The translations under genes were made by a program, and so were the position numbers. Source: Aliikangiella coralliicola (lineage in GTDB: Bacteria > Pseudomonadota > Gammaproteobacteria > Enterobacterales > Kangiellaceae). From it: a stretch of DNA of 64,000 bases. Numbering within the stretch: position 1 is the first letter of the stretch; each line of letters starts with the position of its first letter. Shown here one piece after another: positions 1 to 64,000 of this stretch. The notes below the pieces were generated by a model. That model saw only the letters and a program-made list of their open reading frames with translations. It had not been told where the DNA came from and did not search any database. The DNA lies in assembly GCF_007004725.1 (NCBI RefSeq), contig NZ_ML660167.1, forward strand, positions 372,001-436,000, written 5' to 3'.

Positions 1-2316
1 ATTATAATTGACATTACCCGGTTCCAATTGATCAATAAACCATAGTCGTCCTTGCGCGAAACTTAACGGAAGTAGAGTTAATGCAGACCGATTGACGGGC
101 TTTATTGCTGGAACTTTACTTTGTTCTTTGTTGTCGATTAAAACAGCCAGATTACTAATGCAACGCTGTTCAAACAAGTTTGCCTGGGATATATCAACTG
201 AAAAGTGTTGACGTATTCGCGAAATCAATTGGGTGGCCAAAAGCGAGTGTCCACCCAGCTCAAAGAAACTATCATTCACACCAATTTTTTCAGGCTGAAT
301 ATTTAAAATATTCGACCAAAACTCAACCAACTGTCGTTCGATATCATTACGCGGAGCGATGTGAATATGGCTGGTTCGAATAGCCACTTTTGTGTTTTCC
401 AATGCGCGACGATCAACTTTACCGTTAGGCGTTAGCGGTATTTTTTTCAAATTCACCAACGCCGACGGTAGCATATACTCCGGCAATGCCTGCTTTAAGT
501 AATCTCTAAGTTCTTCGTTCTGGGTGCTAGAACTATCGGTATTATTTCCGTCTTCGGAATTTTCAGAAACATAAAAACCAATAAGCCTTTGACCGACAGG
601 ATCCTTCTGCGCCACAACCACGCTATCTTTAACTAACGGGTGTTGATTTAACTCGGCTTCAATCTCCCCCATCTCAACTCGAAAACCGCGAATTTTGACC
701 TGCGTGTCGATTCTCCCCAGGTATTCGATAGTGCCGTTTTCCAACCATCTCGCCAGGTCGCCGCTTTTGTACATTCGGGCTTGTTGACCTGTTAATTCTG
801 AAGAGCTTAAAGCCGACTTGAAAGGGTCAACCACAAACTTCTCGTTAGTTAAATCAGGCCGGTTCAGGTAACCACGTGCCAGACCGTCTCCGGCAATATG
901 AAGTTCACCTGGGACACCAACTGGTTGCGGATTATTATTTTGATCGAGGATATAAATTTGCGTATTCGCTATCGGTTTACCAATAGGAATATTTTGCGAA
1001 GACTCTACCGGTTTGTCTTCGTTCAGCGACTCAATTAACTTTTGCGTAACGGTAATAGCACTACTGATTATCGTAGTTTCCGTCGGTCCATAAGTATTGT
1101 GTAAACGAATTTCAGGATAACGCTGTACGAACTCACAGGCTTTCGAATAATCAAGTTTCTCACCGCCAATAATAATGGTTTTAACACCACTTAAATCGAC
1201 GTTCTCTACCACTAGCTGATGGAAAAACGCAGTCGGTAAGTTTAATACCGTAACCCGATGTTCTTCGATTAAGGCTTTAAAGTAGTCCAGTGTTAACAGC
1301 TGATCTTTGTGCGCCAAAATCAGCTGTGCACCACGATTTAATACCACAAACACTTCTTCCACAAATAAATCAAAGCTAATACCTGAGAACTGGATCTGCT
1401 TATCAGCTTCATTGATTTGGTATTTTTCCGCAGCATAACAATTGTGATTAACCAGGCTTTGATGTTCGATCATGACGCCTTTCGGCTGACCGGTGGAGCC
1501 TGAAGTATAAATCACGTAAGCTAAATGATTGGGGCGAACTAAATGTTGTAATTCGACCTGGTTCTTTTTTAATTCAGAAACGCGACGAGTGATCTCTAGC
1601 CATTGTTGGTCGAGATTAATCAAGCGAGTATTTTGCTTAACAAAAGCACTCAACTTGCACTGTAATTTTTCCTGAGTCAACACAATATCGGCCTGACTGT
1701 CCTGTATCATGTAGGCCAGCCGGTCATCAGGATAATCGGGATCTAAAGGCACATAAGCTGCGCCTGCTTGCAGGATACCGAAAATTCCCACCAGCATATC
1801 CAGCGAGCGTTCAACACACAAACCAACCAGACTATCGGGCCTGACACCTTGTTGTTGTAAATACAATGCTAGTGTAGAACTTCGCTCATAAAGCTGCTGA
1901 TAAGTGAGCTGTTGTTGCCCAAAAACAACCGCGACTTTATCAGGTGTTCGCTTGACCTGCGCTGCAAACAAATGATGAATGCATTGATTTTTTGGGTAGT
2001 TTGTTTGGGTTTGATTAAACTCAGTGACTATTCTCTGAGCCTGATCCTCCAATGATAACTGAACACTATTCGCTAAGTGACGACTAATCATCTTAACTAG
2101 CGAATCTACTGTATTATGATTTAATAACTGTTCCTGGCTTATTGAGATATTAAACTTTCTCTCAATACATTCTCTTAATTTCACCTTATTGGCTGAATTA
2201 AAATCCAGATTCTTAAATTCCGAATTAATCTCTAAAACACCTGCTGGTATTTTCAATATTAATTCAACAATTCTTATAACTTCATCTACTACGTCTATCT
2301 GCTCCATGGTCTGCAT
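1..2316 (-). CDS. NRPS, ACP-A-PCP-C(start), 3' end outside window
   Basis: An open frame of 772 codons runs off the left edge, so the C-terminus is missing. ATG at 2316 is preceded by AGGGGGTG about 7 nt upstream. The order is: an N-terminal acyl-carrier-like domain (residues 1-85, phosphopantetheine Ser41 in LDFNSANKV); an adenylation domain (about 100-640, with YTSGSTGQPKG near 270-280, NTYGPTETT, YKSGDLARW and catalytic Lys633 in NGKVDRRAL); a PCP (Ser691 in LGGHSLLATQ); and the first core motif of a condensation domain (LPLSFAQGRLWF, about 750-765). By hand alignment to GrsA the ten pocket residues read D-L-E-N-I-G-T-I-I-K. This is nearest, from memory, to ornithine/basic-type codes, but that assignment is weak. 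No C domain precedes the A domain, which is odd. The leading ACP probably pairs with the ACP-less terminal KS encoded at 14637-18761. An independent starter role cannot be excluded. Confidence 0.9.
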   Translation of the reverse strand, partial: MQTMEQIDVVDEVIRIVELILKIPAGVLEINSEFKNLDFNSANKVKLRECIERKFNISISQEQLLNHNTVDSLVKMISRHLANSVQLSLEDQAQRIVTEFNQTQTNYPKNQCIHHLFAAQVKRTPDKVAVVFGQQQLTYQQLYERSSTLALYLQQQGVRPDSLVGLCVERSLDMLVGIFGILQAGAAYVPLDPDYPDDRLAYMIQDSQADIVLTQEKLQCKLSAFVKQNTRLINLDQQWLEITRRVSELKKNQVELQHLVRPNHLAYVIYTSGSTGQPKGVMIEHQSLVNHNCYAAEKYQINEADKQIQFSGISFDLFVEEVFVVLNRGAQLILAHKDQLLTLDYFKALIEEHRVTVLNLPTAFFHQLVVENVDLSGVKTIIIGGEKLDYSKACEFVQRYPEIRLHNTYGPTETTIISSAITVTQKLIESLNEDKPVESSQNIPIGKPIANTQIYILDQNNNPQPVGVPGELHIAGDGLARGYLNRPDLTNEKFVVDPFKSALSSSELTGQQARMYKSGDLARWLENGTIEYLGRIDTQVKIRGFRVEMGEIEAELNQHPLVKDSVVVAQKDPVGQRLIGFYVSENSEDGNNTDSSSTQNEELRDYLKQALPEYMLPSALVNLKKIPLTPNGKVDRRALENTKVAIRTSHIHIAPRNDIERQLVEFWSNILNIQPEKIGVNDSFFELGGHSLLATQLISRIRQHFSVDISQANLFEQRCISNLAVLIDNKEQSKVPAIKPVNRSALTLLPLSFAQGRLWFIDQLEPGNVNYN

Positions 2317-2552
2317 AATGATTCACCCCCTTGTTAGGATTTTTTATGCGAACTTTGTTTATATTTTATTCTTGTAATTTTTATTGGCTTTATATTTCAC
2401 ACTTTCCTTATATAATTTTTATTCCATGTTATTTATTTTCTTTGTTTTATTTTCTTAATTTCATTTGTAACACACGGTCGATGTGCAACATTTAACTTCC
2501 TCTTATTTAACCTCCCTCCAGTTTTAATTTGTCATTAATTGAATATTCGCTC

Positions 2553-2579
2553 GTCTGACCTAGAATGTTTTAGTCAGAC
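2553..2579. promoter_or_regulatory. Inverted repeat upstream of the NRPS
   Basis: GTCTGAC at 2553-2559 is mirrored by GTCAGAC at 2573-2579. Pairing extends two bases further inward past a bulged C. It lies about 240 bp upstream of the NRPS start, inside the 1 kb gap. It could be an operator or a hairpin. The function is unknown. Confidence 0.25.
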
Positions 2580-3231
2580 AGTGAGCACAGTTATTTGCAA
2601 ACTACTTTAGTGTTGTTTATGTTGTTCTATAATGCCCCTCCTTACCTTCAAGTAAAGGACACCCTTTGCCTCACAGCTGCGGCAAACTTTTTTGTAAAAG
2701 CATTTTCCCATTGTACTTTCAACGGTGTAACTTATAAATAATTGAACGCTTATCAAAAGTGCACAATGAACATACAAAACCCGAAAACAAAACGCTTGCG
2801 CCATTTTGATATTTAGAGGTAGTCATTCATATTTTTTGATAATTAACACTCGCCGTCTTGGCTTTAAGAAGTGTCCTTTTTGGTACTTTAACAGCAAAAT
2901 ATCTCCATTCAAAATAACAAATAGAATTATTTGAGATATTTAAAGCTTTTCGTTATTTTTTCAATGTTATTAAATATTTTATTTATACTTTGTGTTTATT
3001 GCTGATTGAAAAAACATCTACTAAATTATTTTTGTTGGTTATTTTATTGCCCAGATTTCAGGCTTGAAAATACTACGCTTTGACTTTTCATCCATTGAAA
3101 ACGAGATAGTAAAATTAAGGAATGATTGTGTAAACTAGAGAGAAGCGAGTCAGGATTTTAGAACTCCTTACCTGGATAGTTTTTGCGGACATTTATTTAG
3201 AGAACAGGTTGACAAAAAGCCACGTTGAATT

Positions 3232-3260
3232 AACCTGAATTCTAGGCGAGAACTCAGGTT
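3232..3260 (-). terminator. Hairpin downstream of the AT-like gene, possible terminator
   Basis: AACCTGAATTCT at 3232-3243 pairs with AGAACTCAGGTT at 3249-3260, 11 of 12 positions, around a 5-nt loop. It lies about 90 bp past the stop of the last trans-enzyme gene. No strong T-run follows directly on the minus strand, so Rho-independent termination is only plausible. Confidence 0.4.
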
Positions 3261-3349
3261 AGTTCGGTTATAAGCCACCAACAGAAAATAGTGACTTAAA
3301 TAGATAGTAAAAAAGAAATAAGTTTATTTAGACAACTAGTGAAAAGCCG

Positions 3350-4336
3350 CTAAGCAGGTTCGCAATCGACAACTGGCATACTAGCTTTTAACTTTTCCAG
3401 AGAGCTCAAGTTTTTTCCATACTGATTAATTGTTTCGAAGGTAACAGAATTGGAATTGGCAGGAAGGATATACTTAACAAAGGTCGCCAAAGTTCCACTA
3501 GGGCCAAGGTCGATAAAGATATAGTCATCTCTATCAACCATATTTCGAATAGTTTGTTCAAACTCAACCGGCTTTCTCAAAACTTCCCAGAAATGAGATT
3601 CATCAATATGCTCGATTTGTTCCGACTTTAGTGAGGAAATTATTGGTATTCTACTCGGCGTAAAATTAAAGTCGGCACCCAGCTGTTTGAATTTTTGCTC
3701 ATGAGGTGCCACTAGCTGAGTATGAAAAGCGTAGTTTACCGGCAGTTTTTGCGACATTATCTGCTTTTTGTCCAGCTCCGATTGTAGATTTTGAATATCT
3801 TCGGTCGAACCGCTCACCACAAAGCTAGATTGAAAGTTCTTTCCGGCTAACCAACAGTCTCGGAAAATTTGCGGATATTTTTCAATGATATTTACAGAAT
3901 CAATAACCGCCAACATCGCGGCTGGATTAGCGTCTCTTTCAAAAATTTCGGCAAACTCGATAACTAATTCAATCCCCTCTGATAACGATAGCGCACCAGA
4001 AACTACTGAGGCAATAATCTCTCCCAAACTATAACCTAAAACATAGTCAGGTTGGATATCCATCTCCATTAAGATTTTTGACAAACTGAATTCAAGACAC
4101 AGCAAGGCCGGGTTGGTGTGAACAAGACGATCAAAAGGCTCACTCTTGCTGTGTTGACGATAGAGGATATCGATCAAAGATTCTTGCAGCAAAGGGCGTG
4201 CGATCTGATCGCAATGATCCATCCACAACTTGAATCGTGGATGGTTTTCATACAGCTCTTTCCCCATGTGGTAATACTGAGAGCCCTGGCCTGAGAACAT
4301 AAAAACGATTGCTCTGTTCATTGTCGATCTATTCAT
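3350..4336 (-). CDS. AT-like protein lacking the malonyl-binding Arg, probable acyl hydrolase
   Basis: Freestanding acyltransferase-fold protein of 328 residues. FSGQGSQ lies at 14-20, the nucleophile Ser103 in GYSLGE, and the catalytic His205 in YAFHT. In malonyl transferases an Arg about 25 residues after the Ser binds the malonyl carboxylate. The neighbouring AT has Arg112 there, but this protein has Phe128. That substitution, and its pairing with a canonical AT, fit the proofreading acyl hydrolases of trans-AT systems (PedC type), which clear stalled acyl chains from carrier proteins. A transferase for a non-carboxylated acyl group is the alternative. It starts 32 bp after the AT gene; the gap contains TAATATTAGTTA twice. 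No strong ribosome site is visible, so it is probably translated from the same message. It is the last gene before the 1 kb gap. Confidence 0.8.
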   Translation of the reverse strand: MNRSTMNRAIVFMFSGQGSQYYHMGKELYENHPRFKLWMDHCDQIARPLLQESLIDILYRQHSKSEPFDRLVHTNPALLCLEFSLSKILMEMDIQPDYVLGYSLGEIIASVVSGALSLSEGIELVIEFAEIFERDANPAAMLAVIDSVNIIEKYPQIFRDCWLAGKNFQSSFVVSGSTEDIQNLQSELDKKQIMSQKLPVNYAFHTQLVAPHEQKFKQLGADFNFTPSRIPIISSLKSEQIEHIDESHFWEVLRKPVEFEQTIRNMVDRDDYIFIDLGPSGTLATFVKYILPANSNSVTFETINQYGKNLSSLEKLKASMPVVDCEPA

Positions 4337-4367
4337 ATTGCTATTAACTAATATTACGTAACTAATA

Positions 4368-5567
4368 TTACGCCGGAGTAATTTCGTTTAAATCAAAATA
4401 GCCATTGTAGTCTTTCATATAGACTGCAGCTCTATGTCCAAATAAAACCACGGCTTCAGTTCTTGTCTCAAGGCTATCGTAGTCCATAACGGTCGATTTT
4501 ACTTTGGTACCTACAGGATGCTTTTTATTCCAGGCTTCAACTTTCGCTTCAGCCTCTAGAAAAGCTTTAGGAACTTCGATCGGCTGGTTATTTTTTGGCG
4601 CCGTTTTTGTTGGGCTACTCGCAGACTTTTTATCGTCAGCTTGCTTTGTATTCGCTGTTTCCTTAGCGCTCTTGGCGACAGCTTCTTTTGACGAAGATTG
4701 TTGGGAAATACTCGCGACTTCCCTTTTGATGGTTGCGACAATTTTTGTTAGCACATCACCATGACCAACTTCTTCAAAATCCATCTCGTCTTTACTTTTT
4801 TGTTCCATCAGATATTGAATGCTCTCAGACCACCTGACACCACTTGCCATCTGACTGGATAAGTTTTCGAGTACATCAGCTTTTTTGTAGGGTTGAGCAG
4901 TGACGTTCGATATGACAGGTATTTTTAAGTCCGAAAACTTAAACTTCTTCAAGTAAGTTTTAAACTTTTCCTTCGACGGCTCCATAAAACGGGAGTGGAA
5001 TGCACCACTGGTATTTAACGGGTAGTAAAGTATCTCTCCTTGCTGAAAAAATTGTTCCGCGCTACCTATTTCTTCAATTGGACCGGAGATAACAATTTGC
5101 GACGGCGTATTATAATTGGCTAAATCAATATTGTTTAAACCATTTGTCTTTAAGATTTCTTCTATCTGCTCTTTTGTCGCATTAAGAATAGCTGCCATGC
5201 CGCCATCAGTGGCCTGACTCATCAGTTCGCCACGCTTTTTCACTAATTTTAATCCAGCTTCAAAATCAAAGCATTCTGCTGCTAGCAGCGCATTAAACTC
5301 GCCCAGGCTGTGCCCGACAACAAAGTCAGGCTTTTTACCGACTTCTTTGATTTTTTTATAATAAGAAAGCGCATTAACCACATATAACGCAGGTTGAGTA
5401 AATTGCGTTTTATTCAACTCTCTCTTAGGGTTTTCAAGACAAAGTTCTTTAATTGAATAACCTAAAATTTTGTCGGCCTTCTCAGTTAACTCTTTAAATT
5501 CATCAAATAATGTTCCGCCCATTCCTTTAGATTGGGAACCTTGGCCTGGAAACATATAGGTTTTCAT
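4368..5567 (-). CDS. Trans-acting malonyl-CoA:ACP acyltransferase with C-terminal extension
   Basis: This is the likely supplier of malonyl units to all the AT-less PKS modules in the window. FPGQGSQSKG lies at 6-15, the nucleophile Ser87 in GHSLGE, the carboxylate-binding Arg112 in KKRGELM and His191 in GAFHS, so the malonyl-AT signature is complete. The catalytic part ends near residue 285. It is followed by a Lys/Ala/Ser/Thr-rich linker (about 290-335) and a small conserved-looking module (about 345-399, FGHRAAVYM and NGYFDLNEITP). I recall this extension from other trans-ATs, but its function is not known to me. At 399 residues it is longer than FabD-type ATs (about 310). AGGAG lies 7 nt before the ATG. 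Confidence 0.92.
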   Translation of the reverse strand: MKTYMFPGQGSQSKGMGGTLFDEFKELTEKADKILGYSIKELCLENPKRELNKTQFTQPALYVVNALSYYKKIKEVGKKPDFVVGHSLGEFNALLAAECFDFEAGLKLVKKRGELMSQATDGGMAAILNATKEQIEEILKTNGLNNIDLANYNTPSQIVISGPIEEIGSAEQFFQQGEILYYPLNTSGAFHSRFMEPSKEKFKTYLKKFKFSDLKIPVISNVTAQPYKKADVLENLSSQMASGVRWSESIQYLMEQKSKDEMDFEEVGHGDVLTKIVATIKREVASISQQSSSKEAVAKSAKETANTKQADDKKSASSPTKTAPKNNQPIEVPKAFLEAEAKVEAWNKKHPVGTKVKSTVMDYDSLETRTEAVVLFGHRAAVYMKDYNGYFDLNEITPA

Positions 5568-5714
5568 AAGTATCTCCTACTAGAAATATAATATTTGTTA
5601 TTAATCTTTTCGCCGGCGCGAGCTGTTTTTACTAGCCCACGATTTGTAAACTCTAAATAACTTACTGACTCGACAAGCCCATTACCACAGCAGTATTAAT
5701 CAAGTGATCAACAC

Positions 5715-6995
5715 CTAAATATTCTGTAAACAAACTGCCGTATTTACACCACCGAAGCCCATACTTAAGTTAATTGCATTTTTAATATTGTGTTTGGTCC
5801 CTGGTTGCTTCACCCAGTTGTAGGTTTCCTCAATCGGGTTATCTAAATTTCTCGTGGGGTGAAGTTTCCCCGCTTTCATTTGCATTAGCGTTGCAATGAT
5901 TTCGACAGTTCCAGCGGCACTCAAACCATGACCGATAATCGATTTGGTTGCATTAAGATATGCATGATTTAACTCACAGTGACGGATTGCTTTAAGCTCG
6001 GTTTCATCACCGATGGTCGAACCCGTTCCATGGGGATTGATATAGTCAATTTCCCCGGGTGATAGCTGCGCTTGCTCTAGTGCTTTTTTGATCGCATTTA
6101 CTTCACCTTCAAAGGAAGGGTTGGGATTTCTGTTTCCATCCATTCCCATGGCTGTACCCGCCAGTCGTGCATAAGGGTTGATGTCTCGCTTTGTTGCCGA
6201 ATCAATACTTTCTATTACAACCACACCACAAGATTCACCAAAAATAAATCCATCGCGGTCTTGGTCAAAAGGACGAGCCGCCAACGCGGGTTCATTGGCA
6301 AATCTGTCTGATCCCATTGCGCCTAAAGTGCGAAAGCCCTGACATTCCCAATACGAGAGATCCATAAGCGCGCCAATCGCAATACAAACGTCAACTTGTC
6401 CAGACTTGACTGCCTCAACCGCTTGCACCACACTGACCTGTCCACTGGCGGAAGCGCCGCCTAATGTGAAAGCAAACCCTCTTATTCCAAATATTTCGGT
6501 GCAGAGTCCACATAAATCACTATCCATGTATGACATGGCATAGGTCGGTCGTAGAAATTCTGTTCGGTTGTGATAAGTCTGATGGGTTTGGCTCAATTCG
6601 CGTTGTTGAAAATTAGAACCGCCGACAATCAAACCAATTCGGTCAGGAGGAACTTCATTTAACTTCGCTTCGTTCCAAGCTTCATCTAACGACGTTAATG
6701 CAACTTGCGCTGACAGCGAAGCGGTTCGTAGCAAGCTTTTTGGAATAGACTCAGGAATTAACAATGATTCAATTTCAGCGCCGAGAAAAGCGGTCGTTTG
6801 CTCATCATTCGTTGATGATGGAGCAACCGGCTCCTCAGTAGATGACAACTTAGCCTGGCGACCGGGACGTTGCATTACATTAAATTTATGTTGGCCTTCC
6901 AGCAACGCGGCGCTAAAAGCAGACTTCCCTTGTCCGATTGCTGAAGTAACACCGACTCCCGATATAACGATTTCTTGTTGATTATAATTTTTCAT
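5715..6995 (-). CDS. pksF: Decarboxylating ketosynthase-like protein of the HCS cassette
   Basis: Freestanding KS-fold protein of 426 residues. The usual active-site Cys is replaced by Ser182 (GGASASGQV). The two His motifs remain (PHGTGS and SIIGHG). This Cys-to-Ser change marks the KS that decarboxylates malonyl on the donor ACP to give acetyl-ACP, the nucleophile for the HMG-CoA-synthase-like enzyme. Its start overlaps the end of the donor ACP gene by 14 bp, as expected for partners that are translationally coupled. An acidic, Ser/Thr-rich insert at about 50-68 is unusual and of unknown role. The symbol follows the bacillaene cluster by family only. Confidence 0.9.
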   Translation of the reverse strand: MKNYNQQEIVISGVGVTSAIGQGKSAFSAALLEGQHKFNVMQRPGRQAKLSSTEEPVAPSSTNDEQTTAFLGAEIESLLIPESIPKSLLRTASLSAQVALTSLDEAWNEAKLNEVPPDRIGLIVGGSNFQQRELSQTHQTYHNRTEFLRPTYAMSYMDSDLCGLCTEIFGIRGFAFTLGGASASGQVSVVQAVEAVKSGQVDVCIAIGALMDLSYWECQGFRTLGAMGSDRFANEPALAARPFDQDRDGFIFGESCGVVVIESIDSATKRDINPYARLAGTAMGMDGNRNPNPSFEGEVNAIKKALEQAQLSPGEIDYINPHGTGSTIGDETELKAIRHCELNHAYLNATKSIIGHGLSAAGTVEIIATLMQMKAGKLHPTRNLDNPIEETYNWVKQPGTKHNIKNAINLSMGFGGVNTAVCLQNI

Positions 6996-7221
6996 GAATG
7001 ATGTCAGCTAACTCACCAATATTTTCGGCTCTGGCAATTACAATTAACGGAATGTTTAACGATAGAGATTCTAAAGTCATCATAACAATTTCTGACCGAT
7101 CGATTGAATTCGCTCCCAGATCTTTCAATGCATCGTCATATTTAAACGGATGATCTTGTAACTTCGGAATAACTTCTTTCGCGTGGTTAGTAATAATTTC
7201 AAAAATGTCTTCTTTATTCAT
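6982..7221 (-). CDS. acpK: Donor acyl carrier protein of the HCS cassette
   Basis: Freestanding ACP of 79 residues. The phosphopantetheine attachment is Ser39 in LGANSIDRSEIV, a motif typical of the donor ACPs of beta-branching cassettes and distinct from the DSI motifs of the PKS-embedded ACPs. It would receive malonyl from the AT, be decarboxylated by the overlapping KS-like protein and hand acetyl to the HMG-CoA-synthase homologue. CAGGAG lies about 10 nt before the ATG. A REP-like repeat lies immediately upstream. The symbol is by family analogy. Confidence 0.92.
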   Translation of the reverse strand: MNKEDIFEIITNHAKEVIPKLQDHPFKYDDALKDLGANSIDRSEIVMMTLESLSLNIPLIVIARAENIGELADIIHEKL

Positions 7222-7309
7222 AATATGCTAACTCCTGATATTTATAATTTGCATTCTGTTTATCGCGAACGAACTTCCTCTGAGGTAGTTTCGCTAAATT
7301 GTTTTACAA

Positions 7310-7382
7310 GTAGGTTGGATTTTACAACCCAACACCACTGGTAGGCTTTAACACCAATGTTGGGTTTTACAACCCAACCTAC
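7310..7382. repeat. REP/MITE-like inverted-repeat element, copy 1
   Basis: A 73-bp element with ends GTAGGTTGG and CCAACCTAC and internal CCCAACA/TGTTGGG arms, so the whole unit can fold into one long hairpin. A second diverged copy lies at 50339-50415. Elements of this look are common between bacterial genes. It lies between the phosphatase and donor ACP genes. Confidence 0.75.
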
Positions 7383-7406
7383 AATTAGTTATTGAGCACC
7401 GAGATT

Positions 7407-8132
7407 CTAACTCAGTACATCAAGGATATTCGAAAAATGATCGAGCGCAATTTCTGGTTGAAAAATTGAAATTGATTCGCCGTAGTTATAGCCATAAGTT
7501 AGACCGATACTTTCCATACTTATAGCTTTCGCTGCAAGGATATCATTTTTCGAATCACCAATCATCAAACATTGTTGCACGCTAACAGACAATTGCTGAC
7601 AAACGTAGTTTAACTGCGCAGGATCTGGTTTCTTTTTAGCAAGCGTATCACCAGCAACAACCAATTCAAATATTTCGTTCAGCTTGAAACTCTTGAGTAT
7701 TGGTGTAACAAACTGTTCAGGCTTATTGGTAACAATCGTTAACTTATAGCCTCTGTCTTTTAACCTCTGCAATGTTTCTCGCACGCCTTCATACAATTGT
7801 GTCTCATTGCAAACATTTGCCTGATAAAACTGTAGAAAACGTTCTAACGCCCTATCAACATATCCCGCATCCAGCTCGGGAGAAATTTCAATCGAGCCGG
7901 ACAATGCTCTTTGAACCAGTGTTTTTGCGCCGTTACCAACCCAGCTGCGAACAACCTCTTGTGAAAACTCTGGCATTTGTAATTCAGCCAACATCAAATT
8001 GGCAGCCAACGCCAAGTCGGGCGCGCTATCAATTAAGGTTCCGTCCAGGTCGAACAGTAGTACTTTTTTACCCTTAAAAGCGACTTTATCCTTAAAAGCG
8101 ACTCTCTTTTCCGAGCTTTCAGGCGTAACCAT
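7407..8132 (-). CDS. HAD-family phosphatase, phosphoglycolate-phosphatase-like
   Basis: HAD hydrolase of about 241 residues. The nucleophile motif DLDGT is at 28-32, followed by IDSAPDL and a helical cap; TNKPE and GDSKNDILAAK are motifs II and III/IV. This resembles Gph-type phosphatases rather than FkbH-type glyceryl-ACP loading enzymes. A longer frame begins with TTG at 8180, but ATG at 8132 has GAGGA about 9 nt upstream and is preferred. The N-terminus carries a short tandem duplication (VAFKDKVAFKGK). It lies between the oxygenase and the donor ACP, apparently in the same operon. Its substrate and any role in the pathway are unknown. It could remove a phosphate from a precursor or be a passenger. 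Confidence 0.85.
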   Translation of the reverse strand: MVTPESSEKRVAFKDKVAFKGKKVLLFDLDGTLIDSAPDLALAANLMLAELQMPEFSQEVVRSWVGNGAKTLVQRALSGSIEISPELDAGYVDRALERFLQFYQANVCNETQLYEGVRETLQRLKDRGYKLTIVTNKPEQFVTPILKSFKLNEIFELVVAGDTLAKKKPDPAQLNYVCQQLSVSVQQCLMIGDSKNDILAAKAISMESIGLTYGYNYGESISIFQPEIALDHFSNILDVLS

Positions 8133-8324
8133 TCTCTGTGCTTCCTCGGAAAATTCGATTTCATTATTACTCAACTTCAATTGATTTATCCTTTTGAAAA
8201 CTTGCCAACAACCTATACTAAGTATTTAATTTCCAGCGACTTCGCAGCTTTTCATTAATCAGGGCATTGGCGAAAGTCTGGTTATTGGCAAATTTTCTTT
8301 AGTTAACGAGCCATTCCGCAATCT

Positions 8325-9125
8325 CTAAATGATATGAATTCTCTTTAGTGATCGCGTCAAACCTGTTCCTTGAAAACGTCTTCTGCCATGCAGTAACGCA
8401 TTATTGTCGACCATTACATAATCACCTTTCTGCCAACGGTGATCATAAAAATATCGCGACTGGTAACACCAATCAATGATTTGTTTTAACAGTCGATCAT
8501 TTTGCTCATCTTCAAAGCCTTTAATTGCCGTAACCACGGGATTAACGTCGGCATTATCCTCGTTAAATGGCTCGATAAACTGCATCCTTAGTTTTCCAGT
8601 TACTGGATGCTTGCTAACTAAAGGCGTTTCAATTGAACCTCCATAGTGCGCTTTTTTATCTGCCTGGTAGCTAATTACAATGTCTTTTATCATGTCCAGA
8701 CTATCTTGCGGCAAAGAGTCGAGAAACTTAACGGTATTTAAAAAAGTGGTCTCCCCTCCGCCAGTTTCTGCGCTGCCATCTAAACACTGAAAAAAATTAA
8801 AACGCGGCTCAACTGAAGCGAAGGCCCCGTCCCAGTGTAACTCGACTCTTCCTTCACTGAATATGTGATTTTGCGGGTTTTGTTTTAGTTGTAACTCAAG
8901 TACGTAACCAAAATCCCACTTGAGCAGCTCGCCGAACTGTCGCGCAAAGTCACACATTTTTTCATTTGATAATGCCTCAAAACCTCGTAATATGATAAAA
9001 CTTTCGTCGAGTATTAGCTTTTGCAACTCGTTCTTATCGAGATCAAAAAGCGAATCTCCGTTGTCAGCCTCTAGTACCATACCGAAAGGAGTCTCTGGGA
9101 TAAAATTTTCTGTAGCTAAACTCAA
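8325..9125 (-). CDS. pvcB: Fe(II)/2-oxoglutarate oxygenase, PvcB/IsnB-like (TauD family)
   Basis: 266-residue TauD-fold enzyme. Iron ligands are His97 and Asp99 (ELHWDG) and His246 (LLHGRRRF); Arg258 probably binds 2-oxoglutarate. From memory it lines up with PvcB over LRGF, HIF, LHWDG and the LLHGR region. Family members oxidise isonitrile amino acids, by desaturation or by decarboxylative vinyl formation. No ATG fits upstream of the conserved TPFGMVLEA segment. The TTG at 9125 overlaps the TGA stop of the isonitrile synthase and has GGGAG about 8 nt upstream, so I accept a TTG start with translational coupling. The adjacent isonitrile synthase makes a PvcB-like role far more likely than taurine use. 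Confidence 0.9.
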   Translation of the reverse strand: MSLATENFIPETPFGMVLEADNGDSLFDLDKNELQKLILDESFIILRGFEALSNEKMCDFARQFGELLKWDFGYVLELQLKQNPQNHIFSEGRVELHWDGAFASVEPRFNFFQCLDGSAETGGGETTFLNTVKFLDSLPQDSLDMIKDIVISYQADKKAHYGGSIETPLVSKHPVTGKLRMQFIEPFNEDNADVNPVVTAIKGFEDEQNDRLLKQIIDWCYQSRYFYDHRWQKGDYVMVDNNALLHGRRRFQGTGLTRSLKRIHII

Positions 9126-10099
9126 GATATTCTCCCAGGTAATCTTTCAAAATAACTCGGTTGGCCATCAATATAAACTAAAGCACAATCCAGTTTTTCT
9201 GCTTCCGCGCGTGGCAGCAATGATTCTTTACCCTTATCTTTAACAACAACCGAGTGCCAGGGAGTTGTCCAAACGTCGTTTTCACCGATCATGGAAATAC
9301 CAATTTTCTCCGAGACCAGATATTGCGGGTGTATCGATAATCGCAAACTATTGGGAAATTCTTTTTTCAATAATCGTCCCCAGGCGTTACTACGTTGAAT
9401 AACTCGATAAGCAGCAACTCTAGCTTTTCGCTGTATGGCTGTTCGGCTATGGTTACTAAATTCCTCTACCCCTTGATAATCTTCAAACATGAACTTGGTG
9501 ATCCCTTTGTACATCGTAGACGCTTCCCGCTGTTCTTTGATGCGTTTGCGCAAAGAAGTTAATGGTTCACCATAACTAATCATCAATTCCTCACGTAACG
9601 AAGAGTAGTCTTCAAACCTGTCGTAAACATCTTCAAGATTGTAAAAAGAGATGTGCTCAGACAGATGTTTTTCTGCATAAGCGCGGATCCCTTTAGCGTA
9701 CTCGCTAATATGTTCATCTGGTACGTAAATAATATCGGCAAACACTCGTCCGTCAGAACAAATAATAATTTTTGCACCAGGCTCGTAAATCGCCTCGATT
9801 TCCCGGCACAACTCAACCAAATTCCTCATCGCCGAAAATTCACCATAGTCAGGTAAATGACTGAGCGTCTTACTGCGATTTGGAGACTTACCCGGAAATG
9901 CAGGCAGTATCATTTCAATTGGTTTGTTTTGTTCAACATAATTAATAACTTTATCGATATGTGGTGCTATTTGCTTTGCAAATTCAACGTCTTCTTGTTC
10001 CTTTAGCAACCGTCGCCGCGCAAAGATAAGTTCAATTATCCGAGTGGCGATCTCATAAGCTGGTTGCAATTTTTCCGCAGTCGTTAATTTTGAATTCAT
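9122..10099 (-). CDS. pvcA: Isonitrile synthase, PvcA/IsnA/DIT1 family
   Basis: 325-residue member of the family that converts the alpha-amine of an aromatic amino acid (Tyr or Trp in characterised cases) to an isonitrile, with ribulose 5-phosphate supplying the carbon. Hallmarks seen are PAFPGKSPN (66-74), HLPDYGE (81-87) and CSDGRVF (114-120). The frame can be opened by TTG at 10117, but ATG at 10099 has AAGGA about 7 nt upstream and is preferred. Its stop overlaps the start of the PvcB-like gene. The upstream gap of about 310 bp has a TATAAT box and a 17-bp tandem repeat, so the pair may have its own control. Its place between ECH2 and the donor ACP of a trans-AT PKS is unusual. The amino acid substrate cannot be read from the sequence. 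Confidence 0.93.
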   Translation of the reverse strand: MNSKLTTAEKLQPAYEIATRIIELIFARRRLLKEQEDVEFAKQIAPHIDKVINYVEQNKPIEMILPAFPGKSPNRSKTLSHLPDYGEFSAMRNLVELCREIEAIYEPGAKIIICSDGRVFADIIYVPDEHISEYAKGIRAYAEKHLSEHISFYNLEDVYDRFEDYSSLREELMISYGEPLTSLRKRIKEQREASTMYKGITKFMFEDYQGVEEFSNHSRTAIQRKARVAAYRVIQRSNAWGRLLKKEFPNSLRLSIHPQYLVSEKIGISMIGENDVWTTPWHSVVVKDKGKESLLPRAEAEKLDCALVYIDGQPSYFERLPGRIS

Positions 10100-10166
10100 A
10101 AATATTTTCCTTAGCAATTAAGTGACAACTATCGATTATCCTCAATCATTCCATCTAATAATAATT

Positions 10167-10172
10167 ATTATA
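10167..10172 (-). promoter_or_regulatory. Candidate -10 box upstream of the isonitrile synthase
   Basis: On the minus strand this reads TATAAT, 68 bp before the isonitrile synthase ATG, in an AT-rich stretch. No good -35 hexamer lies at the standard distance, so an activator might be needed. The rest of the 10100-10409 gap holds the tandem repeat listed next and no gene. Confidence 0.3.
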
Positions 10173-10282
10173 ATAAGGGAGAATTTTTGACATTCTACCC
10201 TGATAAAATTTCAAAATTGTTATCGGACTTTTTTCTAAATTACGTGCTTCGATGTTTATTTTATTGTTTGGTAATGCCTGTC

Positions 10283-10316
10283 GTTTAGTAACATCTCTTG
10301 TTTAGTAACATCTATT
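10283..10316. repeat. Two tandem 17-bp repeats upstream of the isonitrile genes
   Basis: GTTTAGTAACATCT occurs twice with a period of exactly 17 bp, about 110 bp upstream of the candidate -10 box of the isonitrile synthase. Such spacing suits a regulator binding site, but no regulator gene lies in the window to pair with it. Confidence 0.45.
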
Positions 10317-10409
10317 ATTTAATATGCTTGTTGTAAAATTGTTCCTTTTAAAAAGTGTTTAATGTATTAATGTTTGCGATGTAAATTTATGTTGTATGAA
10401 TATTTACAC

Positions 10410-11159
10410 CTACTGCCCAAAAAATGCCTCGATGCGATCTTTCACTTCCGGCTGATGAAATGTCTTATCGTGCATAATGACTTCTTGCTCAATAATCTCT
10501 GGAAGTTTTTCTCGCAACGGAGCGACCAGGTGATCTTTTAACGTGACCAACGACACTCTAGGTTTTTCGGCCAATGTCTTTGCCAGGTCAAGGGCATAAT
10601 CCATCACCTCGCTCCTGGGTAAAACCGGAAAAGGAATACCGCGCTGTTGCAGTTCTCCGCCTCGATAAGTTTTAGCGGCCAGCAACATTTCTTCAGCTAG
10701 TCCAATTCCCAGTTTTTGCGGGAGGATAAAAGTTGCCCCCATGCCCGGAGTAAAACCATATTTCATAAAGTTGGTCGTATAAACGCTCTCTCGACTCAAT
10801 ATTACAAAGTCGGCAAATAATCCCATCACAAAACCACCGCCAATACCATGTCCCTGCATTGCTGAGATTACCGGAATCGGGCAGTTTAACGCCAGGCTAT
10901 AAAGATCGGTGTCACTGAACTTACCCTTTCCATCAGAAAGATAAAGTAACGCTTCTTGTGTGCCACCGCTAGCAAAATAGCTATCAAAACCGGTTAAGAT
11001 AACAACCTTATATTGAAGCTGATTCTTTATCGTTTCAAAGGCTTCAATTAGTCCTTGAGTCAATGCATCTGAAAAAGTGTTTTTATTCACTTTATCCTGC
11101 ATCTTAATCTGAATGATTCCTTCATCCACTTCTGTCAGTTCAATTACCTGGTCAGACAT
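10410..11159 (-). CDS. pksI: ECH2, decarboxylating enoyl-CoA-hydratase-fold enzyme (PksI-like)
   Basis: Second crotonase-fold enzyme of the beta-branching cassette. It decarboxylates the 3-methylglutaconyl-type intermediate on an ACP to leave a methyl branch. It has GHGIGGGF (oxyanion-hole glycines), KYGFTPGMG and the C-terminal EVIMHDKTFHQPE, all typical of PksI. A TTG at 11195 extends the frame by 12 residues, but ATG at 11159 gives MSDQVIELTEV and 249 residues, the usual PksI length. The third ECH domain of each embedded triplet in the PKS proteins closely resembles this protein, so the cluster has both free and built-in forms. Confidence 0.92.
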   Translation of the reverse strand: MSDQVIELTEVDEGIIQIKMQDKVNKNTFSDALTQGLIEAFETIKNQLQYKVVILTGFDSYFASGGTQEALLYLSDGKGKFSDTDLYSLALNCPIPVISAMQGHGIGGGFVMGLFADFVILSRESVYTTNFMKYGFTPGMGATFILPQKLGIGLAEEMLLAAKTYRGGELQQRGIPFPVLPRSEVMDYALDLAKTLAEKPRVSLVTLKDHLVAPLREKLPEIIEQEVIMHDKTFHQPEVKDRIEAFFGQ

Positions 11160-11243
11160 AAAACTTTTCTCACTTAACCCTTTTGCAAAACACAATTATT
11201 TTCTGGCGTTTGATACAAGCCTTTAATTAGAAAATACCAGATC

Positions 11244-12032
11244 TCAATCACCCTCCCAGGGAAATTGACCCGTTGTTACATAACGGGTGATCTTGGCTAA
11301 ATTTTCTTTATCGGAAAACACTTCGATATTTGCCGCTAATGCTTTTGACTTAGAATCAGCTAACCCGTTATCAAGTGCATTCATATACCGTTTGTAACGA
11401 GCCACGCCAGATTTACTCAGGCGTCGCAACCTTAACAGATGTTTGCGCAATAAATTTTCGCTTTTTTCTTCGCAAGCATCTACTAAGCCCCACTCCATAG
11501 CTTGTTCCGCTGAAATCGGCTGAGTTAGCAGCGTCATATAATTGGATTTTGTAAATCCCATACGACGAATTAAAAACGGCAAAACACACGCAGGCATTAA
11601 ACCGAAAAGTAACTCTGACAAACTATAAACGGCCTGTCGTTCACTCAGCACCACATCACAAGCAGCGACAAAACCGATGCCGCCTGCGTTGGCTTTTCCC
11701 CTCACATGGGCGATAGTGATGTATGGACCGGAAGCTAATTTGAGCCACAAGTCGTATAAAGGTTCCGGGTTTTGTTCTTGGCTGCTCTCTTGTTCAACAC
11801 TTTGTTGTAGGCCTTGAAAGTCGGCGCCGAAACAAAATACTTCCGGCAAACCTTCTAACACAACAATCTTTGCCGCCGTGTCACAATGATCTAAAACCTG
11901 ACTGAACTCTTCGATCAAACGGTCGTTGATTGTGTTGTTTGCATCAGGTCGGTAAATCTGAATAAAACAGATATCTTCTTCAAACCTGACTCGAAGCGTT
12001 TCATAGGCTGCCGTGTCCATTAAGATACCCAT
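11244..12032 (-). CDS. pksH: ECH1, dehydrating enoyl-CoA-hydratase-fold enzyme (PksH-like)
   Basis: First crotonase-fold enzyme of the HCS cassette. It dehydrates the HMG-like intermediate on the acceptor ACP. GKANAGGIGF supplies the oxyanion hole; FGLMPACVLPFL and the RRLSKSGVARYKRYM tail match the PksH family. Two starts are possible. ATG at 12032 (GGGAG 5 nt upstream) overlaps the HMG-CoA-synthase gene by 13 bp. ATG at 12020 forms TAATG with that gene's stop. Either implies translational coupling. No second freestanding ECH1 is visible, so this one may serve all the beta-branching modules. Confidence 0.92.
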   Translation of the reverse strand: MGILMDTAAYETLRVRFEEDICFIQIYRPDANNTINDRLIEEFSQVLDHCDTAAKIVVLEGLPEVFCFGADFQGLQQSVEQESSQEQNPEPLYDLWLKLASGPYITIAHVRGKANAGGIGFVAACDVVLSERQAVYSLSELLFGLMPACVLPFLIRRMGFTKSNYMTLLTQPISAEQAMEWGLVDACEEKSENLLRKHLLRLRRLSKSGVARYKRYMNALDNGLADSKSKALAANIEVFSDKENLAKITRYVTTGQFPWEGD

Positions 12033-13279
12033 TCGTACTCCCGATGAAATTCTTTGATTTCTTTCAAAAACAATACTTCTTTACCTTGTGCACTGCGAGC
12101 TTGCGGGATAAAGCTAGAATCTAAAACAACGTTACGAGTACCAAACTTTACTGCGTTACTGCCGATTAAAAGATTGTCGTATTCTTCCATTGTTAATTCA
12201 TGTCTTTTGTCGAACTGCTCGCTAATTTTCATGGCATGTAATCTTTCCTGACCTTCTTTACCAATAACGCCACTGAAGAATTCTGAACAACAGCCTGAGC
12301 CGTAAGAAAAAACGCCAACCCGCTGTGGCGTTTCGAACCGACCGTTGTCGATGGTGCTGGCCAAGGCGAGTGCGGTAGTTGCTCCCATAATGTTGCCGAC
12401 ACGTTGACAATAATTCATACCAGGCATTACTCGTCGCTCAAAGTCTTCCTCAATCGCCTGCGGCTTAGATTTAATTAATTTACGCATCATATTACGATGA
12501 GCCCCCTTTACCATGCCGCCGAAAGGTGTGTGATAGGCTAAATAAGTAAAGCTTTCAGCAAAGTCAGCACCTTCAACGCGTTTTTTATATTCTAAGAATG
12601 CGTTCTCACAGCAATCGAGATAAGACAGTAAAGACAAGTCCGAATCACCGGCATCGGTATCGGCAGTTGGTCGGCAGGTGTCCATGACTTCATATCCATA
12701 ATAACCATTGGCGCCCACATCAACCTGGAATATGTATGGCTTATCACTGATCAACATGGCGACGGCACCGGAACCGCCGCTTGGCTCTGCAAAAGACCAC
12801 TCGGCTGTTAATCCTTCGCCGCCTTCCTCATCCATAAATCGAGAAAGATCTGTGGCGATAACCAATACTTTCGCGCCAGGTGAAACTTGTGACAGGATAA
12901 AATTCACCGCATTTTGAATGCCGGCAACACCTGAGTAGCATGCATTTTTTAATTCAAACAAACGACAATTTCGATTTAATCCGAGTAAGTCGTGACAATA
13001 AGTACTCATCGATTTACCAAAGTCGAAAGAAGACTCGGTACAGGTAATGACCATTTCAATTCGATCTTTTTCTTCTGGACTTAGCGCATCAACAATTGGT
13101 TTGGCCGCATTTACCGCATAGGTAATGGGATCTTCATAAGGTAACGCGACAGTTTTTTCCTTCATCAATAAATTTTCGAAACGAGTTGTGTCCAGGTTAC
13201 GGTGTTCTGCCAGCTTTTCTACATTTAAGTAGGCGGTGCCGGCGAATACATTCATGGCTTCAATTCCAGCTAATCTCAT
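12020..13279 (-). CDS. pksG: HMG-CoA-synthase-like enzyme for beta-branching
   Basis: 419-residue HMGS homologue. The nucleophile is Cys114 (LKNACYSGVAG) and a catalytic His is His250 (YHTPFGGMVKGAH). It condenses acetyl from the donor ACP with the beta-keto group of a polyketide held on a Trp-flagged acceptor ACP. The operon order HMGS-ECH1-ECH2 matches other HCS cassettes, but the donor ACP and decarboxylating KS are displaced about 3 kb downstream by the isonitrile genes and the phosphatase. The ATG has AGGAAAT about 7 nt upstream. Family assignment is very secure. Confidence 0.95.
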   Translation of the reverse strand: MRLAGIEAMNVFAGTAYLNVEKLAEHRNLDTTRFENLLMKEKTVALPYEDPITYAVNAAKPIVDALSPEEKDRIEMVITCTESSFDFGKSMSTYCHDLLGLNRNCRLFELKNACYSGVAGIQNAVNFILSQVSPGAKVLVIATDLSRFMDEEGGEGLTAEWSFAEPSGGSGAVAMLISDKPYIFQVDVGANGYYGYEVMDTCRPTADTDAGDSDLSLLSYLDCCENAFLEYKKRVEGADFAESFTYLAYHTPFGGMVKGAHRNMMRKLIKSKPQAIEEDFERRVMPGMNYCQRVGNIMGATTALALASTIDNGRFETPQRVGVFSYGSGCCSEFFSGVIGKEGQERLHAMKISEQFDKRHELTMEEYDNLLIGSNAVKFGTRNVVLDSSFIPQARSAQGKEVLFLKEIKEFHREYEWVS

Positions 13280-13491
13280 AAGTATTTCCTAATGTTTAAA
13301 GTTAAAAATATTTCTTACTAAAATTCGTCTGTAAAATTCAGGCGTTAAAATAGTGCTGCTCACTTCGCAGTATTTTTGTTTCTTACCTATTTTATGTTTT
13401 ATAAATTAGCCCATTCGAAGGGCTAATTTAATTGGCTGCCAGTCTTTGATTTATCCGAAAAATATTCTGGAGAAAAACGACTTGCGGCCCA

Positions 13492-14199
13492 CTATCGAAA
13501 ATTAAACATCTTCGATTTATTTTGGCCGCTTCTTAAACGAAACGCGGCAAACGATTCTTTATCCCTGAATTGCAGGTAAATATTTTCCTGTAATACTTGC
13601 GAAAATATTCGCCCTGGTTGTCTTCCATAGGAATGACCAGGAAATATTCGAGTGTGGGGTTTAAGCACTCTTTTTAGATGATCGAGACTGGTATACATAT
13701 CGTAAGCAGCCTCGGTGTCCGGGCAGATACCACAACCTTCGGCAAATAAAACATCACCAGTAAACAAATTATCCGAAATTTGATAACAAATGCAGCCCGG
13801 CGTATGTCCCGGCGTTAAAATCGGCTGAATTTTCATTTTGCCCACAATCCATGGAGACTCGTCAATTCCAACCAACTGGTCGGCTCGATAACCGGAAGCG
13901 TCGATTTCTTCGTGCGACATCCATATGGGGCAATTATATTTAGCCGCCAATGGTTTAGACAAATGAACATGGTCAAGGTGAGAATGCGTTAACAAGATAC
14001 CACTCAATGTCGCTTGAGCGTCAGCTAGCGCCTGATCAACTTTTTCAATTTGCCAGGCAGGGTCCACCACAACCGCTTCACGGGTGATGGGATCAACCAC
14101 AAGGTAATTGTAATTAATCATAAACTGATGCGACATTTTTAGCACAGTTACTTGCGGTGTCAGCTCCTTGTGCCTGAAATCTATAAAACTTCCATTCAT
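13492..14199 (-). CDS. Metallo-beta-lactamase-fold hydrolase (BaeB/PksB-like)
   Basis: 235-residue Zn hydrolase with HSHLDH at 72-77, GHTPG (His132), GD at 148-149 and FPGHS near the C-terminus, as in glyoxalase II-type enzymes. Such proteins accompany many trans-AT PKS clusters (bacillaene PksB/BaeB) and probably hydrolyse acyl thioesters. A TTG at 14214 would add five residues; ATG at 14199 is preferred, though no strong ribosome site is seen for either. It sits between the last PKS gene and the HCS cassette. It might release or edit chains, which matters because no thioesterase domain is visible in the window. Confidence 0.88.
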   Translation of the reverse strand: MNGSFIDFRHKELTPQVTVLKMSHQFMINYNYLVVDPITREAVVVDPAWQIEKVDQALADAQATLSGILLTHSHLDHVHLSKPLAAKYNCPIWMSHEEIDASGYRADQLVGIDESPWIVGKMKIQPILTPGHTPGCICYQISDNLFTGDVLFAEGCGICPDTEAAYDMYTSLDHLKRVLKPHTRIFPGHSYGRQPGRIFSQVLQENIYLQFRDKESFAAFRLRSGQNKSKMFNFR

Positions 14200-14636
14200 T
14201 TCGATACTACCCAATTTATATGTAATGACTATTTTTTATTTAACCTGATTATCCTGTCAGATTTATTAGTTTCATTTTTACTAAATTTGTTTTTATTAAT
14301 CTTGCTTTTTAATCTCAATCGTAGATTGAAAATTAGTTCTAAAGTGTTAACTCTTGCAAACTAAAACATTCCGATGAACATGTTTGGTGTTCCATTCAAT
14401 TTTTAGCCTTCTGTGCTCAAATCAATCTTCCGTGCTCAAACCAATCTTCCGTCTCACGCATGAGACTTCGGTTAATGAATATCAACCCCGAAATGACGCA
14501 CGCTTAATTTCGATAAGGCCACACTTGGTGGTGTCTAACCGGTTTCGGCCATTGTAATCTTCAATATTGAATTCATTATTACCGTTAATCTTGTACCTGC
14601 ACTCCCCATACGTGAGCGTCAGCGACAATCTACATT
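14200..14636. other. Intergenic region after the last PKS gene
   Basis: 437 bp without a supported gene. It contains a direct repeat at 14412-14449 (GTGCTCAAA..CAATCTTC twice, period 19), a perfect 6-bp-stem palindrome at 14451-14466 (GTCTCACGCATGAGAC), and an AT-rich stretch before the hydrolase gene. Just past the PKS stop the +2 minus-strand frame stays open for roughly 55 codons, but shows no recognisable domain. Confidence 0.5.
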
Positions 14637-17600
14637 TCACCCATGCAAACTTTGCCAGTCAATTTGAGTGCCTTTAACCCATAACTCGGCTAACTTTTCG
14701 GATTCGTTGGTTGCAATTAACTGCTTAATATAATCTTTACCGGCTTGGGTGTCGCCGATTTCGAGATTGTCGGCTGCACTTAGTTTAACACTACCTCGGT
14801 AAATTTTTCTATTATAAATCTTGCCTTTTTCTTGTAAAAAGCTATTCAACTGCTCGGTCCACTCGTCGAAAGAATCGGCGACAAAGACTAAACGCTCTTG
14901 CATTTCGGCTCGTCCGGTCTGTAAGGTATAGGCGACATTCTTTAACGTGGCGTGCTCATCCCGCAGGTTTTCGATATACGATGGAAATTGTGCCACATAA
15001 TCAATCAGACTATCTTCGTTTTTAGCCGAAATGACCAAAAGCTGAGACTGGTTTTCGCCTTCACTTTCTTCTCCATCGACATCCACTATTGGTTGTTCGA
15101 ACTCTTCAAGGATGACGTGTGCATTAACTCCACCGAAACCGAAACTACTCACACCAGCCGTTCTCGCCAGCCCTTCAGGTACTTCCCAGTCACTCTCGGT
15201 TTGGGCTATTTCAAACGGTGTTCCGCTCAAATCTATATACGGATTTAAATTTTCGCAATGCAGGCTTTTCGCTATCTTTTTATGTCGCATTTGCAAGATA
15301 ACTTTAATCAGACCAACAACACCGGCGCCATATTCTAAATGTCCAATATTCGACTTAATACTGCCAAGTTTGCAGGTCTGCTCACCATTTTGCTCACCGT
15401 CGAGAAGTTCAGCTGCAACCGACTTAAGACCGTTAATTTCAACGGGATCGCCCAACTCAGTGCCCGTCCCATGACACTCAATGTAACTCACGCGGCTGAA
15501 GTCAATCCCCGCATCTTTAACTGCCTGTTTAATGACTGCGGCTTGTGACTTGGGATTCGGCGCAGTCAAAGAGTTGGTGCGCCCACCGTGATTTTCAGCT
15601 GACCCCTTCACCAAAGCATAAATAGTGTTGTTATCGCGTATTGCAGCTTTGAGCGGCTTAAGCATCAACATGCCTATTCCCTCTCCTCTCACATATCCGT
15701 TGGCTTTATCTGAAAATGTTTTGCAACGGCCGTCCTCACACAACATGCCTGATTTGGCGAAGCTGATGTAGCCATCGGGCGCCAGTAGCAAATTAACGCC
15801 GCCAGCAATCGCCTGCTCACATTGTCCTGAGCGAATAACTTCCACTGCGCGGTGTAACGCCACCAATGCACTACTACACGCGGTATCGATTGGATTACTT
15901 GGGCCGTGCCAATCCATTAGATAGCTAATACGGTTAGGGCCAACTGACGAAACGGTTCCTGTTGCCGAATAAGCTTCTATCGGCAATCCGTGAAGTAATG
16001 AGGAATAACCGCTAGGCCCGCAACCGATAAAGAGCCCGGTACTGTTACCTTTAATGTCGTCGCCACCACAACCGGCATTTTCGACGCATTCCCACACGTA
16101 TTGCATCATTAAACGCTGCTCGGGGTTCATATACATGGCTTCTGCCGGAGAGATGCCGAAAAACAGGGAATCAAATTTATCCACATCATCGATAAATGAT
16201 CCCCATTTACTAACGCCCGGATAGTCACGCCAGTCCCATCGATCCGATGGGATTTCACTGATCATGTCTTTCCCCTGATCAAGCATTTCCCAGAATTCAT
16301 CTGGATTAGTGGCACCGGCAATTCGACAGCTCATACCAACAATCGCGATATCCTTATCGCTGTACCTGATGCTCGATTTATAAGATTTTTTGAATCCCTG
16401 GGCGAAAGCGCTAATTTTCAATGGGTCTGGTTGCTGCGAACTAGACTCTTTTTGCTTGCCTGGATCTGGCATTTTGCGCGAACTTTTAGCCCTTTTATCA
16501 GCCGGCTTTTTATTACCGTTCAATGCCAATTTTTTCGCCATCTCATCACCGTGTTTATTCGCCAGGTATTGGCTGAACAATTCCATGTTGGTGGCTTCGA
16601 ACATCACTGTCGGCATCAGGTTTAAGTCAAAATGAGTGTTAAAACGATTAACAAAACTAGATAGCAAAATCGAGTCAAAACCAAATACCGCCCAGTCTGC
16701 AGTATCATCTAACTGGTTGGGGCGAAGTTTAAGATGCTCGGCGGTCTGTAACCTGACTTCTTGCAGAATTTCCTTGCTCAACTTACTAGTTTCAATCCCC
16801 GATTCGTCTTCCTCGCCATTTTTCTGCTGTTGTTTTTGTAGCTGAGTCTTTTCATTTTTATTCGATTCAGACGGCTTAGATTCAAACAGCGTTGCTATCG
16901 ATTTTTTCTGGCCGTACACAACGACTAATTGCTGATGCTCACTGGCAATAATCTGCTTTAATGCAGTGACCCCCTCCTCGGTGGGTAGCGGTTTAATTTT
17001 ATAGACCTGCAATAAATTTTGCGTGGTCGCCTCGTCAATTTTCATACCACCGCTTTCCCAAAGAGGCCAGTTAATGCTGATACTTTTACCCTGGCGTTGT
17101 CCGCTCTCAACCTGTCGTGCTCGCTCCTGAATGTAGGCGTCCATAAAACCATTGGCAGCAGCATAATCTATCTGCCCTGCATTACCGAGAGTGCCGGCAA
17201 TGGATGACAAGGCAATAAAAAAGTCCAGTTTATAACTAGCGGTCGCTTCGTCCAGATTAGCAAGACCTTTAACCTTGGGCGCTAATACAGGTGCTATTTC
17301 ATCCTTCGATTTTTTATGGATAAAATTATCGCGGATAATCCCCGACCCGTGAATGACACCGCTAATGTCTGGGTATTTCGAAATCACGGCAGCAACATCC
17401 TTATCTTTCGAAATATCGCAACGCACATAATCCACTTTGGCGCCTAAATCCTCTAGTTGCTGAATGGAAGCTCGCGATGAAGAATCTAACTCGCTTCTCC
17501 CCACCAGAATTAAGTGATTGCCCTGACTATTTTTAGCAATGTCTTGTGCGAAAATTAATCCTAGCCCACCGAGACCGCCGGTAATTAAAACCGTTTTACT

Positions 17601-18761
17601 ATCTGGCCAATTGTAGGTTGTTGTACCAGGCAATTTTTGTGTACTGTAAGTGAGCGTCTTTAGTTGGTCGCCGACTTTCATGCGATAACTAATTTTTGGA
17701 TATTCTAGCGAAACCGTTTTTAACTGTGCAATGATCCCTTGCCATTCAGGTTTATCTGCCGGGATATGTACCTCAATTACGTGCCCTTCAGTTTTATCAT
17801 TAATTAGTTTTTGCGACACATCAAAAACCGATTTAACCAGATTGTCATAGTCCGTTGAGTCACTAATGACGGTAACATTCTGACTGTGTTCTTCTGAAGC
17901 AAATTTGTCTTTCTCATCGCTTGATGTGTTCCATTCAGGTTTGTAGAAAACCAGTTGATCTTGTTGAGCATTGAGGTCAATTTCTCGCGTGAGAAAACCA
18001 TTGATAATGACCTTAATTTCACCGGATTCATCACTGACGGTATAGTCCAGCCCCTCCTCCGTCTTAACCACATGCACATACATCTCATCAACAAGCGGCG
18101 CGAAAACCTGCGTTTTCATTACCGCAAACGGAACCACGTTAGCTTCTTCATTACTCGACAAAGCAACGCCACCCTGAATAACACTGTCCAGCATGCCTGG
18201 GTCCATCGCCATGCCTCGGCTACTCGAACCGGGAATCGATAACTTTACTAATGCACAACCGTCGCCGAGTTTGATTAACTCTACACCACGATGACTGGGT
18301 CCCAAATTCACTTCTCTGTTTTTGAACCCGGTATAAAATTGTTGTTTAGTCGGCCCGGACGCGGCACAATCTTGATTAAGCGTATCCAGGTCAAGGTAAG
18401 GTTGCTCTGGTCTCTCTATAATTTGCGCTTTACTTTGAAAGTGGACACCTAATTCCGTACTAACTTCAACCCCAAATTCTCCTGCAGCACCAGGGTAAAC
18501 TTTGACTTCAAGGGAACACTTTTTAGTTACCACCAGAGCGTTAACAAAAATACTGTCACTTAACACAATCATATGCTTGTCACTCAGTGACACAGAAGCG
18601 GCAACCGCAGCTCTGGATATTTCCAGGTACGCCATTCCAGGCAGAATTTTTTTCCCTTGAATAATATGGTCCGCTAAAAAGGCTTCATTGCCTGTAAAGA
18701 CAGAATTAAACACGCCAACAGGATAATCTTTTGCTGTTGATTGTGATGCTGCATTTGTCAT
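14637..18761 (-). CDS. Trans-AT PKS protein, DH-KR-ACP-KS
   Basis: 1374 residues. DH (about 15-270) keeps His in ADHIIQGKKILPG and Asp in MLDSVIQ. KR (about 280-590) has ITGGLGGLG and the Tyr/Asn motif DYAAANGF; an Asp at the third LDD position (RDNF) suggests B-type stereochemistry. ACP has Ser697 (FGFDSILL) with no beta-branching Trp. KS (about 805-1230) has Cys962 (DTACSSA), HGTGTELGDP and SNIGHLE. The protein stops at IDWQSLHG, just before the LPTYPFA linker that follows the other KSs, and has no ACP, TE or docking tail. The N-terminal DH follows a KS-DH end on the previous protein, giving two DHs in series. The terminal KS probably works with the ACP that opens the NRPS at 1-2316. GGGAT lies 8 nt before the ATG. 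Confidence 0.93.
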   Translation of the reverse strand: MTNAASQSTAKDYPVGVFNSVFTGNEAFLADHIIQGKKILPGMAYLEISRAAVAASVSLSDKHMIVLSDSIFVNALVVTKKCSLEVKVYPGAAGEFGVEVSTELGVHFQSKAQIIERPEQPYLDLDTLNQDCAASGPTKQQFYTGFKNREVNLGPSHRGVELIKLGDGCALVKLSIPGSSSRGMAMDPGMLDSVIQGGVALSSNEEANVVPFAVMKTQVFAPLVDEMYVHVVKTEEGLDYTVSDESGEIKVIINGFLTREIDLNAQQDQLVFYKPEWNTSSDEKDKFASEEHSQNVTVISDSTDYDNLVKSVFDVSQKLINDKTEGHVIEVHIPADKPEWQGIIAQLKTVSLEYPKISYRMKVGDQLKTLTYSTQKLPGTTTYNWPDSKTVLITGGLGGLGLIFAQDIAKNSQGNHLILVGRSELDSSSRASIQQLEDLGAKVDYVRCDISKDKDVAAVISKYPDISGVIHGSGIIRDNFIHKKSKDEIAPVLAPKVKGLANLDEATASYKLDFFIALSSIAGTLGNAGQIDYAAANGFMDAYIQERARQVESGQRQGKSISINWPLWESGGMKIDEATTQNLLQVYKIKPLPTEEGVTALKQIIASEHQQLVVVYGQKKSIATLFESKPSESNKNEKTQLQKQQQKNGEEDESGIETSKLSKEILQEVRLQTAEHLKLRPNQLDDTADWAVFGFDSILLSSFVNRFNTHFDLNLMPTVMFEATNMELFSQYLANKHGDEMAKKLALNGNKKPADKRAKSSRKMPDPGKQKESSSQQPDPLKISAFAQGFKKSYKSSIRYSDKDIAIVGMSCRIAGATNPDEFWEMLDQGKDMISEIPSDRWDWRDYPGVSKWGSFIDDVDKFDSLFFGISPAEAMYMNPEQRLMMQYVWECVENAGCGGDDIKGNSTGLFIGCGPSGYSSLLHGLPIEAYSATGTVSSVGPNRISYLMDWHGPSNPIDTACSSALVALHRAVEVIRSGQCEQAIAGGVNLLLAPDGYISFAKSGMLCEDGRCKTFSDKANGYVRGEGIGMLMLKPLKAAIRDNNTIYALVKGSAENHGGRTNSLTAPNPKSQAAVIKQAVKDAGIDFSRVSYIECHGTGTELGDPVEINGLKSVAAELLDGEQNGEQTCKLGSIKSNIGHLEYGAGVVGLIKVILQMRHKKIAKSLHCENLNPYIDLSGTPFEIAQTESDWEVPEGLARTAGVSSFGFGGVNAHVILEEFEQPIVDVDGEESEGENQSQLLVISAKNEDSLIDYVAQFPSYIENLRDEHATLKNVAYTLQTGRAEMQERLVFVADSFDEWTEQLNSFLQEKGKIYNRKIYRGSVKLSAADNLEIGDTQAGKDYIKQLIATNESEKLAELWVKGTQIDWQSLHG

Positions 18762-18840
18762 TTATCGATCCCGTAAAATCTTATATGTTTGTGTTATTGA
18801 TCTCGTGCTGCTTTCAGTCTTAATGACCTAAAATCCCTGG

Positions 18841-18887
18841 GGCTAAAAATTTCAGTGGCTAAAGTTTCAATGGCTAAAATCTTCATG
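18841..18887. repeat. Three imperfect tandem repeats between PKS genes
   Basis: GGCTAAA followed by a T-rich half (ATTTCA, GTTTCA, ATCTTCA) occurs three times in a row at 15-16 bp spacing in the 177-bp gap upstream of the last PKS gene. No function is assigned. It could be a binding-site array or slippage. Confidence 0.4.
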
Positions 18888-18938
18888 ACGGTCTAATCTA
18901 GCCATTGTTTGATCTTGCCATTGGATTATTTTTTCGAT

Positions 18939-21900
18939 TTAGGATTCCACTAACTCAAAATTATCAACGCCACCTGATTGATCCGGTTCTTTGGTTAGCG
19001 CTCTAACGTAAAAATCTTTCATCCGCACCAGCACTTCGCCACGTTCATTCAGCAGTTGGATATTAAACTTTTTAAAGTCGCCTTGTTGATGGCCTTCAGT
19101 ATCGGCCGACTCAACATAGGCATAACAGTTATGAGTTATCGGGCGAATAATTTCAACTTCATCCAGCGCAAATGGCAAATAAGGTGTGCCTGATTCAAGT
19201 CGTCCGATTAAGCCCACAACCGTTTGTAACGCGCTGTCGATAATGCAAGGGTGCAAAATATATTGGTCGAAATCTGCTTTCAAATAATCAGCAATCTTCA
19301 GCTGAGACAAGGCAAAATTATCATTGACATAGAACGCCTCAATTGCCTGAAAAGCGGGACCATAATCGAAACCGAAGGACTTAAAGTTTTCGTAATATAA
19401 ATTTCCATTCTGTGGCGCCGAACACTGAGATTTAAGTTGCTGAATAGAAAAAGTCGTTTCTTTCTGGTTATCAACAATACTATCCGCCTGCAGATCCGCT
19501 TCGAAGAATAACCGACCTTCAGAATGTACAATTCTTTCGTTTTCCTCATCCAGTGAAGTTATTTCATATTCAGTGCTATTCCCTATCGTCTTCATAAACG
19601 TCTGAACCAGTTGTGGTCCATTGCTAAAGCTCAACGGATGGATCCAGACGATATCTTTAATTTTCGCGACTCGTTGCTCTCCGGCAATATTGCCGGCAAT
19701 GCACGCCATCTCCATAAAGCCTGCACCAGGGAATATTTTTTCGCCATTGACTCGATGTTCCAACGCGTAAAACTCGTCATCTGACAAAGCAGAACTGAAG
19801 CTCACCTGTTTTAATGTTGATGAATTGTAGGAGACCAGCGGGTGCAATTGGCTAACTTCTGACTTAACTGTGAGACGTTTTTCCGGAATCAAATCATCAG
19901 ATATCCAGCATCGTTCTTTTGCAAAAGGATAAGTCGGTAATGCAATTCTAATGGGTGTTTTTCCAGAAAGCTCACTGGCGGAAATTTCAGACAGTTCGGC
20001 ATTTGTATAAAGCCTTTCCCAATCAATCACTTCACCTTGCGTCCATTTATCAGCCAGCGCCGTTAAGTTTTGGGATTCGAACATTTCTTGCAATAATGCT
20101 TCCTCTTTACCCTTCGCCAATCGCTTTTTACCCTGGCGAGGATCGAGACTGCCGCGATAAATATTGGCAACCGGCTTTCTTTGTCGCCAACCGCTTAGCT
20201 GGCTAACTAACTCTTTCACTTCAGAGACAACAATAGCCAGCCTTTCGGCCATTGGCTGACGACCGATTTGCAGGGTATAACACAAGTTAGCTAAATCAAC
20301 GCTTTCTGTTTTGTTGATATAATCCAATAGTCGGTCAGCGTACTCGCGCAGCGCGTCGGCATTTTTCGCTGACAGGATAAACAAGTGGGATTGATTATTA
20401 ACAACTTCTGCAACAGCTGAGTTTTCTTTTGCCGCGCTGACTTCGCTCGCGTTGTTGCCTTCGCCAGCTTTGTTTTGAGTTACAGATTCAACGGCGTCAC
20501 AATGCTCTTCCAAAATTACACAGGCATTAACACCACCGGCTCCAAAGGAGTTGATCATTGCTCGTCTCGGGTGATTGGGCGATGCCTCCCAATGAGTTAA
20601 GTCGCGCTGCAAGTGAAATGGCGAATCGTCAAAATCAATATTTGGATTAATTTCCTCACAATGAATACTTGGCACCAATTGTTGATGTTTCATCTGCAGA
20701 AGAATTTTCGCGACGCCGGCTACACCAGCCGCTGATTCTGAGTGTCCGATATTCGCTTTAACCGAGCCAACCGGGCAATAGTTCTTTTTGGTAGTCTGCT
20801 TTTGGAAGGCTTGAGTCAAAGACACAATTTCCAGACTGTCTCCTAGTTGGGTTCCAGTGCCGTGTCCCTCAACATAACTGATAGACTCAGGATGAATTTG
20901 TGCTTTTCGCAGCGTATTTTCAATTAAACTCGCCTGAGAATTAGGGTTAGGTGCTGAGTAACCATTCGAGCGTCCACTATGATCGTAAGCGCTGGCAGCA
21001 ATTACACCATAAATGTGGTCGCCATCTGCTTTTGCTTTACTGAGCGGTTTAAGTAACAAAGTGCCAACACCTTCTCCCGGCACAAAACCGTCATCACCGG
21101 CACCAAAACTACAGTTTTTACCCTGTTGTGAAACCATGCGTCTGGAACAAAATGATTGATACTTTGACGGGTGTAAATACAGATTAACACCACCGGCAAC
21201 AGCAACCTGGCATTCTTGTCGGTTCAGACTTTCACAAGCTAAATGCAGTGCAACCAGCGACGACGAGCAGGCAGTATCAACCGGCATACTTGGCCCCTGG
21301 AAATCAAAGAAATAGGAAACCCGGTTGGCGATCGACCAGGGTAATGCGCTCGGCGAAACCATATTTCCCCGGCTCCACTCCTCAGGCGTGAGTAAATGAT
21401 AAGAATTGGTAGTAACACCGGCAAACACACCAACATCAGCACTTTTTGCCTTCGGGTAGCGCTTTTTCAGACTATCAACGGTGTAACCAGCATCTTCAAT
21501 TGTCGCCCAAACCGATTGCAAAAACAGACGCTCCTGTGGGTCGATAATTTTTGCTTCTTGCGTCGTCAGATTAAAGAACGATGGGTCAAACTTGTCAAAA
21601 TCATTCAGAAAGCTCCCCCATTTACAATATATTTTTCCTTCTGCCGCTTTATCAGGATCTGCGTCAAAAAATTCCTCAAAATCCCATCGATTGGCGGGAA
21701 CTAACTCCACCAGATCTTTGCCTTGTTTTAAGTTCTCCCAATAATCATCCAGGTTTTCAGATTGCGGGTAATATCCGTGTACACCGATAATCGCAATCGA
21801 TTCTGGCTGACTAATGGGTGAAGCCGGCTGAATTGAAGTTTGTAGATTTGCGCTCTGTAATTCATTAGCGGCTTGATTATCCGCGGCCTGGCTGTCAATT

Positions 21901-24900
21901 TGAGATTGAGAGGTTTCTGAAGCGCTTTCTGAAGTGGCTTTATCCGCCGAATCGGACAACGCAAAATGCAGTATTAGCGCTTGTTGTGACTCTTGGGTTA
22001 AATACTGAGTAAACTCTTCAACCGTTTCGTACTGATAAAATAACGTCTTCGGTAATTCACCCAGATGTTGCTCCAACTTCGCGTTCAATCGCCCAATAAT
22101 AATCGAGTCAATGCCATAAACGTCGAAACTCTCTAATGGGTCAATTTGTTCCGGCGACAGCTTAATTTCTTCACCGATTAAACCTTTGAGGTAGGCCTGA
22201 GTTTTCTCTTCCAACATTGCCAGGTCGACAGCTCGGTCCAACCCGGACTCAGCACCGATGGTATCAACAGCAATTCTTTCAGCGCCACCACCTGCGGCTG
22301 ATTGTTGCGCCACATACGCGCTTATTTTGGAGGGCGTTCCATAGAGCGCGAGGCCTTGAGTTAAGTCCAACGAAAGTAATTCTTCCCAATATTGAATTCC
22401 TGCTTCTGTCGGTAACGGACTCATTCCCGCCTGACTTTCGTTTAACGCAATTTCGTTTTGACCAATTGTCATGCCTCCTTCTAACCAGAGCGGCCAATTA
22501 ATTGACAGGGTTTTACCGAAACGCGCATGTGTGCTTCTGAGGCTTTCACGGGTTTGGGCAAAAGCATCCAGGAAATGGTTCGCGTAAGCGTAGTCACATT
22601 GCCCAGCATTACCTAATGCGCCGGCGACTGATGAAAACAGGACAAAGCAATCGAGCGGCTCGTTTTGTGTCGCTCGATCGAGGTTAATAGTGCCATAAAC
22701 TTTCGGTGTGATAACCGCGTCGATTTCCTGGTTGGTTTTCTTAAGAATAAACGAATCACGATTGACGCCGGCACTGTGAATTACGCCGTTAATATTTGAA
22801 AATCTCGCTTTAGCTCGACTAACAACCGAATCCATATCTTCCTGAGAAAACACATCAGCCTGAATATAAAGGATTTCTGCGCCGTGAGATTTCAGTTGAT
22901 TAATCTTTTCCTCTTGAGCATTTTTCAGCGCAGACCGACCGACTAAGACTAATCGAGCCTGGAAGTTTTTCGCTAAATATTTACTGAAGATAAATCCTAG
23001 TCCACCGAGTCCACCAGTAATAATGTAAACGCCGTTTTGCTTCAGCGGTAACGCTGCTATTTTGGTTTCAGCAGAAGCCTCGGTTAATGGATAAGACTCG
23101 AAATTTTTAACATAACGATCATATCGAGATTTTTCCTCAAGCTGTTGATAACGAACCTCAGCCGTTCTCCAATTTTTATCGGTCAGCTCATTGAAAATAA
23201 GGTCGAGTTGCTCGTTATGTATCGCGCCAGCTTTTTCACTCGCCAGGTCCAGCATCATATGTTGGAGCTCTAACACTTTACCCAGATACTTTGGATTTTC
23301 CAGAGTTAAAGTTTTGTAAAAACCACCGAGCGCAGTATTAAGTGGCGCGCCTGTGGAACTGGTTGCAAAAACCGACAAAAATTGAACTGAAGTTTGATGC
23401 TTTTGTTTAATTAAAGACTTAGACAAATTAAACAGGGAATAAATTCCCGCGTTAAGTCCTTTAGCAATATTATCGTTAAGAATATTTTTGCTGACAGTAT
23501 TGTCAGTAAAAATATCATCAGTAAAGCCGTGGTGAATGATATAAGACGGCAACCGACTTGTATTCTGCAGCGTTCCGACCAACTGCTCAAAATCTTTTTC
23601 TTGCAGCGGATTCACCACAAAAGTATTTCGCGAAGTTTTTTGGTATGCCTCTCCAGGTTTCACCCAGACAATCGCGTCTTTTTGTTGAATATCGTCGCTG
23701 AATTTAAAGCGATTTTCGGCCTTTAACTGCTTTTTCATCTTTGAAAAAAGCTCATCAGTTTCAGCCAAAATCAGTATGGAACCCGTTAATGTCTGTTGCT
23801 CTTCCGCCACATTAAGCGGTTGTTTGTTCCAACTTGGCGAAAACAGCACTTTTTGCTTTTTCTCTACCAGTTGCAGCACATTGTCAGCTTGCTCTCGGCT
23901 CGCATTTTTGTTTGCTGAAACAGTTTCTCCTTGTTGACTCAACGACCTCGGTGTAGAAGGTGATGGTGCATCGACAGCGGAAGATTCAACCCAATAACGC
24001 TCTTTTGCAAAAGGGTAAGTCGGAAGACTAACGCGTTTTGGTTTGCTTGGTTGTTCGCGGTTTTCGGAATACAACTTGTTCCAATCCAGCTCCAACCCTT
24101 TTACCCATAGGTCAGCTAGTTTCGACAGTTTTTTCTGACTAATCCATTTATCAATCGTTTCACGCAAATCAGCATCTGCGGTAAACAGTGATAAGGTTTC
24201 TTTGTCGCGCGTTACCTGCCCTTGAAAAACACCGTTGACCGAGCGCTCAGTATGGGATCCACTAACAACCTGCTGGAGTTTTTCGGTTAATTGTTCAATC
24301 GAGTTAACCACAAATCCCAGGCGCTCTTTCATGGCGCTTCTGCCCACCTGCAAAGTGTAGGCCATAGAACGCAAACTCAGTGGTTGCTCTGACTCATTTG
24401 ACGATGTGATGAACGCCAATAAATCGCGTGCTTTTTGCTGCAACTGTTTTTCAGTTCTGGCCGACAAAGGAATAATGACTTCGCTAGCATCAAGCGCTTC
24501 GATATTCGCTTGATTGGTCGAAATTGGCGGCGCATATTCTTCAATGACCAAATGAGCATTAGTTCCGCTAAAGCCGAAAGAACTGACGCCTGCGCGACGC
24601 AATGTGCCAGGTTTCACTTCCCAGTCCTGCTTTTCTCTGGAGATGTAAAATGGCGAGCTGTCGAAGTCAAACAAACTATTTTCTTTGTTGACATTCAGGC
24701 TTGGCACCAGCGTTTTGTGTTTCATGGATAACAACACTTTTTGCACACTCGCCACACCCGCGGCACCAGAAGTATGGCCGATGTTGCTTTTTACTGCGCC
24801 CAAAGCACAGTAGTTTTTGTTGGTTGTCTTTTCTTTGAATACAGTCGCTAGTGCCTCCAGCTCAATTGGATCGCCGAGCTTGGTCCCTGTACCATGGGTT

Positions 24901-27900
24901 TCAATGTAACTGATAGTCTCAGGATTAATATCGTGTCTATCATATAAATCGCGCTCCAGTTCAATCTGACTATTAACACTTGGCGCAGTGATGCCATTGG
25001 TTTTACCGTCCTGGTTAATGCCTGAACCTAAAATAACACCGTAAATGAAATCGTTATCTGCTTGTGCATCTTCTAAACGCTTTAAGACAACTGCACCGGC
25101 CCCTTCACCAGGCACAAAGCCGTTGGCAGAATTATCGAAAGTTTTACATTGCCCTTCCGGTGATAACATGCCGGCACGACACATACCAAGATAAGATTCA
25201 GGCAACAGGTATAGACTCACGCCACCGGCTAATGCCATATCGATTTCATGGTTTAGCAGCGCCTGACTACCGAGATGGATCGCCACTAATGATGACGAAC
25301 ATGCAGTATCAATTGGAATGGCTGGTCCTTTTAAATTCAGATAATAAGCGATTCTGGCCGCGCCGATGGCGAAACTGTTGCCAGTAGTCTCTACATTAGT
25401 ATTTGATAGCAAAAACGAATATTCACTACTCATGATCCCGAGGTACACACCGCACTTTTGATTGCTTAAACTATTGTTAGCGTATCCTGCATCTTCAAAC
25501 GCTCGATAACCTTCCTGCATAAATAAGCGATGCTGGGGGTCCATGCTTTCTGCTTCTGAGGGTGAAATTTGGAAAAATAGTGGGTCAAAACAATCTACAT
25601 CGTCCAGAGCACCTAACCATTTACAGTAGACTTTACCCTGCTTGGTTGGATCTGGGTCGTAATATTGATCCACATCCCATCGAGACGACGGGATTTCAGT
25701 AATAGCGTTTTTACCCTGGAGCAAATTGTCCCAATATTCTTGTAAGTTTTGAGCTTGTGGGTATCGGCCGGACATACCAATGATAGCGACTTTTTCGTTA
25801 TTGATTTGTTCATTTTGTACTTTACCCTGTTTGCCTGACGACAAGGTAGATACCGCAGAATGGGCGGATACTGAGCGACTCCCCCTGCTTCGTCTGGTTA
25901 ATACCGGGTAAGCATCAATTAATGGAACCTGACCTGGCGATACTACTGGCGTAGTGGTTTCAGCTTTTTCCGCGATGGCTGCAGCGGCCTCAGAATTAGT
26001 CGAGACAGCAGAATTAGTCGAAACAGATTGCGTAGCAGCAGACGCAACAATTGACTTGATGGCAGAAGCCGGTTTCTTTTCAAGCTCTTTCGCTAAAAAG
26101 CTAGCGAGTTCCTGAATATTCGAATAGTCATAAACGCGAGTCGCTGAAATTTCTAATCCATATTGTTTGTTGATCGCTTTAACCCATTCCACGCCCACAA
26201 TCGAGTCTAGCCCCAAATCAACAAAGGACTTATCGGTGTCGATTTCACTAATATTCATATAAAGAGCGTCAGCCAGACTGTCTTTCAGCTCGAGCTGTAA
26301 TTGCTCAGTTGAAATTGTAGGGACAGAGTCCTCGGTTTGACTTTGGGTTTCGCTTTGCTCTGATATTGCAGTGACCGATGCGATAGGCGAAGTTTGTTTC
26401 AGGCTTTTTGCCGGTGCACTTGACGCATCTTCCACAGTTAAGTTTTGTGTTGACGAATCATCTGGTAAAGGAGCAGCTGATTTCTCCAGTTCGTTTTCCA
26501 GAAACGAAGCCAATTCTTTCACATTAGAATAGTCGTAAACTCGAGTTGCGGAGATAGTCAGACCATATTGTTTATTAATCGCATTGACCCATTCCACCCC
26601 GACGATGGAATCTAACCCTAAATCAACAAAGGACTTTTCAACATCAATTTCGTTGATGTCCATGTAAAGCGCTTCGGCCAGGCTCACTTGAAGTTGTTGT
26701 TGCAATGTCTCTTTAGACAGTCTTTCGTTAGACAGTCCTTCTTTAGACCGACTCTCCTTAGACAGACCTTCTATAGACGACGTTTGTTGAGACACAAGCC
26801 TGTTAGCTGCAGGCGGGTTAACCGCAACGTCAGCTGGTGGTTGTGTTATTATACTTTCTGCCGTTTGCTGTCGAGACTTCGCCTGTCCAGCTTCTACTAG
26901 CCCCACTTCTTTCAATGACACTAGCGGTTGTGGCGATAAACTTTTCGAAACTGAATGATCGCCAGTGATGGCTTCCGTTACCGCGAGAGAACTCGCCAGC
27001 TGCACAGAATTGGGTTTAGCCATTGTTTCTGACACAGCAGTAAAGCTACTACTTGGCGTAGCCAGATTAATGGTTGAAGGTGCCGAGTCTATTTTCGGCT
27101 GTTGCAATGGTACTGATTGTAGAGGGGCCGATTGTAGAGAAACCGAGCGTAGAGATAGCCCTTTCATCTGCACACAAACATTTCCCTGTAAGTCGCACAA
27201 ATCAACGTCTAGTGCTATTTTTTCCGACGAGTCACTAGTTTTAGAATGACGGACCCAAATGTGCATTTCATCAGTGCAGCCAAAGACAATTTGCATTGAA
27301 TCTAATTCAAATAAAAGTGATGACGAATGTCTAAATCCAACCAGGTCCATCGCAGTCTGAACAACTGCGTCCATTAACTCGGGATTAACGATAAAATCGC
27401 TCAATGGTTTCGAAGAAGGTTGCTTATCTATCCCTGGCATTCTGACTTCTGCCAGACGATGGTTTTGTCCGCGGTAAAAGCCCGTGATTGCCTGACTAAC
27501 AACACCTTTTTCCGCAAGCATACCTTCTGCGAAAATACCTTCGGCTAACAAACTTTCTAATTGAATTGACGCCATCTGTGATTTTAGTTCGCTAACATCC
27601 AGTCTGGCGGGTGCAGGTTGTTGCACAAAAATCGCCCGCCCCTGACAGTGCACGACCTCAGGTTGAGAAGCGTGGCCTGGTAAGTCAACTTGCTCAGGTG
27701 TGTAAATGTCAAATTCTGTATCGCCATTGTCATTAGTTGTTAAGCTAATTGAAGTCGCTGTACCACGCGCGAATAATGGCTGCCCCCAGACAACATCATG
27801 TAATTCAAGGATGCTCGATTCTGGCCGCGAAGGTGTTGCGTACTCAATCGCCGCTCTGGCCATTTCCAGGCTAACCAAAGACGGCAAAAATTTAAGCTCG

Positions 27901-30900
27901 GATTGAAATGCTTGCAAGTAGTTTTCGTCGCCTCTGAAAACTGTATCGTAGCGCTGTTGATCGAGATCGGAGGTATTAGTGTGCAACAACGGATGTAGTG
28001 CCGTGCTAACCATTTTTCGCGAGCCAGACTCAGGCAAATCGCTAGGTAACGCTAAACCTGTTTTAGGCGCGTATTGTCCGACAATCGGATCGATCCAGTA
28101 CTTATCCTTTGCAAACGGATAAGTAGGTAAACTAATCCGTGAAGGTTTATTTTCTCCATAAAGTTTATGCCAATCTAATTCGAAACCTTTGCTCCATAAA
28201 TCCAGTAGTTTTGGGAGCTTTTTACGTGCAATCCACTTGCCGATGGTTTCCTCAAAGTCAGCGTCGGCAGTGAACAGAGAAAGCGTTTCTTTGTTGCTTT
28301 TAACCTGGCCCTGATAAACGTCTTCGATTTCTTGATCGCCACCAACATAAGCTGATAGCTTTTCAGCTAGCTGGTCAATGGAATTAGCCATAAAACCAAG
28401 TCTTTCTTCCATCGACTCTCTACCTACCTGCAGGGTGTACGCCATGGCCGACAGGTTAAGGCTTTGGGTGGAACGCTCCGCTTGTTGCTCGATAAAATCG
28501 AGCAAATCACACGCTTTTTGTTTAAGTTGGTCGACCGTTCTAGCTGATAAAGGCACAATCACCTGAAGGTTCGACGTTGACTCGGCATCGATTTTGTCGG
28601 CCGCATCATACTCCTCGACAATGATATGCGCGTTAGAACCACCGGCGCCGAATGACGATATTCCAGCAATTCTCGGCAACTTGCGCCCATCAATAACCGG
28701 TTGCTCCCAATCTTTTAAGGTCTGATTAACGATAAAGGGGGTATTTTCAAAGTGAATATTCGGGTTTAGCCGGGTTGAATGTAGCGAAGGCACAATCTTG
28801 CGGTGCTTCATTTGCAGAAGAATCTTGGTAATACCAGCGATTCCCGCCGCAGATTCACAATGTCCAACGTTCGACTTGGCAGAGCCAAGTAAACAAAACT
28901 GCTTGGTTTGCGACGAGTTTTGAGCCGAAGATTGTTTCGAATCGATTCCTCGTATATTTTCGTTAAACGCTTTACTCAAAGCAGCGATTTCAATTGGGTC
29001 GCCCAGCTTTGTCCCTGTGCCGTGGGCTTCAATGTAACTGATATGGCGCGGGTCAGTTTTTGATTCTATCAATGCCCGGCTAATCGCATTCGCTTGCGCC
29101 TGTGGGTTCGGAACGGTGTAACCGTTAGTTTTACCGCCGTGGTTAAGCGCGCTTCCTTTAATTACGCCATAAATATTGTGGCGGTCTCGTTTAGCTTCCG
29201 ATAACCGTTTTAGAATAACGCTTCCCACGCCCTCACCAGGAATATAACCATCGCCACCCTCACCAAAACTTTGGCAATGACCATCACTGGAAATAAATTG
29301 CCCTGCACTCAACATTTCGTATTTATTCGGGTGAATACAGACATTGACTCCCCCGGCGATGGCGAGATCGGTGCGCCCCTGTTTTAAATCCTGACAGGCA
29401 AGATGAATGGCAGTTAGCGATGAAGAACACATGGTATCCAGGGTAATACTCGGACCATGCAGATTGAGCACATACGAAACCCGGTTAGCAATGCTCGCTA
29501 AACTGCCCGATAAATTATATTCCCCATACATCACCCCGACATAAACACCTACCTGCCCGGTCGTATCTGTGCTGGCGGCATTGCCATGGGGCATTTGCAA
29601 ACTGGCGCGAGTATAACCTGCATCTTCAACCGCGATCCAGGCGTGCTGTAAAAACAGCCGCTCCTGCGGGTCGATATACTCTGCTTCACGGGGCGAAATA
29701 TTAAAGAAGATAGGGTCAAACTCTTCCACACCTTCGATGAAGCCTCCCCATTTACTGGAATGTAGGCCTTTGGTTTTCGGATCTTCGCTATAGTATTCTC
29801 GCCAGTCCCAGCGCTGTTTTGGTATTTCAACGATACAGTCTTTACCATCGCGCAGATTTTGCCAGTAGGTGTCAACATCAGGAGATTCAGGATAACGACC
29901 GCTTAGCCCAATAATTGCGATTGGTTCGTCATTAACTGTTTGCAACTCACCGCTGAAACCGGCCGTGGAATTATCGGAATGGCTTGAACGACGGAAACGG
30001 CGACTTACCCTGGATTTACCAGCGAGCCGTTTTTGATTGGAAACTGTTTTTGTTTCAGAAGAAGAAGCCGAAGCGTCAACCATCGGCTGTTGCGAATCTA
30101 ACTCATTGTTCTCATTTTCGGCGACATCAAAAAGCGTTGCTAGCTGCTCTGTATGCGACTCAACAAAATAGGTCGTTAGTTCGCTGATAGTTTGATATTC
30201 GAAAAATAGCGTTTTTGATAAAGACCCAAAAGTTTTTTCCAGTTGACTGGTTAAGTTCATCGCTAAAATTGAATCGATGCCATAATTTTCTAACGGCGCT
30301 TTAGGATCAATCTTGTGTGAGGGTAATTTTAATAGCGTCGATAATTCTTTGCGTAAATAACTCTGTGTTTGCTCTGACAAATCTACGGTCTGTTGACCGC
30401 TAGCTGAAGTTTGGCTTTGTTGTGAAGCAATTGTAACGGCGTTCGGTGTTTTCACCGCTGATTCGTCCTTAGTTGACGATTGCACCTTCTCCGTTAATGA
30501 CACTTTTGATGCGGCATTTTGACTGGCTTCTGCGGAAAAGATCTGACGTATTCTCGCCAGATCACCTTCCATTACTAAAGTTTGTGAATATCGTAAATTT
30601 AAACTACGATAAAATGCCTTTATACCAGAGTCGGTTCGCATGGGTACGACGCCGCTGGATTGTAGCAACATTGCTCTGGTTGTCTCATCGAGCTGCATGC
30701 CCCCTTCTTCCCAGAATGGCCAATTGATCGATAAAGTTTGTCCCCGTCGCTGATTATTTTTGACCTGCTGATTGCGATAGGCCGCAAATTGATCCATAAA
30801 TCCATTCGCTGTTGCGTAATCAGCCTGACCCACGTTGCCTAAAGCCGCTACCCCGGACGAAAACAACACCATAAAGTCTAAATCAATGTCTTTACACGCC

Positions 30901-32954
30901 AGATCCAGGTTATAAGTGCCGCTAACCTTCGGCTTCAACACCTGGCTAAATTCTTCACTCTCTTTTTTCAGAATAAAGTTATCAATAATCATCCCTGCAC
31001 AGTGAATGATACCGCTGAGCTGCTGTTCGCTTTGTTGTAAATCACTAACGATATCGCTGACACACTGTTGAGTCTTTTTCAGATCACTAATGTCTAGTTG
31101 TTGATACGTGAGTTGATCAATGCTCGCACCATTATCAACCCGTTCAATTAATGCGTTTAACAGCGATTGTTTTGATGAAGTTAATGCAGAACGGCCTGTG
31201 AATATAATTTTTGCTCGGGTGGTTTGGCGAAGAATTTCCTCGGCAAACAGTATTCCGAGACCACCAAGACCGCCAGTAATTAAATAAGCACCATTGTCCT
31301 TAAAAGTAATTGTTGGCTGTGAGTTTTGTGATGAAGACTGGTCGAGTTCATCCCAATTGAGGACATAGCGTTTGTTATCTTCATACTTTATCACCGAATC
31401 TTCGATTCTGGCGCTCTCGTCCGTCAGCCGGCCGGCTAGTTCCACCTCGCTGAGAGTCGAGTCAGTTAAAATAATTTGACCCACAAGGTGCGGATTTTCC
31501 TGAGAGGCCGTTTTCAGTAAACCAGTTAATCCGGTACAAAGCGTCAGCGTCGGGTCATTGGCGATGACAATCTGGATCAGCGTTGTTCCCTTCTTCTTTT
31601 GTTTTAATTGTTCTTTTACCTGCTCAAAACAGGCTAATGCGACGGTATGATAATCCTCTGCAATATTGTGCTGTTGAGAAGTTTTTAACGACACACATCG
31701 GTTTTTAACACCCATTTTATCGAGCTGCTTTTCAAGCCGACCGACTTGAACATCAGCCAATCCGCAAACCATAACGGTTTGTTGTTCAATCGATGTTTGT
31801 GCAGCCGCTTTCGGTTGATTAGCCGCGTCAATTTGGCTTGCTTTCCATTGCGGTGTGGCGAGTAAAATACCGTTGCTCGCAGTTGAAGCAATATTGGTTT
31901 CATTGGGAATGTCAGTATTTAATACTCGCGAAGTAAACTCTCTGATTTGTATACATACCTGCCCTTGCTCATCACAAAGGTCAATGTCCAACTTGGTGAT
32001 CCTGTCATCTGGCTTAGCGCCTTCGGAATAACGTACCCAGGCAAACATTTGTGAAGTACAAGGCGAAAAAATGCGAATGGCGCCTAACGCGAATGGCAAA
32101 GACGGCTGGTCAGGGATTTGATTAATATCGTCAACTAAGCCAAGGGTCGATTGTAGTGCACTGTCCATCACACTGGGATGAAGGATATACTCATTTTGTG
32201 TGGACTCAACACTGGTGGGCAAATGTAGTTTAGCGAGTAACTGATTTTCGCCCTGGTAAATGGCTGAAACCCCTTGATGAGCTGCGCCATAATTGAGCCC
32301 CATATTGTTATACGCGGTATAAATGGAATCGGCATCGAGTTGTCCCCGCTGCATTTCATTTTTGAGTTGCTCAATGTTGAGTTTTTGCGGCGAGCCTAAG
32401 TTGACGTATGCTGCCTGGCCCTGACAATGAATTAATTCCTGGTCACTGTCTTCACTTGCCGAACTGTATACTTCGTACTCGAGTTGTTCGTCATAAGAGC
32501 CAGGCGATGACTCTGAACCATCGGCCTCGTCGACAAATAGCGCGATTGCGACATCCTTTGGTTCAGCCACAACGATAGGTTGTAACCAAACGATATTGCG
32601 TAGCTCTAAAATGGTTGACTCAGATTGCTCCGGCATTGCTTGCTCAATGGCAACACGGGCCATTTCCAGATAAGCCACTCCCGGCAACACACTGTTTGCT
32701 GTTGCCTCCGACTGTTGCCCTGACCTCATGCTCACCTGATGATCAGCCAGGAAGAATTCGTCTCCAGTAAAAGTAGAACCGTAACTCTGCTGGCTTAAAT
32801 CGGAGGTATTAATCTGTAATAGCGGATGAATGGCACTTGCTTTGGCTGAAGCATTTGAGTTCAGAGAAAACTGCTTAACAAGTGCTAGCGCGTTATTTTT
32901 TGATAGTCGCTTACTTTTTAATTCTGAAACTACGTATTCTATAAAATCTATCAT
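18939..32954 (-). CDS. Trans-AT PKS protein, DH-KR-ACP-KS-DH0-ACP-ACP-KS-KR-ACP-KS-DH
   Basis: 4671 residues. A helical docking segment (1-40) is followed by: DH (about 42-340, His in ADHQVSM, Asp in VMDSALQ, with an enlarged loop after the His); KR (to about 790); ACP Ser895; KS Cys1176 (DTMCSSS); a DH-like domain without the His (about 1650-1940); tandem ACPs Ser2116 and Ser2251, both DSIVGVEW; KS Cys2552; KR (about 3040-3525, DYAYANHF); ACP Ser3617; KS Cys3896; and a canonical DH (about 4370-4660, EHRVNGEKIFPG and IIDSALQ). The KR-less module with Trp-flagged ACPs is a predicted beta-branching site. Unlike the others it has no built-in ECH domains, so it should rely on the freestanding ECH1 and ECH2. 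The first DH-KR-ACP completes the module of the KS at the end of the previous protein. There is no AT anywhere in it. Confidence 0.93.
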   Translation of the reverse strand: MIDFIEYVVSELKSKRLSKNNALALVKQFSLNSNASAKASAIHPLLQINTSDLSQQSYGSTFTGDEFFLADHQVSMRSGQQSEATANSVLPGVAYLEMARVAIEQAMPEQSESTILELRNIVWLQPIVVAEPKDVAIALFVDEADGSESSPGSYDEQLEYEVYSSASEDSDQELIHCQGQAAYVNLGSPQKLNIEQLKNEMQRGQLDADSIYTAYNNMGLNYGAAHQGVSAIYQGENQLLAKLHLPTSVESTQNEYILHPSVMDSALQSTLGLVDDINQIPDQPSLPFALGAIRIFSPCTSQMFAWVRYSEGAKPDDRITKLDIDLCDEQGQVCIQIREFTSRVLNTDIPNETNIASTASNGILLATPQWKASQIDAANQPKAAAQTSIEQQTVMVCGLADVQVGRLEKQLDKMGVKNRCVSLKTSQQHNIAEDYHTVALACFEQVKEQLKQKKKGTTLIQIVIANDPTLTLCTGLTGLLKTASQENPHLVGQIILTDSTLSEVELAGRLTDESARIEDSVIKYEDNKRYVLNWDELDQSSSQNSQPTITFKDNGAYLITGGLGGLGILFAEEILRQTTRAKIIFTGRSALTSSKQSLLNALIERVDNGASIDQLTYQQLDISDLKKTQQCVSDIVSDLQQSEQQLSGIIHCAGMIIDNFILKKESEEFSQVLKPKVSGTYNLDLACKDIDLDFMVLFSSGVAALGNVGQADYATANGFMDQFAAYRNQQVKNNQRRGQTLSINWPFWEEGGMQLDETTRAMLLQSSGVVPMRTDSGIKAFYRSLNLRYSQTLVMEGDLARIRQIFSAEASQNAASKVSLTEKVQSSTKDESAVKTPNAVTIASQQSQTSASGQQTVDLSEQTQSYLRKELSTLLKLPSHKIDPKAPLENYGIDSILAMNLTSQLEKTFGSLSKTLFFEYQTISELTTYFVESHTEQLATLFDVAENENNELDSQQPMVDASASSSETKTVSNQKRLAGKSRVSRRFRRSSHSDNSTAGFSGELQTVNDEPIAIIGLSGRYPESPDVDTYWQNLRDGKDCIVEIPKQRWDWREYYSEDPKTKGLHSSKWGGFIEGVEEFDPIFFNISPREAEYIDPQERLFLQHAWIAVEDAGYTRASLQMPHGNAASTDTTGQVGVYVGVMYGEYNLSGSLASIANRVSYVLNLHGPSITLDTMCSSSLTAIHLACQDLKQGRTDLAIAGGVNVCIHPNKYEMLSAGQFISSDGHCQSFGEGGDGYIPGEGVGSVILKRLSEAKRDRHNIYGVIKGSALNHGGKTNGYTVPNPQAQANAISRALIESKTDPRHISYIEAHGTGTKLGDPIEIAALSKAFNENIRGIDSKQSSAQNSSQTKQFCLLGSAKSNVGHCESAAGIAGITKILLQMKHRKIVPSLHSTRLNPNIHFENTPFIVNQTLKDWEQPVIDGRKLPRIAGISSFGAGGSNAHIIVEEYDAADKIDAESTSNLQVIVPLSARTVDQLKQKACDLLDFIEQQAERSTQSLNLSAMAYTLQVGRESMEERLGFMANSIDQLAEKLSAYVGGDQEIEDVYQGQVKSNKETLSLFTADADFEETIGKWIARKKLPKLLDLWSKGFELDWHKLYGENKPSRISLPTYPFAKDKYWIDPIVGQYAPKTGLALPSDLPESGSRKMVSTALHPLLHTNTSDLDQQRYDTVFRGDENYLQAFQSELKFLPSLVSLEMARAAIEYATPSRPESSILELHDVVWGQPLFARGTATSISLTTNDNGDTEFDIYTPEQVDLPGHASQPEVVHCQGRAIFVQQPAPARLDVSELKSQMASIQLESLLAEGIFAEGMLAEKGVVSQAITGFYRGQNHRLAEVRMPGIDKQPSSKPLSDFIVNPELMDAVVQTAMDLVGFRHSSSLLFELDSMQIVFGCTDEMHIWVRHSKTSDSSEKIALDVDLCDLQGNVCVQMKGLSLRSVSLQSAPLQSVPLQQPKIDSAPSTINLATPSSSFTAVSETMAKPNSVQLASSLAVTEAITGDHSVSKSLSPQPLVSLKEVGLVEAGQAKSRQQTAESIITQPPADVAVNPPAANRLVSQQTSSIEGLSKESRSKEGLSNERLSKETLQQQLQVSLAEALYMDINEIDVEKSFVDLGLDSIVGVEWVNAINKQYGLTISATRVYDYSNVKELASFLENELEKSAAPLPDDSSTQNLTVEDASSAPAKSLKQTSPIASVTAISEQSETQSQTEDSVPTISTEQLQLELKDSLADALYMNISEIDTDKSFVDLGLDSIVGVEWVKAINKQYGLEISATRVYDYSNIQELASFLAKELEKKPASAIKSIVASAATQSVSTNSAVSTNSEAAAAIAEKAETTTPVVSPGQVPLIDAYPVLTRRSRGSRSVSAHSAVSTLSSGKQGKVQNEQINNEKVAIIGMSGRYPQAQNLQEYWDNLLQGKNAITEIPSSRWDVDQYYDPDPTKQGKVYCKWLGALDDVDCFDPLFFQISPSEAESMDPQHRLFMQEGYRAFEDAGYANNSLSNQKCGVYLGIMSSEYSFLLSNTNVETTGNSFAIGAARIAYYLNLKGPAIPIDTACSSSLVAIHLGSQALLNHEIDMALAGGVSLYLLPESYLGMCRAGMLSPEGQCKTFDNSANGFVPGEGAGAVVLKRLEDAQADNDFIYGVILGSGINQDGKTNGITAPSVNSQIELERDLYDRHDINPETISYIETHGTGTKLGDPIELEALATVFKEKTTNKNYCALGAVKSNIGHTSGAAGVASVQKVLLSMKHKTLVPSLNVNKENSLFDFDSSPFYISREKQDWEVKPGTLRRAGVSSFGFSGTNAHLVIEEYAPPISTNQANIEALDASEVIIPLSARTEKQLQQKARDLLAFITSSNESEQPLSLRSMAYTLQVGRSAMKERLGFVVNSIEQLTEKLQQVVSGSHTERSVNGVFQGQVTRDKETLSLFTADADLRETIDKWISQKKLSKLADLWVKGLELDWNKLYSENREQPSKPKRVSLPTYPFAKERYWVESSAVDAPSPSTPRSLSQQGETVSANKNASREQADNVLQLVEKKQKVLFSPSWNKQPLNVAEEQQTLTGSILILAETDELFSKMKKQLKAENRFKFSDDIQQKDAIVWVKPGEAYQKTSRNTFVVNPLQEKDFEQLVGTLQNTSRLPSYIIHHGFTDDIFTDNTVSKNILNDNIAKGLNAGIYSLFNLSKSLIKQKHQTSVQFLSVFATSSTGAPLNTALGGFYKTLTLENPKYLGKVLELQHMMLDLASEKAGAIHNEQLDLIFNELTDKNWRTAEVRYQQLEEKSRYDRYVKNFESYPLTEASAETKIAALPLKQNGVYIITGGLGGLGFIFSKYLAKNFQARLVLVGRSALKNAQEEKINQLKSHGAEILYIQADVFSQEDMDSVVSRAKARFSNINGVIHSAGVNRDSFILKKTNQEIDAVITPKVYGTINLDRATQNEPLDCFVLFSSVAGALGNAGQCDYAYANHFLDAFAQTRESLRSTHARFGKTLSINWPLWLEGGMTIGQNEIALNESQAGMSPLPTEAGIQYWEELLSLDLTQGLALYGTPSKISAYVAQQSAAGGGAERIAVDTIGAESGLDRAVDLAMLEEKTQAYLKGLIGEEIKLSPEQIDPLESFDVYGIDSIIIGRLNAKLEQHLGELPKTLFYQYETVEEFTQYLTQESQQALILHFALSDSADKATSESASETSQSQIDSQAADNQAANELQSANLQTSIQPASPISQPESIAIIGVHGYYPQSENLDDYWENLKQGKDLVELVPANRWDFEEFFDADPDKAAEGKIYCKWGSFLNDFDKFDPSFFNLTTQEAKIIDPQERLFLQSVWATIEDAGYTVDSLKKRYPKAKSADVGVFAGVTTNSYHLLTPEEWSRGNMVSPSALPWSIANRVSYFFDFQGPSMPVDTACSSSLVALHLACESLNRQECQVAVAGGVNLYLHPSKYQSFCSRRMVSQQGKNCSFGAGDDGFVPGEGVGTLLLKPLSKAKADGDHIYGVIAASAYDHSGRSNGYSAPNPNSQASLIENTLRKAQIHPESISYVEGHGTGTQLGDSLEIVSLTQAFQKQTTKKNYCPVGSVKANIGHSESAAGVAGVAKILLQMKHQQLVPSIHCEEINPNIDFDDSPFHLQRDLTHWEASPNHPRRAMINSFGAGGVNACVILEEHCDAVESVTQNKAGEGNNASEVSAAKENSAVAEVVNNQSHLFILSAKNADALREYADRLLDYINKTESVDLANLCYTLQIGRQPMAERLAIVVSEVKELVSQLSGWRQRKPVANIYRGSLDPRQGKKRLAKGKEEALLQEMFESQNLTALADKWTQGEVIDWERLYTNAELSEISASELSGKTPIRIALPTYPFAKERCWISDDLIPEKRLTVKSEVSQLHPLVSYNSSTLKQVSFSSALSDDEFYALEHRVNGEKIFPGAGFMEMACIAGNIAGEQRVAKIKDIVWIHPLSFSNGPQLVQTFMKTIGNSTEYEITSLDEENERIVHSEGRLFFEADLQADSIVDNQKETTFSIQQLKSQCSAPQNGNLYYENFKSFGFDYGPAFQAIEAFYVNDNFALSQLKIADYLKADFDQYILHPCIIDSALQTVVGLIGRLESGTPYLPFALDEVEIIRPITHNCYAYVESADTEGHQQGDFKKFNIQLLNERGEVLVRMKDFYVRALTKEPDQSGGVDNFELVES
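26075..26705 (-). other. Tandem beta-branching ACPs without embedded ECH domains
   Basis: Two near-identical ACPs carry DLGLDSIVGVEW, with Trp six residues after the Ser, the mark of ACPs recognised by HCS enzymes. The preceding DH has lost its His and the module has no KR, so a beta-keto group should persist for branching. Contrast the three modules elsewhere in the window that carry an ECH triplet. Confidence 0.8.
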
Positions 32955-33215
32955 TTTGCTGCTCGCTATCTGGAATTTCTATTTCGTATCAATGATTGGT
33001 TAACACTTTTGACTTAAGCGCTCGCGCCAGACAACAACTCAATGAACAACAGCTCACTGGACAACAATGAAGCATTGTTATCCAGGCAAGCATGTTCAAG
33101 CACAGCTATTAAGCACAATCGTCCAGGCACAATTATCCTGGCGTGCAAAAGCACCTTGTTAAAAGGTCAAACAAAATTCAGGTTAAATTTTTATTTCATT
33201 TAAAATTCAATTCTT

Positions 33216-36200
33216 TTAAACGATTTTCTTCAACAAGGTAACCCCTTGTTTTGTTTCGATGGAATCGTTGGCGATTCGATTGATAATGTCTTCGATTGAT
33301 TCGAAGTTTTTATTTATCTTCGCCTCATGACTCGATCGACTATTCGAGTTTGTCTGGTTAGTTGCCTGATGACTGTTTTGTCTTTCAGTGCCCTGTATTT
33401 CATTGTCTGGTCTCTCACTATCGCGGTTGTAACCTGATTGAGAATTGACAATATGGTCATCTAACCAATATCGCTCTTTGGCAAAGGGATAAGTCGGTAA
33501 ACTGATTCGCTTGGGTTTGCTTTCCCCGCGACGGAGGTCTGCATAAAATTTATTCCAATCCAGTTCCAATCCTTTAACCCACAAGTCTAATAATTTTGAG
33601 TATTTTTTGTGGGCTATCCATTTGTCAACTACGTCTTTCATGTCATCATCCTGGCTGATGATATTAATGCCTTCTTCGTTGCGGTTCACTGTTCCTTGAT
33701 AACAATCGTTGATATTTTGTTCACCGCCGGATTTTTCACCGAGTGTTTTTTCACCGACAATAAAGGCTTGGAGTCTATCGGCCAGTTGCTCAATTGAGCT
33801 TACTATAAATCCTAAGCGTTCCTCCATCGATTGTCTACCCACTTGTAACGTATAAGCTATTTCTTCGAGAATTATTTTTCTTTGTGTCGGATTACTCACA
33901 TGTTGCTTTTGCTGGATAAAGGCGAGTAAATCAACAGATTTTTGTTTAAGTTGCTCTCGAGATTTTGCGGAAAGCAGGATCATCACATTGGTGTTGAGCT
34001 CCCCGGTGTTGCCCACTGAAGCCGCTTGATGAGCAGGCTGAGCAACCGGCGATTGATATTCGGCGATTACCAGGTGCGCATTCGTTCCACTGAATCCAAA
34101 GGAACTAATCGCCGCCTGTCGCTTTGGTGAATGATTAAGTTCCCAAGGCTGTAATCGATCATTAATATAAAACGGGCTATCTTTTAAATGAAGACCTTTT
34201 AAACCTCGATCGCCTTTTGAATTATCTCCTTTTCCAATATGGCCATTGAGTTGCTCAAAGTTAATCGTCGGTGGCAGCTGTTGATGTTTTAATGACAGGA
34301 TAACTTTGATAAAACCAGAAATTCCTGCCGCAAAAAGGCAATGACCGATATTGCTCTTGACCGATCCCAACGCACAGTAGTCAGTGTTTTGAGTATATTT
34401 TTTGAAGGAGTCGCGCAAACCTTCTACTTCAATAGGATCGCCTAACTGAGTACCTGTACCATGTGCCTCAACTAACTGAATGTGTTCAGGGTCAATAGCA
34501 AACTTGTCATAAACTTCCTGCTGCAAACGGGTTTGCGATTTTGGGTTTGGCGCAGTAATTCCGTTGGTTTTGCCATCCTGATTGACGCCCCAGCCCTGTA
34601 TAACCCCTTGAATAATATCCTCGTCTCTTTCGGCGTCGGATAGTCGTTTTAACATGACAACACCGACTCCTTCTCCAGGTACAAACCCATTCGCTTTCTG
34701 ATCGAAAGTGAAGCAGCGCCCCTCAGTGGATAACATACCCGATTGTGAAGTACCAATATGCATCGACGGGCCGGCCAGGACGCAAACACCGCCGGCCAAC
34801 GCAATGTCACTTCCTTTAGAAACTAAGCTGTCACAGGCATTCGCAATCGCAACCAGTGACGAAGAACAAGCGGTATCAATAGATAAACAGGGTCCCTGCA
34901 AATTCAGGAAATAGGAAATGCGCGCGGCTAATATGGAAACGGAGCCGCCCATTCCTTGTGCAAATTGATGGTAGTCACCGGTGCCACAACCGACAAAAAC
35001 ACCACACTTACTACCAGAAAGTGCTTCGGCGTTGTAGCCTGCGTCTTCAATTGTTTGCCAACTGGTCTGTAAAAATAATCGCTGCTGCGGGTCCATATTC
35101 TCCGCTTCTAACGGAGAAATATTGAAAAACAAGGGATCAAACAAATCGTATCCTTCTAACGCCCCCATCCATTTGCAATTGGTTTTCCCGGGGACAATAT
35201 CGCCCGGCTGATAATAGCTATCGATATCCCAGCGCTCTGCCGGCACCTCGCTGATGCAATTTTTACCCGAGGCGATATTTTTCCAAAACTCTTCCAGATT
35301 ATTCGCTTGCGGAAATTGCCCGGCCATACCTATCACAGCAATCGGTTGAGTTTGACTAACCGCAGATTCAGAACTCACGCGTGAGTTGTTTATTCGGACT
35401 GCCGAAGAGTTGCGCCAAGAGGCCAGTTGCTTTGCCGGCAACATGACAGAATTTTTTACTGAAGTCTGAGTGTTACCACTAACAGATTCTGAACAGTGGA
35501 TACCATCACTCGAATTGGTCGCAATGATATCAATATTGTTCGCCTGGTTCGAAGCTTCGCTCTTCACCAGGTTCCCTTCTCGCTCGGCCACCTCATGAAC
35601 ATACTCGCCGAGTTCGGTTAAAGTTGGATAGCTGTATATTTTAGTGCCTTCGATTGAAATTTGATATTCTTCATTGATTTTACGCACCCAACTCACGCCG
35701 ATGATAGAATCCACTCCAAGATTAATAAATGGCGTGTCTTTTCCAATATCCTGCTCCGACATCTGTAACTCTTGGGCTAATAATTTTTTGAGGGTGGCAA
35801 CAATGTCGGGTAGCGTATCTGCTTTCTGCGACATCTCTGTGACAGAAGATAGATCGACCTGGTTAATCTGAGTAGAGCTGATTCCACTGGTTGTAACCTG
35901 ATCTGATGCATTTTTTCTTTCAAGCGAGTTTCTTTCAAGCGAGTTCCTTTCAGGTATAACTTCTTCTGCAGGCACTGTCTCAGAACTTTCAACAACCCTA
36001 TTCTCCTGACTATTGCCTCTTAACTGATCAACTTCTTCCTTTACATATTCACTTAACTCAGACAAAGTCGGGTAGCTATAGATCTTGGTTCCTTCAATGG
36101 AAATGTTGTATTGTTCATTAATTTTACGCACCCAGCTCACACCAATAATCGAGTCGACGCCCAGATTGGTAAACGGCGTGCTTTTTCCAATGTCCTCTTC

Positions 36201-39200
36201 TGACATCTGCAATTCTTGCGCTAACAATTTTTTCAGTGTCGCATTAATACTCGATAATGATTCAGTTGCTGAATTATCGGCCTTGTCATCTTGGGGTTCT
36301 AAGTGAATGTCACTCGCTGGACTTTCCACCTGTTTACTATCAACAACAACTGAACTGGTTCCCTTCGCAAAACTAGTTTGAATTTGCTCGAATGTTTCAG
36401 ATTGACCGACGAAGGTTTTTTCATGCATAGCCAGCTCAAGTTGGAAAGTGTCTTCTAATAAATCATGTAAAGGCTGGTTCCATTGTTGCTTAAGTGAAAT
36501 TAATTGACTGCTTGGGCGTTGCGCGATTTGTTGAGCTAAAACCATTGCCTCCGCAACAACATTTTTCCTTGGTAAAATGCTCACTGACAAACCTTTTTTC
36601 TTTAACTCACGGCCAGAATACTCTTGCGCCGTCAACATGGTATCTCTGGCCAGGTCATAACCGATTTTATTGGGGAAAATCGCGGTTGAACCCGCACCTG
36701 GCGTAAACCCATAATTCATATAAGGACTGACAAAATGACTTTCCTCACTCATCAACGTCAGGTCAGCATACATACCCATGGCCCAACCGGCACCGATGCC
36801 ATGTCCCTGCATTGCTGCAATTACCGGCAAGCGACAAGTCATCGCTAACTGAAAAACTTTTCGATCGGTAAATTTATACTGGCCATCCTGAATCGCCAGT
36901 AAACCTTCTTTGGTTCCACCGGATGAGAAATAACTATCATAGCCAGTAAGAACGACAACTTTGTATTCAGGTGTATTCTCTATGTGCTCGAAAACTTCAA
37001 ACATCCCTTCGATAAAGGCATCAGAAAACATATTTCTGGCTTCTCTGTCTTCCATTCTCACTAACAAAACACCATCAGGATAGATAGAGGCCGAAATCAC
37101 TTTTGAATTTAGAGTCACCTTTTTTTCTTTTTGATTTTTGGCGTCAGAATCGATTTTATTAACAGACCCATTTTTTGTCGAAGACTCTAACTCCTTTTCC
37201 ACTGACCATTCAGGTATATCTATCAGCTTGTTTTTAAGTAAAGCTGAACCTTGCTTTTTCCAGGCCAGCAATTTTGACAAAGGTTGTTCGTTCCATTGTT
37301 GGGCGAGTTCAACTGCAGTTGGCAACACCAAATGATGATCAACCAGATTTAAACTCGCGCACCTTTGTTGCAAATCTTTCCCGGAGTAGTCGGTCGCCGT
37401 CAGAATAATTTCTTTTCCGAGGAAACGCCCGAGTCGATATTCGAAAAGCGAAGCAACTCGCCTGAGAAGGCCAGGTGATTGCCACAATGCTTTAACAGAA
37501 TAACGACCTTCTTGACTATAGACACAGGCATCGCAAATCTGACTAACCATCCAGCCGCTTCCGTTCGAATCGCCTTTAAGCGCCGCGACAACAGGCAGTG
37601 GCGAGTCAACAATAAGCTGCTCTAACGCTTCTAACACTTCCAAATTAGATTTCTCTGTTAGCGGCGGTAAGAAATTATCGTGTTCACTGGAAAGTACCAG
37701 TGATTTGTAACGCTTTGAACGACTAACTTGATTAAAAACATGGCTCAAATCTGAAATCAACAAATCAGATTTCTGCTTCTTCTTTGGCAATTTTTTCTTA
37801 GTTGCTTTCAGATTAATTACGAGGACATTTTTGGCATGCTCTTCCAGTTCAATCAGGTTAGAATTGATTTTTATCTTACTATTCTTCTTCTGACTATTTT
37901 CAGAAGACAAACCAGCATCATTTGTTTGATCAATATCAAGAACTTTAAGTTCATTGACTAAACTGATTAAATGCCGCGATAAATGCTGTTTGAGCAACCT
38001 GAGTGCATTTTGAGATTTGGTTGTCAAGCTGGTGGCAAATTTCTGTGCATAGGTTTCGATCTCGGATGATACAATCACCGCGCATGTCCAACCTTTCGCT
38101 CGCAATGCCTTTCCAGTCAGTTTTGTCTGACCATGTAAAAAATCATTGGTAGCGATTTGTCCAAATCGCTCGCTGAATAAATTCTCATCATTTACCGAAG
38201 GATAAAAACCAGAAGCTACATCAACGAAATTGTAGTTCCCGCTTTCGCTGCAAATCATGAAGTCACACAAGGCTCCCAACATAAAACCGGCGCCTACTGC
38301 ATCACCTTGCATAACCGCAACAACCGGAACAGGAAAGCTGATGACTTCCTGGTAAAGTCCTTCGGCGACCGCGTAGTTATAATCATCTCTTTGTCCATGT
38401 AAGAAACAGGTTTCCGAGCCATTGATTAACAGAACTTTGATGGTGCTCGATAGTTTGGCTGTGCCAATCGCTTGCAATAATTGCTGCACAAGATTTTCCG
38501 TCAGTTGATTATTATCAACATCGTTAATAATTTGAATTGAATAAATTCCATTACCATAATCAAACAAACTAACCGACGCATTATTCAATTCTTCCGAGCC
38601 AGAATCATCCGCCTTCCCAATATCGCTAAAAACAGTATTTGAAAGTCTTACTTGCGGCTCGCTACTGATGTTTTTCTCGCTAACATTTGTCTCTCCGGGA
38701 ACGTCGATGTTAGAACTCTCAGAAAAACATAAAACATCAGAATTCGCCCCATCAATAGAACTGGCCCCATCAATATTTGATAGAGCAATGCTATTCGGCT
38801 TGTTTATTTTAGCCGGAGAAGTTTGTTCAACTTGCGAAGCAGGAACTTTTTCACAATCCAGGTTTTGCAAGCCCGCCAACTTAACTTTAGTTGGCGCTGC
38901 TTTATTAATTTTTACTAATGGCGTGGGTAGCGAAATTTGTTTTGGTGCAGCGCTTGTCTTGCTGCTCTCCGTTGCTTGTACAACTTTTGGCTGCTCTTTC
39001 GAAACGACTTGTTGATAGCTTAACCCGCGGACCTGCATACAAACCTGCCCCGCTGTATCACAAATATCTATATCGAGTTTTAATTGACTATCTTGTGCGC
39101 TCTTTACTTTTGAAAAACGTGACCAGACAAAAACTTTCTCGCTACAAGCAGAAACAAAGCGAATAGATTTGAGCGCAAAAGGCAAACAAGTTTGCGCTTC

Positions 39201-42200
39201 ACTACCAACTAAATCACTTGCCGAAAGTAAAATAACATCGATTAAACTCGGGTGAATAGTAAAGTCAGTTTTGTTCTCCTTGACAGCTTCAGGTAGTTGC
39301 GGAATCAGAACCTCAATCAGTCTCTGATTTTCGTTTTGCTGAAACTGCTGCACAACAAGTTGATTTACTTTGTTCTGATTACCCTTCCAGGCGGCAGTTT
39401 TCATATTTGCCTGAATTGCACTGATATTAACGGCTGGTATATCGCCTTGCTGGACAAAATTAGCATGTCCTTGACAATGAACGATCTCATCAGCATTGCT
39501 TTGGCTGTAAATTTCGAAGTCAACCTGCTCAGGTTGCGTCGCGAACAAGGCAATTGAAACGCTGTTATTTTCGTCAACAACTATCGGCTGTGCCCAAACA
39601 ACATTGTATAATTCTAGATTGTATACTAAGTGCCGCTTTTGTTCCGACTGTTCGCTTTCCTGATAATTCGGTACAGCCAAATCAATTGCAGCTCTGGCCA
39701 TTTCCAGACTAAGCATCGACGGTAAAAACTTTTGCTTATCCGGTAGCGTTTTTAAGAAAAATTCATTGCCATCAAAGCAGGAAGTGTAGCTCTGTTGAGT
39801 CAGATCAGAAGTATTCGTGTGTAGCAATGAATGGAGCACGTCACTAAGACTTGAATTAACAACTTCGCTTCCAGCATTAACTTTGTTTGTTGCAGATTGT
39901 TGGTTGTCCGGTTGAGAGTCACCAGTCTGAGAGACAGAATCGACAACCGGTTCAATCCAATAGCGCTTATTGTCAAAGGGATATGTCGGCAACGGTATTC
40001 GATTAGGCTTGGTTTTAACGCTTCCCTCTGATTGGTAAAGTTTATTCCAATCAAGTTCTAATCCGTTAACCCATAGCTCAAGGAGCTTCGACAGTTTTTG
40101 ACTACTCAGCCATTTTTCAATCACAGTCTCTTTCATTTCATCATCTTGGCTGATAATGCGCATTCCTTCTTTGTTGCGCTCTACCTGCCCTCGATAAGCG
40201 TCATCAATGTTAATAACTGAGTCGTTATCGGAGTTTGAGTCATTAACAAATGCCTCTAGTTTCTCAGTTAACTGGCTGACCGAGTCAACCATAAAACCTA
40301 AGCGCTCTTCCATTGCATCTCGACCAACTTGCAATGTATAAGCGAGATCAACTAACTCAATGGAATGAGATCTTGTGAGTAAGAAGGCTAGTAGCTGTTC
40401 TGCTTTTTGGTAAAGTTGTTTTGAGGTTCTCGCTGAAAGTGGAATAACCAACTTTCCATTCTCTGTTATCGCAGATACATCCGGTTTTGAATCGACCTCA
40501 GGTATATATTCGCCAATCACCATATGGGCATTGGTGCCACTAAAACCGAAAGAACTTATCGCAGCTTGACGTTGTTCTTTCTCATCGACATCCCAGGCTT
40601 TTAAACGCGTATTAACAAAAAACGGCGTCCCTTTTAAACCTTTCGATTGACTACCAATATGTTCGTTTAACTGCTCGAAGTTTGTCGTCGGCGGAAGTTG
40701 TTTGTGTTTAAGCGCCAGTGCAATTTTTATTACACCGGAAACACCGGCGGCAGTCAGGCAATGACCGATGTTACTTTTCACTGAGCCTATCGCGCAATAA
40801 TCGGTTTTGCGAGTAAACTTTTTAAAGGATTCCTTCAGCCCGTCAATTTCAATTGGGTCGCCAAGTTTAGTTCCGGTGCCGTGGGCTTCAATTAATTGGA
40901 TGCTAGCCGGATCTATCTGGTGCTTTTCGTAAACATCTTGAAGTAGCTGCCGCTGAGCTTCCGGATTTGGCGCGGTTATTCCATTAGTTTTACCATCCTG
41001 ATTAACACCCCATCCTTTAATCACTCCCTGAATAATATCTTGATCTTTCTCTGCGTCTTTTAAACGCTTTAACATCACAACACCGACACCTTCCCCAGGT
41101 ACAAAGCCATTGGCGCGTTGATCGAAAGTAAAGCAGCGACCATCAGGTGAAAGCATTCCCGTTTGCGAGGTTTTAATCAGCATTTCAGGCCCTGACATAA
41201 CATAAACGCCGCCGGCCAATGCCAAATCACTACCACCAGCGCTTAAGCTGTCACAGGCATTGGCAATCGCAACTAAAGAGGAAGAACACGCTGTATCAAT
41301 TGATAAACAAGGCCCTTGTAAATTGAGAAAATAGGAAACTCGTGCCGCCAGAATAGATGTCGCTTCCCCGGTAAAACCCTGTGCGCTGATTTGTTGTTGT
41401 CTTGACAATAAATGGTAGTCGCCCGCAGCACAACCAACAAACACGCCACACTTAGTACCGGACAATGATTGCGCGCTATAACCGGCATTCTCAATTCCGC
41501 GCCAACAAGTTTGTAAAAATACCCGTTGTTGCGGATCCATACTCTTGGCTTCTTTCGGCGAAATGTTAAAGAACAGAGGATCGAACAGGTCAAACTCTTC
41601 TAACGCGCCCATCCATTGGCTGTTAGTTTTTCCGGGCATCGCGTCTCCCGGTTGGTAATAAGCATTAATATCCCAACGATTTGCTGGAATTTTATCAATA
41701 CAGTTTTTGCTTTGGGCAATATTATCCCAAAAAGAATCCAGATCTTTTGCCTTAGGAAATTGCCCAGCCATTCCAATGATTGCAATGTGCTGGGACTTCA
41801 CTGAAAGCCGTTGTTTGTTTTGACTTTTCGTTAATTTTTTTCTGCGCCTGGATACCAGGTTTTTGACTGCCGCTGCGATGGGTCTCAATGAGTTGGTTGT
41901 GTTCAACTCAGTGGCAATATTACTTGATTTGTTTGAGTCGTTAGTTTGACTTGTTCTTTGCACCGGCTGACTTTGAGAAACCTCGTTTAATACCGGTGGA
42001 GTTTCGCGAGGCGAATCATCGATTAATATACCCGCTTCACTTGCTTGCGCCTGGACATAATCACTCAATTGCTTTAACGTCGGATAACTGTAAACTTTAG
42101 TCGCCTCTATCGACGTCTTGTACTTATCATTAATCTTTCTTACCCAGGTAACGCCGGTAATCGAATCCAATCCAAGTTCTACAAACTGAGCATCCTCGTC

Positions 42201-45200
42201 AATTTCTTCAACCTGTAATCGTAACTCTTGTGCCAATAGCTTTTTTAGCGTTTCGTTTATTGAAGTTAACAGGTTACTCTTGTTTATTTCTGGCTTGGGT
42301 AACTTTTCTGATTGCAGTGTCTTTTCTGATTGGAGTAACTTTTCTGCTTCAGATTTTACTGCCTTTACATTTTTCGCTGACACATTTTTCGTTGACACAG
42401 TAACTTTGTCGACATTTTCAGCCAACTTATTATTTATCACCTCTACATCGACAGCATTCGAAGTCTCAGCGATAGCTTCAACTTCCTGCTTAACATATCG
42501 GCTAAGCTGTTTCAGCGTCGGGTAACTATATACTTTAGTCGCTTCGATCGCTGTGCCATACTTTTCATTGACCTTTCTAATCCAGGTGACGCCGGTAATG
42601 GAGTCTAGCCCCAAGTCAACAAATTGCTCATCTTCTTCAATTTCATCGGTTTGCAACCGTAACTCTTCTGCCAACAGTTTTTTAAGAGAAGTCATTAATT
42701 CAACTTCATTGATCGCAACAGCATAAGTTTGTTCGTCAATTGGCGAATGCTGCAAATCTGCGACTTTCTCATTCTCGGCGTTTGTATTCGAACCAGCAGA
42801 AAATTTATCTTGAATCTGCGCTAATGTTTCAGATTGGCCAACGAAAGTCTTTTCATGCATTGACAGTTCAAGTTGATAGATTTCATCTAACTGGCTTTGT
42901 AAACTAACCGTCAGTAGACTTTTAAGCGCGACTAGCTCAGCGCGAGAATGCCTGGCTATTCTTTCGGCCAAACTCATCGCCGCAGACAAGACGTTCTTTC
43001 TTGGTAAAACAGAGAATGATACGCCTCTATCCAGTAAAAGAGTCCCGCTGGTTTCTAGCGCAGTAAGCAATGTTTCTCGTGCCAGATCATAACCAATTTT
43101 TTCAGGAAAAATTAAGGTAGAACCAGCCCCTGGTGTAAACCCGTAATTCATGTAGGGACTCATATACTGGCTTTCTTCACTAAATATTGTGAAGTCTGCA
43201 AACATCCCCAAAGCCCATCCAGCCCCAACGCCATGGCCTTGCATCGCCGCGACTACCGGCAACGAACATTTCAACGCAAGTTGATAAATTTTGCTATCGG
43301 TAAATTTAACTTTACCTTCTTGAATTGCAACCAATGTTTCTTTGGTGCCGCCCATTGCAAAATAATTATCATAGCCGGTTAAAACCACCACCTTGTATGA
43401 CGGTGTTGCCTCGATATGAGAAAAAACTTCGATCATTCCTTCGGCCAGCTCATCCGAAAACATATTCTTCGCCTGGCGATCTTCCATAGTTACTTGCAAA
43501 ATACCTTGTGGGTAAACCTGCGCAGAGATCACTTTCGAATTAAGCGATAAAGGCATCGGCGAATCAGGTAACGCAATTGGCTCTTTGCCCTTTTCTTCCT
43601 TAATTTGCAATGTGTCATGTAAATCTGCCAAGACCTGTTGAATACGCAACGAATCCCGTTTTTTACGTTCGATAAGAACTGGACGTGGTTGTAAAGACCA
43701 GTTTCGTGCAACTTGTAAAGCTTCAACGGCCACTTGGTTTGGTTGTGCTATTTTTACCGATGGTAATTTTTGCTGTAAATCGACGCCGGAATATTCACCG
43801 CCAGCGAATAAAATTTCTGTGCCAAGTTGGTTGCCCAAACGACAAGTAACGATAGCTGCTGCGTGGTTTAACCATTCTGCCCGTTCTTTAATACTGTCAA
43901 TCGTATAACAACCTTGTGCATGATAAATACAAGTATTGCAGAACAAACTCATTAGCCAGGCCACACCTTGCACGTTTGAATTTAGCGCGGCGACTACCGG
44001 AATATCCGAAGCGAGAATGAGTTGGCTAAAAGCGGTTACGACTGCGTTAAACTCATTAGATTCGACCGCTGGAAGAAATTCGGGATATTCACTCTCTATC
44101 ACAACGGCCTTGTAAATTGCGCTTTGTTTAAGCTGGCCAAAAATCTCCTCAAGCTCGTCAATTAACGCTCTGATGTCGAGAGAAATATCGTCGTGCTTAA
44201 GACTGATAACAAGAATACTATCCGCCTCCGTTCTTAACTGAATCATTTCAGTTCGGGAGTTTGGCTCGGTGGTATTGTTATTTTTTTGTTTAACCGATTC
44301 GATATCATTCGAAGGTTCAACAATTTCAAGGTTATCGGCCAGAACGCTTAAGTGACGAGCCAAGTGCTGTTTTAACAATTTTAATGCGGGTTGTGATTTC
44401 TCAGCTAATGTAGAAGTAAGTTTTTGAGCATATGGGTTAATTTCGTCCTTCGGCAGAACGGGACATGTCAAACCTAGCAATCTCAGTTCTCGACCATTGA
44501 GCCCGTCGATTGAATCAAGTAGTTCACTAGTTATTGACTCGCCAAAGCGTTTGGCGAGTAAATCCGCCTCGTTTTTTGACGGGTATAAACCAGCTTGAGT
44601 ACCACAGTATTGATAGCTTGCTTCTTCACTAACAATCATAAAGTCGCATAAAGCAGCGGCTAAAAAACCTGCTCCTGACGCATTGCCCTGAAGAACAGCA
44701 ACAACAGGATAAGGAAAGGAAATAATATTTTGATAAAGCCGGTGCTGCAAGGCTTCGTTGCTATGTTGCCTGCCGCCATGTAGAAAATGTTTTTCGGTAC
44801 CCTTCAATAATAAAACTTTTGCGTCTTCGGCCTGCTTAACAATCTCGAAAGCTTCAGTCAGCAACTCAATCACAGTTAACTCAAGCAGGTTATTACTACC
44901 GTTCTCATCCTTGCCTTCTCCTACTTGAATTGAATAAATCCCATTTCCCAGGTTAAATAAATTGACTGGGCTCGCTAACACTGTCGCCTTTTGTGTAGAC
45001 CTATGGGTATTGACTTTTTCTCGCTGTAAATCAGCTAACTCTGACTCAGTTGCTTCTAACCCCATTAATTCTAAGTTCTGATTTTGAAAATCCACTAAAC
45101 CAATTGAAGGCCGCTCTTTGCTTTCGTAGTAAGACTCTTTGTTAGTGTAAAAATCAATTGGCGCTAAAGTAATATCTTGAGGTTTTTTCTGAGTTCCTCG

Positions 45201-48200
45201 GTTAAATGATAAATGACTGATTCTCTTTTGCCGGCGGAAACTTGAGCTTAATGCTATTTTCTCTGGCACTAATGTTGCTTTTTCAATCGCCGCATTTGTA
45301 AGCGCACCCTCTGTTCTAAGAGAAGGTGTTGATGAATCAGTTAAAGAAGGAGGTGTTAAACTTAGAGCCTCAGACTCAAAGGTAATGCCGTGTAGTTGTA
45401 AACAAACATTGCCTGCAGCATCACACAAGTCAACATCTAATATTTTATAGCCTTCACTCTCTTGTGCAGAAGCATTGTTATTGGCATGCCTCACCCAGGC
45501 AACCATTTGCTGCGTACAACCAAAGATAACACGCGTTGTCCTTAAAGCAACCGGCACGTAGTTTTCGTCCTCACGATTAACTAACCCAGTTGCGAGGTAA
45601 ACAACTGAATTAACGATACCGGGATGCAAAATAAAATCACCTAGCTCTCCTTCCGTTTCTGCTGAAAGATCCAGGTTCGCGAGCATTTCACCTGTTCCCA
45701 CGTAAACCGAGCTGGATAACGGCAATGATAGTTTTTCATCTAATTGCAATGACTGTTTTATTTTTTCCAGGTCGTGTTTTTGCGGCGCTGGGCTAGTGGT
45801 GAAAACAGCTTTTCCCTGACAGTGGATTATTTCATCATCAAGTTGGCTCAATGGTTTATCGGTTGGAGAACTCTCAAGTTCAGTTCTTTCACTGTAAATT
45901 TCAAACTCAATTTGTTCGCCAAAACCATCGCTATCATCAGCTGAAAACAAATCGATCTTAATGGCACGTTCGCCACTCACCTCTGCAGGTTGCCCGAGAA
46001 CAAAGTCTTGCAACTCTAAAGTCACAGACTCTCGCAGGACGGGCATGGCATGCTCTGCAGCAGCGCGAGCCATCTCAAGATAAATAGCCACAGGTAAAGT
46101 TTGTGAATTGACTTCAGCTGGCAAGATTTTTTTAGACTCACTCGACTGACTTAACCTGTCAAAGAAAAATTCTTGTCCGCTAAAAACACTACTGTAACTT
46201 TGTTGGTGCAGATCGGAGTGATTATTATGGAGTAAAGGATGAATCGCCACACCTGCAGTCTGGGCTGACAATGGTAATTTAGACATTACTGCAACTGGGT
46301 CGATCCAATATTTTTCCCGGGCAAAAGGATAAGCAGGTAGACTGATAAGCCGAGGAAGCATTTTTCCAGATGAATTGATGGAGTCAGCCACTTCGGGATA
46401 AAAAGAATTCCAGTCCAGCTCAAACCCCTTCACCCATAAATCGACAAGCTTGGAGAGTTTTTTTCGACTCACCCATTTATCAATGGTTTCTTGAAACTCT
46501 TTATCCGCATTTAATAGTGAAACCGTTTCTCGGTTATTTTTTACCTGCCCATGGAAAACATCTTCAATGTCGAGATTGTCTTTAACAAAGGCATTCAGCT
46601 TATCTACTAGCTGTTCAACGGAGTTAACGATAAATCCAACGCGTTGGTCCATCGCTTCCCTTCCAACTTGCAGCGTATAAGCGATTGCCGATAACTCAAG
46701 GGAGTCGCCAACATTGTTGCCAGTGTTTTTCTGTTGCTGTTCAACAACATAATTCAACAGGTCGAGCGCTTTCTGTGTTAACTGCTCTGCCGTTCTCGCG
46801 GAAAGCGGAATTATTGACCTTTCACTCTGGTTAGCAAAACTAACTTTTTCTTGATTTCTAGCCCCTCGAAATTCTTCAATAATAATATGGGCGTTCGAGC
46901 CGCCTGCGCCAAACGAAGACACGCCTGCGATTCTCGGAACATCAACGCCATCGATGACAGGTGTTTTCCATTCGGTCAACTTCTGATTAACAACGAAGGG
47001 CGTATTGTCAAAATCAATATGAGGATTCAGCGTTGAAGAATGTAATGAAGGCACAATTTGCTGATGCTTCATTTGTAGTAAAACTTTGGTCAACCCGGCT
47101 ACACCAGCAGCAGATTCGCAATGACCCACGTTTGATTTCGCGGAACCAATCAGACAATAACCAAAACTTTCATCTGAAACGGTGTTTGAATCTTGTTGAT
47201 TAAATGCCCTGGTTAAAGCTGCAATTTCAATTGGGTCGCCTAACTTGGTTCCGGTTCCATGGGCTTCAATGTAGCTCACCTGGCGAGGTTCAACTTCCGC
47301 TTCAATTAATGCCTGAGTAATTGCACTACTTTGTGCCTGAGGATTAGGTACTGTATAGCCATTGGTTTTACCGCCATGATTCAGTGCGCTACCTTTAATA
47401 ACACCATAAATATGATGACCATCTCGCACAGCTTCAGATAACCTTTTCAGAATAACTGCGCCAACACCCTCGCCGGGGATGTAACCATCGCCGCCCTCAC
47501 CAAAACTTTGGCAATGTCCGTCGGAAGAAATAAATTGTTCGGCGCTTAGCATCTCGTATTTATTCGGATGAATTGTCACATTGACGCCGCCCGCTATCCC
47601 AAGATCAGTGCGGCCATGTTTAAGATCCTGGCAAGCCAGATGAATTGCCGTTAACGACGAAGAACACATCGTATCCAACGTCATGCTCGGACCATGTAAA
47701 TTTAATACGTACGACACACGATTAGCGATGCTGGCCAGACTGCCTGATAAATTATATTCGCCGTACATCACGCCGACATAAACCCCTACTTGACCTGCTT
47801 GCGCATTCTCGTGTGGGATTTGTAAAGTCTTTCTGGTGAAACCGGCGTCTTCCACCGCCATCCAGGCATGTTGAAGAAATAGGCGTTCCTGTGGATCGAT
47901 GGTTTCTGCTTCACGGGGTGAAATATTAAAGAAACGTGGGTCAAACTCATCCACGCCTTCAATAAACCCGCCCCACTTACTGGCGTGGGATCCATCAACA
48001 CTGCGATCTTCGCTGTAGAACTTCTGCCAATCCCACCGTTCTTTGGGAATGGAAATAATACAGTCTTTTCCGCTACTTAAGTTTTTCCAGTAGTCGTTGA
48101 GATTAGCAGCTTCAGGATAACGACCACTCAGTCCAACAATAGCAATATGTTCAAATTTCGTTGATTCCGACTTAGTTCGATCCTGATGTCCGCTTTCATT

Positions 48201-50141
48201 AGTCGATAACTCTGTTGAAACAACTCGTTGACGACTTTTCCTGCGCTTTAATGCAGATTTAATTTTAATTGATTGAGACCTGGCTTCTTTTGACTCCGCT
48301 GCTAATTGATTTCGATTTAAGCCGATATTTTCTTCACTGTTTGTATTATCTGTTTTTACTGCAAACAAAGATTCAATTTTAGCCGAATGTGATCGTACAA
48401 AGTATTGAGCTAACTCAGCAATGGTCTGATATTCAAAAAACAAAGTCTTCGGCAACGAGCCAAATGTCTTTTCCAGCTGACTAGTCAAGTTCATCGCCAT
48501 AATCGAATCAATACCATATTTCTCCAATGGCGCCTGAGCGTCTATTTTATGGGACGGAAGTTTTAATAACTTCGAGAACTGTTTGCATAGATAGCCTTCT
48601 GTACTTTCCTGAAGGTTTTGTTGTGAATGCTTAGCTTTTGAAGGAGCATGTGAAACAACTTCGTTGTCTGATTGAGTCGTTACGTTTGCTGTTGCTATTT
48701 CATCTTTTGAAGAGGCTTGCTGAAGGCTCGTGTTTTCCAATAACGCTACACGCAATTTTTGTATATTACCTTCAGTCACCGAAAACTGGCTATAGGGTAA
48801 CTGTAAGCTGCGATAAAAAGCACCTAGTCCACTCGCGGTTTCTAGTTGTACTGCACCGGTATTCTGTTCAATTTGACTCAGCATTGACGGCTCAATCTCC
48901 ATGCCCCCTTCTCGCCATAATGACCAGTTGACCGACAAACTTTTTCCTTGTCTTTCTCCTTGTGTCACTAATTGATGGCGATAAGCTGAGAACTGGTCCA
49001 TAAAACCATTGGCTGCTGCATAATCCGATTGACCAACATTGCCTAGCCAGGAAGCTGCAGATGAAAACAACACAAAAAAGTCCAACGCTAAATCACGGCT
49101 CGCCTGGTCAAGATGATAAGTGCCCAATACCTTGGGGGCTAAAACCTGACGAAATTCTTCAGATGACTTCTTGATGATAAAGTTATCCGAGGTCATTCCC
49201 GCACAATGAATAATCCCTTTCAGTGATGCCTCTGGCGTATTTATTGAAGCGATGAGTGATTCAACCTGCCTTTCGTTCTCAATATCTAACTGGCGGTATT
49301 CTACCCGGCTTTCAGATTGTGTATTCAGCGTCGAGAAATTCTCCAGAATGGATTGCTTTTCAGCTGTTAACGGTGACCGCCCTGTCACAATGATTTTTCC
49401 GTGACGGGTTTGTTGTAGAATTTCCTGGGTCAGTAAAACACCCAGACCACCTAATCCGCCGGTAATCAGGTAAGTGCCCTGCTCTTTAAAAGCGGTTTCT
49501 TTAAAAGCTGTCGCTTTAATTTCTTGCCAATGTAAGAATTTTCGCTCGTTTTGCTGATAACGGATTAAGGTTTCCTGTGGGTAGTTGCGCGCATCGTTTA
49601 ACTGTTGAACAAGTTGGTCAGCCCCCTCTGGAGAATCAATCACATCGGTGAAAACAATCTGTGCAATCAGTTGAGGGTTCTCTAACATGGCGGTTTTGAG
49701 TAAACCGGATAACCCTGACAACATTGTCATTTGTTCATTATCAGCGGCGACAACTTGAAACAGTACCGGACCTTGTGGACGGCTTTTTAGCATGCTTTGA
49801 ATCTGTTCAAAACAATTCAGTGCCAGCTCGCTGTAGTCGGCTGCAATATCTTTATTGCGTTGAACAATTGAGACAACTTGACTGGCCGACAAGTCAGACT
49901 TTAACTGCGGCGCATTAAGTGTCGGCAAATGACATAACAACACACAATGTTCAACGGTGGGCAACGGGGAATTGGACACAACCGAAGCATCCTCTTCCCA
50001 GACCGGTGTTGCCAGCAATACACCCGATGCATTTTTCTGCTTGAGTTTAATCGCTTTGATTTTTTCCAATGCTTGTTGTTGAGTTAGTTTACCTTGAGAC
50101 AAATCACGATAAATAGTTTTTAATTGGTTAGTTTGCTCCAT
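33216..50141 (-). CDS. Giant trans-AT PKS protein with two ECH-triplet beta-branching modules
   Basis: 5641 residues. An N-terminal docking helix pair (1-37) is followed by: KR (about 40-480, ITGGLGGLG, DYAAANGF); ACP Ser546; KS Cys826 (DTMCSSS); DH0 (about 1300-1590, His and Asp both lost); three ECH-fold domains (about 1725-1935, 1965-2160, 2195-2445); ACPs Ser2514 and Ser2660; KS Cys2952; DH0 (about 3435-3710, His lost); three more ECH domains (about 3855-4070, 4095-4295, 4340-4585); ACPs Ser4664 and Ser4812; KS Cys5092; and a C-terminal docking segment (about 5610-5641). All four tandem ACPs carry Trp at Ser+6. Neither branching module has a KR. The KR-ACP at the start completes the split module begun by the KS ending the previous protein. 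AGGAG lies about 8 nt before the ATG. The N-terminal 1.75 kb is almost a copy of the start of the previous gene. Confidence 0.93.
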   Translation of the reverse strand: MEQTNQLKTIYRDLSQGKLTQQQALEKIKAIKLKQKNASGVLLATPVWEEDASVVSNSPLPTVEHCVLLCHLPTLNAPQLKSDLSASQVVSIVQRNKDIAADYSELALNCFEQIQSMLKSRPQGPVLFQVVAADNEQMTMLSGLSGLLKTAMLENPQLIAQIVFTDVIDSPEGADQLVQQLNDARNYPQETLIRYQQNERKFLHWQEIKATAFKETAFKEQGTYLITGGLGGLGVLLTQEILQQTRHGKIIVTGRSPLTAEKQSILENFSTLNTQSESRVEYRQLDIENERQVESLIASINTPEASLKGIIHCAGMTSDNFIIKKSSEEFRQVLAPKVLGTYHLDQASRDLALDFFVLFSSAASWLGNVGQSDYAAANGFMDQFSAYRHQLVTQGERQGKSLSVNWSLWREGGMEIEPSMLSQIEQNTGAVQLETASGLGAFYRSLQLPYSQFSVTEGNIQKLRVALLENTSLQQASSKDEIATANVTTQSDNEVVSHAPSKAKHSQQNLQESTEGYLCKQFSKLLKLPSHKIDAQAPLEKYGIDSIMAMNLTSQLEKTFGSLPKTLFFEYQTIAELAQYFVRSHSAKIESLFAVKTDNTNSEENIGLNRNQLAAESKEARSQSIKIKSALKRRKSRQRVVSTELSTNESGHQDRTKSESTKFEHIAIVGLSGRYPEAANLNDYWKNLSSGKDCIISIPKERWDWQKFYSEDRSVDGSHASKWGGFIEGVDEFDPRFFNISPREAETIDPQERLFLQHAWMAVEDAGFTRKTLQIPHENAQAGQVGVYVGVMYGEYNLSGSLASIANRVSYVLNLHGPSMTLDTMCSSSLTAIHLACQDLKHGRTDLGIAGGVNVTIHPNKYEMLSAEQFISSDGHCQSFGEGGDGYIPGEGVGAVILKRLSEAVRDGHHIYGVIKGSALNHGGKTNGYTVPNPQAQSSAITQALIEAEVEPRQVSYIEAHGTGTKLGDPIEIAALTRAFNQQDSNTVSDESFGYCLIGSAKSNVGHCESAAGVAGLTKVLLQMKHQQIVPSLHSSTLNPHIDFDNTPFVVNQKLTEWKTPVIDGVDVPRIAGVSSFGAGGSNAHIIIEEFRGARNQEKVSFANQSERSIIPLSARTAEQLTQKALDLLNYVVEQQQKNTGNNVGDSLELSAIAYTLQVGREAMDQRVGFIVNSVEQLVDKLNAFVKDNLDIEDVFHGQVKNNRETVSLLNADKEFQETIDKWVSRKKLSKLVDLWVKGFELDWNSFYPEVADSINSSGKMLPRLISLPAYPFAREKYWIDPVAVMSKLPLSAQTAGVAIHPLLHNNHSDLHQQSYSSVFSGQEFFFDRLSQSSESKKILPAEVNSQTLPVAIYLEMARAAAEHAMPVLRESVTLELQDFVLGQPAEVSGERAIKIDLFSADDSDGFGEQIEFEIYSERTELESSPTDKPLSQLDDEIIHCQGKAVFTTSPAPQKHDLEKIKQSLQLDEKLSLPLSSSVYVGTGEMLANLDLSAETEGELGDFILHPGIVNSVVYLATGLVNREDENYVPVALRTTRVIFGCTQQMVAWVRHANNNASAQESEGYKILDVDLCDAAGNVCLQLHGITFESEALSLTPPSLTDSSTPSLRTEGALTNAAIEKATLVPEKIALSSSFRRQKRISHLSFNRGTQKKPQDITLAPIDFYTNKESYYESKERPSIGLVDFQNQNLELMGLEATESELADLQREKVNTHRSTQKATVLASPVNLFNLGNGIYSIQVGEGKDENGSNNLLELTVIELLTEAFEIVKQAEDAKVLLLKGTEKHFLHGGRQHSNEALQHRLYQNIISFPYPVVAVLQGNASGAGFLAAALCDFMIVSEEASYQYCGTQAGLYPSKNEADLLAKRFGESITSELLDSIDGLNGRELRLLGLTCPVLPKDEINPYAQKLTSTLAEKSQPALKLLKQHLARHLSVLADNLEIVEPSNDIESVKQKNNNTTEPNSRTEMIQLRTEADSILVISLKHDDISLDIRALIDELEEIFGQLKQSAIYKAVVIESEYPEFLPAVESNEFNAVVTAFSQLILASDIPVVAALNSNVQGVAWLMSLFCNTCIYHAQGCYTIDSIKERAEWLNHAAAIVTCRLGNQLGTEILFAGGEYSGVDLQQKLPSVKIAQPNQVAVEALQVARNWSLQPRPVLIERKKRDSLRIQQVLADLHDTLQIKEEKGKEPIALPDSPMPLSLNSKVISAQVYPQGILQVTMEDRQAKNMFSDELAEGMIEVFSHIEATPSYKVVVLTGYDNYFAMGGTKETLVAIQEGKVKFTDSKIYQLALKCSLPVVAAMQGHGVGAGWALGMFADFTIFSEESQYMSPYMNYGFTPGAGSTLIFPEKIGYDLARETLLTALETSGTLLLDRGVSFSVLPRKNVLSAAMSLAERIARHSRAELVALKSLLTVSLQSQLDEIYQLELSMHEKTFVGQSETLAQIQDKFSAGSNTNAENEKVADLQHSPIDEQTYAVAINEVELMTSLKKLLAEELRLQTDEIEEDEQFVDLGLDSITGVTWIRKVNEKYGTAIEATKVYSYPTLKQLSRYVKQEVEAIAETSNAVDVEVINNKLAENVDKVTVSTKNVSAKNVKAVKSEAEKLLQSEKTLQSEKLPKPEINKSNLLTSINETLKKLLAQELRLQVEEIDEDAQFVELGLDSITGVTWVRKINDKYKTSIEATKVYSYPTLKQLSDYVQAQASEAGILIDDSPRETPPVLNEVSQSQPVQRTSQTNDSNKSSNIATELNTTNSLRPIAAAVKNLVSRRRKKLTKSQNKQRLSVKSQHIAIIGMAGQFPKAKDLDSFWDNIAQSKNCIDKIPANRWDINAYYQPGDAMPGKTNSQWMGALEEFDLFDPLFFNISPKEAKSMDPQQRVFLQTCWRGIENAGYSAQSLSGTKCGVFVGCAAGDYHLLSRQQQISAQGFTGEATSILAARVSYFLNLQGPCLSIDTACSSSLVAIANACDSLSAGGSDLALAGGVYVMSGPEMLIKTSQTGMLSPDGRCFTFDQRANGFVPGEGVGVVMLKRLKDAEKDQDIIQGVIKGWGVNQDGKTNGITAPNPEAQRQLLQDVYEKHQIDPASIQLIEAHGTGTKLGDPIEIDGLKESFKKFTRKTDYCAIGSVKSNIGHCLTAAGVSGVIKIALALKHKQLPPTTNFEQLNEHIGSQSKGLKGTPFFVNTRLKAWDVDEKEQRQAAISSFGFSGTNAHMVIGEYIPEVDSKPDVSAITENGKLVIPLSARTSKQLYQKAEQLLAFLLTRSHSIELVDLAYTLQVGRDAMEERLGFMVDSVSQLTEKLEAFVNDSNSDNDSVINIDDAYRGQVERNKEGMRIISQDDEMKETVIEKWLSSQKLSKLLELWVNGLELDWNKLYQSEGSVKTKPNRIPLPTYPFDNKRYWIEPVVDSVSQTGDSQPDNQQSATNKVNAGSEVVNSSLSDVLHSLLHTNTSDLTQQSYTSCFDGNEFFLKTLPDKQKFLPSMLSLEMARAAIDLAVPNYQESEQSEQKRHLVYNLELYNVVWAQPIVVDENNSVSIALFATQPEQVDFEIYSQSNADEIVHCQGHANFVQQGDIPAVNISAIQANMKTAAWKGNQNKVNQLVVQQFQQNENQRLIEVLIPQLPEAVKENKTDFTIHPSLIDVILLSASDLVGSEAQTCLPFALKSIRFVSACSEKVFVWSRFSKVKSAQDSQLKLDIDICDTAGQVCMQVRGLSYQQVVSKEQPKVVQATESSKTSAAPKQISLPTPLVKINKAAPTKVKLAGLQNLDCEKVPASQVEQTSPAKINKPNSIALSNIDGASSIDGANSDVLCFSESSNIDVPGETNVSEKNISSEPQVRLSNTVFSDIGKADDSGSEELNNASVSLFDYGNGIYSIQIINDVDNNQLTENLVQQLLQAIGTAKLSSTIKVLLINGSETCFLHGQRDDYNYAVAEGLYQEVISFPVPVVAVMQGDAVGAGFMLGALCDFMICSESGNYNFVDVASGFYPSVNDENLFSERFGQIATNDFLHGQTKLTGKALRAKGWTCAVIVSSEIETYAQKFATSLTTKSQNALRLLKQHLSRHLISLVNELKVLDIDQTNDAGLSSENSQKKNSKIKINSNLIELEEHAKNVLVINLKATKKKLPKKKQKSDLLISDLSHVFNQVSRSKRYKSLVLSSEHDNFLPPLTEKSNLEVLEALEQLIVDSPLPVVAALKGDSNGSGWMVSQICDACVYSQEGRYSVKALWQSPGLLRRVASLFEYRLGRFLGKEIILTATDYSGKDLQQRCASLNLVDHHLVLPTAVELAQQWNEQPLSKLLAWKKQGSALLKNKLIDIPEWSVEKELESSTKNGSVNKIDSDAKNQKEKKVTLNSKVISASIYPDGVLLVRMEDREARNMFSDAFIEGMFEVFEHIENTPEYKVVVLTGYDSYFSSGGTKEGLLAIQDGQYKFTDRKVFQLAMTCRLPVIAAMQGHGIGAGWAMGMYADLTLMSEESHFVSPYMNYGFTPGAGSTAIFPNKIGYDLARDTMLTAQEYSGRELKKKGLSVSILPRKNVVAEAMVLAQQIAQRPSSQLISLKQQWNQPLHDLLEDTFQLELAMHEKTFVGQSETFEQIQTSFAKGTSSVVVDSKQVESPASDIHLEPQDDKADNSATESLSSINATLKKLLAQELQMSEEDIGKSTPFTNLGVDSIIGVSWVRKINEQYNISIEGTKIYSYPTLSELSEYVKEEVDQLRGNSQENRVVESSETVPAEEVIPERNSLERNSLERKNASDQVTTSGISSTQINQVDLSSVTEMSQKADTLPDIVATLKKLLAQELQMSEQDIGKDTPFINLGVDSIIGVSWVRKINEEYQISIEGTKIYSYPTLTELGEYVHEVAEREGNLVKSEASNQANNIDIIATNSSDGIHCSESVSGNTQTSVKNSVMLPAKQLASWRNSSAVRINNSRVSSESAVSQTQPIAVIGMAGQFPQANNLEEFWKNIASGKNCISEVPAERWDIDSYYQPGDIVPGKTNCKWMGALEGYDLFDPLFFNISPLEAENMDPQQRLFLQTSWQTIEDAGYNAEALSGSKCGVFVGCGTGDYHQFAQGMGGSVSILAARISYFLNLQGPCLSIDTACSSSLVAIANACDSLVSKGSDIALAGGVCVLAGPSMHIGTSQSGMLSTEGRCFTFDQKANGFVPGEGVGVVMLKRLSDAERDEDIIQGVIQGWGVNQDGKTNGITAPNPKSQTRLQQEVYDKFAIDPEHIQLVEAHGTGTQLGDPIEVEGLRDSFKKYTQNTDYCALGSVKSNIGHCLFAAGISGFIKVILSLKHQQLPPTINFEQLNGHIGKGDNSKGDRGLKGLHLKDSPFYINDRLQPWELNHSPKRQAAISSFGFSGTNAHLVIAEYQSPVAQPAHQAASVGNTGELNTNVMILLSAKSREQLKQKSVDLLAFIQQKQHVSNPTQRKIILEEIAYTLQVGRQSMEERLGFIVSSIEQLADRLQAFIVGEKTLGEKSGGEQNINDCYQGTVNRNEEGINIISQDDDMKDVVDKWIAHKKYSKLLDLWVKGLELDWNKFYADLRRGESKPKRISLPTYPFAKERYWLDDHIVNSQSGYNRDSERPDNEIQGTERQNSHQATNQTNSNSRSSHEAKINKNFESIEDIINRIANDSIETKQGVTLLKKIV
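35580..38580 (-). other. ECH-ECH-ECH-ACP-ACP beta-branching cassette 3
   Basis: ECH-a (about 38575-37930), ECH-b (37865-37250), ECH-c (37115-36380), then ACPs with DSIIGVSW near 36150 and 35706. ECH-c keeps GHGIGAGW and NYGFTPGAG like freestanding ECH2. ECH-a keeps GDAVGAGF. ECH-b (GDSNGSGW) is more diverged. This ACP pair (LGVDSIIGVSW) differs from the LGLDSITGVTW pairs of cassettes 1 and 2. Confidence 0.8.
42040..44970 (-). other. ECH-ECH-ECH-ACP-ACP beta-branching cassette 2
   Basis: ECH-a (about 44970-44330, GNASGAGF), ECH-b (44250-43660, degenerate NVQGVAWLM with no clear oxyanion-hole glycines), ECH-c (43555-42800, GHGVGAGW and NYGFTPGAG, PksI-like), then ACPs with DSITGVTW near 42602 and 42164. 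Confidence 0.8.
48383..50141 (-). repeat. Near-identical long repeat, copy in the 5641-residue PKS gene
   Basis: The KR-ACP-encoding start of this gene matches 59157-60924 closely at the DNA level, including many silent sites, apart from a few short indels. The similarity resumes in the following KS, for example an identical run of about 60 bases around its active-site Cys codon (near 47665 and 58442). This suggests recent duplication or gene conversion. Confidence 0.85.
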
Positions 50142-50182
50142 GGTTATTCTCCTAACAATCCGTTAGTAACGTATTTAACATG

Positions 50183-50211
50183 ATTAAATTTGAAAACCTC
50201 ATACCCTACAA
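50183..50211 (-). promoter_or_regulatory. Candidate promoter upstream of the giant PKS gene
   Basis: On the minus strand TTGTAG (50211-50206), a 17-bp spacer and TTTAAT (50188-50183) lie about 42 bp before the ATG. The -10 matches 5 of 6 and the -35 is weak. It sits in the 322-bp gap 50142-50463, which otherwise holds the REP-like element and no gene. Confidence 0.3.
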
Positions 50212-50338
50212 AATACTTCATCACACTACTCTCTTTCTTAATTTTTTATTAAGCACTTGCCCCATAAAAGTTATGGCTTCGTTCCTAAAAAGTTCGAAGA
50301 ATTCAACCTGATAAAGGGAAGGCGTTTTTAGCTATTAG

Positions 50339-50415
50339 GTAGGTTGGGGGAAGAATGAAACCCGACATCGGCGCTAACTCCTACCAATGATGTTGGGTTT
50401 AGTAACCTAACCTAC
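50339..50415. repeat. REP/MITE-like inverted-repeat element, copy 2
   Basis: A 77-bp element beginning GTAGGTTGG and ending CTAACCTAC, with internal AAACCCGACATC and GATGTTGGGTTT arms. It is a diverged copy of the element at 7310-7382 and lies between two PKS genes. It could form a hairpin in the transcript. Confidence 0.7.
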
Positions 50416-50463
50416 AATATTTATTTTTGATATTTGCTCTTGTCTAACTTTAAAACAGAATTT

Positions 50464-53400
50464 CTAAGCCAGATTTTTTAACAATTTGACTGCTTGATTA
50501 GTTTCAATCGAATCATCATCAACCTTGTTAATGATGTTTTCGATAGACTCAAGATTTTTAACAACCCTTAACTTATCAGGCTTAGTTGCTGTCTCAATAT
50601 TCTGCTCCTTAGCAGAGACATCGATCCAGCACCGCTCTTTGGCAAAGGGGTAAGTCGGCAAACTAACTCGTCGTACTCTCTGAGCCGAAGGAACATTGGC
50701 AGGATCATCATTCGACAACTGGTGCTGTTCATCATTTGCAAAGTTTGCCCGATAGCCTTGTTGAGTCAGCTCGGCAGTATTGATGTGCAATAACGGATGT
50801 AGAACATTATTCAAATGTTCCGTGCTATTACTGGAATTCTCGGCAGTAGCGTGAGTTGCAACAACATCTTTTTCAAGCCAATAACGTTCCCTGGCAAAAG
50901 GATAAGTTGGTAAATTAATTCGTTGGGGTTTCAATTTTCCATAGAGTTTATTCCAATCCAGATCTAAACCTTTTACCCATAAATCTAACAGTTTCGATAG
51001 CTTACGACTGCTCATCCAGTTTTGAATAATCGCATTTTTCATATCATCATCTTGACTGATAATACGCATACTTTCTTTATTGCCTCTAACTTGACCACGG
51101 AAAGCATCCTCGATGTTTTCGACACCCTCATCTTTTCCACTACTAACAAAAACTTCTAGCTTTTCGATTAAATGCTCAATCGAATTAACCATGAAACCGA
51201 CTCTTTCTTCCATTGGCTCCCTGCCAACTTGCAAAGTGTAAGCGACTTCACTTAATTGAATAGATGCTTTTTGCTTGGAAATGAACTGTAGTAAGTTGCC
51301 GGCAATTTGGAATAACTGTTCTTCATTTCTTGCCGATAATGGAATCATGAGTTTGCCATTTTCGTTGATGCTATCAACCGCTTTCTTAACAACCTGGTTA
51401 TTTACAATCCCTGATGAGGAATATTCGGCGATAACCATGTGAGCGTTAGTCCCACTAAAGCCAAATGAGCTAATAGCCGCTTGTCGTCTTTCATCTTTAC
51501 TAACTTCCCACGGCTGTAATTTATCGTTGATGTAAAATGGACTATTATCCAAACCTATATGTTCATTCACCTTTTCAAAATTAATGGTTGGCGGAAGTTG
51601 TTTGTGTTTCATTGCTAAAATAAGTTTAATCAACCCGGCAACCGCGGCTGCCGTCAGGCAATGACCAATATTGCTTTTCACCGAGCCGAGTGCACAATAG
51701 TCTTTCTTATCGGTGTATTTTTTAAAGGATTCTTTTAATCCAGCAACTTCAATCGGGTCACCAAGTTTTGTTCCCGTGCCATGGGCTTCGATTAACTGAA
51801 TGTTAGCCGGATCGATTTTAAATTTGTCGTAAACTTCCTGTTGCAAACGTGTTTGAGAGTCAGCGTTGGGTGCTGTAATACCATTGGTCTTACCGTCTTG
51901 ATTAACGCCCCAGCCCTTGATGACACCTTGAATAATATCTTGATCTCTTTCGGCATCAGCGAGCCTTTTTAACATCACTACACCAACACCTTCACCGGGA
52001 ACAAAACCATTGGCACGCTGATCGAAAGCGAAACAACGACCATCGGTTGACAGCATTCCAGCTTGTGAAGATTTAATGTGCATATCAGGGCCCGCCATTA
52101 CATACACACCGCCGGCAAGTGCTAAATCGCTACCGGCAGAATTCAAGCTATCACACGCATTTGCTATAGCGACTAACGAAGAAGAGCAAGCCGTGTCAAT
52201 TGATAAACAAGGCCCTTGCAAATTTAAAAAATAAGAAATACGAGCTCCCAGGATCGAAGCAGCTCCACCGGTAAAGCCTTGGGCGCTGATCTGTTGCTCA
52301 CGAGATAACAAGTTATAATCGCCCGCCGCACAGCCAACAAAGACACCACACCGACTACCAGAAAGCGCTTGAGCGTTATAACCCGCGTCTTCAATAGTAT
52401 GCCAGCACGCCTGCAAAAACACGCGCTGTTGCGGCTCCATGGTTTCTGCTTCTGTGGGCGAAATAGTGAAAAATAAGGGATCAAATAAATCGTATCCGTC
52501 CATTGCACCAACCCATTGACTATTCGTTTTTCCTGGTGTCGGTGCCCCCTCTTGATAGTAAGTATCTAAATCCCAGCGCTGCGAAGGTATTGATGTGATG
52601 CAGTTTTTGGCCGAAGCAATATTATCCCAAAACTCATCCAGATCATTAGCCTGAGGAAATTGTCCGGCCATACCGATAACCGCAATTGGCTGCGTGTGAT
52701 CCTGCGTTCGAGATTCTGCACGTAACTTTGAGTTGTTTTTTCGCCAGGATATTAATTGCGTATAAGTTGACTCAACATCGAACTGTTGGACGTTTGGTAT
52801 TTCCGTGCGCGTTGGCGGTAAGCCCTTGACCTGCGCGTCACTATTGCGACCAACTTGTGCAACAGTTTCCGGCGCAATTTCTGCCGACAAGTCATCAGTA
52901 ATTTGCTGCGTTTTCACTGACTCTGTTTGTACAAATGTACTGAACTCTTTGAGCGTGGGATAACTATAAACTCGAGTCGCTTCAATCGACAGCTGGTATT
53001 TATCATTGATTTTACGTACCCAGGTTACTCCGGTAATGGAATCTAAGCCCAGGTCAACAAATTGCGCGTCTTCATCAATTTCAGTTGTTGACATATGTAG
53101 CTCATCCGCCAATAACTTTTTAAGTGTCGTTGTAACCTGCGATGAATTTATGTTGACTGAATTTATTTCAATTGTTTTTTCATCGGCTGCTTCAGCAACT
53201 TGACTGTCCTGAGCAACGTTAGAGATAGCGGCTTCCGTATGAACACTTTTAGCAACTGTAACGGTAGGCGCCGCAGTACGACTTTGAGTTTGAATTTCTG
53301 ACTGACTAGATGAATCAGCCTGCGCATCAATTTCTGTTTTAACAAACTTTGCAAACTCGGTCAGCGTCGGAAAACTATAGACTTTTGTCGCCTCGATTGT

Positions 53401-56400
53401 TGTCTGATATTTGTCATTAATTTTACGCACCCAGGTGACGCCGGTAATAGAGTCTAACCCCAGATCAACGAATTGAGCGTCTTCTTCGGCCTCGGCAACG
53501 TCCATATGTAATTCATCGGCCAATAACTTTTTAATGGCAGCAGTGATCATGGAGACTGTTAACGAGGAATTTTTATTAACAGTATTAGCGGTTGACGTCA
53601 GATTGACGGCTTTCTCTTCAACAGCTCTTGCTGTAGCAGTTGCTGAAAGTTGAGGAACATCGTCTCGAGAAGCTATCTGGTCGAAAAAATTTTTCTGAAT
53701 TTGTTTAAGCGTGTTTGATTCACCGACAAAGGTTTCATCATGCATGGCCAACTCAAGTGCGCAGGTATCTTGCAATGGTTGATGCAAATGGTAAGTCCAC
53801 TGATGTTTTAGTGCCATCAATTGGCTTTGCGAATAGCGAGCAATCTGTCTGGCCAAATCAATCGCTGTTGAAAGCACTTTTTGTCTTGGCAGAACAGATA
53901 ATTGCAAGCCTTTGGTTTGTAGCGCTTTACCTTCATACTCTCTGGCAGTGAGTAAACTCTCTCTGGCCAGGTCATAACCCATTCTAAGGGGTGATATAAA
54001 AGTTGCCGCTGCACCAGGTGTAAATCCATAGTTCATATACGGACTCACATAATGGCTTTCTTCGCTTAACAGAACAAAATCTGCAAATAGGCCTAAGGCA
54101 AATCCCGCACCAATTCCGTGCCCCTGCATCGCCGCGATTACCGGCAACCGACATTTCATTGCCAACTGAAAGGTTTGTGTGTCGGTAAACTTCGATTTGC
54201 CCTGTTGAATATCAAGCAAACTTTCCTTAGTTCCTCCAGAAGAAAAATAACTATCATAGCCGGTCAAAACAATGACTTTATAATCTGGTGACTGATCGAT
54301 ATGTGCAAATACCTCATTCATCCCTTCGACCAAAGCATCAGAAAACATATTCTTTGCCTTTCGATCTTCCATTTTCACCACCAGAATTCCTTCTGGATGG
54401 GTCGTCGCAGAAACTACGGAAGATTGAAGTTCGACGAGTGTCGGTTTATCGACTGGCGATGTCTTTTTGAGTCCAGTATTCAATTCATGACTAAGCGGAA
54501 TTTGCTTAATTTTTTCTTGAATAATCTGGTTGGAGCGTTTTTTCTTCGCGGTAAGAAACGATAGTGAATTCTGTGACCAGCGTCCTGCTAATTCTAAAGC
54601 CTGTTCAATAACCTGTTTTTTATCAACGATTATCTGATGAGTATGCCTCTGCTTTAACTCAACGCCAGAGTAATTGCTCTGAGCTAACAAAAGATTTCTG
54701 GCCGAATAATCTCCGAAGCGGTGAGACAAAAGAACCTCGGCCTTCGTTAAAAAGTCAACGCTATGTTCGTTACTTGCAAATGAATACTTCCCTTTATCGT
54801 GATAAATTATCCCATCACAAAGTTGAGCAACAGCCATTGCTAACGCACTCGCATTTGCCTCAAACGCTACAATCACCGGAGTCGCTATACTTAACAGCAG
54901 CGTCTGAAAATCATTCAATAATTGACCCTGCTTGTCTTTTTCGGCTTGAGGTAAAAACTCAGCATGCTCGCTCGCGAGTATGACCGCTTTGTAGTGAACA
55001 TTTTGATTAACTTGAGAAAATATTTTGCTCAAATATCCAATCAAAGAAGCGGTGCTAAATTTCTTCTTGGATTGTAGGATCCTGACGATCAGAATATTGT
55101 CGTTATGGGTGCTCAGCCGAATATATTTCACCGGGGACGCAATTGCTGATTTTTGCTTGGCTGTTGTTTTATCAGATTCGGATTGAAGCTTTTCTAACTC
55201 CTGGCTAACCGGCGTTAGTTCTGCGACCAATTCAATTAAATTCCTCGCTAAATGTAACTTTAATAGCTTCAACGCCTGTTGCGGCTTTTCCGCAAGTTCT
55301 TGTGCAAGCTTGTCGGCTTTAAGATCAACATCCACTTTGGGAGTGATCAAACAAGACCAGCCATTCGCGCGCAATTGCGTACCCTGGATTGATTCTTTGC
55401 CATCCAGCAGTTCTTCAGCAGCCATCATGTCAAATCGTTCGACCAGTAACTTTTGTTCAGCGGCGCTCGGAAAAGAATGGGTGTCAAAGTCAGCATATTG
55501 ATAACTGGCTTCCTCACTACATATCATAAAATCGCACAATGCACCTACGAGAAAACCAACTTTCGTTGCGCTACCTTTCATCACTGCAATAACTGGATAA
55601 GGAAACTCCACTAATTTTTGATAAAGTTTTTGTTCGATCGCACTATTGTGAGATTGTTGCTCTCCACTCAAAAAATAATCATCGGTACCTTTCAGTAACA
55701 GAATCTTGATTTGGCTTTCCTGCTGTGCAATTTCTAGCGCAGATTTCAATTCGCTAATTGCTCTTTCCGATAACACGACGTTGCCATCAGCGACCTGGTT
55801 AATTTTGATGGTATAAATTCCATTTCCGTTGTTGTATAAGTTGACCATAGCTTGCGAACTGTTCATTTCGCCTTGTGTACTGCCTGCTTTATTGTCTGAG
55901 AAAACAGCGTTCGATAAAGTAATCGATTCACTCATTGCAAGTCGATTAACAGTTGGCGATTTTTCAATAAAGTTTGAACTATCAGTCACTAATTTACTTG
56001 CCGACGTCAATGTAATACCTTGCGGTTTCTCCGTTTGGATTTGAACTATTTCACTATGAATTTCTGTTAATTCAATTTTTTTGGAAAGGCTGTTATCAAT
56101 TACATTTTTGCTAGCACCAATACCAATATCGACAAGACTGTTTGCTTCCGCCGTTTTTTTATTAGATTCCGACTCATCATCTACAACAGGTAGATTTTGT
56201 CGCGGCTGAACTGCTTGTCTACTTATCGCATATTCAGCGCCTTTAACCTGAATACAAACATTGCCATGCTCGTCGCACCAGTCAATATCCAGCTTTGCAT
56301 TCGCGCTACCTTGTTCATTTGAAAAACGTATCCAGGCGAACATCTTTTTAGCACCTGGAAAAATGATCCGAATGGAAGATAAGCTTAATGGCAGTAAAGT

Positions 56401-59400
56401 AAGACCCGCGGATTGACTACCCTCAGTTAAACTCAACAGGGCTTGTAGCATAGCGTCTAACCAGTTGGGATGTAAAACGTAATCCGTGGTAAGACGATCA
56501 TTGTCGCCTATAGTTAACTCCGCAAGTAGCTGGTTATTTCCAGCGTAAATTGAAGTGAGGTTTCGGTTAAATAAGTTGGGCAAGCCTGGTGAATTAGTAT
56601 TCGTTTTTTCTAGCTGTTTTTTCAAAAATATTAGATCGAGCTTTGTCGGCGCAGGATTCCGGCTCAATACTCCGTGCCCCTGACAGTGAACAACATCTTG
56701 TTCTTGATTATAAATTTCAAAGTCAATTTGCTCCTTGTCTTTAGCCAGTAACGCAATTGATACGCTGCGACTTTCCTCCACGACAATAGGCTGCGCCCAG
56801 ACTATATCATGTAATTCCAGCACAAATGCTTCAGAATCTGGCATTGCATTTTCAATCGCCGCTCTGGCCATTTCGATATAAACAGATGTGGGCAACACTT
56901 TCTGGTTACTTTGATGTCTGATGGAGAAATCTGATTGAAAGAAAAATTCTTTGCCGCTAAAACTTGTTTGGTAGCTTTGCTGAAATAAATCGGAAGTATT
57001 AGTGTGAAGTACAGGGTGAATCGGTTTAATACCACCCTGTATCAACGAGTTGCTATCGCCGGAGATTGCCTGTCCTGAAACAATCTGCGCTGAAACTTCC
57101 AATGGATCTATCCAGTACTTATCTTGAGCAAATGGATAAGTCGGCAAACTAATCAATTGTGGCTGGATTCCTTGACTGAAATCTTGTTCATAAAGCTTAT
57201 TCCAATCTAGTGCTAAGCCTTTAACCCATAAATCTAATAATTTTGTTAATTTTCGATCAGTAATCCATTTATCAAGGGTCCGTTGCATATCATTGTCGCT
57301 GCTAAATAGCGACAGCGTTTCTCTATGATCTTTAACTTTACCTAGGTAAAGATCTTCAATGTCCTCTGCGCCAGAAATAAAAGCGTTGAGTTTTTCAGAA
57401 AGCTCTGTCAATGAACTGACTATCAGTCCAAGTCGCTCGCCCATTGCTTCCCTGCCTACTTGTAATGTGTAAGCCATCCCATGTAAATCTATTGAAGATT
57501 CATTGCATTCAATGAAACCGATTAACTCGCTACATTTTTGTCGAAGCTGGGCTTCTGTTCTTGCCGACAAAACTATCACTTTAGTTGGCCAGGAATCATC
57601 TTGCCGGCGTTTAATCGTTTGATTATTGAGTACCGAGTGTTCTTGTTCTGAGTATTCTTCAATAATGATATGAGCATTGGAACCACCGGCACCAAATGAT
57701 GAAACGCCTGCGATTCTTGAAACTTGCCGACCATCAATTACTGGCGGTTGCCACGCTTTTAATGTCTGGTTGACAATAAACGGTGTGTTATCAAAATCAA
57801 TATGAGGATTGAGCTTAGCGGAATGTAAAGATGGCACGATTTTCTGATGTTTCATCTGCAACAACACTTTTGTTACACCTGCCACACCAGCGGCAGATTC
57901 ACAGTGACCGACATTCGACTTTGCAGAACCGATCAAACAAAAACCGAACTCTTCAGTTTCGCTGGATGAGTTTTGGTTAAACGCTTTAGTTAGCGCAGCG
58001 ATTTCAATTGGGTCACCTAACTTGGTGCCGGTTCCATGGGCTTCAATGTAACTGATGTGACGAGAATCAATTTCTGCTTCTGCGAGCGCGCGGGTAATTG
58101 CGTTGGCTTGAGCACCGGGATTAGGTACGCTGTAACCGTTAGTTTTACCACCGTGATTTAGTGCACTACCTTTAATAACACCATAAATGTGATTACCATC
58201 TTGTTCGGCTTGTGACAGTCTTTTCAGAATGACTGCGCCGACACCTTCGCCAGGAATGTAACCATCACCGCCTTCACCAAAACTTTGGCAATGCCCTGCA
58301 CTGGAAATAAATTGTTCAGCACTTAGCATCTGGTATTTTCCCGGGTGAATGCTGACATTGACCCCACCGGCAATTGCTAAATCAGTTCGCCCTAGTTTGA
58401 GATCCTGACAAGCCAGATGAATGGCCGTTAACGACGAAGAACACATCGTATCCAACGTCATGCTCGGACCATGTAAATTTAATACGTACGAAACTCGATT
58501 AGCAATGCTGGCTAAGCTACCCGACACACTATATTCACCATACATGACGCCCACATAAACGCCCACCTGACCCGGCGCGTCTTCCTGATGAGGTATTTGT
58601 AAAGTGGTTCGTGTGTAACCTGCATCTTCAACGGCCATCCAGGCGTGTTGTAAAAACAATCTCTCTTGCGGGTCAATTGACTTGGCTTCCCGTGGAGATA
58701 TGTTGAAAAAACGCGAATCGAATTCGTCAACACCAACAATAAAACCGCCCCACTTACTAAAGTGTTTTCCTTTCTGAGCACGGTCTTCACTGTAGTATTG
58801 TTGCCAATCCCATCGTTCTTGCGGTACTTCTACAATACAATCTTTCCCGTCGCGAAGATTTTGCCAATAGGCTTCAATATTTGGCGCTTCCGGGTAACGA
58901 CCACTTAATCCGATGATAGCAATCGGCGCTGTTTTTTCTGCGCCGAATGCGTTCGAAATCTGAGTCTGACCTAATGCTGTTTTATTCGACAGAGTTGGCG
59001 ATTGACTTTGTTTTGCATAACGACGCCCCAACTTTGATTTATTTATTTTGTTAGTCAGGCTTTGCAATTTTGCGGGGAATTTTTTCAATTCATTCGTTGG
59101 TGTGTTAACTTGATTAATGTCGACAATCGGCGTAATAAATAGAGACTCCACCTTGGCCAAATGTGATCGCACAAAGTATTGAGCTAACTCAGCAATGGTT
59201 TGATATTCAAAAAATAAAGTCTTCGGTAACGAGCCAAATGCCTTTTCCAGCTGACTCGTCAAGTTCATCGCCATTATCGAGTCAATACCATATTTCTCCA
59301 ATGGCGCCTGAGCATCTATTTTATGTGATGGGAGTTTTAATAATTTCGAAAACTGTTTGCATAAATACCCTTCTGTACTTTCCTGAAAGTTTTGTTGGGA

Positions 59401-60924
59401 ATACTTAGCTGAAGGAGCATGTGAAACAACTTCGTTGTCTAATTGAGTCGTTACGTTTGCTATTTCATCTTTTGAAGAGACTTGCTGAAGGCTCGTGTTT
59501 TCCAATAACGCTACACGCAATTTTTGTATATTACCTTCAGTCACCGAAAACTGGCTATAGGGTAACTGCAAGCCGCGATAAAAAGCACCTAGTCCACTCG
59601 CGGTTTCTAGTTGTACTGCACCGGTATTCTGTTCAATCTGACTCAGCATCGATGGCTCAATCTCCATGCCGCCTTCTCGCCATAATGACCAGTTGACTGA
59701 AAGACTTTTCCCCTGTCTGTCACCTTGCGCCACTAATTGATTGCGATAAGCTGAAAACTGGTCCATAAAACCATTGGCAGCTGCATAATCCGATTGACCA
59801 ACATTGCCGAGCCAGGAAGCTGCTGATGAAAATAAGACAAAAAAGTCCAACGCTAAATCACGGCTCGCCTGGTCAAGATGATAAGTGCCCAATACCTTAG
59901 GCGCTAAAACCTGACGAAATTCTTCAGATGACTTCTTGATGATAAAGTTATCCGCGGTCATTCCCGAGCAATGAATAATCCCTTTGAGTGAGGCCTCTGG
60001 CGTATTTATCGAAGCGATGAGTGATTCAACCTGACTCTGGTTTTCAATATCTAACTGGCGGTATTCTACCCGGCTTTCAGATTGTGTATTTAGCGCCGAG
60101 AAATCGTCCAGAATAGATTGCTTTTCAGCTGTTAGCGGTGACCGTCCTGTCACAATGATTTTTCCGTGACGGGTTTGTTGTAGAATTTCCCGGGTCATTA
60201 ACTTGCCCAGACCACCTAAGCCGCCGGTAATCAGGTAAGTGCCACTGTCCTTAAAAGCAGTCTCTTTCAAAGCTGTCTCTTTAACTTCAGTTTTTTCTGT
60301 CGCTTTAACTTCTTGCCAGTGTAAGAACTTTCGCTCGTTTTGCTGATAACGGATTAAGGTTTCCTGTGGGTAGTTTCCAGCATCTTGTAATTGTTGGGTA
60401 AGCTTCTCGGCAGAATCGACAACATCAGTGAAAACAACCTGTGCAATCAGTTGAGGGTTTTCTAACATGGCGGTTTTGAGCAGACCGGATAACCCCGACA
60501 ACATTGTCATTTGCCCATTATCAGCGGCGACAACTTGAAACAGCACCGGGCCTTTTGGGCGGCTTTTTAGAATGCTTTGAATCTGTTCAAAACAACTCAG
60601 TGCCAGCTCGCTGTAGTCGGCTGCAATATCTTTATTGCTCTGAACAACTGAGACAACTTGACTGGCCGGCAAGTCAGACTTTAACTGCGGCCTATTCAGT
60701 TTTGGCAGATGGCATAACAACACACAATGTTGCTCAACGTTGAACATCAGGGAATTGGACACGACTGAAGCATCCTCTTCCCAAACCGGTGTTGCCAGCA
60801 ATATACCCGAAGCGTTTTTCTGCTTGAGTTTAATCGCTTTGATTTTTTCCAACGCTTGCTGTTGAGTTAGTTTACCTTGAGACAAATCACGATATATATT
60901 TTTTAAATCATTCATCTGTTCCAT
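50464..60924 (-). CDS. Trans-AT PKS protein, KR-ACP-KS-DH0-ECH3-ACP2-KS with DH remnant
   Basis: About 3486 residues (the ACP, KS and linker residue numbers given here count from the GTG at 60927). Docking helices (1-37) are followed by: KR (about 40-490, ITGGLGGLG, DYAAANGF); ACP Ser550; KS Cys829 (DTMCSSS); DH0 (about 1300-1570, His lost, Asp kept in LDAMLQ); three ECH-fold domains (about 1690-1905, 1930-2130, 2165-2410); Trp-flagged ACPs Ser2493 and Ser2630; KS Cys2914; a truncated DH start; a second KS-tail motif (RVSLPTYPFAKERCW); and a docking tail (about 3455-3486). The GTG at 60927 overlaps the TAG of the upstream gene, but the adjacent ATG at 60924 is the likelier start. Either way translation is coupled. 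KR-ACP completes the KS-DH that ends the upstream protein. Confidence 0.93.
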   Translation of the reverse strand: MEQMNDLKNIYRDLSQGKLTQQQALEKIKAIKLKQKNASGILLATPVWEEDASVVSNSLMFNVEQHCVLLCHLPKLNRPQLKSDLPASQVVSVVQSNKDIAADYSELALSCFEQIQSILKSRPKGPVLFQVVAADNGQMTMLSGLSGLLKTAMLENPQLIAQVVFTDVVDSAEKLTQQLQDAGNYPQETLIRYQQNERKFLHWQEVKATEKTEVKETALKETAFKDSGTYLITGGLGGLGKLMTREILQQTRHGKIIVTGRSPLTAEKQSILDDFSALNTQSESRVEYRQLDIENQSQVESLIASINTPEASLKGIIHCSGMTADNFIIKKSSEEFRQVLAPKVLGTYHLDQASRDLALDFFVLFSSAASWLGNVGQSDYAAANGFMDQFSAYRNQLVAQGDRQGKSLSVNWSLWREGGMEIEPSMLSQIEQNTGAVQLETASGLGAFYRGLQLPYSQFSVTEGNIQKLRVALLENTSLQQVSSKDEIANVTTQLDNEVVSHAPSAKYSQQNFQESTEGYLCKQFSKLLKLPSHKIDAQAPLEKYGIDSIMAMNLTSQLEKAFGSLPKTLFFEYQTIAELAQYFVRSHLAKVESLFITPIVDINQVNTPTNELKKFPAKLQSLTNKINKSKLGRRYAKQSQSPTLSNKTALGQTQISNAFGAEKTAPIAIIGLSGRYPEAPNIEAYWQNLRDGKDCIVEVPQERWDWQQYYSEDRAQKGKHFSKWGGFIVGVDEFDSRFFNISPREAKSIDPQERLFLQHAWMAVEDAGYTRTTLQIPHQEDAPGQVGVYVGVMYGEYSVSGSLASIANRVSYVLNLHGPSMTLDTMCSSSLTAIHLACQDLKLGRTDLAIAGGVNVSIHPGKYQMLSAEQFISSAGHCQSFGEGGDGYIPGEGVGAVILKRLSQAEQDGNHIYGVIKGSALNHGGKTNGYSVPNPGAQANAITRALAEAEIDSRHISYIEAHGTGTKLGDPIEIAALTKAFNQNSSSETEEFGFCLIGSAKSNVGHCESAAGVAGVTKVLLQMKHQKIVPSLHSAKLNPHIDFDNTPFIVNQTLKAWQPPVIDGRQVSRIAGVSSFGAGGSNAHIIIEEYSEQEHSVLNNQTIKRRQDDSWPTKVIVLSARTEAQLRQKCSELIGFIECNESSIDLHGMAYTLQVGREAMGERLGLIVSSLTELSEKLNAFISGAEDIEDLYLGKVKDHRETLSLFSSDNDMQRTLDKWITDRKLTKLLDLWVKGLALDWNKLYEQDFSQGIQPQLISLPTYPFAQDKYWIDPLEVSAQIVSGQAISGDSNSLIQGGIKPIHPVLHTNTSDLFQQSYQTSFSGKEFFFQSDFSIRHQSNQKVLPTSVYIEMARAAIENAMPDSEAFVLELHDIVWAQPIVVEESRSVSIALLAKDKEQIDFEIYNQEQDVVHCQGHGVLSRNPAPTKLDLIFLKKQLEKTNTNSPGLPNLFNRNLTSIYAGNNQLLAELTIGDNDRLTTDYVLHPNWLDAMLQALLSLTEGSQSAGLTLLPLSLSSIRIIFPGAKKMFAWIRFSNEQGSANAKLDIDWCDEHGNVCIQVKGAEYAISRQAVQPRQNLPVVDDESESNKKTAEANSLVDIGIGASKNVIDNSLSKKIELTEIHSEIVQIQTEKPQGITLTSASKLVTDSSNFIEKSPTVNRLAMSESITLSNAVFSDNKAGSTQGEMNSSQAMVNLYNNGNGIYTIKINQVADGNVVLSERAISELKSALEIAQQESQIKILLLKGTDDYFLSGEQQSHNSAIEQKLYQKLVEFPYPVIAVMKGSATKVGFLVGALCDFMICSEEASYQYADFDTHSFPSAAEQKLLVERFDMMAAEELLDGKESIQGTQLRANGWSCLITPKVDVDLKADKLAQELAEKPQQALKLLKLHLARNLIELVAELTPVSQELEKLQSESDKTTAKQKSAIASPVKYIRLSTHNDNILIVRILQSKKKFSTASLIGYLSKIFSQVNQNVHYKAVILASEHAEFLPQAEKDKQGQLLNDFQTLLLSIATPVIVAFEANASALAMAVAQLCDGIIYHDKGKYSFASNEHSVDFLTKAEVLLSHRFGDYSARNLLLAQSNYSGVELKQRHTHQIIVDKKQVIEQALELAGRWSQNSLSFLTAKKKRSNQIIQEKIKQIPLSHELNTGLKKTSPVDKPTLVELQSSVVSATTHPEGILVVKMEDRKAKNMFSDALVEGMNEVFAHIDQSPDYKVIVLTGYDSYFSSGGTKESLLDIQQGKSKFTDTQTFQLAMKCRLPVIAAMQGHGIGAGFALGLFADFVLLSEESHYVSPYMNYGFTPGAAATFISPLRMGYDLARESLLTAREYEGKALQTKGLQLSVLPRQKVLSTAIDLARQIARYSQSQLMALKHQWTYHLHQPLQDTCALELAMHDETFVGESNTLKQIQKNFFDQIASRDDVPQLSATATARAVEEKAVNLTSTANTVNKNSSLTVSMITAAIKKLLADELHMDVAEAEEDAQFVDLGLDSITGVTWVRKINDKYQTTIEATKVYSFPTLTEFAKFVKTEIDAQADSSSQSEIQTQSRTAAPTVTVAKSVHTEAAISNVAQDSQVAEAADEKTIEINSVNINSSQVTTTLKKLLADELHMSTTEIDEDAQFVDLGLDSITGVTWVRKINDKYQLSIEATRVYSYPTLKEFSTFVQTESVKTQQITDDLSAEIAPETVAQVGRNSDAQVKGLPPTRTEIPNVQQFDVESTYTQLISWRKNNSKLRAESRTQDHTQPIAVIGMAGQFPQANDLDEFWDNIASAKNCITSIPSQRWDLDTYYQEGAPTPGKTNSQWVGAMDGYDLFDPLFFTISPTEAETMEPQQRVFLQACWHTIEDAGYNAQALSGSRCGVFVGCAAGDYNLLSREQQISAQGFTGGAASILGARISYFLNLQGPCLSIDTACSSSLVAIANACDSLNSAGSDLALAGGVYVMAGPDMHIKSSQAGMLSTDGRCFAFDQRANGFVPGEGVGVVMLKRLADAERDQDIIQGVIKGWGVNQDGKTNGITAPNADSQTRLQQEVYDKFKIDPANIQLIEAHGTGTKLGDPIEVAGLKESFKKYTDKKDYCALGSVKSNIGHCLTAAAVAGLIKLILAMKHKQLPPTINFEKVNEHIGLDNSPFYINDKLQPWEVSKDERRQAAISSFGFSGTNAHMVIAEYSSSGIVNNQVVKKAVDSINENGKLMIPLSARNEEQLFQIAGNLLQFISKQKASIQLSEVAYTLQVGREPMEERVGFMVNSIEHLIEKLEVFVSSGKDEGVENIEDAFRGQVRGNKESMRIISQDDDMKNAIIQNWMSSRKLSKLLDLWVKGLDLDWNKLYGKLKPQRINLPTYPFARERYWLEKDVVATHATAENSSNSTEHLNNVLHPLLHINTAELTQQGYRANFANDEQHQLSNDDPANVPSAQRVRRVSLPTYPFAKERCWIDVSAKEQNIETATKPDKLRVVKNLESIENIINKVDDDSIETNQAVKLLKNLA
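50615..50935 (-). other. DH remnant between two copies of the KS-tail linker
   Basis: After the last KS the usual tail (LPTYPFARERYW, near 50870-50935) leads into about 30 residues of a DH start (LHPLLHINTAELTQQ, near 50710-50810). This breaks off and is followed by a second KS tail (VSLPTYPFAKERCW, near 50615-50690) and the docking segment. It reads as a deletion/recombination scar that removed a DH. Confidence 0.75.
52925..55850 (-). other. ECH-ECH-ECH-ACP-ACP beta-branching cassette 1
   Basis: ECH-a (about 55850-55210, GSATKVGF, altered glycines), ECH-b (55130-54530, ANASALAMA, degenerate), ECH-c (54420-53690, GHGIGAGF and NYGFTPGAA, PksI-like), then ACPs with DSITGVTW at 53449-53451 and 53038-53040 (Ser codons). 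Only ECH-c looks clearly catalytic. Confidence 0.8.
59157..60924 (-). repeat. Near-identical long repeat, copy in the 3486-residue PKS gene
   Basis: Partner of 48383-50141. It covers the docking helices, KR and first ACP. Differences include short in-frame insertions (for example extra KETA-type codons near 60260-60300) and scattered substitutions. The ACP-KS linker just downstream (58950-59150) is not conserved between the two genes. Confidence 0.85.
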
Positions 60925-60926
60925 CA

Positions 60927-63900
60927 CTATAATTCCACCGCATCGTCAACAGAAATTTCATTATTTAAAACACTTTCAATGACCTGTTCGTAAAAGGCGT
61001 CATCGAAAGCCGCAATATTTTCCATGTCATTTATTGTTTGGTCTTGGCTATTCAAACTTGTACCAGGTTCAATTACGCGGGCAGAAAATCCTCGCATCTG
61101 CACGCAAATATTGCCCTGCTGATCACACAATTCGATATCGTACTTAACAATTTTATCTTCCGGCCGACTACCAGCCGAATAGCGAACCCAGGCAAACATA
61201 TCGCTAGTACAAGCCGACAGTATCCTTAGTGACTCTAATGCAAATGGTATCGATGGTTTGTCTGGCAGCTGACCTAAATCAGTTAAACCGATACAGGCCT
61301 GTAGTGCGGAATCCATAATACTTGGGTGTAAGTGATAGTCATCTTCGGAGGACGCTACCTCTCGTGGTAGTTGCAACTGGGCAAGCACTTGTTTTTCGCC
61401 TTGATAGAGTGTGACAATTCCTTGATGCGCCGGACCATAATCCAAACCGATTTGGTTGAAAATAGCGTAAAGCTCATGCGGCGTTACTTCGCTTTGCAAC
61501 ATCTCTGATTTCAGTTGTCTCAGATCAAGTTTGGCCGGAGCCGGTTGTCGACTGAAAACAGCTTGTCCCTGACAGTGAATCATTTCCTTGATCTCATCTT
61601 CTCCATTAGCTTCACTACTAGTCACTTCACGACTAATAACTTCATAATCGATTTGCTCAATCACTCGGCCATCTTCGCCTGAAGTTTCTGACTCATTGGC
61701 AAATAAGGCTATCGAAATTTCTTTCGTTTCATTCACAACAACCGGTTGTACCCAGGCAGTGTTATGTAATTCTAAAGTTAATGCTTCATTGTCGTGAGAC
61801 GCCGGCATTGCGTTTTCAACAGCAGCTCTGACCATTTCCAGGTAAGCGACACCTGGTAGCACTTTCTGGAAAGACGCACTATTCTCGTTTGCAGCGTTAG
61901 CACTCATCACTTGATGATCGGCTAAGAATAGTTCATCACCGGTGAATTGAGTGCGATAACTCTGCTGACTAAGATCTGAAATATTTTCGTGCAATAACGG
62001 ATGCAGGACTTTGAGCGTACCATTAGAGGTTTTAGTCTCAACTTTTCTTGCAACGGCGATAAAATCATCAGACTCAATCCAGTAACGTTCTTTCGCAAAT
62101 GGATACACAGGCAGACTGATACGTTTTGGCTTGTCTTGAGGGTAAAGCTTGTTCCAATCTATCTCTAATCCTTTCACCCATAAACCTAAAAGTTTGGAGA
62201 GTTTTTGGCTGCCAATCCATTTATCAATTATCGTTTCCTTAACATCTTCATCCTGGCTGACGATACTCATACTTTCTTTGTTTTGATAAACCTGGCCAGT
62301 ATAAACACCGTCGATTTTTTTATTTCCGCCTTGCACCTGCTCTTGTACATAGTTATCGAGTTTTTCAACCAATTGCTCTATGGAGTCAACCATAAAACCA
62401 AGGCGTTCTTCCATCGGCTCGCGGCCTACTTGCAAAGTGTAACTCAGCGCAATGAGGTCCGGTTTCGTCTGGTTAGAGAAATTTTCTTTCGATAAGAAAT
62501 TAAGTAAGTTGCTCGCGCTTTGTTGCAACTGCTCCTGAGTTTTAGCCGAAAGCGGTACGATAACTTTTGAGTTTTCGGTTATCACAGAAATGGTTTGATT
62601 ATCTTGACCATTCGACGCACGCGCTTTCAGCGACGGAGCATGCTCAGCGACAACCATATGAACATTGGTACCGCTGAATCCGTATGAACTTATCGCGGCT
62701 TGACGTCGTTCCTTATTTTGCACTTCCCAGTCACGCAACTGGTCGTTAACATAAAATGGGCTATTTTCCAGTCCGATATGTTCATTCAGTTTGGTAAAGT
62801 TAATCGTTGGCGGCAGTTGTCTGTGTTTAATCGCCAGGATTAACTTTATTACCCCGGCAACACCGGCCGCGGTAACACAGTGACCAATGTTGCTTTTCAC
62901 TGAACCAAGTGCGCAATAGTGCTGCTTGTCTGTATACTTTTTGAAGGATTTTTTCAGTCCTTCAACTTCAATAGGATCGCCTAACTTAGTACCGGTTCCA
63001 TGGGCTTCTATCAATTGTATGTTATTCGGGTCAATCTGATATTTGTCATAAACTTCCTGTTGCAGGCGAGTTTGCGATTGAGGATTTGGTGCAGTGATTC
63101 CGTTACTTTTTCCATCCTGATTAACCCCCCACCCTTGAATGACGCTTTGAATAATATCGCGATCTCTTTCCGCATCGTCGAGACGCTTTAACATCACAAC
63201 ACCAACGCCTTCACCAGGAACAAAACCATTCGCCTGTTGATCAAAAGTAAAGCAACGACCATCGGGAGATAACATGCCGGACTGCGCAGCTTTAATATGC
63301 ATGGCTGGCCCTGCCATTACATAAACACCACCAGCTAACGCCAAGTCACTACTGTTTGAGGTAAGGCTTTCACAAGCATTGGCGATGGCAACCAAAGATG
63401 ACGAACAGGCAGTCTCTATGGATAAGCATGGTCCCTGCAAATTCAAAAAGTAAGAAATACGCGCCGCTAAAATTGAAGTGGCGCCACCGGTAAATCCTTG
63501 CGCACTTAACTGTTGTTCAGCGGAGAATTGTTGATAATCACCGTTAGCACAACCGACAAAAACACCGCATTTACTACCTGAAAGTGTTTGCGCATTGTAA
63601 CCTGCATTTTCAATACTATGCCAACATGCCTGTAGAAATATTCGCTGTTGCGGATCCATATTTTCGGCTTCAATCGGCGAAATATTAAAAAACAAAGGAT
63701 CAAACATATCGTATTCAGGTAACGCTCCCATCCACTGACTGTTTGTTTTACCGGCGACAGGTTCTCCTTCCTGATAGTAGGTATTAATATCCCACCGCGT
63801 TTGTGGAATCTGCGTAATACAATTTTTACCCTGGGAAATGTTTTCCCAATATTCATCCAGGTTGTTCGCCTGTGGAAATTGTCCCGCCATACCAATGACA

Positions 63901-64000
63901 GCGATTGGTTGCGTTGAGTGGATTTGCGAGGGCGACGATTTTGAATTTGATAATTGGCGCCATGAAGTCAGTTTATTCACAATGAGTTGTGACGCGACTT
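60927..64000 (-). CDS. Trans-AT PKS protein, ...KS-DH, 5' end outside window
   Basis: The frame stays open through the right edge. A GTG at 63980 could open it, but the residues before it (VASQLI) and the linker TSWRQLSNSK match the ACP-KS linkers inside the next two PKS proteins, so this is the 3' part of a larger gene. KS (about 63910-62660) has Cys at 63405-63407 in an ETACSSS variant of DTACSSS, plus HGTGTKLGDP and SNIGHCV. DH (about 62010-61065) has His at 61914-61916 (ADHQVMS) and Asp in IMDSALQ; about a dozen extra residues lie between the His and the LPG motif. The C-terminus is a short acidic helical docking segment with no ACP. The KR-ACP of this module is at the start of the next protein, whose start codon overlaps this gene's stop. 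Confidence 0.9.
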   Translation of the reverse strand, partial: VASQLIVNKLTSWRQLSNSKSSPSQIHSTQPIAVIGMAGQFPQANNLDEYWENISQGKNCITQIPQTRWDINTYYQEGEPVAGKTNSQWMGALPEYDMFDPLFFNISPIEAENMDPQQRIFLQACWHSIENAGYNAQTLSGSKCGVFVGCANGDYQQFSAEQQLSAQGFTGGATSILAARISYFLNLQGPCLSIETACSSSLVAIANACESLTSNSSDLALAGGVYVMAGPAMHIKAAQSGMLSPDGRCFTFDQQANGFVPGEGVGVVMLKRLDDAERDRDIIQSVIQGWGVNQDGKSNGITAPNPQSQTRLQQEVYDKYQIDPNNIQLIEAHGTGTKLGDPIEVEGLKKSFKKYTDKQHYCALGSVKSNIGHCVTAAGVAGVIKLILAIKHRQLPPTINFTKLNEHIGLENSPFYVNDQLRDWEVQNKERRQAAISSYGFSGTNVHMVVAEHAPSLKARASNGQDNQTISVITENSKVIVPLSAKTQEQLQQSASNLLNFLSKENFSNQTKPDLIALSYTLQVGREPMEERLGFMVDSIEQLVEKLDNYVQEQVQGGNKKIDGVYTGQVYQNKESMSIVSQDEDVKETIIDKWIGSQKLSKLLGLWVKGLEIDWNKLYPQDKPKRISLPVYPFAKERYWIESDDFIAVARKVETKTSNGTLKVLHPLLHENISDLSQQSYRTQFTGDELFLADHQVMSANAANENSASFQKVLPGVAYLEMVRAAVENAMPASHDNEALTLELHNTAWVQPVVVNETKEISIALFANESETSGEDGRVIEQIDYEVISREVTSSEANGEDEIKEMIHCQGQAVFSRQPAPAKLDLRQLKSEMLQSEVTPHELYAIFNQIGLDYGPAHQGIVTLYQGEKQVLAQLQLPREVASSEDDYHLHPSIMDSALQACIGLTDLGQLPDKPSIPFALESLRILSACTSDMFAWVRYSAGSRPEDKIVKYDIELCDQQGNICVQMRGFSARVIEPGTSLNSQDQTINDMENIAAFDDAFYEQVIESVLNNEISVDDAVEL

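Follow-up and report, generated by a model that had tools for sequence, protein, structure and literature searches.

Reiterated triplets of crotonase-fold (ECH) domains, ECHa, ECHb and ECHc, are built into the polyketide synthase (PKS) modules of Aliikangiella coralliicola, and each triplet is probably a covalent pseudo-trimer with a single active site, that of ECHc, which carries out β-branch decarboxylation in cis. We base this assignment on what the domains are, which catalytic residues they keep, the selection acting on them, their distribution and a predicted packing of high confidence. A sequence-only reading of the same DNA had left three options for the triplet, namely a scaffold, a pseudo-trimer or a new branch-processing device; of these, the pseudo-trimer fits best, with a pTM of 0.89 for the AlphaFold2 model of the triplet and with the ECH2 family as the nearest one to each of the three domains.

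Triplet modules and the free β-branching cassette

The window analysed here is a stretch of 64,000 nucleotides from the 7.04-Mb source genome, and all of its genes described below lie on the minus strand. The list of open reading frames and Pfam ECH_1 define two PKS proteins with triplets in the window: protein C (5641 aa, 33216..50141), with the order KR-ACP-KS-DH-ECHa-ECHb-ECHc-ACP-ACP-KS-DH-ECHa-ECHb-ECHc-ACP-ACP-KS, and protein B (3487 aa, 50464..60927), with the order KR-ACP-KS-DH-ECHa-ECHb-ECHc-ACP-ACP-KS, in both of which every DH is degenerate. ECH_1 matches three stretches per half of protein C (whole-protein E-values of 3e-84 and 2.6e-88 for the halves) and three in protein B (1.5e-81), bearing out the nine crotonase-fold domains in three triplets on two PKS proteins that the sequence-only reading had described. 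For the assembly line, three triplets is an under-count: a fourth is found shortly beyond the end of the window (L009:1460-3610), in the PKS/NRPS protein A (7058 aa), which is the next protein upstream of protein B, has its 3' part in the window (60927..64000) and extends in full over 60927-82103 in window numbering.

In triplet C1, ECHa (44256..44975), ECHb (43545..44255) and a PksI-like ECHc that keeps the catalytic His (42798..43544) are preceded by a degenerate DH (45375..46241) and followed by tandem ACPs (42057..42713). The second triplet of protein C, C2, has the same elements at 37860..38579 (ECHa), 37113..37859 (ECHb), 36369..37112 (ECHc), 38991..39833 (DH) and 35601..36263 (ACPs). 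Protein B carries triplet B1, with a non-catalytic ECH2 paralogue as ECHa (55135..55854), a degenerate one as ECHb (54430..55134) and, judged by sequence, a PksI-like decarboxylase as ECHc (53683..54429), between a degenerate DH (56224..57018) and tandem ACPs (52933..53562). The four triplets can be aligned end to end, the other three whole triplets being 45-48% identical to C1, a likeness far beyond chance. That they are recent local copies only is rejected by this level of identity and by the triplets found in other phyla. Separately, the KR-ACP starts of proteins B and C (59156-60906 and 48382-50123) share 90% DNA identity over 1.77 kb, and the remaining matching stretches of the two genes share 73-80%, a difference that points to a recent duplication or gene conversion of this N-terminal block alone.

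HxxxGxxxxP is the catalytic motif of DH domains, in which a His is expected, and this His is absent from the DH of all four triplet modules. Each module runs from KS through DH, ECHa, ECHb and ECHc to the ACPs, with no KR in between, and another KS follows the ACPs both in the window modules and in protein A. Behind the four triplets stand 2, 2, 2 and 3 ACPs, the three belonging to protein A, and the motif GxDSx5W is present in all nine; the Trp-flagged tandem ACPs noted earlier after each window triplet are confirmed, with the Trp six residues past the active Ser in 6/6. A fifth β-branching module, in PKS protein D (4671 aa, 18939..32954), has tandem Trp-flagged ACPs (about 26094-26720) and a degenerate DH and contains no ECH domain, so that one assembly line holds β-branching modules both with and without a triplet. 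This ECH-free module is a natural control for the role of the triplet.

The cluster also encodes a full HMG-synthase cassette. It consists of an HMG-CoA synthase homologue (12020..13279), a free ECH1 dehydratase of the PRK07112 family (11244..12032; 413.5 bits in NCBIfam), a free ECH2 decarboxylase of the PRK07110/PksI family (10410..11195; 396.7 bits in NCBIfam), a decarboxylating KS-like protein (5715..6995; PRK07103, 622 bits in NCBIfam), in which the active-site Cys is replaced by Ser in the motif GGASASG as read by eye, and a free 79-aa ACP (6982..7221), a probable donor ACP by its motif only (GANSIDR, read by eye). A trans-acting acyltransferase of the FabD family (4368..5567) and a second acyltransferase-like protein (3350..4336) lie close by.

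A PvcA/DIT1-type isocyanide synthase homologue (9122-10117; PF05141, 2e-82) stands beside a TauD-type Fe/2OG oxygenase (8325-9125) inside this trans-AT PKS cluster, and the product may therefore bear an isocyanide-derived group. For an MBL-fold hydrolase (13492-14214), SolJ of solanimycin is the top NCBIfam match, with 263 bits that do not reach the cut-off of 350. Much of the 144 kb around the window (352001-496000 of the contig) is taken up by long reading frames on one strand, about 600 to 7058 aa in length; outside the window and protein A, judged on their first 40 residues, they look NRPS/PKS-like, with MATE-like transporters between them.

Catalytic residues, ancestry and selection of the three domains

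As judged from its sequence, ECHc is a PksI/CurF-type ECH2 decarboxylase, and ECHa and ECHb are crotonase-fold paralogues within the same ECH2 family that lack the catalytic His. ECHc matches PksI (4q1g) at 2.2e-73, and the best matches of ECHa, near 1e-19, are CurF ECH2 and PksI. ECHb is the weakest crotonase domain of the three and ECHa is also weaker than ECHc; the ECHb of C1 taken alone scores 24.5 bits in Pfam, under the cut-off of 27. Among the nine window domains, seven were scanned against NCBIfam (all three of C1, and ECHa and ECHb of C2 and B1), and the ECH2 model PRK07110 was the top match for all seven, with C1 scores of 120 bits for ECHa, 70 for ECHb and 290 for ECHc, the only one to pass the cut-off of 215. 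We rejected ECHa or ECHb as an embedded ECH1, the best model being that of ECH2. Profile comparison to ECHc with hhalign gave probabilities of 99.92% for ECHa and 99.82% for ECHb, which place both in the crotonase fold, as the sequence-only reading had assumed, and exclude non-crotonase domains.

Active-site positions were taken from the available text of the PksI paper (PMC7501309) and placed by hand on the ECHc-PksI alignment. Residues were counted over 34 triplets, three from the window and 31 from 30 loci, in an alignment without the fourth triplet of the source genome and without L046, a near twin of L020. The equivalents of PksI His230 (catalytic), Phe81, Phe136 and Phe234 are kept in all 34 ECHc domains, and the Lys80 position holds K in 27, R in 5 and Q in 2, a variation that agrees with the finding, given in that text, that Lys80 of PksI is dispensable (PMC7501309). 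The catalytic His is found in none of the 34 ECHa or 34 ECHb domains, the C-terminal alignment of both being uncertain and the columns read there holding no His in either. ECHa also lacks the KFTD loop. It retains the Gly preceding the PksI Gly66 equivalent in 34/34, the Gly66 equivalent itself in 18/34, the Gly following the Gly108 equivalent in 33/34 and a strongly kept FPYP...ALCDFM core, and with this part of the oxyanion-hole sequence ECHa may do more than hold structure. In ECHb the corresponding glycines before Gly66 and after Gly108 remain in 3/34 (hhalign register) and 18/34, respectively. Mean pairwise identity is 44% for ECHa, 33% for ECHb and 61% for ECHc. The earlier descriptions of ECHc as PksI-like and intact and of ECHb as degenerate hold, and that of ECHa as variable is fair.

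A quickly made tree of 140 domains, in which ECHb and the first domains from Nostoc and Ensifer have long branches, and with the free ECH1 left out because its match was too short, places ECHb in one clade (SH-aLRT 100), groups ECHc with free ECH2 (SH-aLRT 97) and sets ECHa on one side with weak support (SH-aLRT 51). Planctomycetota doublets made of ECHa and ECHc nest among the triplets, next to a Verrucomicrobia triplet, in the ECHa and ECHc parts alike, and ECHb was therefore probably lost there. In the 14 closest pairs, which are not independent and include some saturated dS values, dN/dS spans 0.09-0.46 in ECHa, 0.11-0.51 in ECHb and 0.04-0.25 in ECHc, which is lowest in every pair. ECHa and ECHb are thus under purifying selection and are maintained though dead.

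Distribution and published relatives

Scanning one genome per species across 84,980 species yielded 32 loci, located by two peptide patterns taken from the query itself, from which no frequency among all PKSs is derivable. At least one complete triplet is present in 30 of these loci, in Bacteroidota, Pseudomonadota, Myxococcota, Acidobacteriota and Verrucomicrobiota. ECHa-ECHc doublets occur in two Planctomycetota loci (L035 and L036), on one Nostoc plasmid and on one Ensifer plasmid. Two Lysobacteraceae loci (L042, L043) have a triplet module and, on the protein that follows, an ECHa-ECHc module that resembles a doublet and is truncated where the locus stops; a similar arrangement in L041 is a tentative reading.

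Counted by module, the 32 loci hold 37 triplets, a tally that takes in the window, L009 and two triplets truncated at a locus edge; after 33 of them come ACPs and then a KS, and in the other four the reading frame or locus stops behind the ACPs. Among the 63 post-triplet ACPs, the flag position holds W in 43, F in 18 and another residue in 2, both odd readings. Phe-flagged ACPs follow triplets in L014, L015, L022, L025, L026 and L029-L031. Three triplets apiece, partly cut, are present in Fulvivirga marina, F. kasyanovii, Flavobacteriaceae RhTr2, Aquimarina atlantica and Aquimarina AU58. Modules with a triplet are widespread and often reiterated, and the idea of a device peculiar to this cluster is not supported, also in view of the two-domain version already in print for lasonolide in the available text of PMC9600693. 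Among named matches, a Kangiellaceae MAG (L020) is the nearest; its triplet and the locus of L046, from a genome of the same genus as the source genome, score almost alike. Whole-genome searches found a strong match to the ECHa-ECHb part (E below 1e-100) in three of 99 relatives, the source genome included, and a match at E <= 1e-40 in one of 398 genomes of the phylum, the source genome itself.

In lasonolide biosynthesis, according to the available text, LasH and LasO contain ECH pairs in which the first domain is truncated and proposed to be inactive and the second is an ECH2 (PMC9600693). The likeness to our modules is drawn from that description and not from the las sequences: a non-catalytic ECH precedes a live ECH2, Trp-flagged ACPs adjoin and a free HMG-synthase cassette is present. 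The difference is that lasonolide has two ECH domains and all four triplets here have three. In novelty, the triplet extends this known 'truncated ECH + ECH2' doublet and is not a new category. OnnB of onnamide likewise has a β-branching crotonase in cis, in that case an ECH1 fused into the PKS and not an ECH2-family triplet (PMC10006238, available part), and the accessible portion of the palmerolide paper gives cis-ECH in several systems (PMC8739492).

The part of PMC9860996 available to us assigns Aq78, Aq349, EL33 and RHTr2 to one trans-AT cluster family, that of cuniculene. Since Aquimarina sp. Aq78 (L028) and Flavobacteriaceae RhTr2 (L024, L029 and L030) have triplet loci, the pathway of this known product probably contains triplets, provided that, as we infer, the contigs belong to that cluster. 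The sequence-only reading had asked whether the triplet was already described in a characterised pathway; it is probably part of the cuniculene synthase, and the answer may be a partial yes. Among the available texts and the matches listed in a text search of the literature, for which subscription papers lie mostly outside the scope, none describes an ECH triplet, and 'ECH-ECH-ECH' gave no match.

Packing, mechanism and alternatives

AlphaFold2 places the three domains of the triplet confidently against one another, and in a natural doublet without ECHb (pTM 0.87) ECHa and ECHc are also confidently placed. The pTM speaks only to relative placement, and the closed three-fold ring is a proposed geometry. 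Among PDB chains, none of the best 60 of 129 matches fits the triplet profile in more than one stretch, and the best 50 matches in each of three structure searches were only chains taken to hold one crotonase domain. Seven matches listed in two of the structure searches align with ECHa and extend as far as the C terminus of ECHc, two of them at 2.5-2.6 Å (4elw_F, 205 residues aligned; 3sll_A, 235 aligned) and the other five at 5.1-7.7 Å. Read from the first and last aligned residues, these alignments hint at a C-terminal helix shared across the trimer interface.

CurF of the curacin pathway has its ECH2 as a single embedded domain, and ECHc here is the third domain of a fused triplet; the CurF case suggests that a symmetry mismatch is tolerated elsewhere. 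If the ECHa-ECHc doublets work, a full trimer in each chain is likewise not strictly needed. PksI of bacillaene is a free homotrimer, and ECHc here is fused behind two non-catalytic paralogues. The available text reports CurF ECH2 and PksI as homotrimers, the former a trimer in crystals, and PksI and PksH as trimers in which every subunit has its own peripheral active site (PMC7501309); chemically, a single live subunit in the trimer would thus be enough. The same text reports that PksH and PksI do not form mixed trimers (PMC7501309), although the domains of the triplet here all come from one family.

We favour the covalent pseudo-trimer. In this scheme, the triplet would have arisen by three-fold tandem expansion of a PksI/CurF-type ECH2 decarboxylase domain, with ECHc retaining the sole working active site and ECHa and ECHb occupying the structural places of the other two subunits of the ancestral homotrimer, whose missing surfaces they most likely supply. 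The KS of a triplet module would extend the chain and, with no KR acting and the DH dead, the β-ketone would be left on the ACPs that bear the Trp flag. From the free cassette, the donor ACP, KS-like decarboxylase, HMG synthase and ECH1 would then add and dehydrate the acetate branch, ECHc would decarboxylate it in cis to a β-methyl or exo-methylene branch, and the next KS would take the β-branched chain. A single-chain trimer would let a three-fold enzyme sit in a two-fold symmetric PKS without subunits from other chains. The closed ring, the reaction in A. coralliicola, the type of branch and this symmetry argument are inferred; as the cluster also encodes a free ECH2, ECHc is a probable and not a demonstrated decarboxylase of the branch.

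A possible but doubtful alternative is that ECHa, perhaps with ECHb, forms a second functional device, one that would keep hold of the acyl-ACP with its branch, gate it, or direct the double bond towards exo or endo, while ECHc decarboxylates; it is compatible with the pseudo-trimer and not opposed to it. The nearly invariant glycines of ECHa before the Gly66 and after the Gly108 equivalents, its conserved core and the purifying selection all favour such a role, which has to be set against the missing general-acid/base His and KFTD loop and a Gly66 equivalent in only about half of the domains. Published cases point both ways in their available texts: exo-methylene formation commonly goes together with an ECH2 that has a truncated ECH upstream of it (PMC9600693), and the aurantinin PKS is redirected by Art21, an ECH2 homologue whose catalytic His is changed to Gln (PMC11425284), but for the lasonolide pair an endo-methyl is predicted in the same paper, and the link to exo-methylene is not strict (PMC9600693). 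The triplet-free module of protein D together with the free ECH2 means that two routes may give different branches.

It is unlikely that ECHa and ECHb are beads on a string that serve the cassette enzymes as separate spacers or docking sites, with ECHc homotrimerising between PKS chains. The homotrimers of CurF ECH2 and PksI (PMC7501309, available text) and the strong divergence of ECHb would suit this arrangement, but the confident models of both triplet and doublet indicate a fixed relative placement. Finally, that ECHa and ECHb are decaying, functionless relics of duplication is very improbable and is rejected on dN/dS: catalytic residues are lost in ECHb and the domain is missing from the nested Planctomycetota doublets, but all 14 pairs show constraint and the a-b-c order is the same in 30/32 loci of five phyla, each free of internal stops.

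In our view, the triplet bears on two matters in the trans-AT PKS field, namely how trimeric β-branching enzymes work inside dimeric modules and what purpose the 'inactive' upstream ECH domains serve. As a self-contained, expressible unit of ~720 aa, the triplet would allow both to be tested, and in PKS engineering the module type could be transplanted as one block. On the most far-reaching reading, for which the odds are about even, an obligate homotrimer has become a natural single-chain hetero-trimer of two dead subunits and one live one, fit to work inside a two-fold assembly line, and the dead ones, ECHa foremost, may further choose between exo and endo or select the ACP. With four triplet blocks in one line, A. 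coralliicola is predicted to make a product that bears at least four, and probably five, β-branches.
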